Virus record (IMG/VR): IMGVR_UViG_3300032134_000002
Span: 1-61,321 of that record
Source of the DNA: a virus
Length of the DNA: 61,321 bases
Strand: one strand, 5' to 3'
Positions 1 through 61,321 of the stretch are shown piece after piece. A model generated the notes under the pieces. It saw only the letters and a program-made list of their open reading frames with translations. It was not told where the DNA came from and searched no databases. A program made the position numbers and the translations under genes. Position 1 is the first letter of the stretch. Each line of letters begins with the position of its first letter.

Positions 1-50
1 GCGCATCTCCTAAAGGCAACGCCGAACACGGTTAAGCCAAAAGGAATAGC

Positions 51-127
51 GGAGCGGTAGTTCAGCTGGTTAGAATACCGGCCTGTCACGCCGGGGGTCG
101 CGGGTTCAAATCCCGTCCGTTCCGCCA
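51..127 (+). tRNA. tRNA-Asp (anticodon GTC)
   Basis: A 77-nt cloverleaf with acceptor stem GGAGCGG/CCGTTCC, D-loop AGCTGGTT, anticodon GTC at 85-87, T-loop GGTTCAAATCC and an encoded CCA end. It is the integration target. The last 19 nt are the left copy of the att core, so after integration the 3' end comes from the phage and the tRNA stays intact and functional. Confidence 0.97.
109..127 (+). other. attL core (left 19-bp direct repeat)
   Basis: AATCCCGTCCGTTCCGCCA covers the 3' half of the T arm, the acceptor 3' strand and CCA of tRNA-Asp. The same 19 bases occur at 61195-61213; the base just before differs (A versus G), which fixes the left limit of identity. Integration at a tRNA 3' end by a tyrosine recombinase is the usual arrangement. 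Confidence 0.95.
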
Positions 128-188
128 CTAATTTTTCTCCATAGATATCAGTGGTTTATAGCTGGTAAGAGGGCCAAAGACGCAATTT

Positions 189-198
189 CGGACGCACT
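189..198 (+). other. Candidate integrase arm-type site (left)
   Basis: CGGACGCACT in the tRNA-int gap recurs next to the right end at 61042-61051 and, with one change (CGGACGCAGT), at 61054-61063. Short direct repeats flanking both sides of the core are typical of arm-type binding sites of lambda-type integrases. This is inferred from position and repetition only. Confidence 0.5.
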
Positions 199-238
199 GA
201 AACGTAAGAAAATGCAGGCCTATATCTAAGGAGAGCAC

Positions 239-1435
239 ATGGCTACATGCACTACCATCAAAGATAAAGCGACCGGGAAAGTAATTTCCTACCGTTTTCA
301 AATCCGCAGGAAGGGCTATCGGCCCGTCAGCAAGAAATTCGATACCAAAGCTAAAGGCCAACGCTGGGCCAAAAAGACTGAGTCCGATATGGATTCAGGC
401 AACTGGCAAGGCACAGCGCACAGCGCGCGCTGGACATTGGGCGCTGTCATAGGTGCTTACCTAAAAGAAGTCCACCCTATCAAGCCGTTTGGCAAAACCA
501 AAAAGAACGCTTTACTGCGCATCCAAAAATTACCTATAGCTGATGTGCGTATTTCAGACCTTACTGGCCAGCACTTCTTTGAGTTCGCGAAGCACCGTCG
601 TTTGACCGTGAAAGGTAAATCTGTGACTGACGACATTGGCTACATGAGCAAAGCGCTGGTGTTCGGCCGCGCAATTAAACTGATCCCCAATGCCGACAGA
701 GCTCTTAAAGATGTGCGCCCAGTTCTAGGCGATTACGATTTAATCGCAGCAAGTGAGGAACGTGACCGAAGGCTAGTGCCAGGCGAATTCGAGGCTCTGA
801 TGTCTGTCCCCCACACAAATTACAATGGCGCGACACGAAATGACAAGCACAAAACTCGGTTGCGCATGAAGTACATCATCCCAATCGCTTTAGAAACCAC
901 GATGCGTGAAGCAGAGATTGCACGCATGATGTTATCGGATGCAGATTTGGGTGCGGGAGAGCTGATGATCTATAAGCGTAAGCACCCTACAAAAAAAGAC
1001 ACTAACGATCAGCGTATCCCATTAACGGAAGAGGCGGTTAAGGTATTGCGAGAGTATCTGGCCTTGGGCATCCACACTGTGGGCAAACCCATATTCTGGC
1101 CAGTGAGCGCAAGTAACATATCTGATATGTTCGCGACGATGTGTAAAGTGTGTGGGATCAATGAAGCAGGCAGTAGCACACGGTCTAACTACGACAACTT
1201 GGTGTTCCATGACCTAAGACATGAGGCGATTACGCGGTTGTTTGCAGAAGGGTATAGAGCGGAGGAGGTGATGTTGTTCTCAGGGCACACCGACATGAAG
1301 TCGTTGTTGCGCTATGTGAACCTCACGCCGGCCGATGTCCTACGCGCCAAAGAGATACGACGCGTGATCATGGAACATCGACTTGACGAGGTTCAGTTTA
1401 ACTCTGCAATCTCAGCAGCGGACGCTGTGCATTGA
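239..1435 (+). CDS. int: Tyrosine recombinase integrase
   Basis: This 398-residue site-specific recombinase catalyses integration and excision between attP and the tRNA-Asp attB. The C-terminal catalytic domain shows the tyrosine recombinase set: Arg223 in TTMREAEI, the box II motif HDLRH (His324, Arg327), His350 in FSGHTD and the nucleophile Tyr359 in LLRYVN. The N-terminal 60 or so residues resemble the arm-binding domain and about 65-165 the SAM-like core-binding domain. The ATG start has a strong AAGGAGAG Shine-Dalgarno 4 nt upstream. It is the only rightward gene of the left arm. It carries none of the prophage operators upstream, and its 3' end overlaps the convergent excisionase-like gene by 43 nt, so the two transcripts are antisense to each other. 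Confidence 0.96.
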   Translation: MATCTTIKDKATGKVISYRFQIRRKGYRPVSKKFDTKAKGQRWAKKTESDMDSGNWQGTAHSARWTLGAVIGAYLKEVHPIKPFGKTKKNALLRIQKLPIADVRISDLTGQHFFEFAKHRRLTVKGKSVTDDIGYMSKALVFGRAIKLIPNADRALKDVRPVLGDYDLIAASEERDRRLVPGEFEALMSVPHTNYNGATRNDKHKTRLRMKYIIPIALETTMREAEIARMMLSDADLGAGELMIYKRKHPTKKDTNDQRIPLTEEAVKVLREYLALGIHTVGKPIFWPVSASNISDMFATMCKVCGINEAGSSTRSNYDNLVFHDLRHEAITRLFAEGYRAEEVMLFSGHTDMKSLLRYVNLTPADVLRAKEIRRVIMEHRLDEVQFNSAISAADAVH

Positions 1436-1635
1436 GCGTCGACGTATGCCGCTAGGTCCGACAGGCGAACCATACGCTTTTTGCCTAGCGTGAACGTGGG
1501 CACTTCAAAACGCCCACTGTAAATGCTCTGCTGTAACGTGCGTTTAGGGATCTGTAATAGTTCACTAACTTCGTCCAGGCCAATGAACGGCTTCTTGAAC
1601 ATCGTTGTCAGATCAGTGAGTAGGGTCTGTTTCAT
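1393..1635 (-). CDS. Excisionase-like helix-turn-helix protein
   Basis: About 80 residues. The central segment GLDEVSELLQIPKRTLQQSI followed by a short wing (TLGKKRMVRLSDLAAYV) has the layout of the MerR/AlpA/excisionase winged HTH family (HTH_17 type). Location beside and convergent with int, and co-transcription with the DUF3310 gene from an operator-controlled promoter, make an excisionase the best guess. Such proteins bend attachment DNA to favour excision. The start is uncertain: ATG at 1635 overlaps the upstream gene by 23 nt, and no strong Shine-Dalgarno is seen. An alternative role as a small transcriptional activator cannot be excluded. Confidence 0.6.
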   Translation of the reverse strand: MKQTLLTDLTTMFKKPFIGLDEVSELLQIPKRTLQQSIYSGRFEVPTFTLGKKRMVRLSDLAAYVDAQCTASAAEIAELN

Positions 1636-1831
1636 AGGATTCAACCAATTTGTTGACATACCATTGTGCCTTCTTGACATCTTCATGGCTGTCCCACTTC
1701 TCTCTCCATAGGTATTTAATTGCGGTCGCTCTGCAATGGGCTCGGAATCCTTCCGGCCCTAACGCAGCTCGTATGGCGTCAATACATTCAATCCCAGTAT
1801 CCGATTGATAATGCTCTGGCTTGTCTACCAT
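1613..1831 (-). CDS. DUF3310 family protein
   Basis: A 72-residue protein with the DUF3310 signature: HYQ near the N-terminus, GIECIDAIRA, then AIKYLWR and KKAQWYVNKLVE. DUF3310 proteins are common in phages, often called nucleotide-kinase-like, but have no firmly established activity. ATG 1831 was preferred over the in-frame ATG 1843, because the predicted transcript start falls near 1838 and AAGAAG lies just upstream of 1831. It is the first gene of an operon with the excisionase-like gene, under the operator at 1847. Confidence 0.7.
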   Translation of the reverse strand: MVDKPEHYQSDTGIECIDAIRAALGPEGFRAHCRATAIKYLWREKWDSHEDVKKAQWYVNKLVESYETDPTH

Positions 1832-1846
1832 GTCTTCTTTCATATT

Positions 1847-1861
1847 ATTAGCTCTGCTTAT
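1847..1861 (-). promoter_or_regulatory. Operator within promoter of the DUF3310/excisionase unit
   Basis: ATTAGCTCTGCTTAT is a 6+3+6 palindromic operator. On the minus strand it sits in the spacer of a promoter: -35 TTGCGT (1868-1873), 17-bp spacer, -10 TAATAA (1845-1850). A bound repressor would cover the -10 box. Confidence 0.8.
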
Positions 1862-1880
1862 ATGGGTACGCAAAAAAAAG

Positions 1881-2117
1881 CTATTCGGATGGTGGGCCAG
1901 TGTGCCGATTGTCTTGGTAGTCGCAGCCGAATGACATCGTGTACGAGCCGAACCATTGTGCAAACCGCCAGTAGAATTTTGGCGTTTGATCAGGACAGCA
2001 ATCTGTGAAAACGATCCACCAAAAATAGGGCTCGCGCATCCACGCCATCATCTTCATCCGCACCGATGACGATCGATCGTGTATTGTTTGTTGTGAATGT
2101 AGGTATAGCTGTTGCAT
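1881..2117 (-). CDS. Hypothetical aromatic-rich small protein
   Basis: A 78-residue protein just downstream of the repressor gene (11-nt gap), presumably in the same transcript. AAGGGG lies 7 nt before the ATG, which supports a real start. The middle is unusually rich in Trp, Phe and Tyr (for example PYFWWIVF and KFYWRFAQWF), with two adjacent cysteines. No membrane-length hydrophobic run or known motif is evident. An in-frame ATG about 20 codons in gives a shorter alternative product. Position suggests a role in lysogeny or an accessory function of the lysogen, but nothing in the sequence proves it. Confidence 0.55.
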   Translation of the reverse strand: MQQLYLHSQQTIHDRSSSVRMKMMAWMREPYFWWIVFTDCCPDQTPKFYWRFAQWFGSYTMSFGCDYQDNRHTGPPSE

Positions 2118-2128
2118 ATACTTACCCC

Positions 2129-2833
2129 TTAAAATTGAACGCCTTTGACCACACCCATCACGGTGATCTCCGGGTCGTTTAATAAAACTACTGTAGAAAT
2201 ACCTACTTGCGTGGGGTGATGGGTGCTAACCTCATCCCCATTGATACTGTTAATTACACGGACAATACATGGCCCTTTTCCATAACGGATAAGTACCTGA
2301 TTGCCGACCTCCCAACTAGTGAGAGGGTCGATGATTGCGTACTCGCCATTGTTGTAGCGAGGTGCGTATTCATCAGTATCAATCTCGACCGCAAAGGCCT
2401 CTGAGATTGTGTGCGTCATAATTTTTGTTACCTTTCCTGATACAGGTTTCCCCGATAGGGTGAAAGAAACTGGAATTTCAACACTCGTTGTAGGGCTTAC
2501 GGCATGGAGCATACTATACTCACCAAGGCCCTTTACCAAAACAGGAAGTTCGCAACGTAACATAGATGCTACGCCCAGTACCATCAATGGATTGACGGAT
2601 ACTGCGCCCCGTAACATCTGACTGAACATGGGTTGAGTTACCCCCAGTCGAGTCGCTGCTTGTTGCTGCGTTAAGTCCATTCCAGACTTATTGTTATGTG
2701 CTTTCCATGCATTCGTGATACGCCGTGACATTTCTAGTGAGTCACGGGATATGCTCCGCTTGGGAGGGGTTATTGCACCGGTTGCGGATAGGCTAGGCCT
2801 AATTGCCGCCTTTATTTTTTTGGTTACAGTCAT
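2129..2833 (-). CDS. CI-like repressor with HTH and degenerate S24-like domain
   Basis: This 234-residue protein is the likely lysogeny repressor. Residues about 54-76 (LTQQQAATRLGVTQ then MFSQMLRG) form a Cro/CI-type HTH. Residues about 146-233 follow the LexA/CI S24 pattern: an FAVEID strand, GEYAIIDP, GNQVLIRYG and a terminal VMGVVKG. Where S24 peptidases have the nucleophile in a D-S-M motif, this protein reads DTDEYAP, and no Ala-Gly or Cys-Gly hinge is evident, so RecA-stimulated self-cleavage seems unlikely. ATG has AAGGA 6 nt upstream. The gene overlaps the 3' end of the VRR-NUC gene, and two palindromic operators lie inside that gene, pointing to autoregulation. It is the best candidate to bind the dispersed ATWAGC-N3-GCTWAT sites. 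Confidence 0.85.
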   Translation of the reverse strand: MTVTKKIKAAIRPSLSATGAITPPKRSISRDSLEMSRRITNAWKAHNNKSGMDLTQQQAATRLGVTQPMFSQMLRGAVSVNPLMVLGVASMLRCELPVLVKGLGEYSMLHAVSPTTSVEIPVSFTLSGKPVSGKVTKIMTHTISEAFAVEIDTDEYAPRYNNGEYAIIDPLTSWEVGNQVLIRYGKGPCIVRVINSINGDEVSTHHPTQVGISTVVLLNDPEITVMGVVKGVQF

Positions 2834-3233
2834 CTGGTTCCTTCTCCATACAGATTTGCGTGAGCCAGTTTGCTATCTCTCTTGCGGAGATTAACGCTGG
2901 CAGTTCTTTGAGGCCGTATCCTTGCAGCCATTGATCCTTCTCAGTGAGAAGTATCCCCCCTTCTGGGCACCCTATAATACAAGCACAGCTTATTGAATGT
3001 CCAGACATTTTTATTAGCCATGCTAATTGTTGTGCAGAGAGGTTTGGTTTTATAAGTGTTGTGTCACGTTTTGGTAGTGCCTTGATCCACTTATACTCCA
3101 CCCAGATGTTGCCTGAAGGCCCTGCGTACCAGCAGTCGGGCACACCACCTGCGTAGTTATCGTGGATTTTCCATTTGTGCATGTCTGCGGGTAAATGGCG
3201 GTGGACGGAGCGGATGTATCCATGCTCGTTCAA
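2799..3233 (-). CDS. VRR-NUC type nuclease
   Basis: A 144-residue PD-(D/E)XK nuclease of the VRR-NUC type found in many phages, thought to act on branched or recombination DNA. The catalytic core is visible as GGVPD (Asp), then WVEYK (Glu and Lys) about 13 residues later, with a downstream LSAQQLAWL helix containing a conserved Gln. The only possible start in the open frame is a TTG at 3233, because a TGA lies just upstream in frame and the next ATG would remove 17 residues of conserved-looking sequence. No good Shine-Dalgarno is visible. The 3' end overlaps the repressor gene by 35 nt and the gene hosts two operators. Confidence 0.8.
   Translation of the reverse strand: MNEHGYIRSVHRHLPADMHKWKIHDNYAGGVPDCWYAGPSGNIWVEYKWIKALPKRDTTLIKPNLSAQQLAWLIKMSGHSISCACIIGCPEGGILLTEKDQWLQGYGLKELPALISAREIANWLTQICMEKEPDDCNQKNKGGN
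2979..2993 (-). promoter_or_regulatory. Operator in putative repressor promoter
   Basis: ACAAGCACAGCTTAT matches the operator consensus at all but one half-site position. On the minus strand it falls between -35 TGGACA (2998-3003) and -10 TATTAT (2974-2979), an 18-bp spacer, about 140 bp upstream of the repressor start. It lies inside the coding region of the VRR-NUC gene. Confidence 0.65.
3013..3027 (-). promoter_or_regulatory. Second operator upstream of repressor
   Basis: ATTAGCCATGCTAAT has fully complementary half-sites. Its centre is 34 bp from that of the operator at 2979, roughly three helical turns, so dimers bound to both could interact cooperatively on the same DNA face. It is also inside the VRR-NUC gene. 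Confidence 0.7.
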
Positions 3234-3270
3234 AAGGGTAGGGCCTCTTCACAAGGGCTCCATCCGCCAT

Positions 3271-3299
3271 AAAAAGGGCACCGCTTCCGTACAGCGCCC
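3271..3299 (-). terminator. Intrinsic terminator after the ssDNA-binding-type gene
   Basis: On the minus strand GGGC-GCT pairs with AGC and GCCC (with a small GGT bulge) and is followed by five T residues. It lies 13 nt after the stop of the gene at 3312-4034 and would end that unit before the VRR-NUC/repressor unit. Confidence 0.7.
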
Positions 3300-3311
3300 G
3301 TTGGTCAGTGG

Positions 3312-4034
3312 CTAGGCCGCTTTTTCTGCAACGTTACCTGACAGATGCGCGTAGGCCTCTTGTGCCTTCGTGTGTAGCTCTGGCGACGCCCAGCCCTTAC
3401 GAACGATCTGATAGTTGAGGTAGCTCTTGCCGTTCTTCTTGTTTTCTTCAAGAATGCCCGACACGCTCCATACGGCGGAGAACCGATCACCACCAGCAGC
3501 GGCAATTTGGTTGTTCCAACGGTTGGATACCTTAGCTTTGGTGCGAGGGAACTTCATAATCGCGCCGTTAGCCTTACCCGTTTCAAGATCAAGCACGAGC
3601 ACATAATGGCGTGGGCAATCATTGACATCGTAATTATCAATGTCTTCAAACTCCATGGACTTGATTGCGTCTTCAAGTGCTTCACGCGTTTCAAATTCCT
3701 TGGTGTTCGTCGGCATGTCGACAAATGGGTAGTTGGTGTTTTTGTTCCACGCCATCCAGAAATTGTCGTAGTACACATTGACAACGAGTGCTTCCTTCAT
3801 GATTTCGCGGGTTTGGTCGTTGAACATCATGCCAGGCTTAGCGCCTTCGATGAATTTCGCATTTGACTCATCCACTTCGTTGCTGATCTTCTGCAACAAT
3901 TTGATTTCAGGGATGTCATCGGTAGAAACCGTTACGTTTTCGTTGCCCAAGCCTGCGGCATTTGATACGTGGTCTGGAGTGTCATCAACTAGCATTAGGT
4001 TGTTGACTGGTTTTGTAACTTCTTTTTTAGCCAT
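3312..4034 (-). CDS. Putative phage ssDNA-binding protein
   Basis: A 240-residue soluble protein. The stretch IPEIKLLQKISNEVDES, then AKPGMMFN and a beta-rich middle with aromatic and basic residues, resembles the single-strand-binding/recombination accessory proteins that accompany T7-type replication modules. The assignment is tentative. GAGGAT lies 8 nt before the ATG. It is a single-gene unit: a strong operator-controlled promoter upstream (4098), a 60-nt leader, and an intrinsic terminator right after. A separate promoter suits a protein needed in high stoichiometric amounts. Confidence 0.55.
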   Translation of the reverse strand: MAKKEVTKPVNNLMLVDDTPDHVSNAAGLGNENVTVSTDDIPEIKLLQKISNEVDESNAKFIEGAKPGMMFNDQTREIMKEALVVNVYYDNFWMAWNKNTNYPFVDMPTNTKEFETREALEDAIKSMEFEDIDNYDVNDCPRHYVLVLDLETGKANGAIMKFPRTKAKVSNRWNNQIAAAGGDRFSAVWSVSGILEENKKNGKSYLNYQIVRKGWASPELHTKAQEAYAHLSGNVAEKAA

Positions 4035-4097
4035 GGGGAATATCCTCTATTTTTGGCACATTGGACGCTGGGCCCCTAATGGGGTAGCGATTAAATT

Positions 4098-4112
4098 ATA
4101 AGCTGTGCTTAT
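4098..4112 (-). promoter_or_regulatory. Operator/promoter of the ssDNA-binding-type gene
   Basis: ATAAGCTGTGCTTAT on the plus strand. On the minus strand it overlaps the -10 TATAAT, with TATACA 17 bp upstream as -35. A degenerate second half-site (AAGCACAGC) lies at 4125-4133. Confidence 0.85.
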
Positions 4113-4139
4113 ATATATGTATACAAGCACAGCCGCTTT

Positions 4140-4514
4140 TTATAGGGCACGTAGGTTTAGCTTACGGTCCTTATAAATTTCAACACCTGGAACTTCATGC
4201 CCCAAGTTTAGTAATTCACGAAATGCCGCCGCACTCATGCGCTTTTGCAAGAGGTAAAAGGCGTTTTCGTTTTTAATGTAGTCGTAGACAGCATCCCAGT
4301 CCTTCACAGTAGGGACATCTTGTTCAGAGATTGATACGTTGGCGCTTAAACCGCCGATGCGCTTGGCACCTTGTTCATCCATCTGCACGATGATCTGGCT
4401 AGACAGTTCTTTGAAGTCCTCTTTAAGGGCGTTGATCTTACGTTCATCACCTCGAATCACTTCACGTAGTTGGTGTGCCTGTTCAATCAGGTCACCTAGG
4501 TTGATTTTAGACAT
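4140..4514 (-). CDS. Conserved-type hypothetical coiled-coil protein
   Basis: A 124-residue protein. The first 60 residues are a heptad-like, charged helix (IEQAHQLREVIRGDERKINA onward), followed by a short beta segment and a compact helical C-terminus (AFYLLQKRMSAAAFRELLNL). The layout, a coiled coil plus a small domain next to a ssDNA-binding-type gene, recalls phage recombination accessory proteins, but no family can be named. GGAGAACG supports the start. It is the last gene of the long unit that begins with the primase-helicase. Confidence 0.6.
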   Translation of the reverse strand: MSKINLGDLIEQAHQLREVIRGDERKINALKEDFKELSSQIIVQMDEQGAKRIGGLSANVSISEQDVPTVKDWDAVYDYIKNENAFYLLQKRMSAAAFRELLNLGHEVPGVEIYKDRKLNLRAL

Positions 4515-4544
4515 TGTCGTTCTCCTTGGTTTATGTTTTGTTGA

Positions 4545-4865
4545 TTAGTCATCGTAATAATCAAAAGGCTCCATTAAAAATTCTTCTGTGTAAAAAGTAT
4601 CACCATCGTGATGTTCTTTAGTGGCGATGTAGCCAAACACGTTAAGGTGCATACCTGACGGGCCGTATACTATAAAGTTTAGTCGCCTTCCATCTTCTTG
4701 GACGATCTCTTCGTCACCGTCTGCTACTGACCAGATTTGCGACTCGACGTACCCGAGCTTTCTTAGCTCATGAGGGCTATGTGCGTAATCACCATCGTAA
4801 TCACCATTTTTAGACAGGCGTGACACCTCTTCAAACGGGAAGTCTGCTTCGTGAATTGTTGTCAT
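4545..4865 (-). CDS. Hypothetical acidic protein
   Basis: A 106-residue protein, rich in Asp and Glu, ending in MEPFDYYDD. No recognisable motif. Its ATG overlaps the stop of the upstream gene (ATGA), which implies translational coupling, and a GGAGG sits inside the end of that gene. It belongs to the leftward replication operon between the helicase and the coiled-coil protein. Confidence 0.6.
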   Translation of the reverse strand: MTTIHEADFPFEEVSRLSKNGDYDGDYAHSPHELRKLGYVESQIWSVADGDEEIVQEDGRRLNFIVYGPSGMHLNVFGYIATKEHHDGDTFYTEEFLMEPFDYYDD

Positions 4866-5092
4866 AAGTCCTCCTTAATTTCTTCGTAGCGCATATCAAC
4901 GTTGGTTTCGTTAAGTATTAACTCTATGATGTCGTCTGCTGCTTGGGCATCAACTAACAACAGATCCGTACTAGTAGAGCCGTTGTTAATGTCTTCAGCT
5001 GCGCTTAACTCAGCAGCCGTGCAGTCGTAACCATTGATGCCCGGCTGATACTCGGTCACCATATCCGGATTCCAAAACTTAAATGTTTTCAT
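4862..5092 (-). CDS. Hypothetical acidic protein
   Basis: A 76-residue protein with a strong AAGGAGG site before its ATG. It is acidic, with a predicted helix near the C-terminus (AQAADDIIELILNE), and has no cysteine cluster or membrane segment. It sits 9 nt after the SNF2-type helicase gene and is coupled to the next gene by ATGA. Function unknown. Confidence 0.6.
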   Translation of the reverse strand: MKTFKFWNPDMVTEYQPGINGYDCTAAELSAAEDINNGSTSTDLLLVDAQAADDIIELILNETNVDMRYEEIKEDL

Positions 5093-5101
5093 AAGTCCTC
5101 C

Positions 5102-6472
5102 TTATGCAGCTTTCGTGATCTGGTTGAATAGGGACAACAAGTCATTCATGTGCGCCATCTTCTCGCCCAGTCGTTCATACACTTTGGTTTCGTGTGTATC
5201 ACGCGCTGCAATCATAATTGTTTCTGTTTTCTGCTTCTGACCCGCGCGGTAGATACGGCGGTTCATCTGCTGGAAATGCTCGGCATTGTACGACGGGCTA
5301 CACCAGATGGTCGTTGTGCCCTTGGTCAATGTCAGTCCATGACCAGCGGCCTGTGGGTGACAGAAGATGACCTGCAATTTACCTGCCTGATAATCGCGAA
5401 CGATCTCAGTACGTTTCCCAACGGGCACTGTGCCGTCGATAAAGTCATAGTCGATCTTCATCTTATCGGCCAGCTTACATAGTGCCTCGCGCTCATGACG
5501 CCAGTTAAATGCCACGACACTGTGCTTGCGCGCAGCGACCAGCTCCATAACGAGGTCATAGCGTTGAGTGTGGAACACTTTACTGATACCTTCCTCGTTG
5601 TAGATGGCCCCTGTGCAAAGTTGCAGTAGCTTCTTTACCTTAGCGCCAGCATGAATTGCGTTGATCGTTTCACCGTCCTTGGTGTCGATCATCGAGTCCC
5701 ATGAAAAGTCCCGATATTGCTTCATCAACGCAGGGGGCAGGTCGATATACACAGTGTGTTCCGTGTTTTCGGGGACATCGATACAGTCCTCGAAACGGTA
5801 CCGTATAGAAATGTCTTTGAGCATCCCTGCAACCGCATCTTCAGCTCCTGGCTTATCCCGCCATTGAACCATTCGTGGGTCAGGACCGACCTGTTGCGGT
5901 GAGCACACTTGGCTTCTAAAACCCCAGAAGCTCTTGCCTAACCGTTCACCGTCATCAACCAGTTTTGCCGGGTGCCACATGTCCAAAATGGTATTGGCAT
6001 TGGGCGTACCTGACATGATGATGCGGTGTTCAAAATGCGACATGAGTGCAGCCACTGCTTTTGAGCGTTGGCTGCTGGGGTTTTTGAAGGCCGTGAATTC
6101 ATCGATGCAGATCCATGTGAACCCTTTGAGGGCGTCTGGGTTGTTGATCAACCACTTCACAGCATCGTGATTGGTAATGGTGATGTCCACGTCTTCGCTG
6201 AACATTTGAGCTCGGTTCTTAGCGTACGCAACCGCGTACTTGAGCTCTGGGTTAAAGTTGTCGATGTCATCGCCCCAACTGGGCTGGAGGATAGACAACG
6301 GCGCGATGACCAGCATCTTGCCGTCCTTCTTCTCAGTGTAGGCTTGGAGTACTGATCTCGTTTTCCCCGTGCCGGGGTCCGATGTCACGATGACGCGACT
6401 GTTATCGGCGATGAAATCAGCGGTGACTCGCTGGTGGTCATATAAATCCGGTGTGTCCTTAAAGAACTCCAT
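5102..6472 (-). CDS. SNF2-type DEAD/DEAH helicase
   Basis: A 456-residue superfamily 2 helicase. Walker A SDPGTGKT is at about 31-38, motif II IDEF (Asp124, Glu125), motif III SGTP near 148, and motif VI QMNRRIYRAGQKQ near 405-415, the last typical of SNF2 enzymes. Such compact SNF2 ATPases are widespread in phage replication modules and are thought to remodel protein-DNA complexes or forks. ATG 6472 was chosen because GGAGGA lies 5 nt upstream; an in-frame start farther out would overlap the membrane protein gene. It is part of the polycistronic unit driven from the promoter near 10836. Confidence 0.92.
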   Translation of the reverse strand: MEFFKDTPDLYDHQRVTADFIADNSRVIVTSDPGTGKTRSVLQAYTEKKDGKMLVIAPLSILQPSWGDDIDNFNPELKYAVAYAKNRAQMFSEDVDITITNHDAVKWLINNPDALKGFTWICIDEFTAFKNPSSQRSKAVAALMSHFEHRIIMSGTPNANTILDMWHPAKLVDDGERLGKSFWGFRSQVCSPQQVGPDPRMVQWRDKPGAEDAVAGMLKDISIRYRFEDCIDVPENTEHTVYIDLPPALMKQYRDFSWDSMIDTKDGETINAIHAGAKVKKLLQLCTGAIYNEEGISKVFHTQRYDLVMELVAARKHSVVAFNWRHEREALCKLADKMKIDYDFIDGTVPVGKRTEIVRDYQAGKLQVIFCHPQAAGHGLTLTKGTTTIWCSPSYNAEHFQQMNRRIYRAGQKQKTETIMIAARDTHETKVYERLGEKMAHMNDLLSLFNQITKAA

Positions 6473-6480
6473 AGTTCCTC

Positions 6481-6786
6481 CTAGCGAGCAGCTACCCAAG
6501 CCAAACTTGGGCGACGCAACTTTATGTTGTTAATTGCGAAAGGGACCCAACGGCATGTGAGCTTTTCGTAGCCCACGAGCTTCTTAGCAATGATTAGAAC
6601 AACACTGATGAATAAACCACCAATGATGCCCGCCATCATGCCGCTGTAAGTCCCAGCGAATATATACATGAGTCCAATAGTGGCCACGATGTCGATGAGG
6701 ACGTCGTAGCCGAGGACCCGTTTAAAGCCGACCTTATACAGCAGGAATATAATTCCCAGTGCGGTCAGCAAACCGGCGCTTAACAT
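6481..6786 (-). CDS. Small membrane protein
   Basis: A 101-residue protein with two or three hydrophobic segments (residues about 4-18, 28-46 and 48-66) and a basic C-terminal tail. GGGAGG precedes the ATG. It follows another small membrane-protein gene that it overlaps by 53 nt. No homology recognised. Small phage membrane proteins in early operons often serve in superinfection exclusion or host takeover, which is inference only. Confidence 0.65.
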   Translation of the reverse strand: MLSAGLLTALGIIFLLYKVGFKRVLGYDVLIDIVATIGLMYIFAGTYSGMMAGIIGGLFISVVLIIAKKLVGYEKLTCRWVPFAINNIKLRRPSLAWVAAR

Positions 6787-6892
6787 CTTGATACCTCCCG
6801 ATTAAATATTGGACACAGTCCATGGCTAGCGTGAAAATATCGTAGGCATACGCTGCCCAGATAAGCATATTAATTAGTGCGGTTCTCAACAT
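6734..6892 (-). CDS. Small membrane-associated protein
   Basis: A 52-residue protein starting MLRTALINMLIWAAYAYDIF, with one hydrophobic helix and a basic C-terminal half. The GGGAGG site 9 nt upstream supports ATG 6892 over a longer start. It overlaps both neighbours and probably depends on coupled translation. Function unknown. Confidence 0.55.
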   Translation of the reverse strand: MLRTALINMLIWAAYAYDIFTLAMDCVQYLIGRYQDVKRRFADRTGNYIPAV

Positions 6893-7076
6893 GATTGGAG
6901 ACCTCCCATACAAGTTTGACGAGTAGCGCAGCAATCATCAGCACCATAACGATGGTGGCGACGTAGCTTAATGCGCTGGTGAGTAGTGACAATGCCACTG
7001 CGAGCGTTGCACCAATCGCCGTATACTTGAGGTAACGATCCTTGGACAATGCTCGAAAAATTGAAAAGGTCTTCAT
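6870..7076 (-). CDS. Small two-helix membrane protein
   Basis: A 68-residue protein with hydrophobic segments at about 17-33 and 36-56, a basic N-terminus, and a polar tail. GGAGG is 6 nt before ATG 7076, which rules out the longer frame. It overlaps the next small gene by 23 nt. It is the second of four consecutive mini membrane-protein genes (7207, 6870, 6734, 6481). The 130 bp upstream of it hold no gene. Confidence 0.6.
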   Translation of the reverse strand: MKTFSIFRALSKDRYLKYTAIGATLAVALSLLTSALSYVATIVMVLMIAALLVKLVWEVSNHVENRTN

Positions 7077-7206
7077 AGAGCCTCCATGTAAGTGAGAGTG
7101 AGTTAAAGAGTGCGGGGTCACCGAGTAGATTTCACACACTACAAAAGGAGTCTCGGCCCCCGCTGCGGGTGTTATTCGCCCCACCGCCCGCTGGGGTAAT
7201 TCTTTT

Positions 7207-7296
7207 TTACGTGCCCCAAACCATTTGGTTAGCGGCAGCTAATATAAAAATGTTACCTAGGATGGCAACAGCTATACCCATTAAAATATCTAACAT
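7207..7296 (-). CDS. 29-residue membrane peptide
   Basis: A very short frame with AAAGGTG just before its ATG, encoding an almost entirely hydrophobic peptide (begins MLDILMGIAVAILGNIFIL). It lies 40 nt after the nuclease gene, in the same orientation. The hydrophobic helix together with the Shine-Dalgarno argues that it is expressed. It could be a regulatory or holin-like micropeptide. Confidence 0.45.
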   Translation of the reverse strand: MLDILMGIAVAILGNIFILAAANQMVWGT

Positions 7297-7336
7297 GTTA
7301 TTCACCTTTATCTGTCCTCAACTTCATGGTGGTTTT

Positions 7337-8092
7337 TTAATCAATGACGCCCCATTCGCAGGCACCGCTTTTTGCGTAGTGGCACCATCTACAGTTGTGG
7401 CGAGAGGGTTTAGGTTCAAATTCCTTGCAGGTGGTCATCTTCACAGCACGGGCGTGAATGCCCGGTTGAAACATGAGCGCTTGTTCGCGGGTGTAGGATT
7501 GGATCGTGGGGCCGTGGTTCTGGTCTAAGTACCACAGCTCTGTCTCGATGTACTCCAACTTTGGAAAGCGCATGAAACAGGCGACGGCATAGACCATCAG
7601 TTGCGCGCCGTGCTTTAGCTCATTGTTCCACTTCTTACCTGTTTTGTGGTCAATGGCGCGTCCTGATGTCTCGCTCTCTTGAACGAAGGCATCCAGTTTG
7701 ATCCGTGCCCAGGTATCAGGCACAGCCCATCCAGTTGGCTCCCAGGCTTGCGTGAAGGCCCAGTCACCCTCGACTTCGACTTTACCGTCCTCGTAGTCCT
7801 GACGTAGCAGTTTGAAACTCTCAGTGTACTTGTTCAGTTCCTCCGGCAGTTCACCGATGAAACCTTGGACATAGTCCTCGGCTAGGGTGTGGATTGCAGT
7901 GCCTCGTTCAGCAGCTGCGCCAGAGGGCTCTTGGATTTTCTCCACCTTGTTGAGGTAGATGCGGTAAGGGCACTCTTCAAACTTTGTCAGTGTTGAGAAT
8001 GACCAGGCCTTTACTGGGCCCAGCTCTAGCTCGGCGTTAGCGATCTCATCGATCTTGTCTTGGTCAGGTCTGTCACTTGCGAAAAAATCCAT
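7337..8092 (-). CDS. Cas4/RecB-type PD-(D/E)XK nuclease
   Basis: A 251-residue nuclease of the PDDEXK_1 group. It shows the N-terminal ECPYR cysteine, RGTAIH, KLDAF, then AIDHKTGKKW with the catalytic Asp and Lys. The C-terminal cluster CRWCHYAKSGAC, together with the N-terminal cysteine, is the pattern of an iron-sulfur cluster as in Cas4 and AddB. It probably acts as a 5'-3' exonuclease in phage recombination or DNA recycling. ATG 8092 has GGAG 8 nt upstream. It is in the replication operon, between the primase-helicase and the SNF2-type helicase. Confidence 0.88.
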   Translation of the reverse strand: MDFFASDRPDQDKIDEIANAELELGPVKAWSFSTLTKFEECPYRIYLNKVEKIQEPSGAAAERGTAIHTLAEDYVQGFIGELPEELNKYTESFKLLRQDYEDGKVEVEGDWAFTQAWEPTGWAVPDTWARIKLDAFVQESETSGRAIDHKTGKKWNNELKHGAQLMVYAVACFMRFPKLEYIETELWYLDQNHGPTIQSYTREQALMFQPGIHARAVKMTTCKEFEPKPSRHNCRWCHYAKSGACEWGVID

Positions 8093-8093
8093 A

Positions 8094-8306
8094 TCAGTGC
8101 TCCGTAGGTTGTGTGTCAAATGTGATGAGGACGTCGATAACCCCCTCCCTAAAACGGGTGAGGTCTTTTTCCTCGTCACATAACTTGGTTAGCTGAGTCA
8201 ATATGGAGTCCATTAACATGTGGTAGATCTCCACATCGGGATGCGACATATCACATGTCAGCATGAACTCAGCAGGGGTTAATGTAGTGGTGAACTCTTG
8301 CTGCAT
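8094..8306 (-). CDS. Hypothetical small protein
   Basis: A 70-residue acidic helical protein preceded by a strong TAAGGAGG site. Its start overlaps the end of the primase-helicase gene by 28 nt, and its stop abuts the nuclease start, so the three genes are tightly packed and likely coupled. No recognised domain. Confidence 0.65.
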   Translation of the reverse strand: MQQEFTTTLTPAEFMLTCDMSHPDVEIYHMLMDSILTQLTKLCDEEKDLTRFREGVIDVLITFDTQPTEH

Positions 8307-10801
8307 AGCACCTCCTTATCAGTACTTGAAAAATGGTGCTGGATCAGTTCTTGTTGTCCGTAGTCCACTAGCTTGAACCGCTTCATAAGACCGCGTTTGC
8401 GTGAACCGTCGGCGCATTTGATACGCTCCATGTTGACGCCACGTTTACCGAGCATCTTGGAAAACTTCTCTTTGGAGAAGGCTCGACTTTCAATGGCATT
8501 ACACAGTGTGTGTAGTTCCTGCGTTGAAACGGCTTCGTCTTGGCCAGCATTGGCTACCCACCCTTTGACAATCCGTTCAGCATTCATCTGCGTGTTGATG
8601 TCATCGGCTTGAGAGGCATCTATGCAGAGGATTTTTTCTACAAAATAGTCCAGGTTAGCCGTTTTAATAGCTGTGATGAAATGGTCAATCCACGTCATTG
8701 AGGCATCACGCATCAACTTCTTGGCGTCATTATCTAATGGCTGATAGGCTTGGATAGGGTCGGCTTCAAAGGCATTGATAAACTCAACTAGATGAAACAG
8801 TTCCTGATCACGATACTGTTTCAGGTCTTCCATCATTGTTGGGTAGGTTGCTAGGATCGGCACCTCTTGACGCTTGCCAATGTTAAATCGGCGGTCTGTC
8901 TGGGAGATACGGATCACATCAATTTCGTTTGAGTTGAAACACATGTTGGCGTAGAGGCGCACTTGCTTTTGAGCCTTGTGCATACCACGCACGGTACTGA
9001 ACGTTTCAGTGACCATGTGTTTTAATTTATTCATCATCCGTGTGGACGAGATACTGTCAGTGACTTTAAATTCATCCACCACCATGAACAACGCGTCTTC
9101 GATGAAGTCGTTGAACTTCTCCTCAACGTTCTCAAGGGTTTTATAGGCTGCATGTTTGCCATACAGCGGGTAAACGATTTGGTGGAAGAACAGGCCTTTA
9201 CCTGTGCCCTCAATACCCGTGAACACCCACGCTGTGGTGAGCTTCTCCTTAGTCTGGAACGCATACGCAAACCAGTTGAAGAAATGCTCGAACTCCGCAT
9301 GGCTTGACCCGACCATGTGGTACATGATTCGGTACAGCGTGGGGCACGTTTGTTTTAATAAGTACGCTCGCCCATATTCCTTTTTGTAAAGGTCTTCCTC
9401 AGCAAGTTCCGAATGACGTAGGTACTTGGTGGGCTGGAATGTGTTCACAAACCGATTCTCGACGTCCAATTGAACATTGGTCTTTGGGTTGAACTCACGG
9501 TCCCAATCTGGGATAGGCTCTGGCAACTCCTCGCCATGGTTGGCCATGAAGTCTTTCAGGTTTGCTTTTTTTGTGTTGTTCAACCGCATGATGAGGTCGT
9601 TCTGTGTGTCGTAAGTCAGCGCGTAATGCTCATCTGTTGCGATATCCCGAAACACGTAAGGTACAGGGATGTTCGCTGAGCTAATGTCGTCACTGAACTG
9701 CTGGCAGATGGCCTTGTAAAAGTCCATGTCCACATCTTTCATTCTGAACGGCGGCTCATCTTTGAAATTGTAGACGATCTGTGGGTTTTCTTTAGGCCAC
9801 CAGTACGCGTTGCTGTCGCCCATTAAGCCATCTTTATCCTGCAAGTTGGCATAACAGAATGTGTCGTTGAAATAGGACAGGTGCATTAGGCTGCGGTCCG
9901 GGTTCGTGAGAATCTCAACCACCTTGGTGCCGTTGTTTATGCTCTGCATACGCGCCGTTTTTGAGGGTAACCCAGAGGATTTACGCAACGCTTTTATGGC
10001 TTTCGTTATTAACAGATCAATCTGCTCAGTAGTACACCCATCGAGCAGCGGGAGTAGGTCAACAGTCGGTTCTTGTTTTTCAACGAGAAGGATACGGTCC
10101 TCATCTTTAACTGGGTTCGCTACCCCTTGGAACATGGGCGGCGCAATGTAGATGAGTTTGCTGTTATCTGCGACGGTACGATCACACGGATACTTGAGCG
10201 CTAGGCCGTTGCTGCTGAGCATCAACTGACCTTCAAATACCGGCACATCGAAATTCAGCTTAGTAAGCCAGCCTTTCAATGTTTTAGGGTGCACAGGGTT
10301 CGTCAACATAAAGTCTAAGTGCATGGACAAGCGTTGTTGTTTAAGGCCTGAAGAGGCACTCGCTGTCGCAATGTAGCTGATGTTGTGGAAATCGTCCGGC
10401 AATAACTTAACCAGGTACTCGGCGGCGACTTGGATATTAGCTCTGCTTATATTCCCAGTCACAGGATAATCAGGCGTGAAGCCAAACTCCTTCGCCTTTT
10501 CTAAATTTAGGCCATCAATGTCTATCGTAATCCAGTCCGTGACCAGGGTCTTTTGGGTAAGATCCTTACGGGACTGGTTCTTCAGCTCTTTCTTTAGCTG
10601 GCCTCGAAGCAGTGCGTGGCCCTTAGAGGCATGCACCACCATGAGCTTGTGCATCTGCTGTAACCCTTCAACAGTGTTGTTGATGTGGTATACGTGAGAG
10701 TTGAATTTCGCTACGTTGGGGTAGCTCTTTTTAGTTGTAGGTGTAAATACTTTAGCGAGGCGATCACCGTTGCTCGCCTGCATGAATGTCAAAACGCTCA
10801 T
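8279..10801 (-). CDS. Primase-helicase (AEP-like N-terminus, SF3/D5-type ATPase)
   Basis: An 840-residue replication protein. ITIDIDG at 91-97 gives the Asp-x-Asp pair of archaeo-eukaryotic-type primases. Around residue 525-535 is Walker A (GIEGTGKG), and around 570-575 Walker B (FMVVDEF), followed by a sensor-like FNSNEID segment. This is the arrangement of phage primase/SF3-type helicase fusions with a DUF5906-like ATPase. It should prime and unwind DNA for the phage polymerase. The first gene of a long leftward unit, it has an operator-promoter at 10836 (leader about 26 nt). A second operator lies inside the coding sequence at 10436. The Shine-Dalgarno is weak (GGGAAA). Confidence 0.88.
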   Translation of the reverse strand: MSVLTFMQASNGDRLAKVFTPTTKKSYPNVAKFNSHVYHINNTVEGLQQMHKLMVVHASKGHALLRGQLKKELKNQSRKDLTQKTLVTDWITIDIDGLNLEKAKEFGFTPDYPVTGNISRANIQVAAEYLVKLLPDDFHNISYIATASASSGLKQQRLSMHLDFMLTNPVHPKTLKGWLTKLNFDVPVFEGQLMLSSNGLALKYPCDRTVADNSKLIYIAPPMFQGVANPVKDEDRILLVEKQEPTVDLLPLLDGCTTEQIDLLITKAIKALRKSSGLPSKTARMQSINNGTKVVEILTNPDRSLMHLSYFNDTFCYANLQDKDGLMGDSNAYWWPKENPQIVYNFKDEPPFRMKDVDMDFYKAICQQFSDDISSANIPVPYVFRDIATDEHYALTYDTQNDLIMRLNNTKKANLKDFMANHGEELPEPIPDWDREFNPKTNVQLDVENRFVNTFQPTKYLRHSELAEEDLYKKEYGRAYLLKQTCPTLYRIMYHMVGSSHAEFEHFFNWFAYAFQTKEKLTTAWVFTGIEGTGKGLFFHQIVYPLYGKHAAYKTLENVEEKFNDFIEDALFMVVDEFKVTDSISSTRMMNKLKHMVTETFSTVRGMHKAQKQVRLYANMCFNSNEIDVIRISQTDRRFNIGKRQEVPILATYPTMMEDLKQYRDQELFHLVEFINAFEADPIQAYQPLDNDAKKLMRDASMTWIDHFITAIKTANLDYFVEKILCIDASQADDINTQMNAERIVKGWVANAGQDEAVSTQELHTLCNAIESRAFSKEKFSKMLGKRGVNMERIKCADGSRKRGLMKRFKLVDYGQQELIQHHFSSTDKEVLCSKSSPLH
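10436..10450 (-). promoter_or_regulatory. Intragenic operator in the primase-helicase gene
   Basis: ATTAGCTCTGCTTAT is identical over 15 bp to the operator at 1847, yet it lies about 350 bp inside a coding sequence. No good promoter is apparent there, so it may act as a roadblock to elongating polymerase. Confidence 0.7.
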
Positions 10802-10835
10802 TTTATATGTTTCCCGTCAGATAGCCTGTAAGGAT

Positions 10836-10850
10836 ATAAGCAGTGCTTAT
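10836..10850 (-). promoter_or_regulatory. Operator/promoter of the replication operon
   Basis: ATAAGCAGTGCTTAT is a perfect palindrome around a central G. On the minus strand the promoter reads -35 TTGACG (10855-10860), 16-bp spacer, -10 TATATC (10833-10838), so the operator fills the spacer and overlaps the -10. Confidence 0.9.
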
Positions 10851-10890
10851 TACTCGTCAAGCACTTTGTATATATCTATTGGTTATAGGT

Positions 10891-11079
10891 CTATAACTGG
10901 GGGTTTTTTCGCCAGTAGATCTCCTCTCGATCTATGGCAATGTTGGGGGGTGCCTCGAAACTGAGGCGGACCTGACCATTTTTTTGTGGGGGGAGTACAG
11001 TGACCTTGATTAGTCCTGTATCGGTTTGGATAAATACTCGCTGCATTTCGTTGCGCGTTAGTACTAAGTTACCGTCCAT
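10891..11079 (-). CDS. csrA-like: CsrA/RsmA-like post-transcriptional regulator
   Basis: A 62-residue protein matching CsrA along its length: NLVLTR for the usual LILTR, IKVTVL for the third strand, then GQVRLSFEAP and DREEIYWR for the QVRIGVNAP and HREEIYQR blocks. The RNA-contact residues Arg in LTR and Arg in QVR are kept. CsrA dimers bind GGA motifs near ribosome sites and repress or activate translation. ATG 11079 has CAGGAG 9 nt upstream. It lies directly downstream of the DNA polymerase gene and is transcribed with it from the promoter at 13198. It could act on host mRNAs or on the phage's own GGAG-rich leaders; this is inference. Confidence 0.88.
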   Translation of the reverse strand: MDGNLVLTRNEMQRVFIQTDTGLIKVTVLPPQKNGQVRLSFEAPPNIAIDREEIYWRKNPQL

Positions 11080-11095
11080 TGTAAAAAACTCCTGT

Positions 11096-12943
11096 TTATT
11101 TGCTGTAGTTGTCCGCATAGCCGCCTTCCGCGTCTAAGGGTAATTCGGTGGCCCACTGAGGCGGCGTGCGCATAATGTCGTACATTTTATGGATCGTCTC
11201 CTCTGCGTTGGCTTGTGGGGCTAAGCCCACTAATTCGTCGTGAACTTGCAGCACCATACGCCCCCCAATCTGGGTGAGGTATTGATCAGCTGCGAGCATT
11301 TGGTCTGTTACTACGATACGGGCGAGGGCTTGCGTGATGTTTTCACACAGTTTGCCGCCGTAGAGCCCTGTTTTATGTCGCCCGGTGCCAAAAACAATTT
11401 CGCGCCCCTCAGTTCGTAGGTTGGGGTAACGCAAATACATGCCATTTGGGAGTTTGATTTTCTGGTGCCGTATGATTAATGGTCCGAACGCATAGTTTGC
11501 GTTGCGTTGCATCATTGCGGCGATCGCGTTCTCGCAGCGGGCCCAGTACTTCACAATCATTGAGTTGGCGTTGCGGTAGAGATCCACAATGCCCTGCACT
11601 TCGTGAGGTTTAAGGTCCACTGGAGGGCCGAGCGCGCCCATTTTTAGGGTGACTCGGAACTTTTTAGCGCCCATTTGGTAGCCGAGCCCTAGTACGGCGC
11701 ACTTCCCAAGGAAGCGTTCGTCTGGGTGCTCGCGTTTGTTAATGGGGCGGTCGTAGATTTTTGATGCAAAGTCGCAATACACGTCGCCCTTTGCGTGGAA
11801 CACCTCGAGCATCGAGCGCTGGTCAGCGAGCCAAGCCAGCATTCGTGCTTCGATGTTGGAGCTGTCCGCTACGAACACGTACTGCCCATTAGGCGCACAG
11901 AGCGACTTACGAAGTTCGCTGCCTCGCTTGAGGTTTTGTAGATTGAGTTTTTCACCGCCGCTAAACCGCCCAGTGTGAGCACCGTAGTAGTTTAGGGGGA
12001 CAGGAATATGCCCATTACAGCGATCAGCAGTAAGCAGCAGACGCTGAGAACGAGTAACTTCCCCCGTCGATTTAACCGCTTGGCGAGCCGCCCAAAGGTC
12101 ATCGAACTGCGGGTTGTCTCGCATGAGCTTTTGGAACCCCAGGTCGGCTTTCCCAAGCGCGTGCGTCGGTTTACCTGTAGTAGGACTAATTTTACTTGGC
12201 ACTTTAGTACCCAAAGCGTCCAAGAGTTCCGCAAATTGTTTATTTGACGAGAAAAGTATGGGGTCATCGTGAGGTTCTCCAAGTTGTTCAGTAACGAATG
12301 CCAGGCCCTGCACAATGCGCGCTGTGCGTTGTGTTGCGACCTGTTCGAGATGAGAGGCAACACGCGCTTTGTCCAAGACAATCGCGGGTTCACAGAACAT
12401 TTTTGTGGTGAGGTGGATCAGGTCTTGCTCACTTTCAGGGAACTCACTGATCATTGACTGATAGCAGTGGTAGGTGAGGTGTACGTCCTGTTTGCAGTAG
12501 CCCTTTATGGCTTCTGCAAGTTCAGCGTCGAACACTTTGATTCCTTTTGAGTCCGCAAGTTCGTCACCTTTGCGCATTGTCTCGTCATCTGGGAACAGGC
12601 GTATGCAGAGCTCTTTGAGCGAGGCTGATCCAGTGGGGAACAAGGCCTTGGACATACTGCGTGTGTCAGCGTAACGAGTGGGGTGGATGTCGTAGTGGTG
12701 GTGTAGGATGAAGCCGTCGAACTTTGTGTTTTGGCACAACAACAGGCAAGGTTCATTGAACGTTGCGCGTAGTGCCGGTTCGATAGCACCATCGGTGTAG
12801 TACTCAGGTGATCCATTGTCTATCTGGATACCTACACCATGGCATTTGTACCGTTCGTCGGTGACATACTCAATGGTGTTGAGTTTTTTGAGTGTGTAGT
12901 CCTTATCGTAGTAAGTCTCGAAATCGAGGGTCACTAATCTCAC
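11096..12943 (-). CDS. Family A DNA polymerase, T7 type
   Basis: A 615-residue replicative polymerase with a 3'-5' proofreading domain and a family A polymerase domain. Exo I is LDFET (Asp7, Glu9), Exo II NTKFDG, Exo III around KQDVHLTY. Polymerase motif A is VADSSNIE near 358, motif B KCAVLGLGYQMG, and motif C QVHDEL near 567. The length is close to that of T7 gp5. The start is GTG, with AGGAGG 5 nt upstream. It is the second gene of the unit from the promoter at 13198, followed by the csrA-like gene. Confidence 0.95.
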   Translation of the reverse strand: MRLVTLDFETYYDKDYTLKKLNTIEYVTDERYKCHGVGIQIDNGSPEYYTDGAIEPALRATFNEPCLLLCQNTKFDGFILHHHYDIHPTRYADTRSMSKALFPTGSASLKELCIRLFPDDETMRKGDELADSKGIKVFDAELAEAIKGYCKQDVHLTYHCYQSMISEFPESEQDLIHLTTKMFCEPAIVLDKARVASHLEQVATQRTARIVQGLAFVTEQLGEPHDDPILFSSNKQFAELLDALGTKVPSKISPTTGKPTHALGKADLGFQKLMRDNPQFDDLWAARQAVKSTGEVTRSQRLLLTADRCNGHIPVPLNYYGAHTGRFSGGEKLNLQNLKRGSELRKSLCAPNGQYVFVADSSNIEARMLAWLADQRSMLEVFHAKGDVYCDFASKIYDRPINKREHPDERFLGKCAVLGLGYQMGAKKFRVTLKMGALGPPVDLKPHEVQGIVDLYRNANSMIVKYWARCENAIAAMMQRNANYAFGPLIIRHQKIKLPNGMYLRYPNLRTEGREIVFGTGRHKTGLYGGKLCENITQALARIVVTDQMLAADQYLTQIGGRMVLQVHDELVGLAPQANAEETIHKMYDIMRTPPQWATELPLDAEGGYADNYSK

Positions 12944-12958
12944 ACGTTCCTCCTTGGG

Positions 12959-13165
12959 TTATTCGGGTAACTGGTCTGGTGCAGCGGCCAATGGGCGTTG
13001 TTCAACGGTGAATGGCTGCTTGCTCTGGGTTAAATGGTCCAATAATGTCTGCTTGTTAATACGCTCACCACCTGGCAACGCCATTACATTGGGTTGCCCA
13101 GGAATTGAGGGGATCACACAGCCCTGGGTGATAATGCAGTCGTGCATCTCGTATCCGGTTTTCAT
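12959..13165 (-). CDS. Hypothetical small protein
   Basis: A 68-residue protein, first gene of the polymerase operon, 15 nt before the polymerase start. It begins MKTGYEMHDCIITQGCVIPS and has no clear domain. GGGAAGC lies just upstream of the ATG and overlaps a half-operator-like ATAAGC. The ATG is 33 bp from the operator edge, the same distance as in three other leftward units. Confidence 0.6.
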   Translation of the reverse strand: MKTGYEMHDCIITQGCVIPSIPGQPNVMALPGGERINKQTLLDHLTQSKQPFTVEQRPLAAAPDQLPE

Positions 13166-13197
13166 ATGCTTCCCGCTTATATATCTAGCTTTGAATT

Positions 13198-13212
13198 ATA
13201 AGCGGTGCTTAT
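13198..13212 (-). promoter_or_regulatory. Operator/promoter of the polymerase operon
   Basis: ATAAGCGGTGCTTAT. On the minus strand a consensus -10 TATAAT overlaps the operator edge, and TTGCCT 18 bp upstream serves as -35. A further half-site-like ATAAGC lies in the leader, joined to the Shine-Dalgarno. Confidence 0.88.
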
Positions 13213-13229
13213 GCTTTCAGGCAAGGCTT

Positions 13230-13547
13230 TTATGCCATAAAACGAGTTTCCGTGGTGTGGCTATCGAGCCACTCGATGCCTTCCTGGTGATGCAGCAATT
13301 CCTGCCCGGGTTTCTCCCAGTAGGCATCAAAAACTGCGGCCTTCCAAAAGGCAACCACTTGGTCTGACACAGGGATCTCACGTTCCATGTACACGCCGTC
13401 AAACTGCACGTCAAACACTACGTCGAAACCATCAATAAGTTTTTCATAGGTGATAACGTGGTTGCCGATGACGAGCTCAACTGTATTTCCTTGCGGGCAG
13501 GTGATGTGCTCAGAGATATTGATGAGGTTCATGTCGAAAAGGTTCAT
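13230..13547 (-). CDS. Hypothetical protein
   Basis: A 105-residue protein with an AAGGAG site 7 nt before the ATG. The middle is beta-rich (VELVIGNHVITYEKL, FDVVFDVQFDGVYM) and the end helical. No recognised family. It is the last gene of the unit that starts with the SleB-type hydrolase and ends just before the polymerase-operon promoter. Confidence 0.6.
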   Translation of the reverse strand: MNLFDMNLINISEHITCPQGNTVELVIGNHVITYEKLIDGFDVVFDVQFDGVYMEREIPVSDQVVAFWKAAVFDAYWEKPGQELLHHQEGIEWLDSHTTETRFMA

Positions 13548-13575
13548 GGGGTTTCTCCTTAAAATGAGGGTTACA

Positions 13576-13698
13576 TTACCAGTGTATTTGGTACTTTCTG
13601 AGATCGCTCGACAGCATGCATTCGTACATCCTGTCGTCGTCTTCGTTGTGCCAATGGCTTAGTAAGGTGTTTAGGTTTTGGGTCTGTTTGTTGCGCAT
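13576..13698 (-). CDS. 40-residue hypothetical peptide
   Basis: A short frame with GGAG 8 nt before its ATG, fitting neatly between two genes of the same orientation. The peptide (starts MRNKQTQNLNTLLSHWHNED) is hydrophilic, without a membrane helix. The good start context and snug spacing favour a real gene; function unknown. Confidence 0.5.
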   Translation of the reverse strand: MRNKQTQNLNTLLSHWHNEDDDRMYECMLSSDLRKYQIHW

Positions 13699-13729
13699 AA
13701 TCGTTCTCCGTAGATATGCAGCAGCCTAG

Positions 13730-14035
13730 TTACCCGATCCAGCGAGCGCCCATTATTAGGCGCATAAAAAAACGTTGCAGCCAATTAGGTCGACCATAGA
13801 AATGGAACCGACCTAAAGTTGGTGACTCCGTACGTTTTGCTAAGGGCAGGTTAGACTTAGGTTTGAATGGTTGCCTTCTCGGCACCCTTAGTTCAGTGAG
13901 CTTAGCCCCGATTGCTGCCTCCGTTCGGTTTAGGCATCTACCTAGTTTTTTATTGCTAAATTGCTGGTAGCTGTCGCGTATATAAGTAACCTCTTCTGGG
14001 GTCCACTTACGGTAATGCGAGGTAGGGTTTTTCAC
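13730..14035 (-). CDS. SANT/Myb-like DNA-binding protein
   Basis: A 101-residue basic protein. RKWTPEEVTYIRDSYQQFSN, then LNRTEAAIGAKLTELRV, has the tryptophan-anchored three-helix pattern of SANT/Myb-like and GcrA-like domains common in phages. The rest is basic and may add DNA contacts. The start is GTG, with AAGGAG 8 nt upstream. Compare the gene at 19317, which has a similar N-terminal helix set. It may be an early transcription regulator. Confidence 0.65.
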   Translation of the reverse strand: MKNPTSHYRKWTPEEVTYIRDSYQQFSNKKLGRCLNRTEAAIGAKLTELRVPRRQPFKPKSNLPLAKRTESPTLGRFHFYGRPNWLQRFFMRLIMGARWIG

Positions 14036-14047
14036 GGTTATATCTCC

Positions 14048-14278
14048 TTATGGTTTGTTGCGGAAGTCTGAGTCGTCTTCCGCTTTTTGTCGGAGGCCAT
14101 CGACGATGTCAGTGGCTTCTCCAATGTTGCGTACATCTTCTGGCTCATTGAGCCTAAAGGCATACGCGACAATCTGTAGCTGAGCAATCTCTATATCACT
14201 GAGTATTGCCGAAGGGTAATATGCCCCTTCAAGGGCATCACATATTGCAAAATATTCGTGGGCTTTAACAAAGCGCAT
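14048..14278 (-). CDS. Hypothetical helical protein
   Basis: A 76-residue acidic, helix-rich protein with TAGGA upstream of its ATG. It lies directly after the SleB-type hydrolase gene. No cysteine cluster, signal or membrane segment is visible, and the family is not recognised. Confidence 0.6.
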   Translation of the reverse strand: MRFVKAHEYFAICDALEGAYYPSAILSDIEIAQLQIVAYAFRLNEPEDVRNIGEATDIVDGLRQKAEDDSDFRNKP

Positions 14279-14287
14279 TGTCTGTTC

Positions 14288-14683
14288 CTATCTATAAAAC
14301 CTGTGTCTACCAATCGTTGCTACAGGCTCAAGTGAATTTGCCCAGCCCGGATGAACATACGTTGCATGGTAATGCGTCGCGCCGCCTACCAAATCAGGTA
14401 ATTCGGGCGATAGGGCCAGTGATGCAATCTGATTTGCTCGTAACCAAGCAGTGGCGTTTTTTGGCGTATCATTGGCCCCGTCACATGCCCAGGAAAACTG
14501 ACATTTGTGCAGTCGACCCGGGTACTTATTGTGGTACACCACACCACATACATTATCTGGGTATGTTGAGCTCTCCACTCTGTTCAGTACGACCTGCGCA
14601 ACAGCCAGCTGTTCGATCAGCGGTTGTGAACGTGCTTCGTGGTACACGTTGAGTGCAAGGCAAAAAAGGGCTTCAGTAATCAT
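14288..14683 (-). CDS. SleB/Hydrolase_2-type cell wall hydrolase
   Basis: A 131-residue muralytic enzyme of the SleB (Hydrolase_2) family. It contains ALNVYHEARSQP with the catalytic Glu16, then AVAQVVLNRV, VCGVVY and CQFSW, all family signatures. It would cleave peptidoglycan glycan strands. No signal peptide is seen. The ATG is only 6 bp from the operator and the predicted transcript start overlaps it, so the mRNA may be leaderless; no Shine-Dalgarno exists. It is unusual because it heads an early leftward operon, far from the lysis genes at 53.4-54.4 kb. Confidence 0.85.
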   Translation of the reverse strand: MITEALFCLALNVYHEARSQPLIEQLAVAQVVLNRVESSTYPDNVCGVVYHNKYPGRLHKCQFSWACDGANDTPKNATAWLRANQIASLALSPELPDLVGGATHYHATYVHPGWANSLEPVATIGRHRFYR

Positions 14684-14689
14684 AATATT

Positions 14690-14704
14690 ATTAGCGGTGC
14701 TTAT
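14690..14704 (-). promoter_or_regulatory. Operator abutting the SleB-type hydrolase start
   Basis: ATTAGCGGTGCTTAT. On the minus strand its last four bases begin a TAATAA or TAATAT -10, and TTAACA is a possible -35 upstream. Confidence 0.8.
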
Positions 14705-14752
14705 TTATTGTTAATGTACAGGGTGCAATGGGCGTTGGTCAACAGTTATTAT

Positions 14753-14767
14753 ATAGGCAGTGCTTAT
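14753..14767 (-). promoter_or_regulatory. Second operator upstream of the SleB-type hydrolase
   Basis: ATAGGCAGTGCTTAT has one deviation from consensus. It is centred 63 bp (six helical turns) from the operator at 14690. A TATAAT lies at its leftward edge on the minus strand. Confidence 0.65.
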
Positions 14768-14770
14768 ATT

Positions 14771-14989
14771 TTAGGCCACATCGGCATTACATGTTTTATC
14801 TTCAAGACTGGTGAGCTTCTTTTCAAGCGTATTGATCCGCTCAGCCATAGTGTTGTATAGAACATAGACTGCTGTGTAGGCATAGGGTCCGCCTTGTGAG
14901 GCTTCGAGTATGTCACCGGCGTACTTCAACGCCTTTTCAATTGTGTCTCGTTCACCAAACATCTGTATTTTTCCAAGTAGGGTGCTCAT
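14771..14989 (-). CDS. Hypothetical protein with coiled-coil tail
   Basis: A 72-residue protein with GGAG before the ATG. The C-terminal half (TMAERINTLEKKLTSLEDK) is a short coiled coil. It overlaps the upstream gene by ATGA and is the last gene of the long unit that starts at 19278. Its stop is 3 bp from the operator at 14753. No family recognised. Confidence 0.6.
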   Translation of the reverse strand: MSTLLGKIQMFGERDTIEKALKYAGDILEASQGGPYAYTAVYVLYNTMAERINTLEKKLTSLEDKTCNADVA

Positions 14990-15252
14990 AGTGATTTCTC
15001 CGCAATATAGTTTTGTAGGAGTTGGATAAGATCATCAGTCGAGTCGCATAGGCTGACATGCTCGGACTTATCTTCCCAGTAATTTAGGCTTTCAACTTTA
15101 AAATGTAATTCGACTTCATATACCTTTTTGGTGTGGTTGCTGATGTCGAATTGCAGTCGGCTTAGCTTTTCAGCGGCTCTTGCGTACTCTGCATCTACAG
15201 AGCGCTGCTGTTTGATCTTTTCGGCAAGCGCTAGGACTTCTTCTTCCGTCAT
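14986..15252 (-). CDS. Hypothetical helical protein
   Basis: An 88-residue acidic protein, mainly helical, with GAGGAGG upstream. It is coupled by overlapping stop and start codons to both neighbours, in a run of six tightly linked small genes. Function unknown. Confidence 0.6.
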   Translation of the reverse strand: MTEEEVLALAEKIKQQRSVDAEYARAAEKLSRLQFDISNHTKKVYEVELHFKVESLNYWEDKSEHVSLCDSTDDLIQLLQNYIAEKSL

Positions 15253-15425
15253 AATTCCTCCTCACCAAAGGTCTCTTCATATAGCTCCTCGAACTCTGAA
15301 CGGAACATATCTTTCACATCATCTTCTGACATATAGTTAAGAGCGCTTAGGATTACTTGATCTTTATCTAGTACGCCTTCGTCTACTAACTCAATGAGTT
15401 TATCGGTTGCTTCTCTGACTATCAT
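15249..15425 (-). CDS. 58-residue acidic protein
   Basis: A short frame with GGAG 8 nt before the ATG; its TGA overlaps the ATG of the next gene. The product is strongly acidic (starts MIVREATDKLIELVDEGVLD, ends EEEL). Translational coupling on both sides shows it belongs to this small-gene array. No known domain. Confidence 0.6.
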   Translation of the reverse strand: MIVREATDKLIELVDEGVLDKDQVILSALNYMSEDDVKDMFRSEFEELYEETFGEEEL

Positions 15426-15592
15426 AGTGATTTCTCCATTTCTTCTATATCAATAACTTCAATGTCGCCATCAGCACCTACTAGTGCCCTAAATTCTTCA
15501 ATGGCTTCTAGTTCGGCCTCTTGTTGGCTTTCGGCTTCAACGTAGACTCGTCTACCTGTCCCGCCATAAACTAATGCTGAGTATTTTTTCAT
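15422..15592 (-). CDS. 56-residue acidic protein
   Basis: It begins MKKYSALVYGGTGRRVYVEA, a beta-hairpin-like start followed by an acidic helix. Its ATG overlaps the end of the upstream gene, and its TGA overlaps the next start (ATGA), so all are coupled. Phage-encoded acidic mini-proteins sometimes mimic DNA or inhibit host factors; that is conjecture here. Confidence 0.55.
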   Translation of the reverse strand: MKKYSALVYGGTGRRVYVEAESQQEAELEAIEEFRALVGADGDIEVIDIEEMEKSL

Positions 15593-15936
15593 GACTCGCT
15601 CTCCTCTATTTTTTCCATTTCATTCCACGTTTTGAACAAAAGCGTGCGTAGGGTCGTGGACAGTTCTTTTAGTTCAACCAGTTCACATCGCCCTACGAGT
15701 GAATCGTTGGGCTTGGTCTTAGGTGGCGGGGCAAGGCTCGCTGGGGTTGGGCCGAGGCTGCTAGCAGTTTGTGGGGTTTCAACAAGGGAATCCGTGACCT
15801 CATAGTTATTTAGGAATTCAAGCAGCCCCGACTTGTCCGTGGGAACGTCCCACATATCGTATTTGCCAAACGCTTTTTTTGCGTCGGCTTGCGTACCCGC
15901 CCATTGTGTTCTGCTTTCATCAACGTAGAGTTTCAT
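15589..15936 (-). CDS. Hypothetical protein with proline-rich linker
   Basis: A 115-residue protein; GGAGG precedes ATG 15936. The N-terminal 55 residues look globular, followed by a Pro/Ser/Thr-rich linker (LGPTPASLAPPPKTKP) and a C-terminal helix. The organisation suggests a tethered helix, perhaps a protein-binding tail. Family not recognised. Coupled to both neighbours. Confidence 0.6.
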   Translation of the reverse strand: MKLYVDESRTQWAGTQADAKKAFGKYDMWDVPTDKSGLLEFLNNYEVTDSLVETPQTASSLGPTPASLAPPPKTKPNDSLVGRCELVELKELSTTLRTLLFKTWNEMEKIEESES

Positions 15937-16154
15937 GATGCTTCCTCCGCTTCTTCCTTGGTCCATTGGTACTCCGCAACGGAGATCATTCGGGGTTCTG
16001 CGTGGCAACACCGATCACACCAATGACTGCAATCTGGGTCGTCGTAGACTCTCTGCCGTCTGTGTTTGACGACAAGGTTGTAATGAACTTGATCGTTTTC
16101 TCCGCAGCTCTCGCAGACTAACGTCTCGTCCCAATCAAATGTTACAAAGCTCAT
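15933..16154 (-). CDS. Zinc-ribbon protein, paralogue of the next gene
   Basis: A 73-residue protein with CESCG and CDRCC, two Cys pairs that form a zinc ribbon. The first 30 residues are nearly the same as in the neighbouring gene at 16157 (FDWDETLVCESCGENDQVHY versus FEYDETRVCASCGTNDQVHY), which shows tandem duplication. GGAG precedes the ATG. Function unknown; likely a nucleic-acid or protein adaptor. Confidence 0.65.
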   Translation of the reverse strand: MSFVTFDWDETLVCESCGENDQVHYNLVVKHRRQRVYDDPDCSHWCDRCCHAEPRMISVAEYQWTKEEAEEAS

Positions 16155-16156
16155 AA

Positions 16157-16345
16157 TTATTTCTCCCCGTCTTCAGGCTCGAACATGCTGGTTTCCCCGC
16201 AGCTTTCACACCATACGGGGGTGTCAGGGTCATTGTTAAAACAGTCTGATCCATGATTTACATACAGGTTGTAATGAACTTGATCATTCGTCCCGCAGGA
16301 CGCACATACTCGGGTTTCGTCGTATTCAAATGTTGCAGTGATCAT
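16157..16345 (-). CDS. Zinc-ribbon protein, tandem paralogue
   Basis: A 62-residue protein with CASCG near the N-terminus and CESCG near the C-terminus, an evident four-cysteine zinc site. AAGGAG supports the ATG. It is the upstream copy of a tandem pair. Its C-terminal cysteine pair is canonical, whereas the partner has a CDRCC variant. Confidence 0.65.
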   Translation of the reverse strand: MITATFEYDETRVCASCGTNDQVHYNLYVNHGSDCFNNDPDTPVWCESCGETSMFEPEDGEK

Positions 16346-16369
16346 AATATTTACTCCTTATAGGGGCTG

Positions 16370-17410
16370 TTAGATTGCGATGTCTGTTGGTGTGTCGGCG
16401 TATCTTGAGCCGAGCATCTCGTCTTCGATCATCGTCCGTAGTTCGTGGTCGGTGAATCCGAGGTCCGTTAGGACGTTGCCCACGGCTTCAGGGAACACCT
16501 CAACCATCTCATCGATCTTCATCGTGCTGATGAACATTAGTTCGTTGTATGGGTCGTTGTATGGGTCGTTGGCGTAGTTGCCTTTATAACTCAGGTCATA
16601 CATATCGAACGCTGGCTCGTTGTCATTGACATCACGTACGGTGGGTAGGGCCTCCCAGTTCACCTTAATCAACCGGTCCAGCAGCTTTACAGCAAAGCCA
16701 ATATCTTGGGTTTCTTTGACCGTGTGCTGCGCCCAATAACCCACCGAGATGTTGGTACACTCTTGGATCATGTGGGTGTAGTTTGCAGAGTCTGTGAACA
16801 CACCGCTGTCATCGGGCTTATAATCAAACCCAGGTGTTTGGTTCAGCTCTGCGGCTAGGGCCTTAGCGAACTCATCTGATGCACACCGCCCGCCTTGGTG
16901 GGTGATGACATCTGAGTAGTAGTGGCGATCGAACGCGATACAGCGCTCAATGCCCAGTGACTCGATGTAGTTCTTGTTAAGTTCAGCGGAGGCATCTGAG
17001 CCAGTACCACCGATCTCTTCTTCCCGATGGAAGACATAGAGCCCTGGTACTTCGGCCTCGATCATGTTGAGCATGAACCAGATGCCTGTGCCGTCGTCTG
17101 CACCCAGTTGTGACTTGCCGTCAGTGAACAGATGCTCTTTGACGCCGTCGTATTGCAGCCTGTTTATAAAGTCTGCATGAGGTTTTGGGTGGACCGTGTC
17201 CGTATGACAGCTGAACATCGTCCTTGTTTTGGTGCAGTTCACAGGGATGAGTACGTTGCCGAACTCGTCTTGGTGAGCTCCTGGGACGCTGAGCAATGTG
17301 TCGGTGACGAACTGGTTCTCACTTTCAGAGCCCGCTGGGCGTTGGGTTGCTAATATTTTAAACAACTGTTTGGTATCGAGCGTGGGTTTGGTTTCCATAA
17401 AAGACAACAT
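16370..17410 (-). CDS. M20/M42-like zinc metallopeptidase
   Basis: A 346-residue protein with the dinuclear zinc-peptidase signature: CHTDTVH (His69, Asp71), LGADDGTG (Asp105/106), REEEIGGTGS (catalytic Glu and metal Glu near 130-132) and IAFDRH (Asp). This fits co-catalytic aminopeptidases or deacylases of the M20/M42/M28 clan. A small tandem repeat (NDPYNDPYN) interrupts the C-terminal part. AAAGGAG supports ATG 17410. Peptidases of this clan are uncommon in phage early operons. Possible roles are processing host peptides, hydrolysing a small signalling molecule or countering a defence metabolite; none is shown by sequence. Confidence 0.8.
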   Translation of the reverse strand: MLSFMETKPTLDTKQLFKILATQRPAGSESENQFVTDTLLSVPGAHQDEFGNVLIPVNCTKTRTMFSCHTDTVHPKPHADFINRLQYDGVKEHLFTDGKSQLGADDGTGIWFMLNMIEAEVPGLYVFHREEEIGGTGSDASAELNKNYIESLGIERCIAFDRHYYSDVITHQGGRCASDEFAKALAAELNQTPGFDYKPDDSGVFTDSANYTHMIQECTNISVGYWAQHTVKETQDIGFAVKLLDRLIKVNWEALPTVRDVNDNEPAFDMYDLSYKGNYANDPYNDPYNELMFISTMKIDEMVEVFPEAVGNVLTDLGFTDHELRTMIEDEMLGSRYADTPTDIAI

Positions 17411-17421
17411 GGTGTACTCCT

Positions 17422-19278
17422 TTAGGCCGCAGTGGCTTTTTCTAGTGTGATAGGTTGGGTGGTGTCCAGCAGGTGCCAGATTCCGGCTTCGTCCATGACG
17501 ATGTCGGCGCTGTCTGCGTGGTAGTACTCACCTTCGATTTCGATGGCTGTTTCCTCAAGCAGGTAACTACTGTGGTGGTTTGAGTAGATTATGTACTCGC
17601 TAGAGACATCCACCTCATCGATCTCGAGGTGGACTGAGTCATTGACGTGTATGAGCTCGTCAGAATGGTCACACATGACACAGTAGTCTTCGTGGTGATA
17701 TTCATCGTGTGACTCGAGGTAGCGGACCCCGTGGTACTCTAGTACTTGCACATTAAAGCGGTAATATTCCTCGTCGCTCTCGCAGTGGACGGTGTCGTCG
17801 GCGTATACCCAGTCCATGCAATCAGATGAGCTACTGACGTATGCATAGTGGAAATTGTTGTCAATGCAAGATTCACAGACGTTATCGTCTTCTACTCGGC
17901 GGGTTCCGCCTTCCCCGACATTGTCGCCGCAATGATCGCAGTGCTCAGTGAGTGCCTGTTCCAGTACCCCTGTGCTGTAATTCGGTTGGCATTCACCCTG
18001 ACCCTCTTCGGTGATACACAGGAAATCCGAGTACTCGTCCACCATGAGCCCACCAACATCTAGGTAGGGGCAGACGATTTGGCCACAGTCTGTTTCGAGT
18101 TTCTCGATGTGTTCTCCGACAAGGGCATTCTGATTTTTACCATATCCGCCAGCGTCCAGATGGGTTTCCATCTCCCACAATGCGCCATTCATTGCGTCAT
18201 TGTTGTGGTAGATCTCCACGTAGTCCTTACGGTCTTCGACCACAAGCGACCGGGCAGGGATGACACCGTTCTCTAGCTCAAGGTAGGCAACTTTTATGTT
18301 GCCGTTAGCCAGTACACTGATGGGTAGCCGTCCTGTGGAACATGAAACATCGTACCAATCTATTGGTTTCGTCATACATGAGCTGGGTCCGTTAAGGTAC
18401 ACATGCTCGAATTCTGCTGGGGTGGTGGCCAGTTTGAACGTACAGGTCTGTTCTGTGTTCATTTCTGACACTGCACCACGTACTTCGTCCGATGTAAGGT
18501 CGAAGAACTTATTTAAGAATCGACCCGGTTTGGTGGTGATTTGGCGGTCGTTATCGCGGTAGTTCGTTTCGGGTGGCTGGTAAGCCAACTGACCGGGGGA
18601 CTCGCTCGACATGTAGGGAAATAAACCGTACGGGTTGAAAAAATTCTCAAGTATGAACGCCGGTTGCTTGCGGTACTTTCCAAATGTGGATGGCGCAAAC
18701 GTTCGAGCGAACTCACGCTTGAACCACAGCTCGTTGTACTCGGGTTGGGTGGATAGTGCGTTGAGCAATGTGCGTTGTTTGTGTGTGCAGGGTTCTATGT
18801 CTGCACACAGCGCACGTTCCCAGGCTTCAAAGTTTGGTAGGAACTTATCGAACTCTTCTTGCGTTTGTATTTTGCGTGGGGCAGTGGCCAGGTCCAAATT
18901 GACTACCCCTATAAAATGGCCAGAAAGATGACGTGGGTCACGTACCGTCTCTACGCCATAGGGGAACAGCTTGGCATTCGGGTTGTACACTAAGTAATGT
19001 TGTGCATCCGACATAAAAAACACTGCGCCTTCGTCAGTGTGCTGTTTGTTTTGGTCGAGCGGGAGACACCGTACGTTGGTCGGTGTAGCCGCTTTTGCGG
19101 GTTGGTGGTAAGATAAATCAACCGTCCAATGACCGACGGTCGGATAAATAATATCGTTTTTCACCGTGCCATGTGCTGTGGGGAACATAGGGGTGTTGTC
19201 CACGCCTAAGCAGCGGTTGCGGACGACAAGGACCGGCGTATCATTTTCTATTGTGTACTGGGGTGTGATGATTGACAT
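17422..19278 (-). CDS. Large conserved-type hypothetical protein with Cys-rich domain
   Basis: A 618-residue protein, first of the unit under the operator at 19311; AAGGAG 7 nt before ATG 19278 rules out a longer start. A central region has GPSSCMTKP followed some 20 residues later by LPISVLANGNIKVAYLE and RSLV, a pattern I recall from large phage proteins of unknown function. Residues about 440-480 contain CDHCG and CESC, a zinc ribbon, and the last 130 residues are very acidic with further Cys (CVMCD) and repeated short beta-like segments with EYY or DEYHHEDY. The whole suggests a multi-zinc adaptor, possibly binding a host protein. Function unknown. Confidence 0.7.
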   Translation of the reverse strand: MSIITPQYTIENDTPVLVVRNRCLGVDNTPMFPTAHGTVKNDIIYPTVGHWTVDLSYHQPAKAATPTNVRCLPLDQNKQHTDEGAVFFMSDAQHYLVYNPNAKLFPYGVETVRDPRHLSGHFIGVVNLDLATAPRKIQTQEEFDKFLPNFEAWERALCADIEPCTHKQRTLLNALSTQPEYNELWFKREFARTFAPSTFGKYRKQPAFILENFFNPYGLFPYMSSESPGQLAYQPPETNYRDNDRQITTKPGRFLNKFFDLTSDEVRGAVSEMNTEQTCTFKLATTPAEFEHVYLNGPSSCMTKPIDWYDVSCSTGRLPISVLANGNIKVAYLELENGVIPARSLVVEDRKDYVEIYHNNDAMNGALWEMETHLDAGGYGKNQNALVGEHIEKLETDCGQIVCPYLDVGGLMVDEYSDFLCITEEGQGECQPNYSTGVLEQALTEHCDHCGDNVGEGGTRRVEDDNVCESCIDNNFHYAYVSSSSDCMDWVYADDTVHCESDEEYYRFNVQVLEYHGVRYLESHDEYHHEDYCVMCDHSDELIHVNDSVHLEIDEVDVSSEYIIYSNHHSSYLLEETAIEIEGEYYHADSADIVMDEAGIWHLLDTTQPITLEKATAA

Positions 19279-19310
19279 ATTATAACTCCTTATATTTAAC
19301 ACTGGCTTCT

Positions 19311-19325
19311 ATTAGCTCAGCTTAT
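19311..19325 (-). promoter_or_regulatory. Operator/promoter of the 19278-14771 unit
   Basis: ATTAGCTCAGCTTAT. Minus-strand promoter: -35 TTGTCC (19332-19337), exactly 17-bp spacer, -10 TAATAG (19309-19314). The stop codon of the gene ending at 19317 lies within the operator. Confidence 0.9.
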
Positions 19326-19601
19326 ATCCTCGGACAAGAGCTTGCTTATCGTGGCTTCTGAACATTTCACCAAATTGGCGATCTTTCGGTGGCTGAGGCC
19401 ATGCATGTTTAACGTGACTACTGTGCCTCGTGGAATGCGTCGCTGGTGGCATAGCGTCGAGGTGAGTCCGAGCAACTCTGCACGCTGCTTAATGGCAGGG
19501 ACGCTCCGATCTAGGTGCGTGGCGATCTTTGATGCAAGGGCTACACCGTAATGCTCAGTGAGGTACTGCTCATCGCGCGTTGTCCAATGGGCGTAGGTCA
19601 T
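19317..19601 (-). CDS. Helix-turn-helix protein
   Basis: A 94-residue protein with two DNA-binding-like segments: an N-terminal SANT-like set (HWTTRDEQYLTEHYG, RSVPAIKQRAELLGL) and a C-terminal HTH (HGLSHRKIANLVKCSEATIS). GGAG is upstream. It is the last gene of the 21416-19317 unit and overlaps the gene before it by ATGA. It may regulate early transcription or replication. Confidence 0.65.
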   Translation of the reverse strand: MTYAHWTTRDEQYLTEHYGVALASKIATHLDRSVPAIKQRAELLGLTSTLCHQRRIPRGTVVTLNMHGLSHRKIANLVKCSEATISKLLSEDIS

Positions 19602-19822
19602 TGGCGTAGCTCCAGATCTTCAAATTGGGCTTCAATCCACACATGTGCACCACATGACAGTGGTTTTTTAGGGCTGTACACCACTTTGCTGGGCCCTTGG
19701 ACCAACACTTCATGGCAATAGTGGTTTGTTTTGTACGTTTTCACCGTAATGCACGGGTTGGTCACGTCATTTTTACGGTTGTCACGTATGACATGCTGAT
19801 TGATGTGGATCTTAGCTTTCAT
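19598..19822 (-). CDS. Hypothetical small basic protein
   Basis: A 74-residue protein with GGAG before the ATG. The sequence is beta-rich, with KTYKTNHYCHEVLVQGPSKV and a Cys-Gly-Ala-His segment. No family recognised. Coupled to the HTH gene that follows. Confidence 0.55.
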   Translation of the reverse strand: MKAKIHINQHVIRDNRKNDVTNPCITVKTYKTNHYCHEVLVQGPSKVVYSPKKPLSCGAHVWIEAQFEDLELRQ

Positions 19823-19832
19823 TTCTTCTCCG

Positions 19833-19967
19833 TTACTTCAATGGCTTCTGATCGTTGTCCAATGGCCACGGGAACCAAGTCCAACAGTCAGTGCATACTT
19901 TTAGGAACTGTGACCGTATTTCACCTAGGTGTTTACCACCGCACTTCGGGCATTGCTTGGTGCTCAT
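19833..19967 (-). CDS. 44-residue zinc-ribbon peptide
   Basis: A short frame encoding CPKCGG at the N-terminus and CTDCW about 20 residues later, an intact four-Cys ribbon, followed by a Trp/Pro-rich tail. Its ATG overlaps the stop of the upstream gene, implying coupled translation. The metal site argues that it is a genuine gene. Confidence 0.6.
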   Translation of the reverse strand: MSTKQCPKCGGKHLGEIRSQFLKVCTDCWTWFPWPLDNDQKPLK

Positions 19968-20179
19968 GTGAATGCTCTGTGAGGTTCATAGTCGCTGCTC
20001 TCAATCACTGCGCACATTGAGCTGATGTACACGTCGTCGTCTTTGAGTGTTTCGTTGTAGAGCGCCTTTGCTTCTTCCAGAGTTTCAAACACAGCCCATT
20101 GGTCCTGGCTGCCCACGTTGTAGCAGACAATCCAGCTACGTCCGCAGTCGTTTTCAACAGTGTCGTCGATAATATTCAT
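19964..20179 (-). CDS. Hypothetical small protein
   Basis: A 71-residue protein. ATG 20179 has GGGAG 8 nt upstream inside the preceding gene, whose stop it overlaps. WIVCYNVGSQDQWAVFETLE, then AKALYNET, suggests a small beta-alpha fold. No family recognised. Confidence 0.6.
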   Translation of the reverse strand: MNIIDDTVENDCGRSWIVCYNVGSQDQWAVFETLEEAKALYNETLKDDDVYISSMCAVIESSDYEPHRAFT

Positions 20180-20652
20180 GTGTCCATCTCCCATTGCGCT
20201 GAAAAGTCCCATGCACCTAGTGCGTTGAGCGTTGCTGCGGTGCTATCCGTTGCCCATTCGTGTGCATAGGGCACAGCGAGCCAGGCAATGGTGCAAATGT
20301 CACTCGGATTACAGCCTTTTAGCAGTTTGTTGTGGTGCGTATTCAAGGTGGAGACCATGTCGCGCTGATATTCAGGCGCTTTGGACTCAATTTCCACACT
20401 TTGCAGGTATTCCCCGCCGTCCTTTGCGCGCAGTAGCACTGCACAGAGCACTGACCAGCGGTATTGCACGTTGGACAGTGCCTCCACCATGAGTTTTGTG
20501 GGGTTAGAAGGCGTGTTTGTGCATAAATTCACAAACCGCACCTTGGTGTTGTCCCCACCAACGAACACTAGCGCTGTTTTACGCAGTGCAACGGTCGTTA
20601 GCTTGTGCATTTTCTTGTGGGGGTTGTACTTCTTCCTGCGTACCTTGGGCAT
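20176..20652 (-). CDS. Hypothetical basic protein
   Basis: A 158-residue protein with a strongly basic N-terminus (MPKVRRKKYNPHKKMHK). The body alternates beta and helical segments without a recognised motif. AAGGAC lies 9 nt before the ATG. The N-terminus could contact nucleic acid. Confidence 0.6.
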   Translation of the reverse strand: MPKVRRKKYNPHKKMHKLTTVALRKTALVFVGGDNTKVRFVNLCTNTPSNPTKLMVEALSNVQYRWSVLCAVLLRAKDGGEYLQSVEIESKAPEYQRDMVSTLNTHHNKLLKGCNPSDICTIAWLAVPYAHEWATDSTAATLNALGAWDFSAQWEMDT

Positions 20653-20664
20653 TGTGCGTTGTCC

Positions 20665-20883
20665 TTAATAGAAATAATCAGCGAGCTCTCGCTCTAGCTC
20701 TCTTTCTTCTCGGCGTATCTCGTTCGCTGCGCGCCGGACGTTGTTCATATAGTTGCTATCGAGCGCCATTGCAGCGTTGGTCTTCTCGACACGGCCTACA
20801 GCGGCGTTTTCGTCGTAGACACCGTCCACGAGCCAGTGGGCATCGCGCGTTGCGAAGGGGTCCTTCTGTTTGGTCAGTGCCAT
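20665..20883 (-). CDS. Hypothetical charged helical protein
   Basis: A 72-residue protein ending in a highly charged helix (RRAANEIRREERELERELAD). It overlaps the upstream gene by 10 nt and has no clear Shine-Dalgarno, so coupled translation is likely. Function unknown. Confidence 0.5.
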   Translation of the reverse strand: MALTKQKDPFATRDAHWLVDGVYDENAAVGRVEKTNAAMALDSNYMNNVRRAANEIRREERELERELADYFY

Positions 20884-21116
20884 AGCTGTTCTACGATGGC
20901 TTCCTCGACGTCCACATCATTTAAAAATGACATGTCGCCGCCTTGTTCACGGCGCACTGCCGCTGCGCTAAGTACAGTAAAGTCCATGTCGCTGGGTTCA
21001 CCAGGATCGACACTGTCCACTGACATGTCGGCTGGGTAGCCCGGATTAAAATGGGTGATGTCTACGTCCACGAGCCAGTCGCCGACGACCACAGTGTGAT
21101 TACCAAGTATATTCAT
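20874..21116 (-). CDS. Hypothetical acidic protein
   Basis: An 80-residue, strongly acidic protein (many Asp; DMSVDSVDPGEPSDMDF). TAGGAG is 9 nt before the ATG. DNA mimicry would fit the composition, but no known family is seen. Second gene of the unit under the operator at 21451. Confidence 0.55.
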   Translation of the reverse strand: MNILGNHTVVVGDWLVDVDITHFNPGYPADMSVDSVDPGEPSDMDFTVLSAAAVRREQGGDMSFLNDVDVEEAIVEQLWH

Positions 21117-21152
21117 GGGGATTACTCCTATAAGTAATATTTTTAGCTGGTT

Positions 21153-21416
21153 TTATGCCGCTAAGGGCAGGCGTTTATAGGCTTTATCAAGCAATTGGGG
21201 GTGGTGGTGCGCAAAGTAGAACTCCACGTCTTTTGGAACGTCCTTATCGAGCCTCATCCACGCGTTATCGCACCGTGCAATGGCCCACATAGGCGCATTG
21301 TTCTTGCGGGCATGGATAATAAGGGCATCGATGCGGTGATCCGGCATTTTGTTGAACTTGCTCCAAGCGCGTAGTGCCGGATAGGGCCAGCGTTTGTGTT
21401 GGATGGTGGGTGACAT
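21153..21416 (-). CDS. Hypothetical protein
   Basis: An 87-residue protein and first gene of an operator-controlled unit. Rich in Trp, His and Arg (RWPYPALRAWSKFNKMPDHR). GGGAGC precedes the ATG and overlaps a half-operator-like ATAAGC in the leader, as in the polymerase operon. Family not recognised. Confidence 0.6.
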   Translation of the reverse strand: MSPTIQHKRWPYPALRAWSKFNKMPDHRIDALIIHARKNNAPMWAIARCDNAWMRLDKDVPKDVEFYFAHHHPQLLDKAYKRLPLAA

Positions 21417-21450
21417 ATTGCTCCCTGCTTATAAATGTAATGACCTTATA

Positions 21451-21465
21451 ATAAGCCGTGCTTAT
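21451..21465 (-). promoter_or_regulatory. Operator/promoter of the 21416-19317 unit
   Basis: ATAAGCCGTGCTTAT. Minus-strand promoter -35 TTGACC, 18-bp spacer, -10 TATTAT, the latter overlapping the operator. The operator edge is 34 bp from the start codon. Confidence 0.88.
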
Positions 21466-21473
21466 AATTTAGG

Positions 21474-21752
21474 TCAAGACTTATTTTCGTCTGCGAGTAA
21501 ATTAGTTAAATAGGCATCGGCCTGGGCCCGGATGTCCTTGACCTGATCCAATGCCCGCTGCTCGTTGTGCGCTGTGCCTTGTCCAAGGGCATCATCGTGC
21601 TCCTGTTGGAGGCGTTTGCGGATGGTGTTGTGTAGGGTTGTCTTTGTCATCCCTGTCATTTGTGCAGCCTCTCTGATGCTGTAGCCACCGTGATTGACTA
21701 AGGCGACTGCGGCATCCTTGACTGCGGGATGGATGAATTTACCTTGTGGCAT
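21474..21752 (-). CDS. Small HTH DNA-binding protein
   Basis: A 92-residue protein. YSIREAAQMTGMTKTTLHNT is a classical HTH of the psq/resolvase type, followed by a basic patch and a helical tail. TAGGAG precedes the ATG. It is the final gene of the ArdA-containing unit. The first codons and Shine-Dalgarno region closely repeat those of the gene at 21965 (both begin MPQG). A regulatory role is probable; target unknown. Confidence 0.65.
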   Translation of the reverse strand: MPQGKFIHPAVKDAAVALVNHGGYSIREAAQMTGMTKTTLHNTIRKRLQQEHDDALGQGTAHNEQRALDQVKDIRAQADAYLTNLLADENKS

Positions 21753-21761
21753 TGCTTACTC

Positions 21762-21968
21762 CTAACACGCGGTCAGTTCGTTGATTTCATGGCCGTGTCT
21801 ATCGGCCCACTGAGATAAGTGTGCAACCACCTCTTTCCATGTGTTGTAGGCCTCTGGTGGCCCCCAAATCTCTTCCATTTCGGCACCGTTTGCCCATGTG
21901 CCTACCATCAGTGCGGCTCCATCTGGCTCCCACTCGTTGTAGCAGTCAATGTTTTCTATTGTTTTCAT
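21762..21968 (-). CDS. Hypothetical acidic protein
   Basis: A 68-residue protein with AGGAGG 5 nt before its ATG. Contains Trp-rich segments (NEWEPDGAALMVGTWANGAE). It overlaps the upstream zinc-ribbon gene by ATGA. Not recognised. Confidence 0.6.
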   Translation of the reverse strand: MKTIENIDCYNEWEPDGAALMVGTWANGAEMEEIWGPPEAYNTWKEVVAHLSQWADRHGHEINELTAC

Positions 21969-22132
21969 ACGTCCTCCTGCCCAATTTCGGTTTGCGCGGC
22001 GATCACTTCACAATTTGTGCAGTAGATTGAGTAGCCTTCGCCGACACACGTTGCTGCTTCATATTCAGCACATCCAACACATAACTCGCCGCTAAACAAT
22101 TTGCGTGAGGTGGCGTCCATACCTTGTGGCAT
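21965..22132 (-). CDS. 55-residue zinc-ribbon protein
   Basis: A short frame starting MPQGMDATSRKLFSGELC. It carries CVGC and CTNC pairs about 20 residues apart, a complete zinc ribbon. AGGAG is 7 nt before the ATG, its start overlaps the upstream stop, and its own stop overlaps the next start. The metal site and spacing support a real gene. Confidence 0.6.
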   Translation of the reverse strand: MPQGMDATSRKLFSGELCVGCAEYEAATCVGEGYSIYCTNCEVIAAQTEIGQEDV

Positions 22133-22320
22133 TACATACTCCTGTAGTTTTGGTTGACCAAATACTGGTCTTCACCTACAAGTGTAACAAAACCACGGCG
22201 CAATGCCTTCTCTAATAACGATTCTTCGTCCAACTCGAAATTGAATGTGGGGGCAAAAGCTACCCACAATTGCTGGCGGGTGAGGGTGACGACCTCGTCT
22301 GTAAGCTCTGTTTGTGACAT
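22132..22320 (-). CDS. Hypothetical small protein
   Basis: A 62-residue protein with AAGGAG before its ATG. Helical, acidic N-terminal half; no domain recognised. A 32-bp GC-rich repeat (22339-22370) lies directly upstream in its leader. Confidence 0.55.
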   Translation of the reverse strand: MSQTELTDEVVTLTRQQLWVAFAPTFNFELDEESLLEKALRRGFVTLVGEDQYLVNQNYRSM

Positions 22321-22338
22321 AATCTACTCCTTGCCCAA

Positions 22339-22370
22339 TGGGCGTTGTGCGCTGTGCGTTGTGCGCTGGT
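22339..22370. repeat. 32-bp dispersed repeat, copy 1
   Basis: Exactly repeated at 22912-22943. It is built of near-tandem GCGTTGTGCGC-type units. Both copies lie in the leader region of a leftward gene, upstream of the Shine-Dalgarno. Shorter pieces (ATGGGCGTTG) recur at about 12990, 14729 and 24365. Confidence 0.8.
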
Positions 22371-22387
22371 GTGGGTAAGGCTAGGAA

Positions 22388-22879
22388 TTATTCCTGATTG
22401 CGAAAGTAATGGCCGTCAAACTCGATGTAATCCACCATCAGATCACGCGCGAAAGCGTCATAGTCAATGTATAACTGCATAAACTCCGGCACATTAGGTA
22501 AATAAATCTCATCGAAGAAGTTTTCTGCGAATTCACGATCTGAGCCCCATTGCCCTTGGTAGCGATCTTCTATATCGTCCAGCTCAATGCCTAGATCCAG
22601 TCCAGCGCAATAGGCTTCGGCGGATAGATGGCTGCTTTCGATTAGATCCATCAACTCCCAAAACTTATCGCTAATATGTGACTCATTTATATAGTCGTCA
22701 GGGATATCCTCCCAATCTTGAAACATCAGTTCGGGGTCATCTTCATCACTATGCAACTCCAAACAGGCTGTATAAAATCCCTCACGGTCGTCATAGTTAT
22801 TTAATGTCATCCACTTGCCGGCTAAAGAGCCGTTGTTGTACTTGGCATAGGTGCCAACGTATATTTGTGCAATCATCAT
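22388..22879 (-). CDS. ardA: ArdA-type antirestriction protein
   Basis: A 163-residue, very acidic protein with the ArdA hallmarks: an N-terminal QIYVGTYAKYNNGSLAGKW segment, then MFQDWEDIP and repeated acidic helices. ArdA mimics DNA and blocks type I restriction enzymes. Length is close to the usual 165 or so. GAGG lies 7 nt before the first of two consecutive ATGs. It is the first gene of its unit; no operator is evident upstream, so it may not be repressed like the others. Early expression would protect incoming phage DNA. Confidence 0.92.
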   Translation of the reverse strand: MMIAQIYVGTYAKYNNGSLAGKWMTLNNYDDREGFYTACLELHSDEDDPELMFQDWEDIPDDYINESHISDKFWELMDLIESSHLSAEAYCAGLDLGIELDDIEDRYQGQWGSDREFAENFFDEIYLPNVPEFMQLYIDYDAFARDLMVDYIEFDGHYFRNQE

Positions 22880-22911
22880 GGGTAATCCTCGGTTAGTTCA
22901 GCATGGATAGC

Positions 22912-22943
22912 TGGGCGTTGTGCGCTGTGCGTTGTGCGCTGGT
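22912..22943. repeat. 32-bp dispersed repeat, copy 2
   Basis: Identical to 22339-22370. It lies 33 bp upstream of the ArdA start, at the edge of the gene-free repeat region. Confidence 0.8.
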
Positions 22944-22982
22944 CAATGTTCTATTTGCGACGTTGGACAGGAGATTTGTCCA

Positions 22983-23402
22983 TTTGCTGTCCCAAAATGG
23001 CATTTGCTGTCCCAGATATTACTTTGATGAATGGTTTAGGTGGTTAGTATACAGTAATATGGATAGTAGTCTGGTCAATTGGTATGACCCTTGGATAATC
23101 TCCTGTCCCAAACGGCGATTTGCTGTCCCAAAAGGGCGTTTGCTGTCCACAACGGTAAACTCGGAAATAGTGATACTGCTCGCTAGCCCTGTGATACCAA
23201 GGGTTTCAGAGCGTCGTAAAATCAGGTATCATTGTGGACAGCAAATGAAAAAAGGGCCTAATTTGCTGTCCACGCTACAGTCCGCTGGTGGCAAGGCTTT
23301 CAAGCGCATCTGGACAGCAAACCACCTTTTTTATTTCTTATATTCATGAAAAAACAGTGTCTATGGAATAACCAGTATACTGAAAGTCAAAAACTGCTGT
23401 CC
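22983..23402. repeat. Iteron-like TTTGCTGTCC array; candidate replication origin
   Basis: Exact TTTGCTGTCC cores start at 22983, 23003, 23119, 23139 and 23262 on the plus strand and are inverted at 23236-23245 and 23312-23321. Degenerate copies start at 23099 and 23393. Neighbouring copies are phased at exactly 20 bp (22983/23003 and 23099/23119/23139). The copies at 23236 and 23262 form a perfect 13-bp inverted repeat (23235-23273). The surrounding stretch 22880-23642 has no credible gene. Phased iterons with a hairpin near an AT-rich tract are typical of initiator-dependent origins. Confidence 0.7.
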
Positions 23403-23594
23403 ATGATAATGTCGACATTATTTGAACTTTGTATGTAGCACTAAGGCTAGAGGCCAATTTAGGTACGTTAGTGACCGCTAACATTGAACGGTCATTCAAT
23501 ATAAAACTGTTCAAAACGCGACATTCGTTGTCCAGTGGCCAGCGCCCGGCGATCCGTGCCCATTGTGCAGGGCCTGGCAGTGTGACCGGGGCAT

Positions 23595-23617
23595 AAAAAA
23601 AGGGCCCCGAAGGACCC
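23595..23617 (-). terminator. Intrinsic terminator
   Basis: On the minus strand GGGTCC-TTCG-GGGCCC is followed by seven T residues, 26 nt after the stop of the gene at 23643. It isolates the gene-free repeat region from leftward transcription. Confidence 0.9.
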
Positions 23618-23642
23618 TCTTACTGTGCACCTTGTGCGTTGG

Positions 23643-24332
23643 TTAGATCAAGTGCGCGGTGGTCTGTGCCACCTTGTGCAGCTGCACCACGACGTCGTCC
23701 CGTTGGGCGTTGGCCGCGAACTTCGCTTCACTGCGGGCTTGGTTCTCCTGCTTACGGCGCTTCATGTCACGCTCTTTGGTAATCCACAACTCGTAGCGCT
23801 CCTCGCGCGACGTCGTGGGTTCCATGCCGAAGCTCTTGTTGAGCAACACGATGTCAGCGACGGCCTTGTTGTAACGCTCGGAGGCGTTGGTAATGGCCTC
23901 GAACGCCATCTCGTTGACCTGGATCTTGTTTTGATCCGTGTCGCTGGCCACCGTGCTTTGCGCGCCGCTGGCGTCCTGTGTGCCGTACACGCTGCCCGTG
24001 GCGCGCACCTGGACGAGCGACTCAGGGTCACCGGCCACGGACTGCGCACAATACTTCAGCAGCTTCTGGTTACTGTCCATGGCGAGGCCATAGTCGTTGC
24101 CGAACATCTGGTCGTAAGACGCGGGCGTCTGGAACGAGGCGATGTTGGCCCAGTTGGCAATGATACCGAGTTGCGACACGGCGCGATCGGCAATGAAATC
24201 CACCTGCTCTTGCAGATAAGTGCGAAGGGCCTCGGTCAGGGTAACCGTGTCCGAAGTCTCTGCACTCTCTGTCCAAGGTGCGTCGGTGGTGTTGATGTCG
24301 GCAGCAAGTGCCTTAGTAAGTACTTTAGTCAT
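23643..24332 (-). CDS. Hypothetical protein
   Basis: A 229-residue soluble protein; GGAG lies upstream of ATG 24332. Mostly helical, with a basic coiled-coil C-terminus (ITKERDMKRRKQENQARSEA). No known domain. Base composition is visibly richer in G+C than its neighbours and codon choice differs, which suggests separate acquisition. It ends at an intrinsic terminator and overlaps the preceding gene by 8 nt. Confidence 0.6.
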   Translation of the reverse strand: MTKVLTKALAADINTTDAPWTESAETSDTVTLTEALRTYLQEQVDFIADRAVSQLGIIANWANIASFQTPASYDQMFGNDYGLAMDSNQKLLKYCAQSVAGDPESLVQVRATGSVYGTQDASGAQSTVASDTDQNKIQVNEMAFEAITNASERYNKAVADIVLLNKSFGMEPTTSREERYELWITKERDMKRRKQENQARSEAKFAANAQRDDVVVQLHKVAQTTAHLI

Positions 24333-24513
24333 GATGCTTCTCCAATGTATGTTGTGCCCGACGATGGGCGTTGTTGCGAACGAACTGCTCGCGGGTCTGC
24401 GTTGGGAAATCGGCTTCCAGCCCAATGTCCCATCGATACTCTGCTCGGCGTTCCGCTGCCAGCAGCTGCTCTAGGGGATCAGGCCCTAGCCCTTTTGGTA
24501 CGATGTCGTACAT
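24325..24513 (-). CDS. Hypothetical small protein
   Basis: A 62-residue basic, helical protein beginning MYDIVPKGLGPDPLEQLLAA. AAGGAGG upstream of ATG 24513 supports this start. It overlaps the following gene and shares its high G+C. Unknown. Confidence 0.55.
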   Translation of the reverse strand: MYDIVPKGLGPDPLEQLLAAERRAEYRWDIGLEADFPTQTREQFVRNNAHRRAQHTLEKHHD

Positions 24514-24614
24514 GTCATTTACCTCCTTATGCGTTGAATGACACAAGAAAAGGACGAACGCGCAACGTGCCTTGGCACGTTGCGCGCTGTCCCTTGGTCT
24601 CTTACGGTGCATTG

Positions 24615-24758
24615 CTACTGCTCTGCGATCTGCTCCAAGCAGATGTAGCAGCCAATGCAGAAGCAGGCGTACAGCGTTGCACTACGCCCATCGATCGTCG
24701 CCAGCACGGCAGTGAACACCGTGCACAGGCCCAGTGCGCCCCATTTAGCGTTGCTCAT
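24615..24758 (-). CDS. 47-residue membrane peptide
   Basis: Hydrophobic throughout, with several cysteines in the C-terminal half (LYACFCIGCYICLEQ). Its ATG overlaps the TGA of the preceding mini-gene (ATGA), indicating coupling. Function unknown. Confidence 0.45.
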   Translation of the reverse strand: MSNAKWGALGLCTVFTAVLATIDGRSATLYACFCIGCYICLEQIAEQ

Positions 24759-24847
24759 AGCACACCGCCAAGCGTGATGACATAAATGGTGAGCAGTGCG
24801 CCTATGAATAGCAGCGCAGTGATTGAGGTGAAGAGGAATGGTTTCAT
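24755..24847 (-). CDS. 30-residue membrane peptide
   Basis: AGGAG is 8 nt before the ATG. The peptide is one hydrophobic helix (MKPFLFTSITALLFIGALLT onward). Coupled to the next small membrane gene. Probably expressed, role unknown. Confidence 0.5.
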   Translation of the reverse strand: MKPFLFTSITALLFIGALLTIYVITLGGVL

Positions 24848-24881
24848 GACAGTGCTCCTAGCCCACTGGGGGGGTGGGCAT

Positions 24882-24902
24882 AAAAAAAGGGCCCGAAGGC
24901 CC
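24882..24902 (-). terminator. Intrinsic terminator
   Basis: Minus-strand GGGCC-TTCG-GGCCC followed by seven T residues, 5 nt after the stop of the gene at 24908. Confidence 0.92.
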
Positions 24903-24907
24903 AAAGG

Positions 24908-25165
24908 TTAGTAGTTGTGGTGGAAGGTGCCCGCTTTGAGGGCCGTGACGTTGTATGTTTGTGAGAGGTGGTGGTAGCGGGCTTGGCTGACGTGAGCCGA
25001 GTGGGTGTGAAGGAGGTGCTCTTGGAGTTCAAGGTTAAGTAGGTGCAGGGCGTGGGGCAGGGGCAGTTGAGGTTTACGCGTGCGTAGTTTAGTGAGTGGG
25101 TTAGTGAAGGTGGGAAGGGTGAAGGTGGGGATGGTGAGGGTGAAGGTGGGGGTGGTGAGTTTCAT
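24908..25165 (-). CDS. Low-complexity Thr/Leu/His-rich protein
   Basis: An 85-residue protein that starts with repeated TPTFTL/TIPTFTL units and becomes His/Leu-rich. The coding strand is pyrimidine-rich, so the plus strand holds many GGTG and GGG runs. The start is coupled by ATGA to the membrane gene upstream. Its opening resembles that of the gene at 25341 (LTIPSITLTIP), suggesting duplication. Whether the protein is functional is uncertain. Confidence 0.45.
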   Translation of the reverse strand: MKLTTPTFTLTIPTFTLPTFTNPLTKLRTRKPQLPLPHALHLLNLELQEHLLHTHSAHVSQARYHHLSQTYNVTALKAGTFHHNY

Positions 25166-25323
25166 GAGGATTCTCCAGAGTTGTGGGCTGCGGTGTCGAG
25201 TGCGCGGTGCTGTTTGATTGACCAGATGAGGATGAAGGGGAAGACGAAGGGAAAGAGGATGAGGCCGAGGATGAGGCCAATGAGGGTTAAGAAGGCGAAG
25301 GTGAGTGTTTTGATAATGAACAT
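25162..25323 (-). CDS. 53-residue membrane protein
   Basis: TAGGAG is 8 nt before the ATG. Two adjoining hydrophobic segments (FAFLTLIGLILGLILFPFVF onward) then a polar tail. It lies between two low-complexity genes and is coupled to the next. Role unknown. Confidence 0.55.
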   Translation of the reverse strand: MFIIKTLTFAFLTLIGLILGLILFPFVFPFILIWSIKQHRALDTAAHNSGESS

Positions 25324-25340
25324 AGTAGATCTCCTAGCCC

Positions 25341-25496
25341 CTATTTGGGGGCTGTTGCAGTGTGGATTTTAGTTTTGAGGGTGGTTTTGGCTTGGTTGAG
25401 TGTGGTTTTGGCTCGGTTGAGGGCGGTGTTGAGTTGTTGGGTTGTGGTGGGGATGGTGAGGGTGATGGATGGGATGGTGAGTTTGATGGTGTTCAT
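25341..25496 (-). CDS. 51-residue low-complexity Thr-rich protein
   Basis: TAGGAG lies 8 nt before ATG 25496. The sequence begins MNTIKLTIPSITLTIPTTTQ and then has helical repeats (NRAKTTLNQAKTTLKTK). It is the first leftward gene at the divergence of the two arms. Likely related to the gene at 24908. Confidence 0.45.
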   Translation of the reverse strand: MNTIKLTIPSITLTIPTTTQQLNTALNRAKTTLNQAKTTLKTKIHTATAPK

Positions 25497-25510
25497 GGGG
25501 TAATCTCCTA

Positions 25511-25540
25511 AAGTTAAAATGCATAAAGTTAAAATGCATA
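25511..25540. repeat. Tandem 15-bp direct repeat in the divergence region
   Basis: AAGTTAAAATGCATA occurs twice in direct succession in the 264-bp gap between the leftward and rightward arms. Apart from this, the gap holds an AT-rich tract (25690-25730) and the operator at 25732. No gene is evident. Confidence 0.7.
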
Positions 25541-25731
25541 AAGAAATGACGAACGGGGCGAGCGAAGCGAGAAACGGATAGGGGTCCCTTGGGGTAAAAA
25601 AGGAAAACAAGGTTCCAATATCGGAATCGGGGAAGGGGGGTGGTTGTGGGACGGAGTCCCAAACCCAGCGAGCCGGGATCATGGAGTATTATTTTGCAAA
25701 TAATTTTTTTAAATTTTCTATACGTGATACT

Positions 25732-25746
25732 ATAAGCACTGCTAAT
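25732..25746 (+). promoter_or_regulatory. Operator/promoter of the HNH gene
   Basis: ATAAGCACTGCTAAT with a rightward -10 TAATAT (25743-25748) and a weak TATACG -35. A leftward -10-like TATAGT also overlaps it, so it may control both directions at the divergence of the arms. Confidence 0.8.
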
Positions 25747-25763
25747 ATATAGTAGGGCTATTG

Positions 25764-26174
25764 TTGGAAGACTTGCAGAAGAGGCGTGACCAGAAAAATC
25801 GGAGCCAGCAGCGTCGCTATTACAGCGCGGATGGCAGGCCAAAACAGAGTTTCAAGACCGCGAGACGGCGCGCAACGTTAAAAGGACTGGAGTTCACCAT
25901 TACACTCGATTGGATGGTGGATCAGATTGCAAAGCAAGAAGGGCGCTGCGCAATGACGGGGATACTGTTCGACTACACAAAGGACAGACGATACACAAAG
26001 CACCCATACAGTTTAAGTTTGGATCGTATTGACAACGCACAAGGGTATACGCCAGATAACACGCGGGTGGTGTGCGCAATGTACAATTATTGTAAAAACG
26101 TTGCCAGAGACGAGGACGTAGATTTTTTCGCATGGCAATTGATTCAACATAAATTCGGCACTAGACCGAAATAA
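25764..26174 (+). CDS. HNH endonuclease
   Basis: A 136-residue HNH nuclease: RCAMTGILF, then SLDRIDNAQGY, TPDNTRVVC and YNYCKN, the usual set for phage HNH proteins encoded beside terminase. It is thought to aid packaging by nicking or processing DNA with the terminase. No ATG is available before the domain; TTG codons at 25761 and 25764 are the possible starts. The second is preferred because AGGG lies 6 nt upstream. First gene of the rightward arm. Confidence 0.85.
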   Translation: MEDLQKRRDQKNRSQQRRYYSADGRPKQSFKTARRRATLKGLEFTITLDWMVDQIAKQEGRCAMTGILFDYTKDRRYTKHPYSLSLDRIDNAQGYTPDNTRVVCAMYNYCKNVARDEDVDFFAWQLIQHKFGTRPK

Positions 26175-26177
26175 TAT

Positions 26178-26192
26178 ATAAGCAGTGCTTAT
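26178..26192 (+). promoter_or_regulatory. Operator/promoter of the terminase unit
   Basis: ATAAGCAGTGCTTAT, identical to the site at 10836, with TTATAG at its right edge as -10. The predicted start of transcription (about 26201) is 3 nt before the small terminase ATG. Confidence 0.85.
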
Positions 26193-26203
26193 AGGCCAAC
26201 ATT

Positions 26204-26707
26204 ATGGAACTAGCAGAAGACGCTTTTGAAAAAGAAGTAGAGGTGCTACCGAGGTTAACCCGGCAGCAAGAGCAATTTGTGCGCTTCTATTTACTTGGTT
26301 ATTCATCGCAAGAGGCAGCGAGCAATGCAGGACTCGACAAATACCGTGGCGCACAGCTACTAAAGAGCCCTGTAATCCAACGCACGTTGACCCATTTCAG
26401 GAACATGGAGTTTGAAGCGGTCGCAGTGACGCGTGAGAGCATCACCAAACTGTTCTTTGAGGCGCATCGAAAGAGCGGTACATCGACCGAAGAGGTTGCT
26501 GCACTGCGGGAGATCGCCAAGATGCATGGGCTCTACGAGCCACAAAAGATCCAGACGATCAGCGTAAATATCAACTCGGAGCGGCACATTGAAGCAGCGA
26601 CCGACGCAGATTTACTCAAGTTGGCGGGTCTAGGGGATACGCACTTTGATCCTGGTGCAACGGTCGATGGCGAATTTACAGAAGTGGGGGTGGCTGGTGA
26701 CAGTTAA
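26204..26707 (+). CDS. terS: Terminase small subunit
   Basis: A 167-residue DNA-recognition subunit of the packaging motor. LTRQQEQFVRFYLLGYSSQE, then AASNAG is the typical N-terminal HTH of phage TerS, followed by helices for oligomerisation and a C-terminal acidic tail. No clear Shine-Dalgarno is present and the predicted transcript starts at the ATG, so translation may be leaderless. It overlaps the large subunit gene by 11 nt. Confidence 0.85.
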   Translation: MELAEDAFEKEVEVLPRLTRQQEQFVRFYLLGYSSQEAASNAGLDKYRGAQLLKSPVIQRTLTHFRNMEFEAVAVTRESITKLFFEAHRKSGTSTEEVAALREIAKMHGLYEPQKIQTISVNINSERHIEAATDADLLKLAGLGDTHFDPGATVDGEFTEVGVAGDS

Positions 26708-28496
26708 AGACACGAAAAAATGTTCGTTTTGCAATGAAGAACGTCCGTTGACGCTGTTCAGCAATGAAAAAGCTCAAACGGTCTGCCAGAAGTGCAAGAA
26801 TTTCGGTGATCGCCGTGCCTATCAGGCCATCATCAAGGACCCGAAGCGTAAGTGGGAGTTCTTGAAAGAAAAAGAAGATGAACATAAGGCTCGGGCAGCG
26901 GAAATGAACGTGAAGCTGCATAAAAAACGCGTAAAACAGTCGGAACGAGACACGTTGGAAAAGCAAGACCTAGGCAAACAGCCTGATTTCAAAGACGACG
27001 AGGGTGTTTTTGACCCTCAGATGGCGGCGAAGGCCGAATTAGCGAAGCGCGAGCTGGCTCGGAGGCACCTGTTGCCCTTTGTGCAACGGTTCAACGAGCA
27101 GTACATCCCGGGTTGGGTGCACAAGGACATTTGTTTGCGCCTTGAGCAGTTTTCAGACGACGTTGCGGCTAAAAAGTCACCGCGTTTGATGCTGTTCATG
27201 CCGCCGCGCCACGGAAAATCCGAATTGGCGTCAAAAACCTTCCCTGCATGGCACCTTGGGCGTTACCCAAATCACGAATTCATTGCCTGTTCCTACTCTG
27301 GCTCGTTGGCCATGGGGTTTTCGCGCAAAGTGCGTGGTCTGTTGCGTGATACGCAGTACCACTCGCTGTTTGAAACGCGACTTGACCCTGAATCGCAGTC
27401 CGCTGAGCAATGGCTAACGTCCGTTGGCGGTGGTTACACCGCAGCGGGTGTAGGTGGTGCGATCACAGGTAAGGGTGCCCACATTTTAGTCATCGATGAC
27501 CCCGTAAAAAACCGCGATGAAGCGGAATCGGCGGTGTCGCGACAAAGTGCCAAGGACTGGTACACGTCAACGGCCTATACACGTCTCTCACCGGGCGGTG
27601 GCGTACTGGTGATCCTAACCCGTTGGCACGATGATGACCTCGCAGGCTGGCTCCTAGAGCAGGAGAAAGACGGCGGCGACACATGGGAAGTGATCAAGTA
27701 CCCCGCCATTGCCGAAGAGGACGAAAAATACCGCCGTAAGAACGAACCATTGCACCCTGCACGGTACGATTCGGACGCATTGATGCGGATTCAGAAGGCC
27801 GTCGGTCCCCGTGACTGGTCAGCGCTGTATCAACAAAACCCAGTTGCCGACGAGGGTGATTATTTCAAAGTTGGCATGTTCAAGTACTACCGCGAGGGGC
27901 TGCTCGATAAGAAAAAGCTCAAGGTGTATTGCGCATGGGACCTTGCGATTGGTAAAGCGGACCGAAATGACTTCTCAGTGGGCGTCGTGGTGGGCATTGA
28001 CCAAGACGACAAGATGTATGTCATGCACGTTGAGCGTGGTAAGTGGGACGGTTACGAGTTAGTGGAGAAAATCCTCGACGTTTATGAGGAATATCGCCCA
28101 TCGATCGTTGGTATAGAACGAGGTCACATCGAAATGGCCCTTGGTCCGTTCCTACACAAGCGCATTGCAGAGCGAAAACTGCATGAAATGTACGTGAAAG
28201 AGTTAAAAACAGGGCGCAGAGACAAAGAAGCTCGTGCCCGTGCCATCCAAGGCCGGATGCAACAGGGAATGGTGTTTTTCCCCAAATTTGAATTGTGGAA
28301 TGCAGGTCTCATGGCCGAGATGCTGCGTTTTCCAAACGGTGTACACGATGACCAAGTCGATGGCTTGGCGTGGGTCGGACTCATGATGTCCGAATTCAGC
28401 ACCGTAGTAGATAAAAAAGAGTCCGCCCCATCGTGGAAAGACAAACTCCCAGGATTATTGGCCCCGAACCACCGTAAATCAGCGATGAGTGCATAG
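26697..28496 (+). CDS. terL: Terminase large subunit with N-terminal zinc ribbon
   Basis: A 599-residue packaging ATPase and nuclease. Walker A is PPRHGKSEL near 169, Walker B HILVIDDP near 264, and the RNase H-like nuclease residues are in AWDLAIGK (near 414), VGIERGH and HDDQVDG (near 549). Unusually, the first 35 residues hold CSFC and CQKC, a zinc ribbon (Cys9, 12, 30, 33), joined by a charged helical linker of about 80 residues. The start is taken as GTG 26697 with GGGGGTGG upstream, overlapping terS. A start farther out would lie wholly inside terS. Confidence 0.93.
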   Translation: MTVKDTKKCSFCNEERPLTLFSNEKAQTVCQKCKNFGDRRAYQAIIKDPKRKWEFLKEKEDEHKARAAEMNVKLHKKRVKQSERDTLEKQDLGKQPDFKDDEGVFDPQMAAKAELAKRELARRHLLPFVQRFNEQYIPGWVHKDICLRLEQFSDDVAAKKSPRLMLFMPPRHGKSELASKTFPAWHLGRYPNHEFIACSYSGSLAMGFSRKVRGLLRDTQYHSLFETRLDPESQSAEQWLTSVGGGYTAAGVGGAITGKGAHILVIDDPVKNRDEAESAVSRQSAKDWYTSTAYTRLSPGGGVLVILTRWHDDDLAGWLLEQEKDGGDTWEVIKYPAIAEEDEKYRRKNEPLHPARYDSDALMRIQKAVGPRDWSALYQQNPVADEGDYFKVGMFKYYREGLLDKKKLKVYCAWDLAIGKADRNDFSVGVVVGIDQDDKMYVMHVERGKWDGYELVEKILDVYEEYRPSIVGIERGHIEMALGPFLHKRIAERKLHEMYVKELKTGRRDKEARARAIQGRMQQGMVFFPKFELWNAGLMAEMLRFPNGVHDDQVDGLAWVGLMMSEFSTVVDKKESAPSWKDKLPGLLAPNHRKSAMSA

Positions 28497-28498
28497 CT

Positions 28499-30595
28499 AT
28501 GGCAAAGAAGACGAAGACCGATCCCCTTAAAGAAGGCAAGATTGTAGAAACAAACTGGGCTCGGTACGTTCGGGCACGAGATGCAGGTCATCTCGACTAC
28601 ATAAAGACCGCAATGAAATGCGACCGATACTATCGGGGCGAGCAGTGGGACCAAACAGACATTGATGCGTTGGATTCAGAGGGTCGCCCACACCTAACGA
28701 TCAACACCATTTTGAGTACTGTTAACACCATACTGGGGGAGCAAGCCTCTAAACGTGCTGACACGCAGTTCAAGCCCCGACGTAACTCCTCAGATGAGGT
28801 TGCGGCAGTGCTCACCAAACTGTACATGCAGATTAGTGACAATAACCAGTACGATTATTTGGAAAGTCAGGTGTTTTCTGACGGTGTAATCCAAGATCGT
28901 GGCTATTTTGACATCCGCATGAATTTCGATGACCACATCGAGGGCGAAGTGCAGGTCACGGCGGAAGACCCACTGGACATTTTGCCTGACCCGGACGCCA
29001 AGGACTATGACCCAACCACATGGAATGAGGTGATTAAGACCAAATGGTTGAGTTTAGACGACATTGAGCAGCAATATGGCCAAGAAAAAGCCGACCGACT
29101 GCGCACAATTGCCGAAAATGGCGAGCATTTAGGCCGTGATTCAATGGATGTAGCCGAGGCACGCGACGTGACCTACGGTGACACCATGAATAGTGAGGTA
29201 CGTGGGGGTGATTTTGACGATAAACGCACCCTGAAAGCCGTCCGAGTGGTCGAAAGGCAGCACAGAAAACTGGTAATGACCCCACATTTTGTTGATCCAA
29301 AGACAAAAGACATGCGTCAGGTGCCAGAATCCTGGGACGAGGAGCGCACGGAGCTGTTTGCCAAGGAATATGGCCTAGGCATGCTTAAAAAGCTGATTAA
29401 AAAGGTCCGGTGGACCATCACAGCGGACAATGTTGTGTTGCACGATGACTGGTCACCTTATAAAAACTTCACCATTGTGCCTTACTTCCCTTATTTTAGG
29501 CGTGGTAAGCCATTTGGTATGGTTCGCAACCTGCTTTCGCCTCAAGAACAGCTGAACAAGATCAGTTCACAAGAGCTGCACATTGTGAATACCACAGCGA
29601 ACAGCGGCTGGATCGTGGAAACAGGCTCGTTAAACGGGATGACCTCGGACGATTTGGCAGCGCGCGGTGCCGCAACGGGTCTAGTACTTGAGTATAACCG
29701 TGGTTCTAGTGCTCCAGCGAAGATCTCCCCGAACCAAATCCCAACGGGCCTTGATCGTATTGGTATGAAAGCCGCCAATAACATCAAAGAGATCTCAGGC
29801 GTGTCTGATTCAATGCTGGGTCAGGACAGCGCAGAGGTGTCAGGTGTAGCGATTCAGGCCAAGCAAAATCGTGGTCAGATCCAAATCCAAGTGCCACTGG
29901 ATAATTTAGCCAAGACACGCATGTATGTTGCCCAGAATATCCTGTGCCTAGTGCAATCGTTCTACTCCGAGGAGCGCGTAATCCAGATTACCCGTGACGA
30001 CGACCCAATGAAACCCCGCGAAGAGATCGTGTTGAATCAAATGACGCCAGAAGGCGAAGTGATAAATGATATGACCGTCGGTGAGTATGACGTGGTAATT
30101 GCAACCATGCCAGCGCGTGACAGTTTCGACGAGTCCCAATTCGCGGAAGCCTTGCAACTACGTCAGGTGGGCATCGCGATTCCGGACGACGCCATTATTG
30201 AGTATTCGCATTTGCAGCGTAAAGGCGAATTGGCCAAGCGTATTCGTATGTTGACCGGTGTTGAACAGTCACCTGAACAGCAAGAAGCCGCACAGATGCA
30301 ACAACAAATCCAAATGGAACAGGTCAAGTTGGAGCTACAGAAGCTACAAGCCGAGGCTGCAAACCTTCAGTCGCAAGCCATGCTCAATACGGCGAAGGCA
30401 AACGACTTAGAAACGCAGCCTGACAAAGAAATGGCTGAACTAGAACTTCGTATGGAGCAGAAGCGACAAGAACTGGATGTCCGTATGCAGCTGGCCGAAT
30501 TATCCTCGATCCAAAAACAGCAAGCATCCGAGACCCAAGCAACCACCAAGATCGCGGCAGAGATGATGCGGCTCGGTGGTCAACAAGAGGCTTAA
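28499..30595 (+). CDS. P22-type portal protein
   Basis: A 698-residue portal that forms the dodecameric DNA channel at one capsid vertex. It starts 3 nt after the terL stop. The N-terminal YYRGEQWD, GRPHLTIN and NTILGEQ motifs, the SDSMLG/SGVAIQ-type segments and the overall length match P22-type portals. The last 130 residues form a long Gln-rich coiled coil, as in the barrel of P22 gp1. Confidence 0.93.
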   Translation: MAKKTKTDPLKEGKIVETNWARYVRARDAGHLDYIKTAMKCDRYYRGEQWDQTDIDALDSEGRPHLTINTILSTVNTILGEQASKRADTQFKPRRNSSDEVAAVLTKLYMQISDNNQYDYLESQVFSDGVIQDRGYFDIRMNFDDHIEGEVQVTAEDPLDILPDPDAKDYDPTTWNEVIKTKWLSLDDIEQQYGQEKADRLRTIAENGEHLGRDSMDVAEARDVTYGDTMNSEVRGGDFDDKRTLKAVRVVERQHRKLVMTPHFVDPKTKDMRQVPESWDEERTELFAKEYGLGMLKKLIKKVRWTITADNVVLHDDWSPYKNFTIVPYFPYFRRGKPFGMVRNLLSPQEQLNKISSQELHIVNTTANSGWIVETGSLNGMTSDDLAARGAATGLVLEYNRGSSAPAKISPNQIPTGLDRIGMKAANNIKEISGVSDSMLGQDSAEVSGVAIQAKQNRGQIQIQVPLDNLAKTRMYVAQNILCLVQSFYSEERVIQITRDDDPMKPREEIVLNQMTPEGEVINDMTVGEYDVVIATMPARDSFDESQFAEALQLRQVGIAIPDDAIIEYSHLQRKGELAKRIRMLTGVEQSPEQQEAAQMQQQIQMEQVKLELQKLQAEAANLQSQAMLNTAKANDLETQPDKEMAELELRMEQKRQELDVRMQLAELSSIQKQQASETQATTKIAAEMMRLGGQQEA

Positions 30596-30642
30596 AAGCC
30601 CAAGCATGTAGTACTTTAAAATTAATATAACTTGGAGGCCCT

Positions 30643-31671
30643 ATGCCTAAATCCAATGCAGCAGAAAACTTAGAACACGATGAAAGCTATGACCAATTTG
30701 CAGGAGCCGATGCAATCGAACAGGACGACCTTGAGGGCCTTGATCGCGGTGACGATCCAGAGGCTGTGGTTGAGGAAACCACCGAGGAAGTTGCCGAGGA
30801 AACCACCGAGGAAGTTGCCCAGGAAGTTGCCGAGGTAGAAGCTACTGAGGGCGACGCAGAAGCCGCTGTGAGCGACGAACTCGAGGAAGAGGAAGTCGTA
30901 GAAGAGGACGTAGAAGAGACCGCTGAAGAGACCGCTGAAGAGGCTCCTGAAGAGACCGAGAAGGCCGAGGAAAAGCCACACATGGTGCCGAAGTCCCGTA
31001 TGGACGAAGAGATCGCTCGACGCCGCCAACTGGAGGACCGTTTAGCGAAATTGGAAGAGGCCGCTAAGCCCAAGGAACCAGAAAAACCAGAATTCGATTT
31101 CGATTCTAAGGAAGCTGAGTACATGGAAGCTGTCTTGGATGGTGAGACGGACAAGGCAAAAGCGGTGCGCAAAGAGATTCGTACAGCGGAACGTGAAGCA
31201 ATGGCCAGCGAGCTGCGAAATGACATCAGTAACACAACTAATGTCACCAAACAGCAGTTGGATTTAGATGCTGCCGTGGCGGACATGGTTGCTGCGTACC
31301 CAGTGTTGGACACATCCAGTGACCAGGCCAATCAGGAGATGATCCAGGAAGCCAACGAACTGATGGGAATGTACGCTGATACAGGCATGCCATCGGCAGA
31401 CGCACTGCGTAAAGCGGTTCGTTTAACCTTGGCATCCAATGCGCCGGAATTGCTCCAGCCAAAAGCTGTTGCGACAAAGCCCGCAGCCAAGAAACGCACA
31501 ACGAACGTTGAGCAGAAACTGGAAGCCGCGAATAAGCAGCCAGCGAAATTAGCGGGCGAGAGTGCGACCACACGGACTGAAGAAACGATCGACATCACCA
31601 TGATGACTGATACGGACTTTGACAAGTTGTCTGAAGCCCAAATGAAGCGTTTACGCGGTGATTTCGGCTAA
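30643..31671 (+). CDS. Scaffolding protein
   Basis: A 342-residue, extremely acidic protein with Glu/Val/Ala/Thr repeats between residues 40 and 110 (EETTEEVAEETTEEVAQEVA), then a helical middle and a basic-to-mixed C-terminus. Position between portal and capsid and this composition are characteristic of podovirus scaffolds. GGAGG precedes the ATG. The 47-nt gap before it carries no operator. Confidence 0.85.
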   Translation: MPKSNAAENLEHDESYDQFAGADAIEQDDLEGLDRGDDPEAVVEETTEEVAEETTEEVAQEVAEVEATEGDAEAAVSDELEEEEVVEEDVEETAEETAEEAPEETEKAEEKPHMVPKSRMDEEIARRRQLEDRLAKLEEAAKPKEPEKPEFDFDSKEAEYMEAVLDGETDKAKAVRKEIRTAEREAMASELRNDISNTTNVTKQQLDLDAAVADMVAAYPVLDTSSDQANQEMIQEANELMGMYADTGMPSADALRKAVRLTLASNAPELLQPKAVATKPAAKKRTTNVEQKLEAANKQPAKLAGESATTRTEETIDITMMTDTDFDKLSEAQMKRLRGDFG

Positions 31672-31928
31672 TGCGAGAGGCAATTACGACTGCCTACGTC
31701 GAGGAGCATCCAGAACTGCTGTTTTTCGATGGTTTGGATGAGGCCATTATCGGCGTTAATTTGTGCATGAGTGGTAACCCTAGGGTTGCCTACTCGGCCC
31801 ACAAGATCATGGTATGCCTCGCAGAACGGGGCATGGGGTATGGAGAAGCAAAGGAGTTTATGGAGTTCAACATCGAGAGTGCGTACCTCGGTGAGTACAC
31901 GCCAGCGGTGATTGATGACCTGTTCTAG
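31671..31928 (+). CDS. Hypothetical small structural-module protein
   Basis: An 85-residue acidic protein whose ATG overlaps the scaffold stop (TAATG). It ends in GEAKEFMEFNIESAYLGEYT, which I recall from small proteins of phages in this position, but no function is known. It is followed by the noncoding region before the capsid gene. Confidence 0.65.
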   Translation: MREAITTAYVEEHPELLFFDGLDEAIIGVNLCMSGNPRVAYSAHKIMVCLAERGMGYGEAKEFMEFNIESAYLGEYTPAVIDDLF

Positions 31929-31952
31929 CGCGGTCATCGTTTCCCTTAATAT

Positions 31953-31967
31953 ATAAGCTGTGCTAAT
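31953..31967 (+). promoter_or_regulatory. Operator/promoter of the noncoding RNA candidate
   Basis: ATAAGCTGTGCTAAT with rightward -10 TAATAT (31964-31969); the -35 (TTCCCT, 31941-31946) is weak. No protein gene starts downstream before the terminator at 32137. Confidence 0.8.
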
Positions 31968-31975
31968 ATATACGC

Positions 31976-32166
31976 AAAGGCCCGTCTTACAGTACGACAA
32001 CTGTCCAGGCCTAAGTTTTTCGACTGCCACACGATACGTGGTAGCCCTCGCCTAGCTCAATAAGGCCATGAGTTCGTCCCTCTTTAAAAGGTCGCTATTT
32101 CGTTCGGACACGACACGTCCAACACATGCAGTGGTTGTCGCCCCTGCTTGATGAATGGCGACTTTT
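31976..32166 (+). ncRNA. Candidate phage noncoding RNA (about 190 nt)
   Basis: Own operator-promoter, no credible frame, several stems and a terminal hairpin with a T run. Stem A: AGGCC (31978-31982) with GGCCT (32008-32012), enclosing ACAGT/ACTGT (31989-31993, 32000-32004). Stem B: CTGCCAC (32024-32030) with GTGGTAG (32038-32044), one G-U. Stem C: GTT-GGAC (32102-32109) with GTCCAAC (32117-32123). The end is GTCGCC/GGCGAC plus TTTT. The 5' end is inferred from the -10 box. It is followed at once by the capsid operator. Confidence 0.6.
32137..32166 (+). terminator. Intrinsic terminator before the capsid promoter
   Basis: GTCGCC (32137-32142) pairs perfectly with GGCGAC (32157-32162) and TTTT follows. 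The 14-nt loop is long and the T run short, so strength is probably moderate. Confidence 0.65.
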
Positions 32167-32181
32167 ATAAGCAGCACTAAT
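32167..32181 (+). promoter_or_regulatory. Operator/promoter of the capsid gene
   Basis: ATAAGCAGCACTAAT has a deviation in the right half (ACTAAT). TAATAT (32178-32183) is the likely -10; the -35 is poor. The predicted transcript starts about 14 nt before the capsid ATG. Confidence 0.7.
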
Positions 32182-32203
32182 ATTATCTAAGAGGTAAATA
32201 CTC

Positions 32204-33313
32204 ATGGCATTAACTAATTTTGCCGCTCTGACTTCAGAGCAAAAGACCGTATGGTCCCGTGATTTTTGGAAAGCAGCTCGAAATGCTTCCTTCATCAACC
32301 AATTCGCAGGCACTGGCTCTAACGCCATGGTTCAGCGTATCACTGACTTAACCAAGAGTGAGAAGGGCGCACGCGCTGTTTTAACTCTACTTGCCGATTT
32401 GTCTGGCGACGGTGTTGTAGGCGACTACACATTGGAAGGCAATGAAGAAGCGCTATCTAGCTCTGACATCATTGTTCGCATTGACCAGTTGCGTAATGCA
32501 AACCGTTTGGCTGGCCGTTTGGCTGACCAGAAGTCCATTGTTAATTTCCGTGAAGCCTCTAAGGACGCCTTGGCGTACTGGATCGCTGACCGTATGGACC
32601 AAGTAGCATTCTTAACCTTGTCTGGCTTGGCATACACCAAGAAGAACAACGGTGGTGCTCGTGCTGTAAATGCAACTGGCCAAAACTTAGGTGACATGGA
32701 ATACGCCGGTGACGTAACTGCACCAACCAGCCAGCGTCATTTGATCGCTAAAGCTGATGGTACTGTTGCTACAGGCAACTTAACCGCTTCTGACATCATG
32801 GGCTACAAGACAATTGTAAACCTTAAAGCCTACGCCAAAGACCACTATATCCGTGGTGTACGTGGTAAAGGTGGTGAAGAGATGTTCCACATGTTCGTAA
32901 CCCCACAAGGCATGGCTGACTTGAAGTTAGACTCTGACTTCTTGGCCAACGTTCGTAACGCAGGTGTTCGAGGTTCAGGTAACGGTTTGTTCTCTGGTAC
33001 TTCAAGCGTAATGGTAGACGGCGTGATGGTTCACGAATTCCGCCATGTATACGACACCTCTGGTGAAGCGTCTGGTTCTAAGTTTGGTGCTTCTGGCACA
33101 GTAGACGGCCAACGCGCTTTGTTCTGTGGTGCACAGGCATTGGCATTAGCTGACATTAACGATGCAGACTGGGTTGAAGAAACCTATGACTACGGTAACC
33201 AGCATGGTATCTCCGTAGGTAAGATTCTAGGCTTCCGTAAGCCTAAGTACACCAGCATGGTAACTGGCGACACCCAAGATTTTGGTGTGATCGCATTAGA
33301 CACCGCGCTGTAA
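32204..33313 (+). CDS. N4-gp56 family major capsid protein
   Basis: A 369-residue main shell protein. The start (MALTNFAALTSEQKTVWSRD), LRNANRLAGRLADQKS, WIADRMDQVAF and a C-terminal IAL segment fit the N4-gp56/DUF4043 family. AAGAGG precedes the ATG. Codon use is markedly more biased than in neighbours, as expected for the most abundant virion protein. It has its own operator-promoter and an intrinsic terminator, forming a single-gene unit. Confidence 0.92.
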   Translation: MALTNFAALTSEQKTVWSRDFWKAARNASFINQFAGTGSNAMVQRITDLTKSEKGARAVLTLLADLSGDGVVGDYTLEGNEEALSSSDIIVRIDQLRNANRLAGRLADQKSIVNFREASKDALAYWIADRMDQVAFLTLSGLAYTKKNNGGARAVNATGQNLGDMEYAGDVTAPTSQRHLIAKADGTVATGNLTASDIMGYKTIVNLKAYAKDHYIRGVRGKGGEEMFHMFVTPQGMADLKLDSDFLANVRNAGVRGSGNGLFSGTSSVMVDGVMVHEFRHVYDTSGEASGSKFGASGTVDGQRALFCGAQALALADINDADWVEETYDYGNQHGISVGKILGFRKPKYTSMVTGDTQDFGVIALDTAL

Positions 33314-33329
33314 CCCAATAGGGCCTCTT

Positions 33330-33361
33330 CCCCCGGCCTAGCGTAGCGTCGGGGGCTTTTT
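33330..33361 (+). terminator. Intrinsic terminator after the capsid gene
   Basis: CCCCCG pairs with CGGGGG around a 14-nt loop, followed by C and five T residues. Partial termination here would raise capsid mRNA over downstream genes. Confidence 0.9.
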
Positions 33362-33373
33362 GGAGTTTTTATT

Positions 33374-33748
33374 ATGTTGATTTCTGATAAGGCACTGCAC
33401 ATTGCTTCTCTAAGCGGACAATCCGTTTGGTTCGAGGCTGGCGTAGCGCAAGAAGTCCCCCCACTTATAGTGGACGAATGTATTGCTGCGGGTGCATACC
33501 CAGTCGGCAAACAACCACAGACAAAAAAATCAGTTGCTACATCTGCAACGGTTGAAGTAGATGAAGTCTCAGATGAGGATCAAGCTATGGAAATCATGGC
33601 CGCAATTGAGCAACTGATGGATAAAGGTGACAACAAAGCCTTTTCAAAAAATGGTGATCCCAGAGTCCGCAGTATCGAGAAGATACTGGGCTACGACATC
33701 ACCTCTCAGCAACGGGATACAGCTTGGGCTGAACTAAGTGAGGCGTAA
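33374..33748 (+). CDS. Hypothetical head-module protein
   Basis: A 124-residue protein. The N-terminal part (FEAGVAQEVPPLIVDECIAA) resembles small FluMu-like N-terminal domains, and the C-terminus (DPRVRSIEKILGYDITSQQR) is a pattern seen in phage head proteins. GGAG lies 9 nt before the ATG. It overlaps the next gene by one base. Role unknown, perhaps head completion. Confidence 0.65.
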   Translation: MLISDKALHIASLSGQSVWFEAGVAQEVPPLIVDECIAAGAYPVGKQPQTKKSVATSATVEVDEVSDEDQAMEIMAAIEQLMDKGDNKAFSKNGDPRVRSIEKILGYDITSQQRDTAWAELSEA

Positions 33749-34401
33749 TGGCCATTGCAGCGAATGATATCATTAGTAAAGCACAGATTGTCCTGCAAGA
33801 TGTCGCGGGAGGCCGTTGGTCTTCTGCGGAGTTGCTGGGGTGGCTAAACGATGGGCAGCGAGAAATATGCTTGCTCAAACCTTCCGTAAGCGCAACCAAC
33901 CAATCCATAGCGATGGTTGCAGGCACTAAGCAGGCAATCCCGGCTACTGGTCTCCAAGTATTGCGGATTGTGCGCAATTTAAGCAGTGCGGGGGCAGGCG
34001 GAAAAGTGATCCGTGTAATCAGTCGTGATGTGCTCGATGTACGGCAACCACTTTGGCACAGCGTGACAGGCACAACAGTTGCTGACCACTACACCTTCGA
34101 TGAGCTAGACCCACGTACGTTTTACGTTTACCCGCCAAATGATGGCAACGGGCACGTCGAGGTTGTTTACGCCGTAGAGCCAACGCAAGTTGCATCAGGT
34201 GGGAATATCTCTATCCCAGACATCCACACGAATAATTTGCTGGACTACATCCTTTATCGTGCATACGCGAAAGAAGCCGACCACGCGGGCAACGAGCAGC
34301 GCAGCCACCAGCATTATAAAGCGATGGTCAGCTCCCTCGGCATAAAGATCCAGTTGGACTCCGTAACCAGCCCGAATACGCGCACAGTCGCACAGGTATA
34401 A
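33748..34401 (+). CDS. Head-tail adaptor protein (DUF6682-like)
   Basis: A 217-residue protein with AAELLGWLNDGQREI-type N-terminal helix, a beta-rich middle (FYVYPPNDGNGHVEVVYAVE) and a C-terminal helix (LLDYILYRAYAKEADHAGNE). This fold pattern is that of phage adaptor proteins acting below the portal. Position after the capsid gene agrees. Confidence 0.8.
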   Translation: MAIAANDIISKAQIVLQDVAGGRWSSAELLGWLNDGQREICLLKPSVSATNQSIAMVAGTKQAIPATGLQVLRIVRNLSSAGAGGKVIRVISRDVLDVRQPLWHSVTGTTVADHYTFDELDPRTFYVYPPNDGNGHVEVVYAVEPTQVASGGNISIPDIHTNNLLDYILYRAYAKEADHAGNEQRSHQHYKAMVSSLGIKIQLDSVTSPNTRTVAQV

Positions 34402-34404
34402 CCC

Positions 34405-35031
34405 ATGAATTACAAAGACATGGTCAGCCTACTTCCATACCACATTGCAGGTTGCCCTGACTTTGTGGCGGAAAAGGCGATTAAAGATGCAGTGCTCAGC
34501 TTCTGTAAACGCAGCGGGGCATATCGGGCAACCCTCGACCCAATCATGACAGTTTCAGGTCTGTTCGAGTACGATGTTGACCTCCCGAAGAACACAAACA
34601 TTGTTGAGGTTCACTCAGTCACCCTAGGTGACAAAGAGATTGAACCCGATACTGAACAGGGCGCAACTCATGCGAACCCAAAGTGGCGGACTGAAAAAGC
34701 CACACCAACGAACTACATTCGTACGGACAATAAGACGTTGTATTTGGTCCCTGCACCTATCAAAGCGGGTGATGTGGTCACTGTGTATGCGTCGATAAAA
34801 CCGACATTGTCTGCCACGAGCATCTCAACCAGTTTTGTAGAAGACTATGTTGACGGCATCATGGCTGGTGCTTTAGCCAACCTGTTTAACGCACACGACA
34901 TGCCGTGGGCTAACCCCCAGCGCGCAATGAAACATGAGGCCGAATTTGAGGCCCACATTCGCGATGCTAGAAACAAAGCGGATGGCCGAAGAGGGTCAAC
35001 CCGCAGGACCGTTCAGTACGGTGGCCTGTAA
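34405..35031 (+). CDS. Second adaptor/tail-tube-like protein
   Basis: A 208-residue protein starting 3 nt after the previous stop. It shows the same outline: N-terminal helices, beta middle (KTLYLVPAPIKAGDVVTVYA) and C-terminal helices ending in a basic tail. It is likely the next ring below the portal, comparable to T7 gp11, but the family is not certain. Confidence 0.7.
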   Translation: MNYKDMVSLLPYHIAGCPDFVAEKAIKDAVLSFCKRSGAYRATLDPIMTVSGLFEYDVDLPKNTNIVEVHSVTLGDKEIEPDTEQGATHANPKWRTEKATPTNYIRTDNKTLYLVPAPIKAGDVVTVYASIKPTLSATSISTSFVEDYVDGIMAGALANLFNAHDMPWANPQRAMKHEAEFEAHIRDARNKADGRRGSTRRTVQYGGL

Positions 35032-35465
35032 TGGTAGAGCTGATCCCCGCAACGAAAGCCAGTATCCGTAAAAACTACGAGTATTTTCACGGCGGCATGT
35101 TGGAAATAATCCGCAAAGTGAGAGCGGAGTTTTTGCCTGCTGACATCTACCATCAGCTGATGTCGGGCGAGATCCACTTGTATTGGGTTGAGGATGGATC
35201 AGACCGTTTAGGTTTTACAATACTCAGCCAATACGATTCAGGCTATGAGCGGGTTCCCACGTTAATGATTGACCACCTTTGGTTACGTCAAGGCGTAAAT
35301 GTGTTCGCCGAGGCTGTAGCCGCAGGGTATGACCTAGCCGCCGAAATAGGCGTTGAACGTATTGAATTCAATTCTGCCCGTTTGGGCTGGGGCAAACGGG
35401 TAAAGGAACTGGGTTTCTCTCCTGTCTGCGTAACATATCGATGTCAGGTGAACAAAAATGGGTAG
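35031..35465 (+). CDS. GNAT-fold protein of the head/internal module
   Basis: A 144-residue protein with GNAT-like architecture: LYWVEDGSDRLGFTILSQYD, a central IDHLWLRQG strand and RIEFNSARLGWGKRVKELGF. Related N-acetyltransferase-like proteins are common at this place in podovirus genomes. The acetyl-CoA loop (Q/RxxGxG/A) is not well conserved, so the fold may be structural. Overlaps the previous gene by one base. Confidence 0.7.
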   Translation: MVELIPATKASIRKNYEYFHGGMLEIIRKVRAEFLPADIYHQLMSGEIHLYWVEDGSDRLGFTILSQYDSGYERVPTLMIDHLWLRQGVNVFAEAVAAGYDLAAEIGVERIEFNSARLGWGKRVKELGFSPVCVTYRCQVNKNG

Positions 35466-36048
35466 TTCAGCAACAAAAGTACCGCAGGGCGCACATGAAA
35501 AAGCACTGGTTGATAATGCAAACACGATTACGGACCGCCATAAAAGTCTGTACCGCCCCCATGAAGCGGGCCTTGTTAAAGAGTCTGGGCGCGATGTTTC
35601 TGGCGTCCTTGGCGGTCGAGCAAATGCTGATATGGCTCAGGCCTTTAGTGGCAGTCAAGGTGCCGGCTTGGGTACTTCTAATTCTAGTGGGGGCTTTGGC
35701 AGCGGTCGCTCTATGATGGGCCAGTCTAAACAAGGCGTTGTCCAAAATAATGCTCTGGGCGGCGCACTGGCATCAGCCGATGGCAAGGCACAGGATGTCA
35801 AAGACACAGCCCAATTGGGCGCACTGACTTTGGGTCAGGGTGGGCGCTCAATTGCCATGAGAGGTTTATCGAATGCCGCTAGGGCTCAAAACGAGGAGCT
35901 GCTGGCCAAAGCACAAGCATCAAGCAGTATGCAGGACACTAACATGGCATTCGGGGCGGACCTAGGAGCGGGTATGTATAGAAAAGCCAACCCATTCGAC
36001 ACTTCAAAAACGGACGAACTGATCGCCCAGTTAAAGAAATTATCATAA
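35458..36048 (+). CDS. Putative internal virion protein
   Basis: A 196-residue Gly/Ser/Ala-rich protein (GGFGSGRSMMGQS and similar). It overlaps the previous gene by 8 nt. Composition and position, ahead of two more such proteins and a giant one, point to a small internal virion (ejection) protein. Confidence 0.65.
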   Translation: MGSSATKVPQGAHEKALVDNANTITDRHKSLYRPHEAGLVKESGRDVSGVLGGRANADMAQAFSGSQGAGLGTSNSSGGFGSGRSMMGQSKQGVVQNNALGGALASADGKAQDVKDTAQLGALTLGQGGRSIAMRGLSNAARAQNEELLAKAQASSSMQDTNMAFGADLGAGMYRKANPFDTSKTDELIAQLKKLS

Positions 36049-36058
36049 GGCAAATATT

Positions 36059-36841
36059 ATGGCGCAAGTGAAAGAGTACGAACTCGGAAAAACGTCTAAA
36101 AGTCCTAAAGACCGTTTCGTAAACCAAACAAAATATGGCATGAACGACGCTGCAAAGGACGAGTACAGCCTACGTTCACGCGAAGCCGCAATGAGCGGCG
36201 ACTCATCCTGGGGCGCTATGTCCGAGGCAGAGCGCGTGGGTGCTGCCCGTAAACCCCAAATTGATGCAGCCAATGCACGTAATGGTGGGAACAGCGGCGG
36301 TAATGACGGTGGTAGCCAACAAGTGGCGTCCGCAGTTGAGTCAGGACCAAGCGCAGGCGACACGTTAGCCAGCATTACCCGTGAACAGCTTAAACATTAC
36401 CTAGAGACCTATGGCGACATGGAAGAGGGGATGCTGGCTGACACAGACAGCACCGCCCTAATTGATTCCGCTAAAGAGTCTCAGGCGCTAGGCCAACAGG
36501 TCTCAGCAGGCATGCAGCAACGCACAATGAGCCGATATGGCGCAAGTATGACACCTGCCCAAATGGCCGCTTCAAAACGCATGAACTCATTAGGCAACGC
36601 ATCCTCATATTCGGGGGCTGTAAACAACTCTGTGCTTGACCAACGTGACCGTAACTTAGGCCTGAAATCATCACTGATGGGGATGGGTAATGAACAGCTC
36701 AATACGGCATTGGACGGTTTAGGTTCTGCCGCAGGTATGGAGGCGTCAAGAGAGGCCGCATACCAACGGGATAAAGCAAACGCACATGCGTCAAACATGA
36801 ACATGTTAGGCCAAATTATTGGCTTCGGAATGGGATTCTAA
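36059..36841 (+). CDS. Putative internal virion protein
   Basis: A 260-residue helical, Ala/Met/Ser-rich protein with a Gly/Asn linker (RNGGNSGGNDGG) near residue 80. AAGG precedes the ATG. Located between other internal proteins, 2 nt before the next. Likely ejected with DNA or part of the inner core. Confidence 0.65.
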   Translation: MAQVKEYELGKTSKSPKDRFVNQTKYGMNDAAKDEYSLRSREAAMSGDSSWGAMSEAERVGAARKPQIDAANARNGGNSGGNDGGSQQVASAVESGPSAGDTLASITREQLKHYLETYGDMEEGMLADTDSTALIDSAKESQALGQQVSAGMQQRTMSRYGASMTPAQMAASKRMNSLGNASSYSGAVNNSVLDQRDRNLGLKSSLMGMGNEQLNTALDGLGSAAGMEASREAAYQRDKANAHASNMNMLGQIIGFGMGF

Positions 36842-36843
36842 AA

Positions 36844-38943
36844 ATGGCTGGATATAACAACCCAATTTTAAACGCGGTGCTGGGTCGCCAACAAGCAGAA
36901 TTACAGAACAAGCAGTTTGAGGCATCGTTGGCGATGCAGCTGGGTCAATTCACAGAGGGTAAACGCCAGTTCGGCATTTCGGACGAGTTCCGCAAAAAGG
37001 AGCTGGCTGCGAGAACCCCCGGCTTGGAAGCCACCGCCCAGGCACAACAGCTGAAAAACCGCGCTCTACATCTGCAAGAGGCCTTCCACAACTTCCGTAA
37101 TAATATAATGGACCCTGAGACAGGCGCTTTCCCCACACCCCAACAATTGGCAGCGGACCCTGCATGGAACAATAGGGTCACTGATTTTTACAACTCCCCT
37201 CTCATCAGAAAAGTCTGGGACAACAACGACAGTGGTAAAATATTCAAAGGCTGGGTGCCCGTCAGCGAAAAACAAGCAGTCATGGAACTACACGACCCCG
37301 GCGCGCCCGAAAAAAGAACCTTTGTAACAGAGAAGGGTACGTCCGATCCAGATGATAACCCATTATTGGTGGATGAGGCTGGGTACAACCGATTCAACGG
37401 GCAGATTATTTCACAGATGGAACACGCGTCAGGGATGCTGGGCCAATTTGGGCGCGCCGCCCTACAAGACACCGGTAATGCCAGCCGTGCGCAAACTGCT
37501 ACGGCACTTGAAGCGACGGCCCCGTTAATAACCCGATCGACATTAAACAATGCCGTGCAACCGCAGCAGCAACCACAGCAGCAACCACAGCAACAGCAAC
37601 AGCCAGTAAATACTAGCGGCCAAGCAGTAGTGGAAGTGCCCGCAGCTTATGGCAACGAGGCAGGCCAGCAATTAGACCTGTTGACATCTGGGTCAAATCC
37701 CAGAAAAACAAATGTCACTAACCAGCGCAATATTCGCAATCTGTTAAGGGACCCCCAATGGGCTGTTGGGTTGTCCGACTTCACCCCGGACTCATTGGCC
37801 AACATCTCCGACACCCAGTTACAAGGTGCTGCCGAATTCCACGAAGAAGAGATTGATGTCCTTCAACGCCAAGGTAGAGCTTCGGCTAGGTCGAGTACCG
37901 TAGCGCCCCTAAGCGAGCTAGATGAGGAAAAAATTGTTGGGCACCAGTTAGCCCTGGATGAAATCAAGAAGCTCGCAGCTAATCGGGTCCAGATTGGTCA
38001 AGCCACTGAACAAAACGGGATGGCAAACAAGGCAATTGACAACGCTGTTACCACTGAATCAGTCAGCCAAAATATGGCAACCAATCCACAGATGCAGCAG
38101 ATGCTCGACCAAGCAATACAAGCAAAAGTTGGCACAGAGGGGCAACAAGTAGTAGACACCGTAACCGCTGCGGGGAACAAAATCGGGGGGGTTACGCCCG
38201 GAAAAAAACTGACCAAAAAAGACGTATACCAACTCCTACTACTAAAAAACACCGAGACCATAGATCAGGCTACATTTAACCGGTTTATAGACCACGGTGT
38301 CATGTCTAGCGATACAATAGATCTGGTCAAAAACAACGTCAACAAGCGTGTTGAGCTGGCTAAAAAACAAATGGAGCTGACATCCGACAAGAAAAAAGAT
38401 TCGGATTCCTTCATAAAGACGTTTGATGCCCTGAACGTAAGCGCCAATGAAAACCCAGCGCAGTATTTCACCAAAATGTTTGCTGGCTATAATACGGGCA
38501 AACTGACAACTGACCAGAGTGCGCACCTTAGCATTCAAGTGGGTCAGATGCTCAACGACAGGTTCAAAATCAACTTTTTTTCAGACCCGTGGGACTACCT
38601 CGTTCACGGGACCTTCGACTCGGAAGACGCAGCAGTGGGCATGAGCGGGTATGCGCGTGAAGGGGGTAAGATTTTCGCCATTGACCCAATCACTGGGGAG
38701 AGACGAAACGACATGGACGTGGAACTTACTGACTTTGACGGGGATGTACAAAACTACCTTTCTAATGAGCTCAAAGGCGTTTATGAAACCCGAGCACAGA
38801 ACATTCAGGCTGAAGTTAACCGCGTGTCCAGGAAGATTCAAGAGGGTTTCAGCAGTGTCGTTGAATACAACGCCGCTGTAGCAAAAGTTGCAATGTTGAG
38901 GGAGCAAAGTGCACAGTTGACACAGCTACAGCAGGGTAACTAA
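36844..38943 (+). CDS. Large internal virion protein
   Basis: A 699-residue, mostly helical protein with a Gln/Pro-rich linker at about 240-255 (PQQQPQQQPQQQQQP). The last base of its stop codon is shared with the next ATG (TAATG). Size and order match the second-largest T7-type core/ejection protein. No enzyme motif was found. Confidence 0.7.
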   Translation: MAGYNNPILNAVLGRQQAELQNKQFEASLAMQLGQFTEGKRQFGISDEFRKKELAARTPGLEATAQAQQLKNRALHLQEAFHNFRNNIMDPETGAFPTPQQLAADPAWNNRVTDFYNSPLIRKVWDNNDSGKIFKGWVPVSEKQAVMELHDPGAPEKRTFVTEKGTSDPDDNPLLVDEAGYNRFNGQIISQMEHASGMLGQFGRAALQDTGNASRAQTATALEATAPLITRSTLNNAVQPQQQPQQQPQQQQQPVNTSGQAVVEVPAAYGNEAGQQLDLLTSGSNPRKTNVTNQRNIRNLLRDPQWAVGLSDFTPDSLANISDTQLQGAAEFHEEEIDVLQRQGRASARSSTVAPLSELDEEKIVGHQLALDEIKKLAANRVQIGQATEQNGMANKAIDNAVTTESVSQNMATNPQMQQMLDQAIQAKVGTEGQQVVDTVTAAGNKIGGVTPGKKLTKKDVYQLLLLKNTETIDQATFNRFIDHGVMSSDTIDLVKNNVNKRVELAKKQMELTSDKKKDSDSFIKTFDALNVSANENPAQYFTKMFAGYNTGKLTTDQSAHLSIQVGQMLNDRFKINFFSDPWDYLVHGTFDSEDAAVGMSGYAREGGKIFAIDPITGERRNDMDVELTDFDGDVQNYLSNELKGVYETRAQNIQAEVNRVSRKIQEGFSSVVEYNAAVAKVAMLREQSAQLTQLQQGN

Positions 38944-41900
38944 TGAGCGGCTTCGACATAGACCAACAGATAGCTGACCTTGAAAAGCAACTAGCCCTTG
39001 AAACAAAAAGCAACGGTGCTATTGGCGACATTGATCTGTTGGCGGCTGACCTAGAAGCAGGGCAAGTAATGACTGACCAAAACCTGTCTGCCATAGAGGC
39101 GGGTTTTGAGGCGGGTCGCAAAGGTCTCATTTCCTCTAAGCATACAGCAGCAGCGGCCTTTAATTATTTAGCAGGGGATGAAGCTACAGCACTCGAGCAC
39201 CTTAAAAAAGCTGAACCGATTGACGGTCAGATTGGTCGTTTATCCAGCCAATATGCCAGTTTTGAAGAGTTTATTGAAGACCCTGGTTTCAGTAACTTTG
39301 CAGAGATGTCTGTGTTCAAGCTGGGGCAAGCTGTACCTTCAGCCATTGAAAGTTTCGCCGCCGGTACAGCTGGCGCAGCAGTAGGTTTCACGTCAGGCGT
39401 GGGCGTGGGGGCAATCCCGAGTTTCGTAGGCGGGGTGGTGGCCAAAGGTCAGATGAAACGGATGGTGCGCGACGCGATCATCGATTACTCAAAAGGCAAT
39501 GCATCTAAGGAAGCTGTGGACGTTGCACAACAGGCGCTCAAATTAGCCGCAATAAAGAGCTTCACAAAAAAATCGGCTGTGGTCGGCGCGATGAGCTCCG
39601 GTTATTACCAAGGTGTTTCGTCCTCTTTTAAAGAATCTATGGTGACCGGCCAAGATCCAACTGATGCCGCAGGCATTGCAGCGTTGATCGGTGTCCCATT
39701 CGCGGTTGCGGACGTAGCGCCTGAAATACTTTTTGTAAAATCACTAGCTAAGCTATCGAAACTGAAGAAAGCTACATCACCGTTAAAGGTATTCGCAGGC
39801 TCTGTTGTGAGACAAGGTTCTGCGGAGACACTTGCCGAGGGCAGTCAAGAGTCCATGATTGTCGCGCAGCGCTTTCAGCAAGACCCAAATTACGACAAAG
39901 CCCGCGCTGTAATGCGAATCGCGGATTCGGCCTATTCAGGCCTTGTTGCAGGCGGCGCATTGGGTGGCGGTTCAGGCACAATCAAAGCCACCATCGCATC
40001 TGCACGGAATATTTTGGACAGTACTCGTCAGCAGATCCATGAAAAAACGGCCCCCGATGCTGAGTCGACAATCAATAATTTCGAGTTCGACGACCTTTCC
40101 CCAGAAGGTATGGCTACCGTCCCGTTGAACGAACTGCTGTACGCCGTCCAAGATACGCAACAAGGGCAGACGTTAGAAGCTGACCCTATTACCCAGGCAA
40201 ACGCAGCCGCTGCGATACAAGAGCTTAATAGGCGCGCCGAGGAGATGGGCCAAAACCGATTCCAAGAGCTTGTACGGAGGGAGTTAGCACAAGGTACTGA
40301 CCCCCAAGAAGACCGCCTTTCCGAAATCGAACAGGAGGTGTTCAACGAGACTGACCTTCCAGAAGCGGGTGCCACTGAGCAGCGCACAGCGCACGGAGAG
40401 CTAGAAGAACAGCCTCAAGGATTCGAGGAAAGGCTACTAGGGAAGAATAAAAAAGGCGATGGGTACGTCCCCGGCAGTCGTGCGATCCGAACTCGCATGA
40501 AGAAACTTCAAGAGGAAAACCCGGGTCGCCAGTACCGTCTAGTACAAAAAGACGGGGCTGAGTTCATCGAAGAGGTCATAGAGAGCAGTTTAGATGTCAG
40601 TGAAATCGTTAATGAAGGCACTATTAAAGCGCGATCCGGCACACAGCAAGGCGGTAAAGACCGTACGCTACAAGCCACTGACCCCCAAGGCAAAAAAATA
40701 AGCCTATCCCCAGCGGAACTTGCGCACGCAGGCATGCGAGCGAACAACAAGGACAAGGCCAATGCGTCTCACATGACGTACCCGCAGTTACTCATGTCCG
40801 GTTTTTTAAGGATGATTCAGGAGTTGGCGGATCGGGGTTTCGTAATCGACCTCGATGCATTACCAGCCAGCACTGTCATCGCGAAAGCTAACGGTAAAAC
40901 GTACACATGGCAACGCCTCAAAAAAGCATGGGCCGCCAGGAAATACACCGAAGAGGGCTCCTCTTTCGATGGTAAGGCTGCGAAAGAGGAGCGCCTCATT
41001 GAAACTGAGGATAGCGTCGTCGAGACGATGCGCCAAATCGAGCAGCTGGAACGGGAATTGGACGCCAGCGCAGAAACTGGCGCTCAGCAAGAAACTAGCG
41101 GTCAGCAAGAAATGCAGCTGGAACGGGAATTGGACGCCAGCGCAGAAACTAGTGGTCAGCAAGAAATGCAGCTGTTGTTTGATGGGCAGAGTATCAACGA
41201 TCAAATTGCCGCAGCAGAAAATGAGCTGGCAGAATTGGACAGCTCCCGCGAAGATCAGGCGAGCGAACTGGAGCGGAACGAAGAAGTAGAGACTGACACC
41301 ATTGCGATGGGTGAGGCTCAGGCTGCGCAGGATGCTAAAAAAGCCCGCATCCTAGATGAGGACGGGAACCCCATTACATACCCAACGCGCAGAGGCACCA
41401 AACCCAAACAACAACGAAAAACAACACCCAAACAAAAACAGGAGGTATTCTCAAAAGAAGAAATTGAGGAAAATGAGGAAGCCCTAAAAGCAGAGATGCG
41501 TTTAGAAGGCATGAAGCCAATAAGGGAACAAATTGAGCAGCTGGAACGGGAATTGGACGCCAGCGCAGAAACTAGCGGTCAGCAAGAAATACAGCCATTG
41601 TTTGATGGGCAGAGTATCAACGATCAAATTGCCGCAGCAGAAAATGAGCTGGCAGAAGTAGCAAAAGCTAGGCAGAAGCCAAAGCCAAAGCCAAAAGTGA
41701 AAGCAAAAGCACAGCCTAAGCCTAAGCCAAAGCCAAAGCCAAAGCCAAAAGTGAAAGCAAAAGCACAGCCTAAGCCTAAGCCTAAGCCTAAGCCTAAGTC
41801 GAAGCTGCACAAACGCGACATGGGCAAAGTGTCCGTGTGGGGGACATTCCCCGATTTGTTTGCAAATTACGCCAATGCAATCATTTCGGCAGTCGGCATA

Positions 41901-44453
41901 AAGACCAAGGTCCATATAATTTGGGCTGAAGACGTTGAGGCTTTTAACGAACAAAATCCAGGTGCCATCGAAGGCGCAGTTATAAAGCATGCCCTTGAGG
42001 GTAAGCAAAAAGCATTTGTTGCCCAGCGAGATGGTAATGCGTACATCTTCATATCTAAAAACTTAGACAGCCCATACCGCCAGGCCATAACCGCAGCGAT
42101 TTTGGGGCACGAGCTCGGGCACGTTTTGTTTAAAGAGAGTATCAATAGCTTGTCAGAGGCCAACCTCGCTAGACTGAAAAAGGCCTACCAAGAGCAACTT
42201 AAAACTAAGAGCAATAAACAGTACACAAATGATGAAGTGGGTTTTGAAGAATGGTATGCAGATCAGGTGGCTGTATGGGCCGAGAAGCAGACCAAGACCC
42301 CAAGTAAATTCACTGAGGCCCATTTCAAACGAGTTGCCGCAAAGATGCGTGAGTTGTGGCGCAAGTCGCGGCAGTTTGTTAGGAGAAATCTAAAAGGGCT
42401 GAACGAAAAGCAGAGGCAGGCTGTTAGGACTAATAAGGACCGTTTCACTCTCGAAGAAACCTTTGAACAATACATGGGTGCTGTTTTAGAGAGTGTCCAC
42501 GGGCAGGAATCGACTGAACAAACGTCCAATGACACAGAGTTCCAGCGCACCTTTGACAGACTACAAGGCACGCCCGTTCTGACCAAGTTACGCGAGGCCA
42601 TGCAACAAGTGTGGGACCTCGGACTCGTTGATGGTTTGCTGAAAGTTATCCTCTCCGCTGACCAATACGCACGGGTGCGTCTAGGAAAATATGGCCCAGC
42701 GTTCGCCAACCTATTTTACCACCGCACCCAAACGTCGAACGATACAAAAGGCGACATGCTCAACAAGCAACGCCATGCCCTAGACAAATGGAATGCACAG
42801 TTTGCCGAGATACTAGGTGAAGATAAAGAGCACGCAAACAAAGTTCTTGCAGAAATGCAGGCAGGCGTAAATATAGACCAGTCTATAGACCCCAAAATGC
42901 GGAAACATCTAGCTGACTTCTTCGAGCGTTTCCACCGCGACTACCTAAAAAAACGTATCCCAACAATAGGGAAGATACGAAACTACTTCCCTATTATATA
43001 TAACACGCAAGCTATTCAGGCAAACCAAACTGCGTTCATCGCCGAACTGAAAAAAGGGGGGCTTACCCAGCAAGAAGCCCAAACCGTAACGCGAACAATG
43101 CTCGAAAACGACGGGGCTTTTATAGAGGACATACCGCACCACGAATTGTTCGGCCCTCAGTTCAATGCCAAGATGCGGCGCAAGCTGAAAAATATGGACA
43201 CCAAGGCATTACAGGACTTAGGTTTCTACCAAAACCCCATGGTGGCAGTACAACTCTACCTAAAACAGGCGACCAAACACGCCGAGTACAATGTCATTAA
43301 GGATGAGGCAGAGGCGCTCATCAACAAAATGCCACCAAAGCAACGCGCACAGGCCCGTAAAATAGTGCTCGGGTATATGGGCCGTTTGGGGGCACACATT
43401 GACCCTACGTGGAACAAATACCAGTCGTACATCGCTGCGTTGCAGTTTGCCACGACCTTACTATTTTCAGTTGTCGCATCGTTTACCGACCTCGGCAACC
43501 CGATTGTTCGGGCAAAAGACATGGACGGTTTTAAAAGTGTACTGAAGAACTGGCGCGCATACATGAGCAAGCAAAGCCGCGAAGAGATGATCGAATTTGC
43601 AGAGCGCATCGGAGCTGCATCACGCGAGGCTGTTCAAGAGGCTTTGCACCAAGCGTACAACTCAGAGTTCATTGATCCGGGCGCACGCAAATGGTCTGAT
43701 AAGTATTTCAAGATGATTGGTTTGGAGCAGTGGACCCGAATGACCCGAATTATCGCAGCTAATATAGGGCGTGATTTTATAGCGAACCACGCCAAAAAAG
43801 CAGCAGCGGGTGATGTACGGAGTGCCCGTTATTTGAGGGAGTTGGGCCTTGATCATGAGACTGCGACTAAGGGGTATAACCGCGAAACTGACACGATAGA
43901 CCTAGCAACGCCGGAAGGCGAAGCAGTACAGGAGGCCATCCTCAAGTTCGTGGATGAATCCATCATCAGACCAAACCCCGCACAGCGTCCTACTTGGGCG
44001 AGTGACCCACATTACATGTTGGTATGGCAGCTGAAAAGTTTCTTCTATACGTTTGGCCAGATCATAGTCGGTGGTGTTGCACGAGAGATGCAATCGCGAT
44101 GGGCAGAAGGGGATAGGGCGAAAGCAGCGTTGCCAGCCATGATTATGTTCGCCGCATTGTTACCGCTAGCAGCGATCGCACTCCAAACGCGCGAAATGAT
44201 TAAAGGGGCATTCAAGGACGACGATCGAGAGGACCCAGAACAAGAGACCCTGGATTACTTATTCGAGCTAGTAGACCGTGCCGGTATTTTAGGCCCAATG
44301 TCCGTTATTAAAATGATGAACGACGCAGGGGACTACGGGCGTAGCGGAGTGGTTACTGCACTGGGCCCAACGGCGGGAACACTTGAAACATTCTTCACTG
44401 GAGATATGGGCGACCTAGCAAAACGTCTAACCCCCATTTACTCCCAATTATAA
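38943..44453 (+). CDS. Giant internal virion protein with zinc metalloprotease domain
   Basis: An 1836-residue protein, the largest in the prophage. Residues about 90-170 have hydrophobic, glycine-rich stretches. Residues 690-960 include three near-copies of a QLERELDASAET module and a Lys/Pro repeat (KPKPKPKVKAKAQPKPK). Around 1056 is HELGHVLFKE, an HExxH zincin motif, with Glu in FEEWYADQVAVWAE about 45 residues later as a probable third ligand. The C-terminal 600 residues are helical. It resembles the polyvalent ejection proteins of podoviruses, where enzymatic domains travel into the host with DNA. Its stop codon lies inside the operator at 44450. Confidence 0.8.
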   Translation: MSGFDIDQQIADLEKQLALETKSNGAIGDIDLLAADLEAGQVMTDQNLSAIEAGFEAGRKGLISSKHTAAAAFNYLAGDEATALEHLKKAEPIDGQIGRLSSQYASFEEFIEDPGFSNFAEMSVFKLGQAVPSAIESFAAGTAGAAVGFTSGVGVGAIPSFVGGVVAKGQMKRMVRDAIIDYSKGNASKEAVDVAQQALKLAAIKSFTKKSAVVGAMSSGYYQGVSSSFKESMVTGQDPTDAAGIAALIGVPFAVADVAPEILFVKSLAKLSKLKKATSPLKVFAGSVVRQGSAETLAEGSQESMIVAQRFQQDPNYDKARAVMRIADSAYSGLVAGGALGGGSGTIKATIASARNILDSTRQQIHEKTAPDAESTINNFEFDDLSPEGMATVPLNELLYAVQDTQQGQTLEADPITQANAAAAIQELNRRAEEMGQNRFQELVRRELAQGTDPQEDRLSEIEQEVFNETDLPEAGATEQRTAHGELEEQPQGFEERLLGKNKKGDGYVPGSRAIRTRMKKLQEENPGRQYRLVQKDGAEFIEEVIESSLDVSEIVNEGTIKARSGTQQGGKDRTLQATDPQGKKISLSPAELAHAGMRANNKDKANASHMTYPQLLMSGFLRMIQELADRGFVIDLDALPASTVIAKANGKTYTWQRLKKAWAARKYTEEGSSFDGKAAKEERLIETEDSVVETMRQIEQLERELDASAETGAQQETSGQQEMQLERELDASAETSGQQEMQLLFDGQSINDQIAAAENELAELDSSREDQASELERNEEVETDTIAMGEAQAAQDAKKARILDEDGNPITYPTRRGTKPKQQRKTTPKQKQEVFSKEEIEENEEALKAEMRLEGMKPIREQIEQLERELDASAETSGQQEIQPLFDGQSINDQIAAAENELAEVAKARQKPKPKPKVKAKAQPKPKPKPKPKPKVKAKAQPKPKPKPKPKSKLHKRDMGKVSVWGTFPDLFANYANAIISAVGIKTKVHIIWAEDVEAFNEQNPGAIEGAVIKHALEGKQKAFVAQRDGNAYIFISKNLDSPYRQAITAAILGHELGHVLFKESINSLSEANLARLKKAYQEQLKTKSNKQYTNDEVGFEEWYADQVAVWAEKQTKTPSKFTEAHFKRVAAKMRELWRKSRQFVRRNLKGLNEKQRQAVRTNKDRFTLEETFEQYMGAVLESVHGQESTEQTSNDTEFQRTFDRLQGTPVLTKLREAMQQVWDLGLVDGLLKVILSADQYARVRLGKYGPAFANLFYHRTQTSNDTKGDMLNKQRHALDKWNAQFAEILGEDKEHANKVLAEMQAGVNIDQSIDPKMRKHLADFFERFHRDYLKKRIPTIGKIRNYFPIIYNTQAIQANQTAFIAELKKGGLTQQEAQTVTRTMLENDGAFIEDIPHHELFGPQFNAKMRRKLKNMDTKALQDLGFYQNPMVAVQLYLKQATKHAEYNVIKDEAEALINKMPPKQRAQARKIVLGYMGRLGAHIDPTWNKYQSYIAALQFATTLLFSVVASFTDLGNPIVRAKDMDGFKSVLKNWRAYMSKQSREEMIEFAERIGAASREAVQEALHQAYNSEFIDPGARKWSDKYFKMIGLEQWTRMTRIIAANIGRDFIANHAKKAAAGDVRSARYLRELGLDHETATKGYNRETDTIDLATPEGEAVQEAILKFVDESIIRPNPAQRPTWASDPHYMLVWQLKSFFYTFGQIIVGGVAREMQSRWAEGDRAKAALPAMIMFAALLPLAAIALQTREMIKGAFKDDDREDPEQETLDYLFELVDRAGILGPMSVIKMMNDAGDYGRSGVVTALGPTAGTLETFFTGDMGDLAKRLTPIYSQL

Positions 44454-44464
44454 GCACCGCTTAT
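44450..44464 (+). promoter_or_regulatory. Operator/promoter of the tail gene unit
   Basis: ATAAGCACCGCTTAT, overlapping the stop codon of the giant gene. TTATAT at its right edge is the likely -10, with TTTACT about 18 bp upstream as -35. An alternative extended -10 (TGATATACT) lies at 44472-44480. Confidence 0.85.
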
Positions 44465-44526
44465 ATAAAAGTGATATACTGGTCTGGCATGTCAATGCTG
44501 AGAACAACCCTTTAACTGAGGTCAAA

Positions 44527-44901
44527 ATGGCTTATTACGACACCATACAATTAGTAAAGGGCGACACGCTGCCTGAACTGAATTTAACTTTGCGTGACTC
44601 CAACACCGCAGCAACCGGCACAACGCTTGATGATGATGACGCATCGACGTGGGCTCCAATCGATTTAACTGGTGCCACGGTACGTTTAAAATTCAAAGCA
44701 CTCGGCTCGACCGACGTTAAATCCACTATTTCTATGGCTAAACACGCCCCCCACACGGACGGCAAAGTGTTTATGCAATGGCCCGTGGGCGTATTGGACA
44801 CCGCAGGCACATTCACCGGTGAAGTCGAAGTGACTTACGGCGACGGCAGTGTGCAGACCGTATTCGACCAGCTCAAATTTAAGGTGCGCGAGGACTACTA
44901 A
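44527..44901 (+). CDS. BppU-like N-terminal tail/fibre protein
   Basis: A 124-residue beta-sandwich-type protein (LVKGDTLPELNLTLRDSNTA, DLTGATVRLKFK, GEVEVTYGDG), as in the N-terminal domain of BppU-family baseplate upper proteins (DUF2479). First gene of the tail unit, with a 50-nt leader from the predicted start. Coupled to the next gene by overlapping stop and start. Confidence 0.7.
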   Translation: MAYYDTIQLVKGDTLPELNLTLRDSNTAATGTTLDDDDASTWAPIDLTGATVRLKFKALGSTDVKSTISMAKHAPHTDGKVFMQWPVGVLDTAGTFTGEVEVTYGDGSVQTVFDQLKFKVREDY

Positions 44902-45746
44902 TGGCCTTGCGACTAGAAGCGACTAGCGCCCACCTCCAAATTGACAATGTTTATGTTGTCGATAATCGCGCGCGTCTAGCACTTGAGGTCGCAAGCCCAT
45001 TCGCAACACTGGCTGAGCGCCTTTACGCACAGATGGTCGCCGCAGGCATTTGGGTCGACGCCGACAGCAAGAACCGTGTTCTTGCAGAGAGCGCAACCAT
45101 CATCGACGCTACGACATGGGCGCTGACTAAAATGGCATCCGACGGGGTAGCCCCTGCGGACGCGATGCAATTCATACTCACCAAAGGGGTGACTGAGGTT
45201 GTCGCGCTCGCTGAGTCATTGTCCATCACGACATTGAAAGGGCTCACTGATCCGGCCTACACACTCGACACCGCGACGTTGCTGCTTACCAAGCCAATCA
45301 ATGACGCCGTTGCCACACTCACGGACTCGCACTACTACGCCCTGGTTAAAAGCGTCGAGGAACAAATCGCGCTCACTGATGTAATTGATGTGGCCCATAA
45401 CGTCGTGCGCGGATTCACTGACAACGCCGTGCTCGCGGACACATTCGCTCACAGCGTGGAGTTCCAACGCCAATTCACCGATTTTGTAGCGGTTGACGAT
45501 TTTTCAAACGTCGATCGCAACTTCACAGCCAACAAACACAATATTGCAGCCGTGAGTGACCATCTTGCACTCACGGTCGGGTTAGCGCCAACGGACACTG
45601 TGCAGCTAACTGATGTCGCGCGGTTCATCGTCAATCAAGCGCTGACAGATTCTTTGAATATGACTGATGTCGTCGATGTCACGATTATTTACGGGGCGGT
45701 GCCAGTACTCGGCAACGTCTATTTAAACCAATCCACATTTGGGTGA
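44901..45746 (+). CDS. Tail-associated repeat protein
   Basis: A 281-residue protein with repeated ALTD/VLAD/ALADS-type beta-helix-like units about 30 residues apart. This pattern occurs in tail or fibre shaft proteins. It ends YGAVPVLGNVYLNQSTFG. No enzymatic motif is visible. Confidence 0.6.
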   Translation: MALRLEATSAHLQIDNVYVVDNRARLALEVASPFATLAERLYAQMVAAGIWVDADSKNRVLAESATIIDATTWALTKMASDGVAPADAMQFILTKGVTEVVALAESLSITTLKGLTDPAYTLDTATLLLTKPINDAVATLTDSHYYALVKSVEEQIALTDVIDVAHNVVRGFTDNAVLADTFAHSVEFQRQFTDFVAVDDFSNVDRNFTANKHNIAAVSDHLALTVGLAPTDTVQLTDVARFIVNQALTDSLNMTDVVDVTIIYGAVPVLGNVYLNQSTFG

Positions 45747-45751
45747 TTAAA

Positions 45752-46180
45752 ATGATTAACGATCAGATAAGTCTGACAGGCGCTTTGACTGTCACAAAAA
45801 ACGGTCAAGTTGTACGTGAGATTAACAACTTGGTCGTTACCGCCGGTAAGGCGCTTGTTGCGTCACGACTCGCCGATGCAGGCGCAGTGGTTAGCCACAT
45901 GGCTGTCGGTACCAGTTCGACAGCAGCCGCAGCCGGTAATACCACCTTGGGTGCTGAAGTTGACCGCAATGCACTAACCGTCAATGGCGGCACAGTCTCG
46001 GGCACCGCAGTCACATACGAATGCACTTGGAATGCAGGCGACGGCACAGGGGCGTTGACCGAAGCAGGGCTATTTAATGCGGCTTCTAGTGGCACCATGT
46101 TGGCGCGCACCACCTTTGCGGTGGTGAATAAAGGCAGTGACGACATCGTTACGATTTCATGGGTTGTAACTATTTCTTAA
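45752..46180 (+). CDS. Small tail fibre-like protein
   Basis: A 142-residue protein. SLTGALTVTKNGQVVREINN, MAVGTSS and LTEAGLFNAA are typical of phage tail/fibre accessory proteins. GTG 45743 is possible, but ATG 45752 has GGGTGA at a proper distance. Located immediately before the main fibre genes. Confidence 0.65.
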   Translation: MINDQISLTGALTVTKNGQVVREINNLVVTAGKALVASRLADAGAVVSHMAVGTSSTAAAAGNTTLGAEVDRNALTVNGGTVSGTAVTYECTWNAGDGTGALTEAGLFNAASSGTMLARTTFAVVNKGSDDIVTISWVVTIS

Positions 46181-46194
46181 AATTGGAGTAAACG

Positions 46195-49100
46195 ATGGCC
46201 ATTCAGTTCACCAATGACGCGTCGACGTTTTTAGCCGCGAATATTTCCGCCGCCGCTACGTCCATTACGGTGGCGGATGCGTCGTCGTTCCCTGCACTTG
46301 GGGCAACGGATCACACCTATATTACGCTCTCGACGCCGGATAATTCGGCCAAAGAGATTGTCAAATGTACGGCCATCTCAGGCACAACGCTCACCGTCAT
46401 ACGTGCCCAGGAAGGCACGACGGCGCAGTCGTTCACTACGTCGGATCGCGCACAGATTCGCATCACTGCGCAATTGTTCCGCGACGTGATGGCCGCGTTT
46501 GCGTCCCTGGACACCTTTAAGTACACCGCGACGGCTGGGCAGACCACTTTTAGTGGCTCGGATACCAACGCAGCAACGCTCACGTACACCTTAAACAACA
46601 TTATTGTGATTCTGAACGGTATCAGCCTTGACGCTAGCGACTTCACTGCCACCAGTGGCACAAGTATCGTGCTGGCCACAGGGGCGGCTGCGGACGATGA
46701 ACTGGTTGTCGTCGCCTTCAAGTCGTTCACGTTAGCCGATCATTACGATAAGACTGCCTCCGATGCGAAGTACCGCACACTGACAGGCGATCAAAGCCAC
46801 GGCGATAACGTCAAGGCTAAGTTCGGTAATTCTGATGATCTGGCCATATTCCATGATGGGTCTAATAGCTATATAACTGACACTACTGGCGGCAACTTCT
46901 TCATTAATGACGATGGTGCTGGCTATCTTATGATGAAGGGCAGTGACCTTTACTTTAGAAACCCAAGTAACGTTGACATGATTCATGCCCAGTCTGGTGG
47001 GTATGTAAAGCTATACCACAACGGCAGCGAAAAACTAGAAACCACAAGTTCTGGTGTCGATATAAGCGGCACAGTCACGGCAGTAGGCGGCGCTGCAAGC
47101 AATAATGATGATGCGAATATTATGACACTTAACGCATCAGAACACGCTAGGTTATTAATAGATACATCTTCTACTAGCGGCCATAGAGCAACTTTAGCTT
47201 TAGAATCAAACGGGAATGAAACAACACTTTCAAATACAGGAGCAAATTCATATCTTACTGCCGATACAGGTCAGTTGTTCCTTAAAAGTGCCGCAAGCAA
47301 TGTTTGGTTGAATGGTACTGAGTGTGGTATGACCAATACTGATGACACTGAATATTTGATTAGAGCTACTTCAAATGGCTCAGTTAAACTTTACTATGAC
47401 GGTGTTAAGAAACTAGAAACCACAAGTTCTGGTGTCGATATAAGCGGCACAGTCACGGCTGATGGTTTGACTGTGGCAGGAAGTGACTACCAGCTTAGAA
47501 TTAATCAGGGTTCTAATCAGCCTTACTACATACGTCATGCCTCTGATAACAGTTTGCGGATGCACCTTAATGGGACAGGAGACTATGTAACCATCGACTC
47601 TAGCGGTAACGTGGGTATTGGTGTCACGCCTGAGAGTTGGAATACTGGGGGTTATGTCACAGGTTTTGATATGGGAGGCGGCGCTATATTTTCCTATAAA
47701 AATGGGGCTAACCTTCAATTTAACCTACTAAGTAATTCATATTACTCAGGCACTGGGTATAAGTATTCTAACAGTGGATCAGCAGCTGCCCATGAAATAT
47801 CTAATGGGGGGCATTATTTCCAAGTAGCCCCAAGCGGCACAGCAGACTCAGCGATTAGCTGGACTACTGCGATGACTATTGATAACAGCGGTAACGTGCT
47901 GGTGGGTACTACCGCCACTGACACAGCCGCAGTTGGTTTTAGATATAGGGCAAGTTTAGATGCTATCTCATCGGTATCTGATGGAGGAATATCTGCATAT
48001 TTTGGTAGACGTAGTTCTGATGGCGATATTGTAGCCTTCCGCAAAAATGATGCAATTGTAGGTAGTATTGGTACTACTGGCGGCGAAATGTACATTGGCA
48101 GTGGCGATTGCGCACTTAGATTTAATGATGGTGGCGATCAAATACGAGTTTCAACAAGTACTGGTTCAAACAGGGACGGTGCTATTGACTTAGGCTTTAC
48201 AGATTCTCGCTTCAAAGACGGCCATTTCTCAGGCACAGTGAATGCTGGTGGTCTGGTGGTTAATGCAGGCGCTTCCAACGTAGTTGCCACTTTTGAAAGC
48301 ACCGATAGTGTTGGCGCAATCGAACTAAAAGACTCGTCAGGCACTTGTGAACTGAGTACCTCAAATAGCGGTTTCAGTGTACAACCAAACGGAGGGGCAA
48401 GCGTACTAACTGTTGACTCTAGCGGTAATATGGATATTAGCGGCACTACTGGTCAAATATCTAGTGCATCTACAGACGAAGGAGCAGTTTTACGATTATC
48501 AAATAAAAAATCATTTGAAAATGGTTATGATGGAAACGCTTTTGTTGGTGGGATTGAATTTTATACTCAGGATAGCTCAGAAGGGGGCCCACAAGTATTT
48601 GGCGCTATTAAACAAAGACAATTAAATTATTATAATAATCAAGCAATGTGCTTTTTTACAAGCACATATAACGGAAGCTTAACAGAACGCCTCAGAATCG
48701 ACTCCAGCGGTAACTCCATATTTGGTGGTGGCTCACTGTACGGCTCTAACACTGTTTCTATAACGGCTGCGAGTGGTATAGATCAACGTTGGCAGTCTGG
48801 CGTAGCACACAGCAATTTACAAAATGCTATTTCAGGTGTGTCAAATGGATTCCAAACGGAGCAGGATAGTTCCAATAATCTCACATACACTTTCCACACT
48901 GGAGCTAACGCAGTTGGTTTAAAACTCGACTCCAGCGGTAATCTCGGCATAGGTGTCACGCCTGAGAGTTGGCATACTGGTTACAATGCTTTGCAGATTG
49001 GCGGTAGGGGTTTCCTTGCTGCCCACACAGGTAGTGACTGCTACTTAGGGCAGAATGCCTATTACAATAATGGCTGGAAATATATAGACACCGGCAATGC

Positions 49101-49827
49101 TGCCTCATTTATCCAGCAATCGGGCGGTTTGATTCAACATTTTGTAGCCCCAAGCGGCACAGCAGACTCAGCGATAAGCTGGACTACTGCGATGACGATT
49201 GATAATAGTGGTCGAGTTATAATGGGTACAAGTACCACTGGCAATCATCCGAGCTGGTTTGGTAGTGGCACAAGAACTGGTTTGTGTATTCAAGGTGGTG
49301 GCGGTGGCCCTCACGTTCTTTATCTAAAGAATAATGACACTAGCGGTGGGGCTAATATGATTCAGTTCGTAGACGGCTCTGGTGATATTTGTGGTGCTAT
49401 TAACTCTAATGCCACATCAAATACCACATCTTATTCAACAACCTCAGACTACCGTGCTAAAGAAAACGTCACACCTATGACTAATGCATCTGAACGCTTG
49501 ATGCAGCTAAAGCCAAGCAACTTTAATTTTATTACTGACCCTGAAACCTTATGGGATGGTTTCTTGGCCCATGAAGCGCAAGCGGTTGTACCTGAGAGCG
49601 TTGTAGGTGACAAAGATGCCATGCGTGACGAAGAGTATGAAGTCACTCCAGCTATTGAAGCCACCTTTGATGATGAAGGTGAGGAACTTACAGCAGCCGT
49701 TGATGCAGTTATGGGTACTCGTTCAGTGCCCGATATGCAGGGCATAGATCAGAGCAAGTTGGTTCCATTATTAACGGCGGCTCTGCAAGAAGCACTGGCC
49801 CGAATTGAAGCATTGGAGAATAAATAA
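46195..49827 (+). CDS. Tail fibre with C-terminal S74 chaperone
   Basis: A 1210-residue receptor-binding fibre. It contains shaft repeats such as KAKFGNSDDLAIFHDGSNSY and KLETTSSGVDISGTVTA, recurring several times. From about residue 1080, TSDYRAKENV then GFLAHEAQAVVPE mark an intramolecular chaperone of peptidase family S74, which trims itself off after trimerisation through a Ser-Lys dyad (both visible in SDYRAK). Nucleotide blocks near 47825 and 49145 are near-identical. It overlaps the next gene by one base. Confidence 0.9.
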   Translation: MAIQFTNDASTFLAANISAAATSITVADASSFPALGATDHTYITLSTPDNSAKEIVKCTAISGTTLTVIRAQEGTTAQSFTTSDRAQIRITAQLFRDVMAAFASLDTFKYTATAGQTTFSGSDTNAATLTYTLNNIIVILNGISLDASDFTATSGTSIVLATGAAADDELVVVAFKSFTLADHYDKTASDAKYRTLTGDQSHGDNVKAKFGNSDDLAIFHDGSNSYITDTTGGNFFINDDGAGYLMMKGSDLYFRNPSNVDMIHAQSGGYVKLYHNGSEKLETTSSGVDISGTVTAVGGAASNNDDANIMTLNASEHARLLIDTSSTSGHRATLALESNGNETTLSNTGANSYLTADTGQLFLKSAASNVWLNGTECGMTNTDDTEYLIRATSNGSVKLYYDGVKKLETTSSGVDISGTVTADGLTVAGSDYQLRINQGSNQPYYIRHASDNSLRMHLNGTGDYVTIDSSGNVGIGVTPESWNTGGYVTGFDMGGGAIFSYKNGANLQFNLLSNSYYSGTGYKYSNSGSAAAHEISNGGHYFQVAPSGTADSAISWTTAMTIDNSGNVLVGTTATDTAAVGFRYRASLDAISSVSDGGISAYFGRRSSDGDIVAFRKNDAIVGSIGTTGGEMYIGSGDCALRFNDGGDQIRVSTSTGSNRDGAIDLGFTDSRFKDGHFSGTVNAGGLVVNAGASNVVATFESTDSVGAIELKDSSGTCELSTSNSGFSVQPNGGASVLTVDSSGNMDISGTTGQISSASTDEGAVLRLSNKKSFENGYDGNAFVGGIEFYTQDSSEGGPQVFGAIKQRQLNYYNNQAMCFFTSTYNGSLTERLRIDSSGNSIFGGGSLYGSNTVSITAASGIDQRWQSGVAHSNLQNAISGVSNGFQTEQDSSNNLTYTFHTGANAVGLKLDSSGNLGIGVTPESWHTGYNALQIGGRGFLAAHTGSDCYLGQNAYYNNGWKYIDTGNAASFIQQSGGLIQHFVAPSGTADSAISWTTAMTIDNSGRVIMGTSTTGNHPSWFGSGTRTGLCIQGGGGGPHVLYLKNNDTSGGANMIQFVDGSGDICGAINSNATSNTTSYSTTSDYRAKENVTPMTNASERLMQLKPSNFNFITDPETLWDGFLAHEAQAVVPESVVGDKDAMRDEEYEVTPAIEATFDDEGEELTAAVDAVMGTRSVPDMQGIDQSKLVPLLTAALQEALARIEALENK

Positions 49828-52730
49828 TGAGCAGAGCAAGAAACCTCGCAGACCTACTCGACAGCAGCGGTGATGTTAAGTCTGCGAGTTTAGACAACGA
49901 AATCTCGCTGGGCGACAACGTCAAAGCCAAGTTTGGTGCTGGTGATGATTTGCAGATTTACCATGATGGTAATGATAGTTACATAACTGATACAGGTACG
50001 GGTCTTTTATTTATAAGAGGTAGTTCAGGCGTAAGAATACAAGGTGCTAATGGCGAAAACGGTATTACATTAAATGAAAATGCCTCAGCAGATTTGTACT
50101 ATGACAACTCAAAGAAACTAGCCACCACTTCATCTGGTGTCGATATTAGCGGCAACTTGCAACTAGGTGGCACAAACATAATTAACTCTGGGTTGGCTAT
50201 GTACAACCTCGAATCATTTAAGATGGCAGATGGTAAGAAAGCGATCTTTGGCTCTAGTGATGATCTTCAAATCTACCATGATGGCAATCACAGCATCATT
50301 GAAGACGTAGGTACAGGGGCTATCAAAATCAAGGTCGGTGATTTCCGAGTTGAGAATGCGTCCGGCAACAATCTGATCAAAGGTGTCGGGGATGTAGCCT
50401 CATTGCACCATGCAGGAGCAACCAAGCTAGCCACCACAAGTTCTGGTGTCGATATAAGCGGCAGTGTTACTGCTAATACTGAAATCGAAGTGACAGGGAG
50501 TAGTGCCTACCTCCGTTTAACTTCAACAAGCGGAACGGGCGAGTGTGAATTACGCCTAGGTGATTCTGCCGATACTGACGCAGGTTCTATTGCATACCAA
50601 AACAATGGTGATTATATGCAGTTCAGAGCGGGTGCTGCTGAACGTATGCGCATCGACAGTGCTGGTCGCATGATGCTTGGTCAGACTTGGCCTTATGCAC
50701 CGACAGGTGGTGGGTTCACACCACTTACGCTTACTGGAAGTGGCAACTCAAGGACAGATCTTGTGGTGTCAAACCAAACTAACGGTGCTGACTCAGGTGC
50801 AGCAGTGGTGTTAGGTGCTTATGGTGCTGATCACATCATCGAAGGACAGTCTGCCGCGCAAGGCGGAGCTTTAACCTTTACAAAAAGCGGCTCAGAACGC
50901 CTCAGAATCGACTCTAGCGGTAATGTGCTGTATGGCAAAATGGACGCTTCGATTGCGGTTGAAGGTACATTTATCGGGGGTGGTGGTAACAACGGCACTG
51001 TTGAGATAACCCGTGACCAAAACCGACCTTTACGGCTCAACCGCACAAGCAGTAATGGCTCGATTTTAGAGCTACTTAAAGATGGCAGCACCGCAGGTAT
51101 TATTGGCGCGGTTGGAACGCAATCATATATTCATGGTGGGGGTACAGATGTAGGTCTTTACTGGGGTTCTAATAATATTTACCCATATAGGCAAGCAGGA
51201 CTTAACGATGCCACTATTGATTTAGGTCAATCTTCTAAACGCTTCAAAGACCTTTACCTAAGCGGCAGCGTATACATAAGTGGTCAACGGATTAGCTCAG
51301 ATGGCAGTGGTTCACTTGACATTGGTTACGGTAAAACAGGTACCACAAGCGTTCTCGATATATACGACAACACTAGCAAGGTTTTCACTGTTAAACGCGG
51401 CGGTAACGTCGGCATAAACCACGGATTAGGCGGTGGTAACATGAACTCTAAGTTCAATGTTTTTGCCGATGGAGAAGCACTCAGATTAGATGGTACTGCA
51501 AATACATCCCGAACACTTAGGTTTAGAAATACCGGAACAAATGGATCTTCTAACGCTATCATCACATCTGATGGAACATTACAAATAAAAAATGAAGATG
51601 CTAATGCTGCACTGTATTTCAACTCTGTAAGAAATATGGACTTCCAAGTAACATCTGGAAATGGTACGGCTGGTCACTTTACATTCTCCTCTTACAATAC
51701 AGAGATTATGAGAATTGACGGAGCAAATAATAGAGTCGGCATAGGCAGCTCGGCACCTTCACAGAAGCTTACGGTTTATGAGAATAATTCTAGTTACGGC
51801 AGTACAGCAATCCATGTACATAATGATAAGGCTGATGACGCAGCAATACTTATTTTGGAAGGTAAGCGTTCATCAACTAATGACACAGCCCAGATCATCA
51901 TGGCTAACGATGGGGATAATGTAGCTGCCATCAAAGCGTACTCTGGTGCTGATGAAGGTGAGCTGCGCTTTTACACTAGCCCAACAGGTTCGGGTGATGT
52001 ACTCACACAACGCCTCACCATTGACAGCTCTGGTCGTGCTTTGATTGGAATAACAGGCGCGTCTGGTTATGGGCAACTTGAAACCACAACGTTCACAACA
52101 GAAGGTCAGTGTATTCTGGCACGAACAGGCGGTGAGGTATTGGTCGGCACAGCGAGTAACGTAGTCGCTTCATCCAATGCTAAATTCGACATGGTGTTTC
52201 CTGATAATAGTGGCATTGCGATGGGGTCAGCCTACACCTATGCCAATATTTATGGCAGCGGCGGCGATCTTTACCTACGCGCAAACGCATACCCAGCGAA
52301 CACAGGCAGTCCATCAAAGATTCACTTACAAACAGCCAACGGTTCGGGCGGTCAGGCGAGTGAGGTTGTCATTGATAATGGCAACGTGGGCATAGCCACC
52401 CAGTCACCTACGGCTCCATTAGAAATAAAGAAAAGTGCTAATTTCTATACAAGCTCAACATCCTCTTGGACAAACTCTGTCTATGTAGGCACAAGCGGCA
52501 AGTCGTATACAGTCAGCCTAGCTAGTTCTGAAAACAACTACAGCCAGCAGTGGTCTGTGAGTGGTAGCCCAGTCTACGGTACATGCTACGCCCACATGGT
52601 CGGTGATAGTGGCCATGCTCACTCAAAGGATATCCAATTTCGCGTTAATAGTGGGTACTTGCAATTTAAGAATGTTAGCTATTCTACTGGGCGAAACGTC
52701 GTAGTTTATCAACTTTCAAGGAGCGTGTAG
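49827..52730 (+). CDS. Second tail fibre (no S74 domain)
   Basis: A 967-residue paralogue of the preceding fibre. It shares the KAKFGAGDDLQIYHDGNDSY unit and the LATTSSGVDISG repeats but ends in a different domain (SVYVGTSGKSYTVSLASSEN onward) without S74 motifs. It may pair with the first fibre or provide a different receptor specificity. It begins MSRARNLADLLDSSGDVKSA. Confidence 0.85.
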   Translation: MSRARNLADLLDSSGDVKSASLDNEISLGDNVKAKFGAGDDLQIYHDGNDSYITDTGTGLLFIRGSSGVRIQGANGENGITLNENASADLYYDNSKKLATTSSGVDISGNLQLGGTNIINSGLAMYNLESFKMADGKKAIFGSSDDLQIYHDGNHSIIEDVGTGAIKIKVGDFRVENASGNNLIKGVGDVASLHHAGATKLATTSSGVDISGSVTANTEIEVTGSSAYLRLTSTSGTGECELRLGDSADTDAGSIAYQNNGDYMQFRAGAAERMRIDSAGRMMLGQTWPYAPTGGGFTPLTLTGSGNSRTDLVVSNQTNGADSGAAVVLGAYGADHIIEGQSAAQGGALTFTKSGSERLRIDSSGNVLYGKMDASIAVEGTFIGGGGNNGTVEITRDQNRPLRLNRTSSNGSILELLKDGSTAGIIGAVGTQSYIHGGGTDVGLYWGSNNIYPYRQAGLNDATIDLGQSSKRFKDLYLSGSVYISGQRISSDGSGSLDIGYGKTGTTSVLDIYDNTSKVFTVKRGGNVGINHGLGGGNMNSKFNVFADGEALRLDGTANTSRTLRFRNTGTNGSSNAIITSDGTLQIKNEDANAALYFNSVRNMDFQVTSGNGTAGHFTFSSYNTEIMRIDGANNRVGIGSSAPSQKLTVYENNSSYGSTAIHVHNDKADDAAILILEGKRSSTNDTAQIIMANDGDNVAAIKAYSGADEGELRFYTSPTGSGDVLTQRLTIDSSGRALIGITGASGYGQLETTTFTTEGQCILARTGGEVLVGTASNVVASSNAKFDMVFPDNSGIAMGSAYTYANIYGSGGDLYLRANAYPANTGSPSKIHLQTANGSGGQASEVVIDNGNVGIATQSPTAPLEIKKSANFYTSSTSSWTNSVYVGTSGKSYTVSLASSENNYSQQWSVSGSPVYGTCYAHMVGDSGHAHSKDIQFRVNSGYLQFKNVSYSTGRNVVVYQLSRSV

Positions 52731-52732
52731 TA

Positions 52733-53056
52733 ATGATTGTATATAAGTTAACTTCGACCTTCTATTTTGAGACTGAGCTGGAAGTTGAAGATATTGTATT
52801 GGATGACTACACAGTAAGTGTAGCTCCCCCAAGTGACAGCATTAATCCTAGATGGATAGATAATCAGTGGGTCGATGTGTCTGACGAAGTTCGTGATAAC
52901 GAGGCTCAGGAGCAACGGAACCAAATAGACATAAATTTGGCTGCTATGGAATACCTAAGCTCAACTGACTGGTATGAAATCAGAGCTATCAACGGAAAAC
53001 CCGTCCCCGAAGATATTTTACAAAAGCGACAAGAGGCAAGAGAGGCTATCGTATGA
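52733..53056 (+). CDS. Fibre-assembly-like protein, interrupted by TGA
   Basis: A 107-residue protein with the outline of small tail-fibre assembly proteins (WIDNQWVDVSDE, then a helix with KRQEAREAIV at the end). It starts 3 nt after the second fibre gene. After its TGA (53054-53056) the same frame stays open for 17 more codons and reads A-E-P-T-E-E-P-T repeats until TAA 53108-53110. The tail is acidic and lies just before the next gene. Either TGA is a recent nonsense change or it is read through. Confidence 0.65.
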   Translation: MIVYKLTSTFYFETELEVEDIVLDDYTVSVAPPSDSINPRWIDNQWVDVSDEVRDNEAQEQRNQIDINLAAMEYLSSTDWYEIRAINGKPVPEDILQKRQEAREAIV

Positions 53057-53114
53057 GCAGAACCAACCGAAGAACCAACCGAAGAACCAACCGAAACCGA
53101 AGAGGCTTAACCCT

Positions 53115-53339
53115 ATGAGTAACAACACCGTAATGATTAATGACAGCAGCTATGTGTTTGATGACATGTCGGAAACAGCACAAGCGGCATATCAGCAGCT
53201 TTTATCGCTGCGTAACCAGATGGCTGATCTATCCATGCGACAGCAACAGATCGCCGCAGCACAGTCAGTGTTTGAGCAAGCGCTGGGAGAAGAGTTAGCC
53301 AAGCAACCAGAAGAAGCTGAGTTAGCCGCAGAAGGCTAA
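53115..53339 (+). CDS. Hypothetical small helical protein
   Basis: A 74-residue protein starting MSNNTVMINDSSYVFDDMSE, then a Gln/Ala-rich helix. The ATG follows the TAA of the preceding frame by 4 nt, and GAGG in that frame can act as its Shine-Dalgarno. Similar small helical proteins occur near podovirus lysis genes; function unknown. Confidence 0.6.
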   Translation: MSNNTVMINDSSYVFDDMSETAQAAYQQLLSLRNQMADLSMRQQQIAAAQSVFEQALGEELAKQPEEAELAAEG

Positions 53340-53349
53340 GGAGTGACGT

Positions 53350-53754
53350 ATGAATCCCATCCTGACATTTATTGGCAATATCCTGACGGGCGGCGGGGTG
53401 GTCACCGAAGTGGTGAAGACCGGCGCGGCGTTTGTTAAGGGTAAGATCGAAACCAAGCGCGTGGCAGTTGAGGCGGATAACCGTATTCGCCAAGAGTTGC
53501 TGCGGCAAGGTGGCAGTTGGGATGAGATTCACGCACAAAACGCAGGCAATAGCTACAAAGACGAGTTTTGGACCATTATTTTCGCCATCCCATTGGTCAT
53601 GTGCTTCATTCCGTCCCTGGTGCCTTATGTTGTCGAGGGTTTTGCGGCCTTGGACGGCATGCCGGAGTGGTACCGCTATGCAGTGGGCACATTAGTTGCC
53701 GCCAGTGTTGGATTTCGCAAGCTTACGGACGTAATGGGCAAGCGAAAAACTTAA
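53350..53754 (+). CDS. Putative holin (3TM type)
   Basis: A 134-residue protein with an amphipathic N-terminus (NILTGGGVVTEVVKTG), a hydrophobic segment at about 73-95 (WTIIFAIPLVMCFIPSLVPY) and a second at about 105-122, plus a basic end (DVMGKRKT). This matches phage 3TM-type holins encoded near endolysins. AAGGAG precedes the ATG. It is followed by a new operator-promoter. Confidence 0.75.
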   Translation: MNPILTFIGNILTGGGVVTEVVKTGAAFVKGKIETKRVAVEADNRIRQELLRQGGSWDEIHAQNAGNSYKDEFWTIIFAIPLVMCFIPSLVPYVVEGFAALDGMPEWYRYAVGTLVAASVGFRKLTDVMGKRKT

Positions 53755-53768
53755 CTTTGCTATATAAT

Positions 53769-53783
53769 ATAAGCAGTGCTAAT
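53769..53783 (+). promoter_or_regulatory. Operator/promoter of the lysis unit
   Basis: ATAAGCAGTGCTAAT in a promoter with -35 TTGCTA (53757-53762), 17-bp spacer and -10 TAATAC (53780-53785). The predicted transcript starts about 6 nt before the next ATG. Confidence 0.88.
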
Positions 53784-53797
53784 ACATCGGAACAGTT

Positions 53798-54019
53798 ATG
53801 CAAGACCTAGAAAAGCGGGTGACAAAGGTTGAGTTCGCAATTGATGCCCACGCAGATCAGCTGGCTGAACTGCATGCTGTGTCAAAAGAGTTGCACACCA
53901 CGCTCAGTGGTATTCAGGCAACCCTCATGCAGATCAAATGGATCGCCATAGGGGCATTGTTAGTTGTGCTCATCAGCGACAGCGCGCTTGGAGCACAACT
54001 ATTGAAGATGCTAGCGTGA
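53798..54019 (+). CDS. XhlA/holin-like coiled-coil membrane protein
   Basis: A 73-residue protein: an N-terminal coiled coil (LEKRVTKVEFAIDAHADQLA) and one C-terminal transmembrane helix (KWIAIGALLVVLISDSALGA). This is the XhlA-type layout of phage lysis proteins. Only weak Shine-Dalgarno (GGAA). It overlaps the endopeptidase gene by GTGA. Confidence 0.75.
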   Translation: MQDLEKRVTKVEFAIDAHADQLAELHAVSKELHTTLSGIQATLMQIKWIAIGALLVVLISDSALGAQLLKMLA

Positions 54020-54390
54020 ACAGCTGGAAATATTTCTCCGAGGAGGAGCTGAAGTGCAGCCACACGGGCAAATGCCTCATGGACCCAGGCTTTATGATCA
54101 CCCTCGAAGCTATTAGAAAAAAATGTGGTTTCCCCTTCACAATAACCTCCGCGTATCGCGATCCAACGCACCCTATTGAAGCTAAAAAATCTAAGCCCGG
54201 TGCACATGCTAGCGGTCGTGCTATCGATATTGCCGTGCGCGGTGACAAAGCACTAAAACTAATCAGAGTTGCATTTGAGTTTGGTATTACGGGCATCGGC
54301 GTACAGCAAAAAGGTGGGGGTCGATTTATCCACCTAGATGACTTAGGGCTCAGTGAAGGGTTCGCAAGACCAAATATTTGGAGTTATTAA
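54016..54390 (+). CDS. M15 peptidase endolysin
   Basis: A 124-residue L,D- or D,D-peptidase of family M15 (VanY-like/peptidase M15_3). Zinc ligands are His64 and Asp71 in GAHASGRAID and His106 in FIHLD. The N-terminus (SWKYFSEEELKCSHTGKC) is typical for this endolysin group, without a signal peptide. The start is GTG 54016, translationally coupled to the membrane protein before it. It would cut peptide cross-links at lysis. Confidence 0.9.
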   Translation: MNSWKYFSEEELKCSHTGKCLMDPGFMITLEAIRKKCGFPFTITSAYRDPTHPIEAKKSKPGAHASGRAIDIAVRGDKALKLIRVAFEFGITGIGVQQKGGGRFIHLDDLGLSEGFARPNIWSY

Positions 54391-55986
54391 ATGGCCAGTT
54401 TCAGCGTCTCAGAGTTCAACGGTATCGCGCCTAAAATCGCACCCCGCCTTTTGGGGAGTTCCGTTGCCCAGGCAGCGGACAACGTGCGTTTGGATTCAGG
54501 CCGTTTAGAAGCATTACCCAACGCCAGTGCCTCAGTTCACACGGTGCCATCAGGCACTAATACAGTGTACCTCTACTCAGGTTCCTACTGGAAGAATTAC
54601 ACTGCACAGGTAGATATTGTGGAGGGCCCAATTGTTAATGACGTGACTGAACGCGTGTACTATACAGGTGAGACCTACCCAAAGATCTACCGTAACGATG
54701 GTGGCCCATATCGCCTAGGGGTTCCAGCCCCTACGACAACGCCCAGCGTCACAGTAACGGGCACAGCTGATGCGGACGCCCTCGAGGAGAGTAGAAGCTA
54801 TGTCGTCACATTCGTCACAAGTTGGGGAGAAGAAGGACCCCCATCAGCTGCTAGTACACCAGTTGAGTATCGAGACGGAGAAACTGTCACGGTCACTCTG
54901 CCAGCTATCCCTACTACTAGCGGCCTTAATTTTAGTTCGGGTGCTCTAAAGCGCATCTACCGCACCAACACAGGCAGCAGTGGTACGAGCTATCAGTTCG
55001 TCGCTCAGTTGCCATATACCGCAACCACGCTAGTGGACTCTGTCGCCAACAACGCACTGGGGGAAGTGATCCCATCAGTGTCTTGGATGCGGCCACCAGA
55101 CGATGACACTGCAATGTTCCCAACGGGCGCTATGCAAGGACTTTGCTCAATGGGCAACGGCATCATGGCGGGGTTCAGCGGCAAAACACTGTGTTTTTGT
55201 GTACCTTATCTGCCCCATGCATGGCCTGTTTCATATCAGTTAGCTACTGAGTCCGACATTGTCGCAATCAAACCAGTGCCCGGCGGGCTAGTAGTAGGTA
55301 CGAAAGGCAAGCCCTACATTGCACAAGGTACAGATCCAGCGTCCATTAGCCTAATTCAGTTAGAGAGTGACCAAGCGTGCGTAAGTAAGATGTCCATGGT
55401 GGATATGGGCGGCTACGTGATGTACGCATCGCCTGACGGTTTGGTCGCAGTTGAGGGCGGTCGAGTTCAAATAGTCACAGAACCGCTACTTCGTCGGTCA
55501 CAGTGGCAAACGTACAACCCGTCTGTTATGAAAGCGATGAACTACGAAGGCACTTACATTGCCTCGAACGCATCGCAGAGCATCGTGTTTGATCCTCGCG
55601 GTGGTAAGAACTCATTAACAACGTGCAGCGACACATTCACCGCAGCGTATAACCACCTTGAGACAGACACCTTATACTTTGTGGACGGTACGTCCGTGAA
55701 GAAGTTTGGGCAGGGCACAGGGTCCTACAGCTACACATGGAAATCCAAGCCATTTACTAGTACTGCACCACGCAATTTAGGTTGGGCGCGGCTCGATGCC
55801 GATACCTACCCCGTCACACTGAAACTCTACGCCGACACTGTATTGGTGGCTACGCAAAGCGTCACGGACAGTGAGCCATTTCGTTTACCTTCGGGCACTC
55901 GTGCAAAGCAGTGGGAGATTGAACTGTCTGGCACAAGTGCAGTGAACAGCGTCGCTATCGCAGACAACATGGCTGAATTAATATGA
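54391..55986 (+). CDS. Tail nozzle/hub-like structural protein
   Basis: A 531-residue beta-rich protein, starting directly after the endolysin gene. NVRLDSGRLEALPNAS near the N-terminus, a RIYRTNTGSSGTSYQFVAQL segment, and KPVPGGLVVGTKGKPY have a propeller-like pattern seen in podovirus tail nozzle proteins (P22 gp10-like). The role is inferred from fold pattern and size. It overlaps the next gene by ATGA. Confidence 0.65.
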   Translation: MASFSVSEFNGIAPKIAPRLLGSSVAQAADNVRLDSGRLEALPNASASVHTVPSGTNTVYLYSGSYWKNYTAQVDIVEGPIVNDVTERVYYTGETYPKIYRNDGGPYRLGVPAPTTTPSVTVTGTADADALEESRSYVVTFVTSWGEEGPPSAASTPVEYRDGETVTVTLPAIPTTSGLNFSSGALKRIYRTNTGSSGTSYQFVAQLPYTATTLVDSVANNALGEVIPSVSWMRPPDDDTAMFPTGAMQGLCSMGNGIMAGFSGKTLCFCVPYLPHAWPVSYQLATESDIVAIKPVPGGLVVGTKGKPYIAQGTDPASISLIQLESDQACVSKMSMVDMGGYVMYASPDGLVAVEGGRVQIVTEPLLRRSQWQTYNPSVMKAMNYEGTYIASNASQSIVFDPRGGKNSLTTCSDTFTAAYNHLETDTLYFVDGTSVKKFGQGTGSYSYTWKSKPFTSTAPRNLGWARLDADTYPVTLKLYADTVLVATQSVTDSEPFRLPSGTRAKQWEIELSGTSAVNSVAIADNMAELI

Positions 55987-58907
55987 CGCGACGCACCGGG
56001 CTACCTGCTCTACCACAACTACCAACATCGGTTGACCCCAAGTTACGTCCTATATTGGCTGCAATAAAAGAGGCCCTAGAAGTTCAGATCGGGCATCGCG
56101 GTGAAGACGTGGACAAGGCAGTAACGTTTCGTGATCTGATTGACAGCGGTATTGTGAGTCTCCCATCAGGGGCCATCGCTGGTGGTGGCACGATCCTACC
56201 GATCACAAATCCAGGGGACCTTACAACCCCCCCTGTGCCTAGAAACCTAGCAGCCAATGGCACATTCACTAATGTGATTTTGTCATGGGACGGCGGGTTC
56301 AGGCACCCGCTTGTGGCAGCAACTGAGGTATTTAGGCATACGTCCGATGACCTCACAGCGGCGGCTCATATTGGTAGTACTCCCGCACACATATACGTTG
56401 ACACAGTTGAACCAGGCACAACGCACTTTTACTGGGTTAGATTCCGCTCACCGGCGGATGTTGCTGGTCCTTATAATGGTACAGCGGGCACCTCTGCTAC
56501 TACCAGCAAAAAAGTAAGTGACCTGCTAACTGACCTCAATGACGCCATTGGGCAGACACACCTGTCGACTGTGCTTTCCACTGAAATCGATGCGATACAA
56601 ATCAACGGCAACAACATTACCGCCGAGGTAGCTGACCGTATCGCGGCTATTTCGGGAGAAGCTGCTAGCAGGGCAACAGCTATTTCGGGAGAAGCTGCAA
56701 CGCGTCTTGCGGACATAAACGCTGAAATCTTAGCGCGAACAACGGGGGATGGGGTACTCCAAGGGAATATCGACACTGTATCGGCCACGGTCACCACGCA
56801 GGGTACCAACATCACAGGGAATGCGAATGCAGTTGGAGCTTTGGTTATTCGCGTGACGGATAATGAGGGTGACATTTCGACTAACGCTACTGATATTACG
56901 GCGTTGGAAACCACGGTTAACAATCCCACTACGGGTGTAGCCGCTTCGGCCAGTGGGCTCACAGCGTTGGAAACCACAGTTACAACGCAGGGCAGCGACA
57001 TTTCGACTAACGCTACTGATATTACGGCGTTGGAAACCACGGTTAATAACCCCACTACGGGTGTAGCCGCTTCGGCCAGCGGGCTCACAGCGTTGGAAAC
57101 CACAGTTACAACGCAGGGCAGCGACATTTCGACTAACGCTACTGATATTACAGCGTTGGAAACCACTGTTAACAATCCCACTACGGGTGTAGCCGCTTCG
57201 GCCAGCGGGCTCACAGCGTTGGAAACCACAGTTACAACGCAGGGCAGCGACATTTCGACTAACGCTACTGATATTACAGCGTTGGAAACCACTGTTAACA
57301 ATCCCACTACGGGTGTAGCCGCTTCGGCCAGTGGGCTCACAGCGTTGGAAACCACAGTTACAACGCAGGGCAGTGGTATTTCGACTAACGCTACTGATAT
57401 TACGGCGTTGGAAACCACTGTTAACAATCCCACTACGGGTGTAGCCGCTTCGGCCAGTGGGCTCACAGCGTTGGAAACCACAGTTACAACGCAGGGCAGC
57501 GACATTTCGACTAACGCTACTGATATTACGGCGTTGGAAACCACTGTTAACAATCCAAATAGCGGTGTAGCCGCTTCGGCCAGTGGGTTAAATACACTTA
57601 GCACAACCGTAACCACGCAAGGCTCTGAAATAACGGCCCAAGCAACTGACATCACTACCTTGAACACCACCGTTGGTGATCATTCGTCGTCGATCGCGAC
57701 GCACACATTGTCTATCGCAGGCATCAGTGCTGAGAACTACGTCAAGGTTGATGTGAACGGTAACGTCGCGGGTTACGGTATTTACGGCAGCTCGACGTCC
57801 AGTGAATTTGCCGTCAACGCAGGCGTATTTAAAATCGCAGATGGGTCGAGTTCAGTGCAACCGTTCGCAGTGATTACCGGCGCGGGTTTGACGGTAGCGT
57901 TGAATGGCACACAATACACGAACACGACGCAGGCTTGGCAGCAGTCCAACCATCCCACAGGTCGGTGGTTCGCCGCTGGCACCTACATTGACACAGCGCT
58001 GATCGCGGAGGCGTCAATTGACGCGGCTAAGATACATAATTTAACCGTTGATTTTGCGAATGTAACAGGTACGTTAACAGCTTCCCAAGTCAGTGCTATC
58101 ACTGTGACGGGTAGCATGATTGCAGCTAGTCAGACTATAGTTTCCCCGACAATCTATGGCGGGACAATCACTGCGGGTACGTCCTTAACCTCCCCGGTTA
58201 TTAATGGCGGAACAATCACTGGCGCATTAGTGCTATCTGGATCTACAGGTCTTATTACCGAAGCTGGTGGGTCGCATTACGGCTACAACACCGCTGTTAC
58301 TATGGACGTAACTGCTACATCCACGGCAGCGACTACTCAAGCGCAGGGCAACATAAAACCCTATAACTACCAATACACAACACCCCCTAGCCCCGCGTTG
58401 AAATCACCCGCGTCTAATCTTTGGCGCTACCGCAGACAGAACGTATCTCCAGATTTATCAGGGTCGGTGTATATCACGAACGTGGGGGGATTAATCAACT
58501 CTAATGGTAATTCCACTCAAACACATTGTACGGTTACGATTAAATTACGCGAAAAGGTGTCAGGGACAGTTCGTAGTACGAAGGCATTCAATATCAACTC
58601 ATTTAATAGCGGGGATGATGCGACAAAAACACTGACATTGACAGGGAGTAACGGCGGATACAGCTACACCCTTATCCACCAGTACCGTACAGAGACAGGG
58701 TCAGATGGCCATACTACATACTACTATCATCGCATGGTTCCGCACACGATGACATTCACTGCCACGCCTACGGGCACGGTTGCTTTCAATGATTCGACGA
58801 GCACAGGGATGGTAGCCGAAGTAGTCATAAGCAACATCGCCACTGCTTACGCTAGCGTCGGTAATCGAACCATCCGTATACAGGATACCGCTGTAAATGA
58901 CTATTAA
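55983..58907 (+). CDS. Repeat-rich fibre with FnIII and J-like regions
   Basis: A 974-residue protein. Residues about 80-170 form a fibronectin type III-like domain (PPVPRNLAANGTFTNVILSW). Residues 297-548 consist of six 42-residue repeats rich in Thr, Ala and Asn, probably a coiled or beta-helical shaft. The middle (GYGIYGSSTSSEFAVNAGVF, IADGSSSVQPF) recalls the C-terminal region of lambda J-type proteins (DUF1983). The C-terminal 200 residues are unique and probably bind the receptor. It overlaps the following gene by 11 nt. Confidence 0.8.
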   Translation: MTRRTGLPALPQLPTSVDPKLRPILAAIKEALEVQIGHRGEDVDKAVTFRDLIDSGIVSLPSGAIAGGGTILPITNPGDLTTPPVPRNLAANGTFTNVILSWDGGFRHPLVAATEVFRHTSDDLTAAAHIGSTPAHIYVDTVEPGTTHFYWVRFRSPADVAGPYNGTAGTSATTSKKVSDLLTDLNDAIGQTHLSTVLSTEIDAIQINGNNITAEVADRIAAISGEAASRATAISGEAATRLADINAEILARTTGDGVLQGNIDTVSATVTTQGTNITGNANAVGALVIRVTDNEGDISTNATDITALETTVNNPTTGVAASASGLTALETTVTTQGSDISTNATDITALETTVNNPTTGVAASASGLTALETTVTTQGSDISTNATDITALETTVNNPTTGVAASASGLTALETTVTTQGSDISTNATDITALETTVNNPTTGVAASASGLTALETTVTTQGSGISTNATDITALETTVNNPTTGVAASASGLTALETTVTTQGSDISTNATDITALETTVNNPNSGVAASASGLNTLSTTVTTQGSEITAQATDITTLNTTVGDHSSSIATHTLSIAGISAENYVKVDVNGNVAGYGIYGSSTSSEFAVNAGVFKIADGSSSVQPFAVITGAGLTVALNGTQYTNTTQAWQQSNHPTGRWFAAGTYIDTALIAEASIDAAKIHNLTVDFANVTGTLTASQVSAITVTGSMIAASQTIVSPTIYGGTITAGTSLTSPVINGGTITGALVLSGSTGLITEAGGSHYGYNTAVTMDVTATSTAATTQAQGNIKPYNYQYTTPPSPALKSPASNLWRYRRQNVSPDLSGSVYITNVGGLINSNGNSTQTHCTVTIKLREKVSGTVRSTKAFNINSFNSGDDATKTLTLTGSNGGYSYTLIHQYRTETGSDGHTTYYYHRMVPHTMTFTATPTGTVAFNDSTSTGMVAEVVISNIATAYASVGNRTIRIQDTAVNDY
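56871..57626 (+). repeat. Six in-frame 126-bp tandem repeats
   Basis: Units start at 56871, 56997, 57123, 57249, 57375 and 57501. The first five are nearly identical; the last diverges in its second half. Each encodes 42 residues (begins DISTNATDITALETTVNNPT). Copy number can change by recombination or slippage without breaking the frame. Confidence 0.95.
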
Positions 58908-59433
58908 ACAATACACTGCCGCAGGGCTGCGCAAAACAACCAGTGATGGCCTCTCTGATGAATGGTTAGCGGCGATAACCCCTGCATTCCCCGACGTACT
59001 TACTGGGGCGTATTGTCTTTATTCAACAAAGCTCTCAGAAACCGTGTACGAAGTAACGATCCAAGGCGTCCACGCGAAAAGTTTGCCCGTATCGGGCGCT
59101 AAACTCACAGCCTTTTATAAACTGATTCTGGATACAGCTGCGGGAACGTCAACAGTTGAAGTTTATTATTGGGGGATCGCGTGTGATATTCCAGAAGAAC
59201 ATATCCCCATCGGTGCACCTCCATCGGCACTGGGGTCTTCGATCTTACATAGTTCACCTGAAACACTGAGCCTATACCTCGCACTGGATGGTGGTATCCC
59301 TGATGCCGAACTCAACAGGGTACTGAGTTTGTGGGGGTTGGAAGAAGTACCTAACGAGGCCCACATTGCTAAGGCTGATTTCATTGATGGTGTTTTTGTC
59401 GGCGCTACTTACTATACGTGGGTGAAAGTATGA
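58897..59433 (+). CDS. Hypothetical tail-module protein
   Basis: A 178-residue protein overlapping the fibre gene by 11 nt and the next gene by ATGA. Beta-rich, with a small helical C-terminal segment (DAELNRVLSLWGLEEVPNEA). Likely a tail accessory or fibre-associated protein; no family recognised. Confidence 0.6.
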   Translation: MTIKQYTAAGLRKTTSDGLSDEWLAAITPAFPDVLTGAYCLYSTKLSETVYEVTIQGVHAKSLPVSGAKLTAFYKLILDTAAGTSTVEVYYWGIACDIPEEHIPIGAPPSALGSSILHSSPETLSLYLALDGGIPDAELNRVLSLWGLEEVPNEAHIAKADFIDGVFVGATYYTWVKV

Positions 59434-60062
59434 TTAATTTAATTAACAAAAACATCCAAGCGTACCACTTTTCAGATCAGCATCGCGTGATACTAGCCAC
59501 AGGTTTCCGTGCAGGGTGTGGACAGTCGGTACTGGCGCACAGTATCGCCACATTCTTATCAAAGCAAGGGCATAGTGTTGCGCTCGTTAGCCCTGAGAGC
59601 AACGGTGTAAACTCGAAGGGTTTCACTCAGTACATGAGGGCCGCATTAGGTAAAACCAATGATCTCCCCTACAGCCTGAAGTCAATTGGCGACGATGTTA
59701 CCTCGTTTGACAGGGTCATCTATGAGTCGTTGCTCTCGGAGCCACAGGAAGTGGGCATGTGTGTTTACATTACCCCTGAATTCCAAGAGGACGCTGAGTT
59801 AGGTATCAGTTGCCCAGAAGCCACGCAGTTTCGCGCAAAAGTACAGGCAGCTCTTGCTTCGCGTTGGCCTGACATACAAACAGAATTTACCCCCATACAC
59901 AGCGCCACGCTAGCCCCGCAACAAGAACTCTTAGCCCAAACGGATTGGATGGTTATACGCGAACTAGAGCGGCGCTTTTTATCAGGTAGCTCTATTGAAA
60001 TGCTACGCCGTTATTTACGCGACGCAAAACTCGATGGATGGAGACCTGGAACACGAATTTAA
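59430..60062 (+). CDS. ParA/P-loop-like protein with degenerate Walker A
   Basis: A 210-residue protein. Near the N-terminus LATGFRAGCGQSVLAHSIAT, then FLSKQGHSVALVSPES, is laid out like a ParA/MinD P-loop, but the invariant Lys is replaced by Gln (GCGQS). ATP hydrolysis is therefore doubtful. The C-terminal part (ELERRFLSGSSIEMLRRYLR) is helical. ATG 59430 has GGTGA 6 nt upstream and is coupled to the previous gene. Position next to phoH hints at a late maturation role. Confidence 0.55.
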   Translation: MINLINKNIQAYHFSDQHRVILATGFRAGCGQSVLAHSIATFLSKQGHSVALVSPESNGVNSKGFTQYMRAALGKTNDLPYSLKSIGDDVTSFDRVIYESLLSEPQEVGMCVYITPEFQEDAELGISCPEATQFRAKVQAALASRWPDIQTEFTPIHSATLAPQQELLAQTDWMVIRELERRFLSGSSIEMLRRYLRDAKLDGWRPGTRI

Positions 60063-60088
60063 ACCATCACCCACAGAAGGAATTGACC

Positions 60089-60814
60089 GTGTCATCTAAG
60101 CGACAACGCAACACTCAAGAAGCACGTACGAAATCCACCGAAAAATTTGCAGAGGAACGTCAACGCCCACCCCTACAACCGAAAACACCGAACCAGGATA
60201 AATATTTAAAAGCGTTAAAAAATCCCCACTGCCCAGTGATCATTGCATCAGGTGTGGCAGGCTCAGGTAAAACCTATCTGGCGTGTGCCTATGCCGCAGA
60301 TCAATTCCTACAAAACCGCGTACAGAAGATCATCCTGTGCCGCGCAAACATTCCCACTGGCCGCTCGTTGGGCGCATTCAAAGGTGACAAAGACGATAAA
60401 ATGTTAAATTGGGTCATGCCTATGGTGGATGTCTTGAAACAACGCATGGGGTCAGCGCGCTTTGAGATCGCCCTGAATAATGGCGACATTGAACTGCAAC
60501 CGCTAGAGACTATTCGTGGCCGTAGCTTCGGTGGTGAAAAGGAAGGCGCTGTTGTACTGATCGACGAAGCACAGCAGATGACGGTTGAAGAGATCAAAGC
60601 CGTGACCACACGGATCGGTGAGAACTGTATGTTGGTGCTGATGGGTGACTTAGCCCAGTCGGACATTAAGCAGGCGTCCGGTCTCGGCGTGCTGATTAAG
60701 CTACTTGATAAACATCAGCTGCCCATTACTGTTGTCGACTTTGAAATAGCAGACATCCAACGCAGCGATACCTGTCGTATGTTTGTTGAACTCTTCTACA
60801 AAGAGGGTATATAA
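60089..60814 (+). CDS. phoH: PhoH-like ATPase
   Basis: A 241-residue P-loop ATPase of the PhoH family, common in marine and other phages. Walker A is GVAGSGKT at 55-62, Walker B VVLIDEAQ near 150, and the SFGGEKEGAV and LMGDLAQSD segments match the family. Its role in phages is unsettled (phosphate-stress or RNA-related ATPase). The start is GTG 60089, with AAGGA 8 nt upstream. Confidence 0.9.
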   Translation: MSSKRQRNTQEARTKSTEKFAEERQRPPLQPKTPNQDKYLKALKNPHCPVIIASGVAGSGKTYLACAYAADQFLQNRVQKIILCRANIPTGRSLGAFKGDKDDKMLNWVMPMVDVLKQRMGSARFEIALNNGDIELQPLETIRGRSFGGEKEGAVVLIDEAQQMTVEEIKAVTTRIGENCMLVLMGDLAQSDIKQASGLGVLIKLLDKHQLPITVVDFEIADIQRSDTCRMFVELFYKEGI

Positions 60815-60815
60815 C

Positions 60816-61037
60816 ATGGAATCTTTTTTCAGTGCATTGGCCTTTTTAATTGAGGCCCTAACGATCGGCGGCATCGCCGCAGTGATCCTAGCAGTGGTTG
60901 GTATTGTGCCCATTAAGGTTTACAGGTACATTGAGATACACGTTAGCGATAAGGAGGAGGCGGCACGGATTTTGAAATCGTGGGGCCTCGAATTAGGTAG
61001 TGATGAGGAAGATGACGACGAGGGCGAGGACCAGTAA
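60816..61037 (+). CDS. Small membrane protein with acidic tail
   Basis: A 73-residue protein with a long hydrophobic helix (FFSALAFLIEALTIGGIAAV onward, to about residue 32) and an acidic C-terminus (GSDEEDDDEGEDQ). GAGGG precedes ATG 60816. It is the last gene before attR, a place where lysogenic conversion or exclusion genes are often found. Function unknown. Confidence 0.65.
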   Translation: MESFFSALAFLIEALTIGGIAAVILAVVGIVPIKVYRYIEIHVSDKEEAARILKSWGLELGSDEEDDDEGEDQ

Positions 61038-61041
61038 AAAA

Positions 61042-61063
61042 CGGACGCACTAACGGACGCAGT
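61042..61063 (+). other. Two candidate integrase arm-type sites (right)
   Basis: CGGACGCACT (61042-61051) and CGGACGCAGT (61054-61063), spaced 12 bp, match the left copy at 189-198. They lie about 130-150 bp inside the right core, a typical arm-site distance. Confidence 0.55.
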
Positions 61064-61093
61064 AAGAAATTGCACCTGATTGTAAGTAATTGC

Positions 61094-61121
61094 TTTACAT
61101 TGTTTTTAATTGCACTATAAT
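61094..61121 (+). promoter_or_regulatory. Outward-facing sigma70-like promoter at the right end
   Basis: TTTACA (61094-61099), 16-bp spacer, consensus TATAAT (61116-61121). No gene follows before attR, so transcription would pass through the att core toward the host tRNA-Val. Confidence 0.7.
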
Positions 61122-61124
61122 AGC

Positions 61125-61171
61125 CTCCATAGCGGATCGGGAAATCAACTAAGTCGTTGATAAGTATGGAG
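61125..61171 (+). other. Hairpin in the transcript from the outward promoter
   Basis: CTCCATA (61125-61131) pairs with TATGGAG (61165-61171), enclosing a second stem TCAAC/GTTGA. It begins at the predicted transcript start, so it could be the 5' end of a small RNA or an integration-host interaction region. Confidence 0.5.
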
Positions 61172-61194
61172 ATTTGGCATAGCTTAGGCTAACG

Positions 61195-61213
61195 AATCCC
61201 GTCCGTTCCGCCA
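61195..61213 (+). other. attR core (right 19-bp direct repeat)
   Basis: AATCCCGTCCGTTCCGCCA, identical to 109-127. Only the tRNA 3' end is present here; upstream bases are phage sequence. Host sequence resumes after it with a T-rich stretch. Confidence 0.95.
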
Positions 61214-61230
61214 TTTATTTTTTTGTTCGT

Positions 61231-61257
61231 TATAAGCCACCTTGAACTTGGCTTATA
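61231..61257 (+). other. Host-side hairpin between tRNA genes
   Basis: TATAAGCCA and TGGCTTATA form a perfect 9-bp stem with a 9-nt loop, in the host sequence that would lie between tRNA-Asp and tRNA-Val in an uninterrupted chromosome. Only a few T residues follow, so a strong terminator is not certain. Its resemblance to half an operator is probably chance. Confidence 0.5.
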
Positions 61258-61285
61258 GTTAAAAAATAAATAGCACTTAGTACAT

Positions 61286-61321
61286 GGGTGATTAGCTCAG
61301 TTGGGAGAGCATCTGCTTTAC
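61286..61321 (+). tRNA. tRNA-Val (TAC), 5' part only
   Basis: GGGTGATTAGCTCAGTTGGG and the following bases match bacterial tRNA-Val through position 36. The anticodon TAC is exactly at the window end, so the gene is cut off by the window. A tRNA-Asp/tRNA-Val pair is common in gammaproteobacteria. Confidence 0.88.

Follow-up and report, generated by a model that had tools for sequence, protein, structure and literature searches.

In textbook temperate phages, one or two promoters are repressed and a cascade does the rest; lambda, for example, has six operators clustered at two early promoters. The conserved inverted repeats of the phiC31 repressor are dispersed symmetric sites, some of which are located at promoters. 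The C1 repressor of P1 has 22 operators across the genome, all of them asymmetric 17-mers (PMC8546580). In cluster A mycobacteriophages (L5/Bxb1), 20 to 30 sites are distributed over the genome, and their consensus and the repressor diverge together; these stoperators lack symmetry, point in the direction of transcription, and are mostly found away from promoters (PMC6550527). In SPbeta, the prophage repressor MrpR, a protein of tyrosine-recombinase fold, acts on a 15-bp element (SPBRE) in about ten promoter regions (PMC10516654).

In this study, we analyzed a 61,321-nt stretch of viral DNA (here called the window; IMG/VR record IMGVR_UViG_3300032134_000002). The window is an integrated prophage, with attL and attR derived from a tRNA-Asp gene and an integrase; it contains no host chromosome other than the tRNA flanks. 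In a related genome (G001), the genes flanking the ends of the window have the 19-nt att repeat between them as well. In a host search, the tRNA-Asp gene and its flanks matched a gammaproteobacterium-like sequence with 99% identity over 79 nt, which places the host no more finely than this. A first-pass annotation had proposed that 17 palindromes of the form ATWAGC-N3-GCTWAT make up a prophage-wide operator set served by a 234-residue repressor, and had suggested a weight-matrix scan and a motif search in related prophages as checks. Our comparison strongly supports this proposal, and we consider it very likely that all 17 serve as operators for a CI-fold repressor encoded by the prophage itself (Table 1). 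The assignment is based on conservation of site positions, co-occurrence of sites and repressor, turnover of the motif with repressor divergence, the pair of operators next to the repressor gene, and the CI fold.

Table 1. Coordinates of predicted operators and other features in the window
Position	Strand	Feature	Remarks
109..127	+	attL core	3' end of tRNA-Asp (51-127); 19-nt direct repeat with 61195-61213
239..1435	+	Tyrosine integrase	PHROG integrase match
1396-1686		PrtN/HTH_17-like (excisionase-like) protein	In DUF3310 / HTH_17 unit adjoining integrase
1847..1861	-	Operator, DUF3310 / HTH_17 (PrtN/excisionase-like) unit next to integrase	Kept in G001, G006, G020
2129..2833	-	CI-like repressor, 234 aa, lambda-CI/LexA fold	PHROG repressor match; PDB profile match to lambda CI; AF2 model
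2979..2993	-	Operator, 1 mismatch, in spacer of putative repressor promoter TGGACA-N18-TATTAT	Within conserved gene upstream of repressor
3013..3027	-	Operator just upstream of repressor -35	34 bp upstream of 2979 operator; within same conserved gene as 2979
4098..4112	-	Operator/promoter, Pam3 gp34-like gene	Motif, conservation
10436..10450	-	Operator inside primase gene (roadblock or internal promoter)	16-nt run TATAAGCAGAGCTAAT
10836..10850	-	Operator/promoter, primase	-35 TTGACG
13198..13212	-	Operator/promoter, 68-aa ORF / DNA polymerase unit	TTGCCT-N18-TATAAT
14690..14704	-	Operator, 131-aa endolysin-like gene	6 bp upstream of gene
14753..14767	-	Operator, 1 mismatch, second copy for 131-aa endolysin-like gene unit	
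19311..19325	-	Operator/promoter, 626-aa ORF	
21451..21465	-	Operator/promoter, small early gene	TTGACC-N18-TATTAT
25732..25746	+	Operator, 137-aa gene opening late arm	Upstream of gene
26178..26192	+	Operator, terminase small subunit	11 bp upstream of gene
31953..31967	+	Operator, major head protein	236 bp upstream of gene
32167..32181	+	Operator, 1 mismatch, major head protein	22 bp upstream of gene
44450..44464	+	Operator, 124-aa late gene	62 bp upstream; overlaps stop codon of preceding gene
53769..53783	+	Operator, lysis unit (73-aa gene + endolysin-like gene)	Upstream of 73-aa gene
61195..61213	+	attR core	Host DNA after core resembles tRNA-Val start

Palindromes and their promoter context

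All 17 palindromes were recovered at the stated coordinates. Fourteen are exact, and the remaining three (2979, 14753, and 32167) each deviate at a single base; together they span positions 1847 to 53783 and occupy both arms. Exact copies had a mean of 0.013 and a maximum of 1 in 300 Markov shuffles of the window, and half-sites at other spacers from 0 to 8 gave zero matches in the window. A symmetrised weight matrix run on the prophage isolated exactly the 17 sites, with scores of 17.3 to 28.6, followed by 43749 (13.9, within a gene) and then by a score of 9.1; the peak across 30 shuffles was 16.1. The true conserved core is a symmetric sequence of 17 bp, TATWAGCNNNGCTWATA, and its left flank is T in 16 of the 17 sites.

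Sigma70-like promoters overlap the downstream edge of the operators and are stronger than those found with the same 15-mer in other contexts (combined P ~1e-12) or in contexts upstream of other genes (P 2e-11). They are clear at early sites and weak at 26178, 3013, 19311, and 53769. The integration of the operator into the -10 box, as first described, is clear at about 11 to 13 sites, mostly early ones, and fits the late sites less well; at the latter, the -35 boxes are weak and several operators are only 11 to 22 bp from start codons, so that their promoter geometry is putative. With one mismatch allowed, only 10 of 22 sites precede a mechanically called start by at most 90 nt, versus ~2 expected (P 2e-5). 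The reported distance of 32 to 34 bp between operator edge and ATG in four leftward units was reproduced at 10836 (34 bp), 13198 (32 bp), 21451 (34 bp), and 19311 (32 bp); at 19311, this refers to an ATG preceded by AAGGAG, and the mechanical GTG is 8 bp away. Most sites indeed lie upstream of the first gene of a unit, but "nearly all" was slightly overstated, with 3 of 17 (2979, 3013, and 10436) inside genes. Placement also had to be corrected for 44450, which runs into the end of the preceding gene, and for 31953, given its 236-bp distance from the capsid gene.

With the spacer and the first bases of the -10 box occupied by the operator, a bound repressor would be expected to block RNA polymerase. 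As many early units and the terminase, capsid, and lysis units each have an operator of their own, lysogeny would be maintained by repressing numerous promoters directly and simultaneously, and not by one switch and a cascade alone, with a single repressor presumably serving all 17 sites.

The CI-like repressor

The AF2 model of the repressor, built with 38 sequences, corresponds to lambda CI in both of its domains. An N-terminal lambda-type helix-turn-helix is present (VIA-align Z 12.1 to the lambda CI N-domain, 87 residues, 2.2 A), in agreement with HMM matches, as is a C-terminal S24/LexA-fold domain (Z 8.9-9.1 to the lambda CI C-domain, 105-108 residues, 3.6-3.8 A), for which pLDDT was ~70-87 except in loop 198-219. 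Pfam S24 is matched by one homolog, L180, and not by the window repressor itself. Homologs of the repressor were detected in L005-L014 and L141-L145; direct searches of cultured phages and of genome contigs yielded none.

In lambda CI, Gln33 and Gln44 contact A2 of the operator. In a profile alignment, Gln56 and Gln67 of the window repressor align with these residues, and TATWAGCNNNGCTWATA has the length and the A2 position of the lambda operator. A repressor dimer is predicted to bind the 17-bp palindrome through its lambda-like helix-turn-helix, with the paired glutamines reading the A at operator position 2. The putative promoter of the repressor gene has a consistently mismatched, presumably weaker operator in the spacer and a perfect copy immediately before the -35 box, as expected for autoregulation.

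By alignment, the Ser/Lys dyad for self-cleavage appears to be absent, with Thr153 at the Ser position and Arg192 at the Lys position, and inspection of the linker sequence revealed no Ala-Gly cleavage site. Because the dyad is seemingly replaced and the cleavage site missing, inactivation by an antirepressor appears more likely than SOS cleavage.

Conservation and operator turnover in related phages

In the motif search, three relatives, G001 (63.7 kb), G006, and G020, shared the window's sites at the corresponding genes. A degenerate second operator copy ~25 bp upstream of 4098 is intact in relatives. The three intragenic sites are constrained at the DNA level: the 2979 operator and its -10 box form an invariant 20-nt run in four genomes, the 3013 operator differs among relatives in one spacer base only, and TATAAGCAGAGCTAAT at 10436 is identical in four genomes, though third positions are only 29% identical. 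Such constraint within genes is what one would find if many of the sites were stoperators blocking elongation, as in mycobacteriophage L5, and the primase-internal site may well serve as a roadblock. As an account of many sites, however, this is unlikely, since most are located in promoters and, being symmetric, lack orientation, whereas those of L5 are asymmetric, run in the direction of transcription, and for the most part sit outside promoters (PMC6550527).

The arrangement at the repressor gene is also conserved. L005-L011 have two operators there, with the mismatch and the 34-bp spacing of the window, and in P. haliclonae, a sequenced strain that harbors a related prophage, two sites flank the promoter of the repressor gene, as in the window group. 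This flanking arrangement speaks against binding of the sites by another phage regulator (Cro-like, PrtN/HTH_17-like, or an activator), with the CI-like protein acting elsewhere. A PrtN/HTH_17-like protein is indeed encoded in the window, and the poor sigma70 promoters at some late sites resemble activator-dependent ones. Nevertheless, we regard another phage regulator as quite improbable, as site presence follows the CI-like repressor across genomes, operator length and pattern fit a lambda-like helix-turn-helix, and an overlap with the -10 box is not a normal activator position.

Relatives with diverged repressors carry other 6-3-6 palindromes at the same promoters, with the half-sites AGTACY, ATWGGY, and ATTAGY, and genomes in which a diverged repressor or none has yet been seen likewise have a different palindrome at the same genes as the window. 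At the capsid gene, ATAAGC at -236/-22 in the window corresponds to ATTAGC at -199/-38 in G010, AGTACY at -219/-32 in G004, ATWGGC at -176 in P. haliclonae, and ATTAGT at ~-226 in G402/G403. This variation at fixed positions is unlike a fixed host site, and recognition by a host regulator, with the phage exploiting host control, is hardly credible. The window motif is almost absent from four bacterial genomes (0 to 2 copies), and 8 of 11 exact genome-wide copies of the P. haliclonae version are inside the prophage.

Not all genomes showed this pattern. G414 has the sites, with no repressor detected, and G404 and G405, both with an integrase and a related repressor, had no clear dispersed palindrome. 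In the first 50 kb of BcepIL02, KPP25, Acidovorax phage AP1, and Manatee Spring phage, dispersed 6-mer dyads were not above shuffles, the only enrichment being TA-repeat dyads in the AT-rich Manatee Spring phage. In line with the co-occurrence of sites and repressor, G002, whose portal and capsid proteins are 63-66% identical and which has no repressor and no integrase, contains zero exact sites, and none at the capsid or terminase genes. On the other hand, it harbors 13 one-mismatch sites, mostly in genes, versus 0-3 at other spacers; an interpretation as a decayed operator set was rejected, as these are mostly intragenic and away from orthologous places.

The different palindromes at the same promoters indicate that the regulon recurs, with operator turnover, across a large and mostly metagenomic phage group. 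On balance, we favor the view that a lambda-CI-fold repressor silences the whole genome in a large group of 50-63-kb phages, most of them uncultured. In this group, the places of the operators would be inherited, whereas their sequence would change in step with the recognition helix. This would be a natural heteroimmune repressor/operator series with 10-17 sites rewritten per specificity change. With sites fixed in place and their sequence changing, it would offer aligned repressor/operator pairs for tracing the evolution of immunity specificity where many sites must change together.

Comparison with described systems

The window shares with lambda CI the repressor fold, a 17-bp pseudo-palindrome, and the aligned A2-reading glutamine pair, but has 17 single or paired sites on both arms, late genes included. 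With its 17 operators on both arms and, as we infer, one repressor, it resembles P1 C1, from which it differs by symmetric operators located mostly in promoters and by the CI fold of its repressor. As in L5/Bxb1, many sites are dispersed and their sequence changes along with the repressor between phages; in contrast, the window sites are palindromic and promoter embedded, with only the three intragenic exceptions. SPbeta likewise has one prophage repressor and a short element at many promoter regions, but MrpR has a tyrosine-recombinase fold instead of the lambda CI fold. The suggestion that the layout may be undescribed does not extend to dispersed operators as such, for which P1, L5, and SPbeta are known examples. 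The apparently new feature is that a CI-fold repressor and symmetric operators embedded in promoters occur together, and do so across a broad phage group: in many environmental phages, the capsid, terminase, and lysis promoters seem to be under the direct control of a CI-type repressor.

Palindromic sites in an integrated prophage

The window is an IMG/VR contig of 61,321 bases. The last 19 bases of a tRNA-Asp gene at its start recur near its other end, and the 63.7-kb relative G001 carries the same core flanked by homologs of genes from both window ends; these features identify the contig as an integrated prophage including both borders. The tRNA-Asp shares 99% identity over 79 nt with one in a gammaproteobacterial genome, and the closest cultured phages are KPP25-like podoviruses (portal identity, 38 to 39%). 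Genes were called mechanically. Leftward genes are early (repressor, helicase, exonuclease, primase, polymerase), while rightward genes encode terminase, portal, head, tail, and lysis functions.

The first-pass annotation had listed 17 copies of ATWAGC-N3-GCTWAT, here named by start coordinate, and all 17 were recovered, 14 as exact copies (0.013 expected by shuffling) and three with one mismatch. No match in the window had another spacer of 0 to 8 bases. A symmetrised weight matrix lengthened the conserved core to 17 bp (TATWAGCNNNGCTWATA) and set exactly these 17 sites (lowest score, 17.3) apart from the remaining window, where the best scores were 13.9 at 43749 and then 9.1.

Of the 17 sites, 13 either fall in non-coding stretches upstream of genes or straddle one end of a mechanical ORF; the table gives the four gene-associated ones. 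The proposed position of nearly all sites directly upstream of the first gene of a unit is slightly overstated, since 2979, 3013, and 10436 are within genes. When each 15-mer was transplanted into other window contexts for comparison, the real contexts proved to be better sigma70-type promoters than expected (combined P of about 1e-12, with approximate hexamer weights). The -10 box mostly starts at operator position 12 to 15, with a promoter spacer of 17 to 19 bp. The suggested integration of operators into -10 boxes fits well at early sites but poorly at some late ones.

Coordinates of predicted operators, predicted promoters, and other features in the window
Feature	Position	Remark
tRNA-Asp	51-127	start of window
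Copy of last 19 bases of tRNA-Asp	61195-61213	followed by apparent start of host tRNA-Val, read by eye
Small HTH_17/PrtN-like protein	1396-1686	adjoins integrase, beneath 1847 operator; candidate excisionase or activator
Repressor, 234 aa	2129-2833 (-)	CI-like
Conserved small gene	2799-3233	directly upstream of repressor; GGVPD...VEYKW pattern, PD-(D/E)xK nuclease-like by eye; product without Pfam match
Operators	2979, 3013	both repressor operators, within conserved small gene in window group
Operator	10436	within primase
Operator	44450	overlaps stop codon
Promoter	13198	TTGCCT-N18-TATAAT
Promoter	21451	TTGACC-N18-TATTAT
Weaker operator-like site	43749-43763	within 1836-aa gene; absent from first-pass list
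126-bp tandem repeat, six copies	56745-57674	72-98% alike; unit a multiple of three; within 974-aa late gene
Dispersed repeats	21548-24375, 404-449, 12974-14746	GCGTTGTGCGCTGTGCG-type and CAATGGGCGTTG
TTTGCTGTCC, seven copies	22983-23321	with GCGTTGTGCG, confined to window and G011 among nine genomes checked

The CI-like repressor as predicted reader

Sequence profiles of the repressor match lambda CI, and a structure model built from 38 homologs (mean pLDDT, 69) resembles lambda CI across both domains (Z of 12.1 for the N-domain and 8.9 to 9.1 for the C-domain; Foldseek E of 1.8e-9 against a lambda-186 hybrid). In lambda, A2 of the operator is read by Gln33 and Gln44; the profile alignment pairs these residues with Gln56 and Gln67. 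The lambda half-site, TATCACC, has T1, A2, T3, A5, and C7 in common with TATWAGC of the window, and both operators span 17 bp. Because of the CI match, the aligned Gln pair, and the shared half-site bases and length, we infer that the repressor is the natural reader of the sites. Its self-cleavage dyad appears not to be retained in the alignments inspected.

Each operator would be bound by one repressor dimer, which would block polymerase at the -10 box and spacer of many promoters. The repressor may autoregulate its own promoter through one weak and one strong site, and the primase-internal site could act as a roadblock. If late units are repressed directly, lysogeny would be tight, and immunity would be difficult to overcome through single operator mutations.

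Conservation and turnover of the predicted operators

As the first-pass annotation had proposed looking for, the motif is present at the same genes in close relatives. The primase-internal run TATAAGCAGAGCTAAT is invariant in four genomes, with third codon positions overall only 29% identical. At 2979, the invariant run ATAAGCTGTGCTTGTATTAT comprises operator and -10 box; at 3013, the sole differing base falls in the unconstrained spacer. The repressor-promoter operator carries an identical mismatch in loci L005 to L011, as if tuned to be a weaker site.

Although G002 is close to the window in its head genes (63% identity for portal, 66% for capsid), it lacks both repressor and integrase; it contains no exact copy of the motif, and no site is present at its capsid or terminase genes. 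This 56.4-kb relative (L102 to L104) holds 13 sites one mismatch from ATWAGY-N3-RCTWAT, mostly within genes, and 0 to 3 such matches at other spacers. The early helicase as bait retrieved about 40 further loci with a CI-like gene nearby. The contigs come from metagenomes, and not all are complete. Six whole contigs from this set (G400, G413, G402, G403, G401, and G406) contain 5 to 14 exact ATWAGY/ATTAGY sites, and such sites are enriched upstream of gene starts; at any other spacing, G400 to G403 gave at most two. G404 (L250 to L252) and G405 (L247 to L249) encode integrase and a related repressor, yet a clear dispersed palindrome was not found; G414 is the opposite exception, with sites but no detected repressor.

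Other relatives carry different palindromes at the same promoters. Upstream of the capsid gene, ATAAGC in the window corresponds to ATTAGC in G010, ATTAGT in G023, G402, and G403, ATWGGC in P. haliclonae, and AGTACY in G004, there as two sites spaced roughly as in the window. The P. haliclonae prophage, which resides in a sequenced bacterium, keeps the order of small nuclease-like gene, two operators, repressor (25% identity), and integrase. In this prophage, the terminase, capsid, primase, and early units carry TATWGG-N5-CCWATA sites, and 8 of 11 exact copies in the whole 5.5-Mb genome fall within it. Four bacterial genomes contain 0 to 2 copies each of the window's motif. Across a few groups, recognition helix and operator sequence show a pattern that may reflect a link between them.

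Comparison with known dispersed operators

The symmetric, -10-integrated form had been considered possibly undescribed. Dispersed operators as such are already known from P1 C1, with 22 asymmetric sites (PMC8546580), from cluster A stoperators, which are asymmetric and mostly outside promoters (PMC6550527), and from SPbeta MrpR, which has a recombinase fold and a 15-bp element at about ten promoter regions (PMC10516654). In none of the three does a repressor of CI fold go together with symmetric operators embedded in promoters, and the prophage would therefore represent a variant form of the known dispersed-operator principle.
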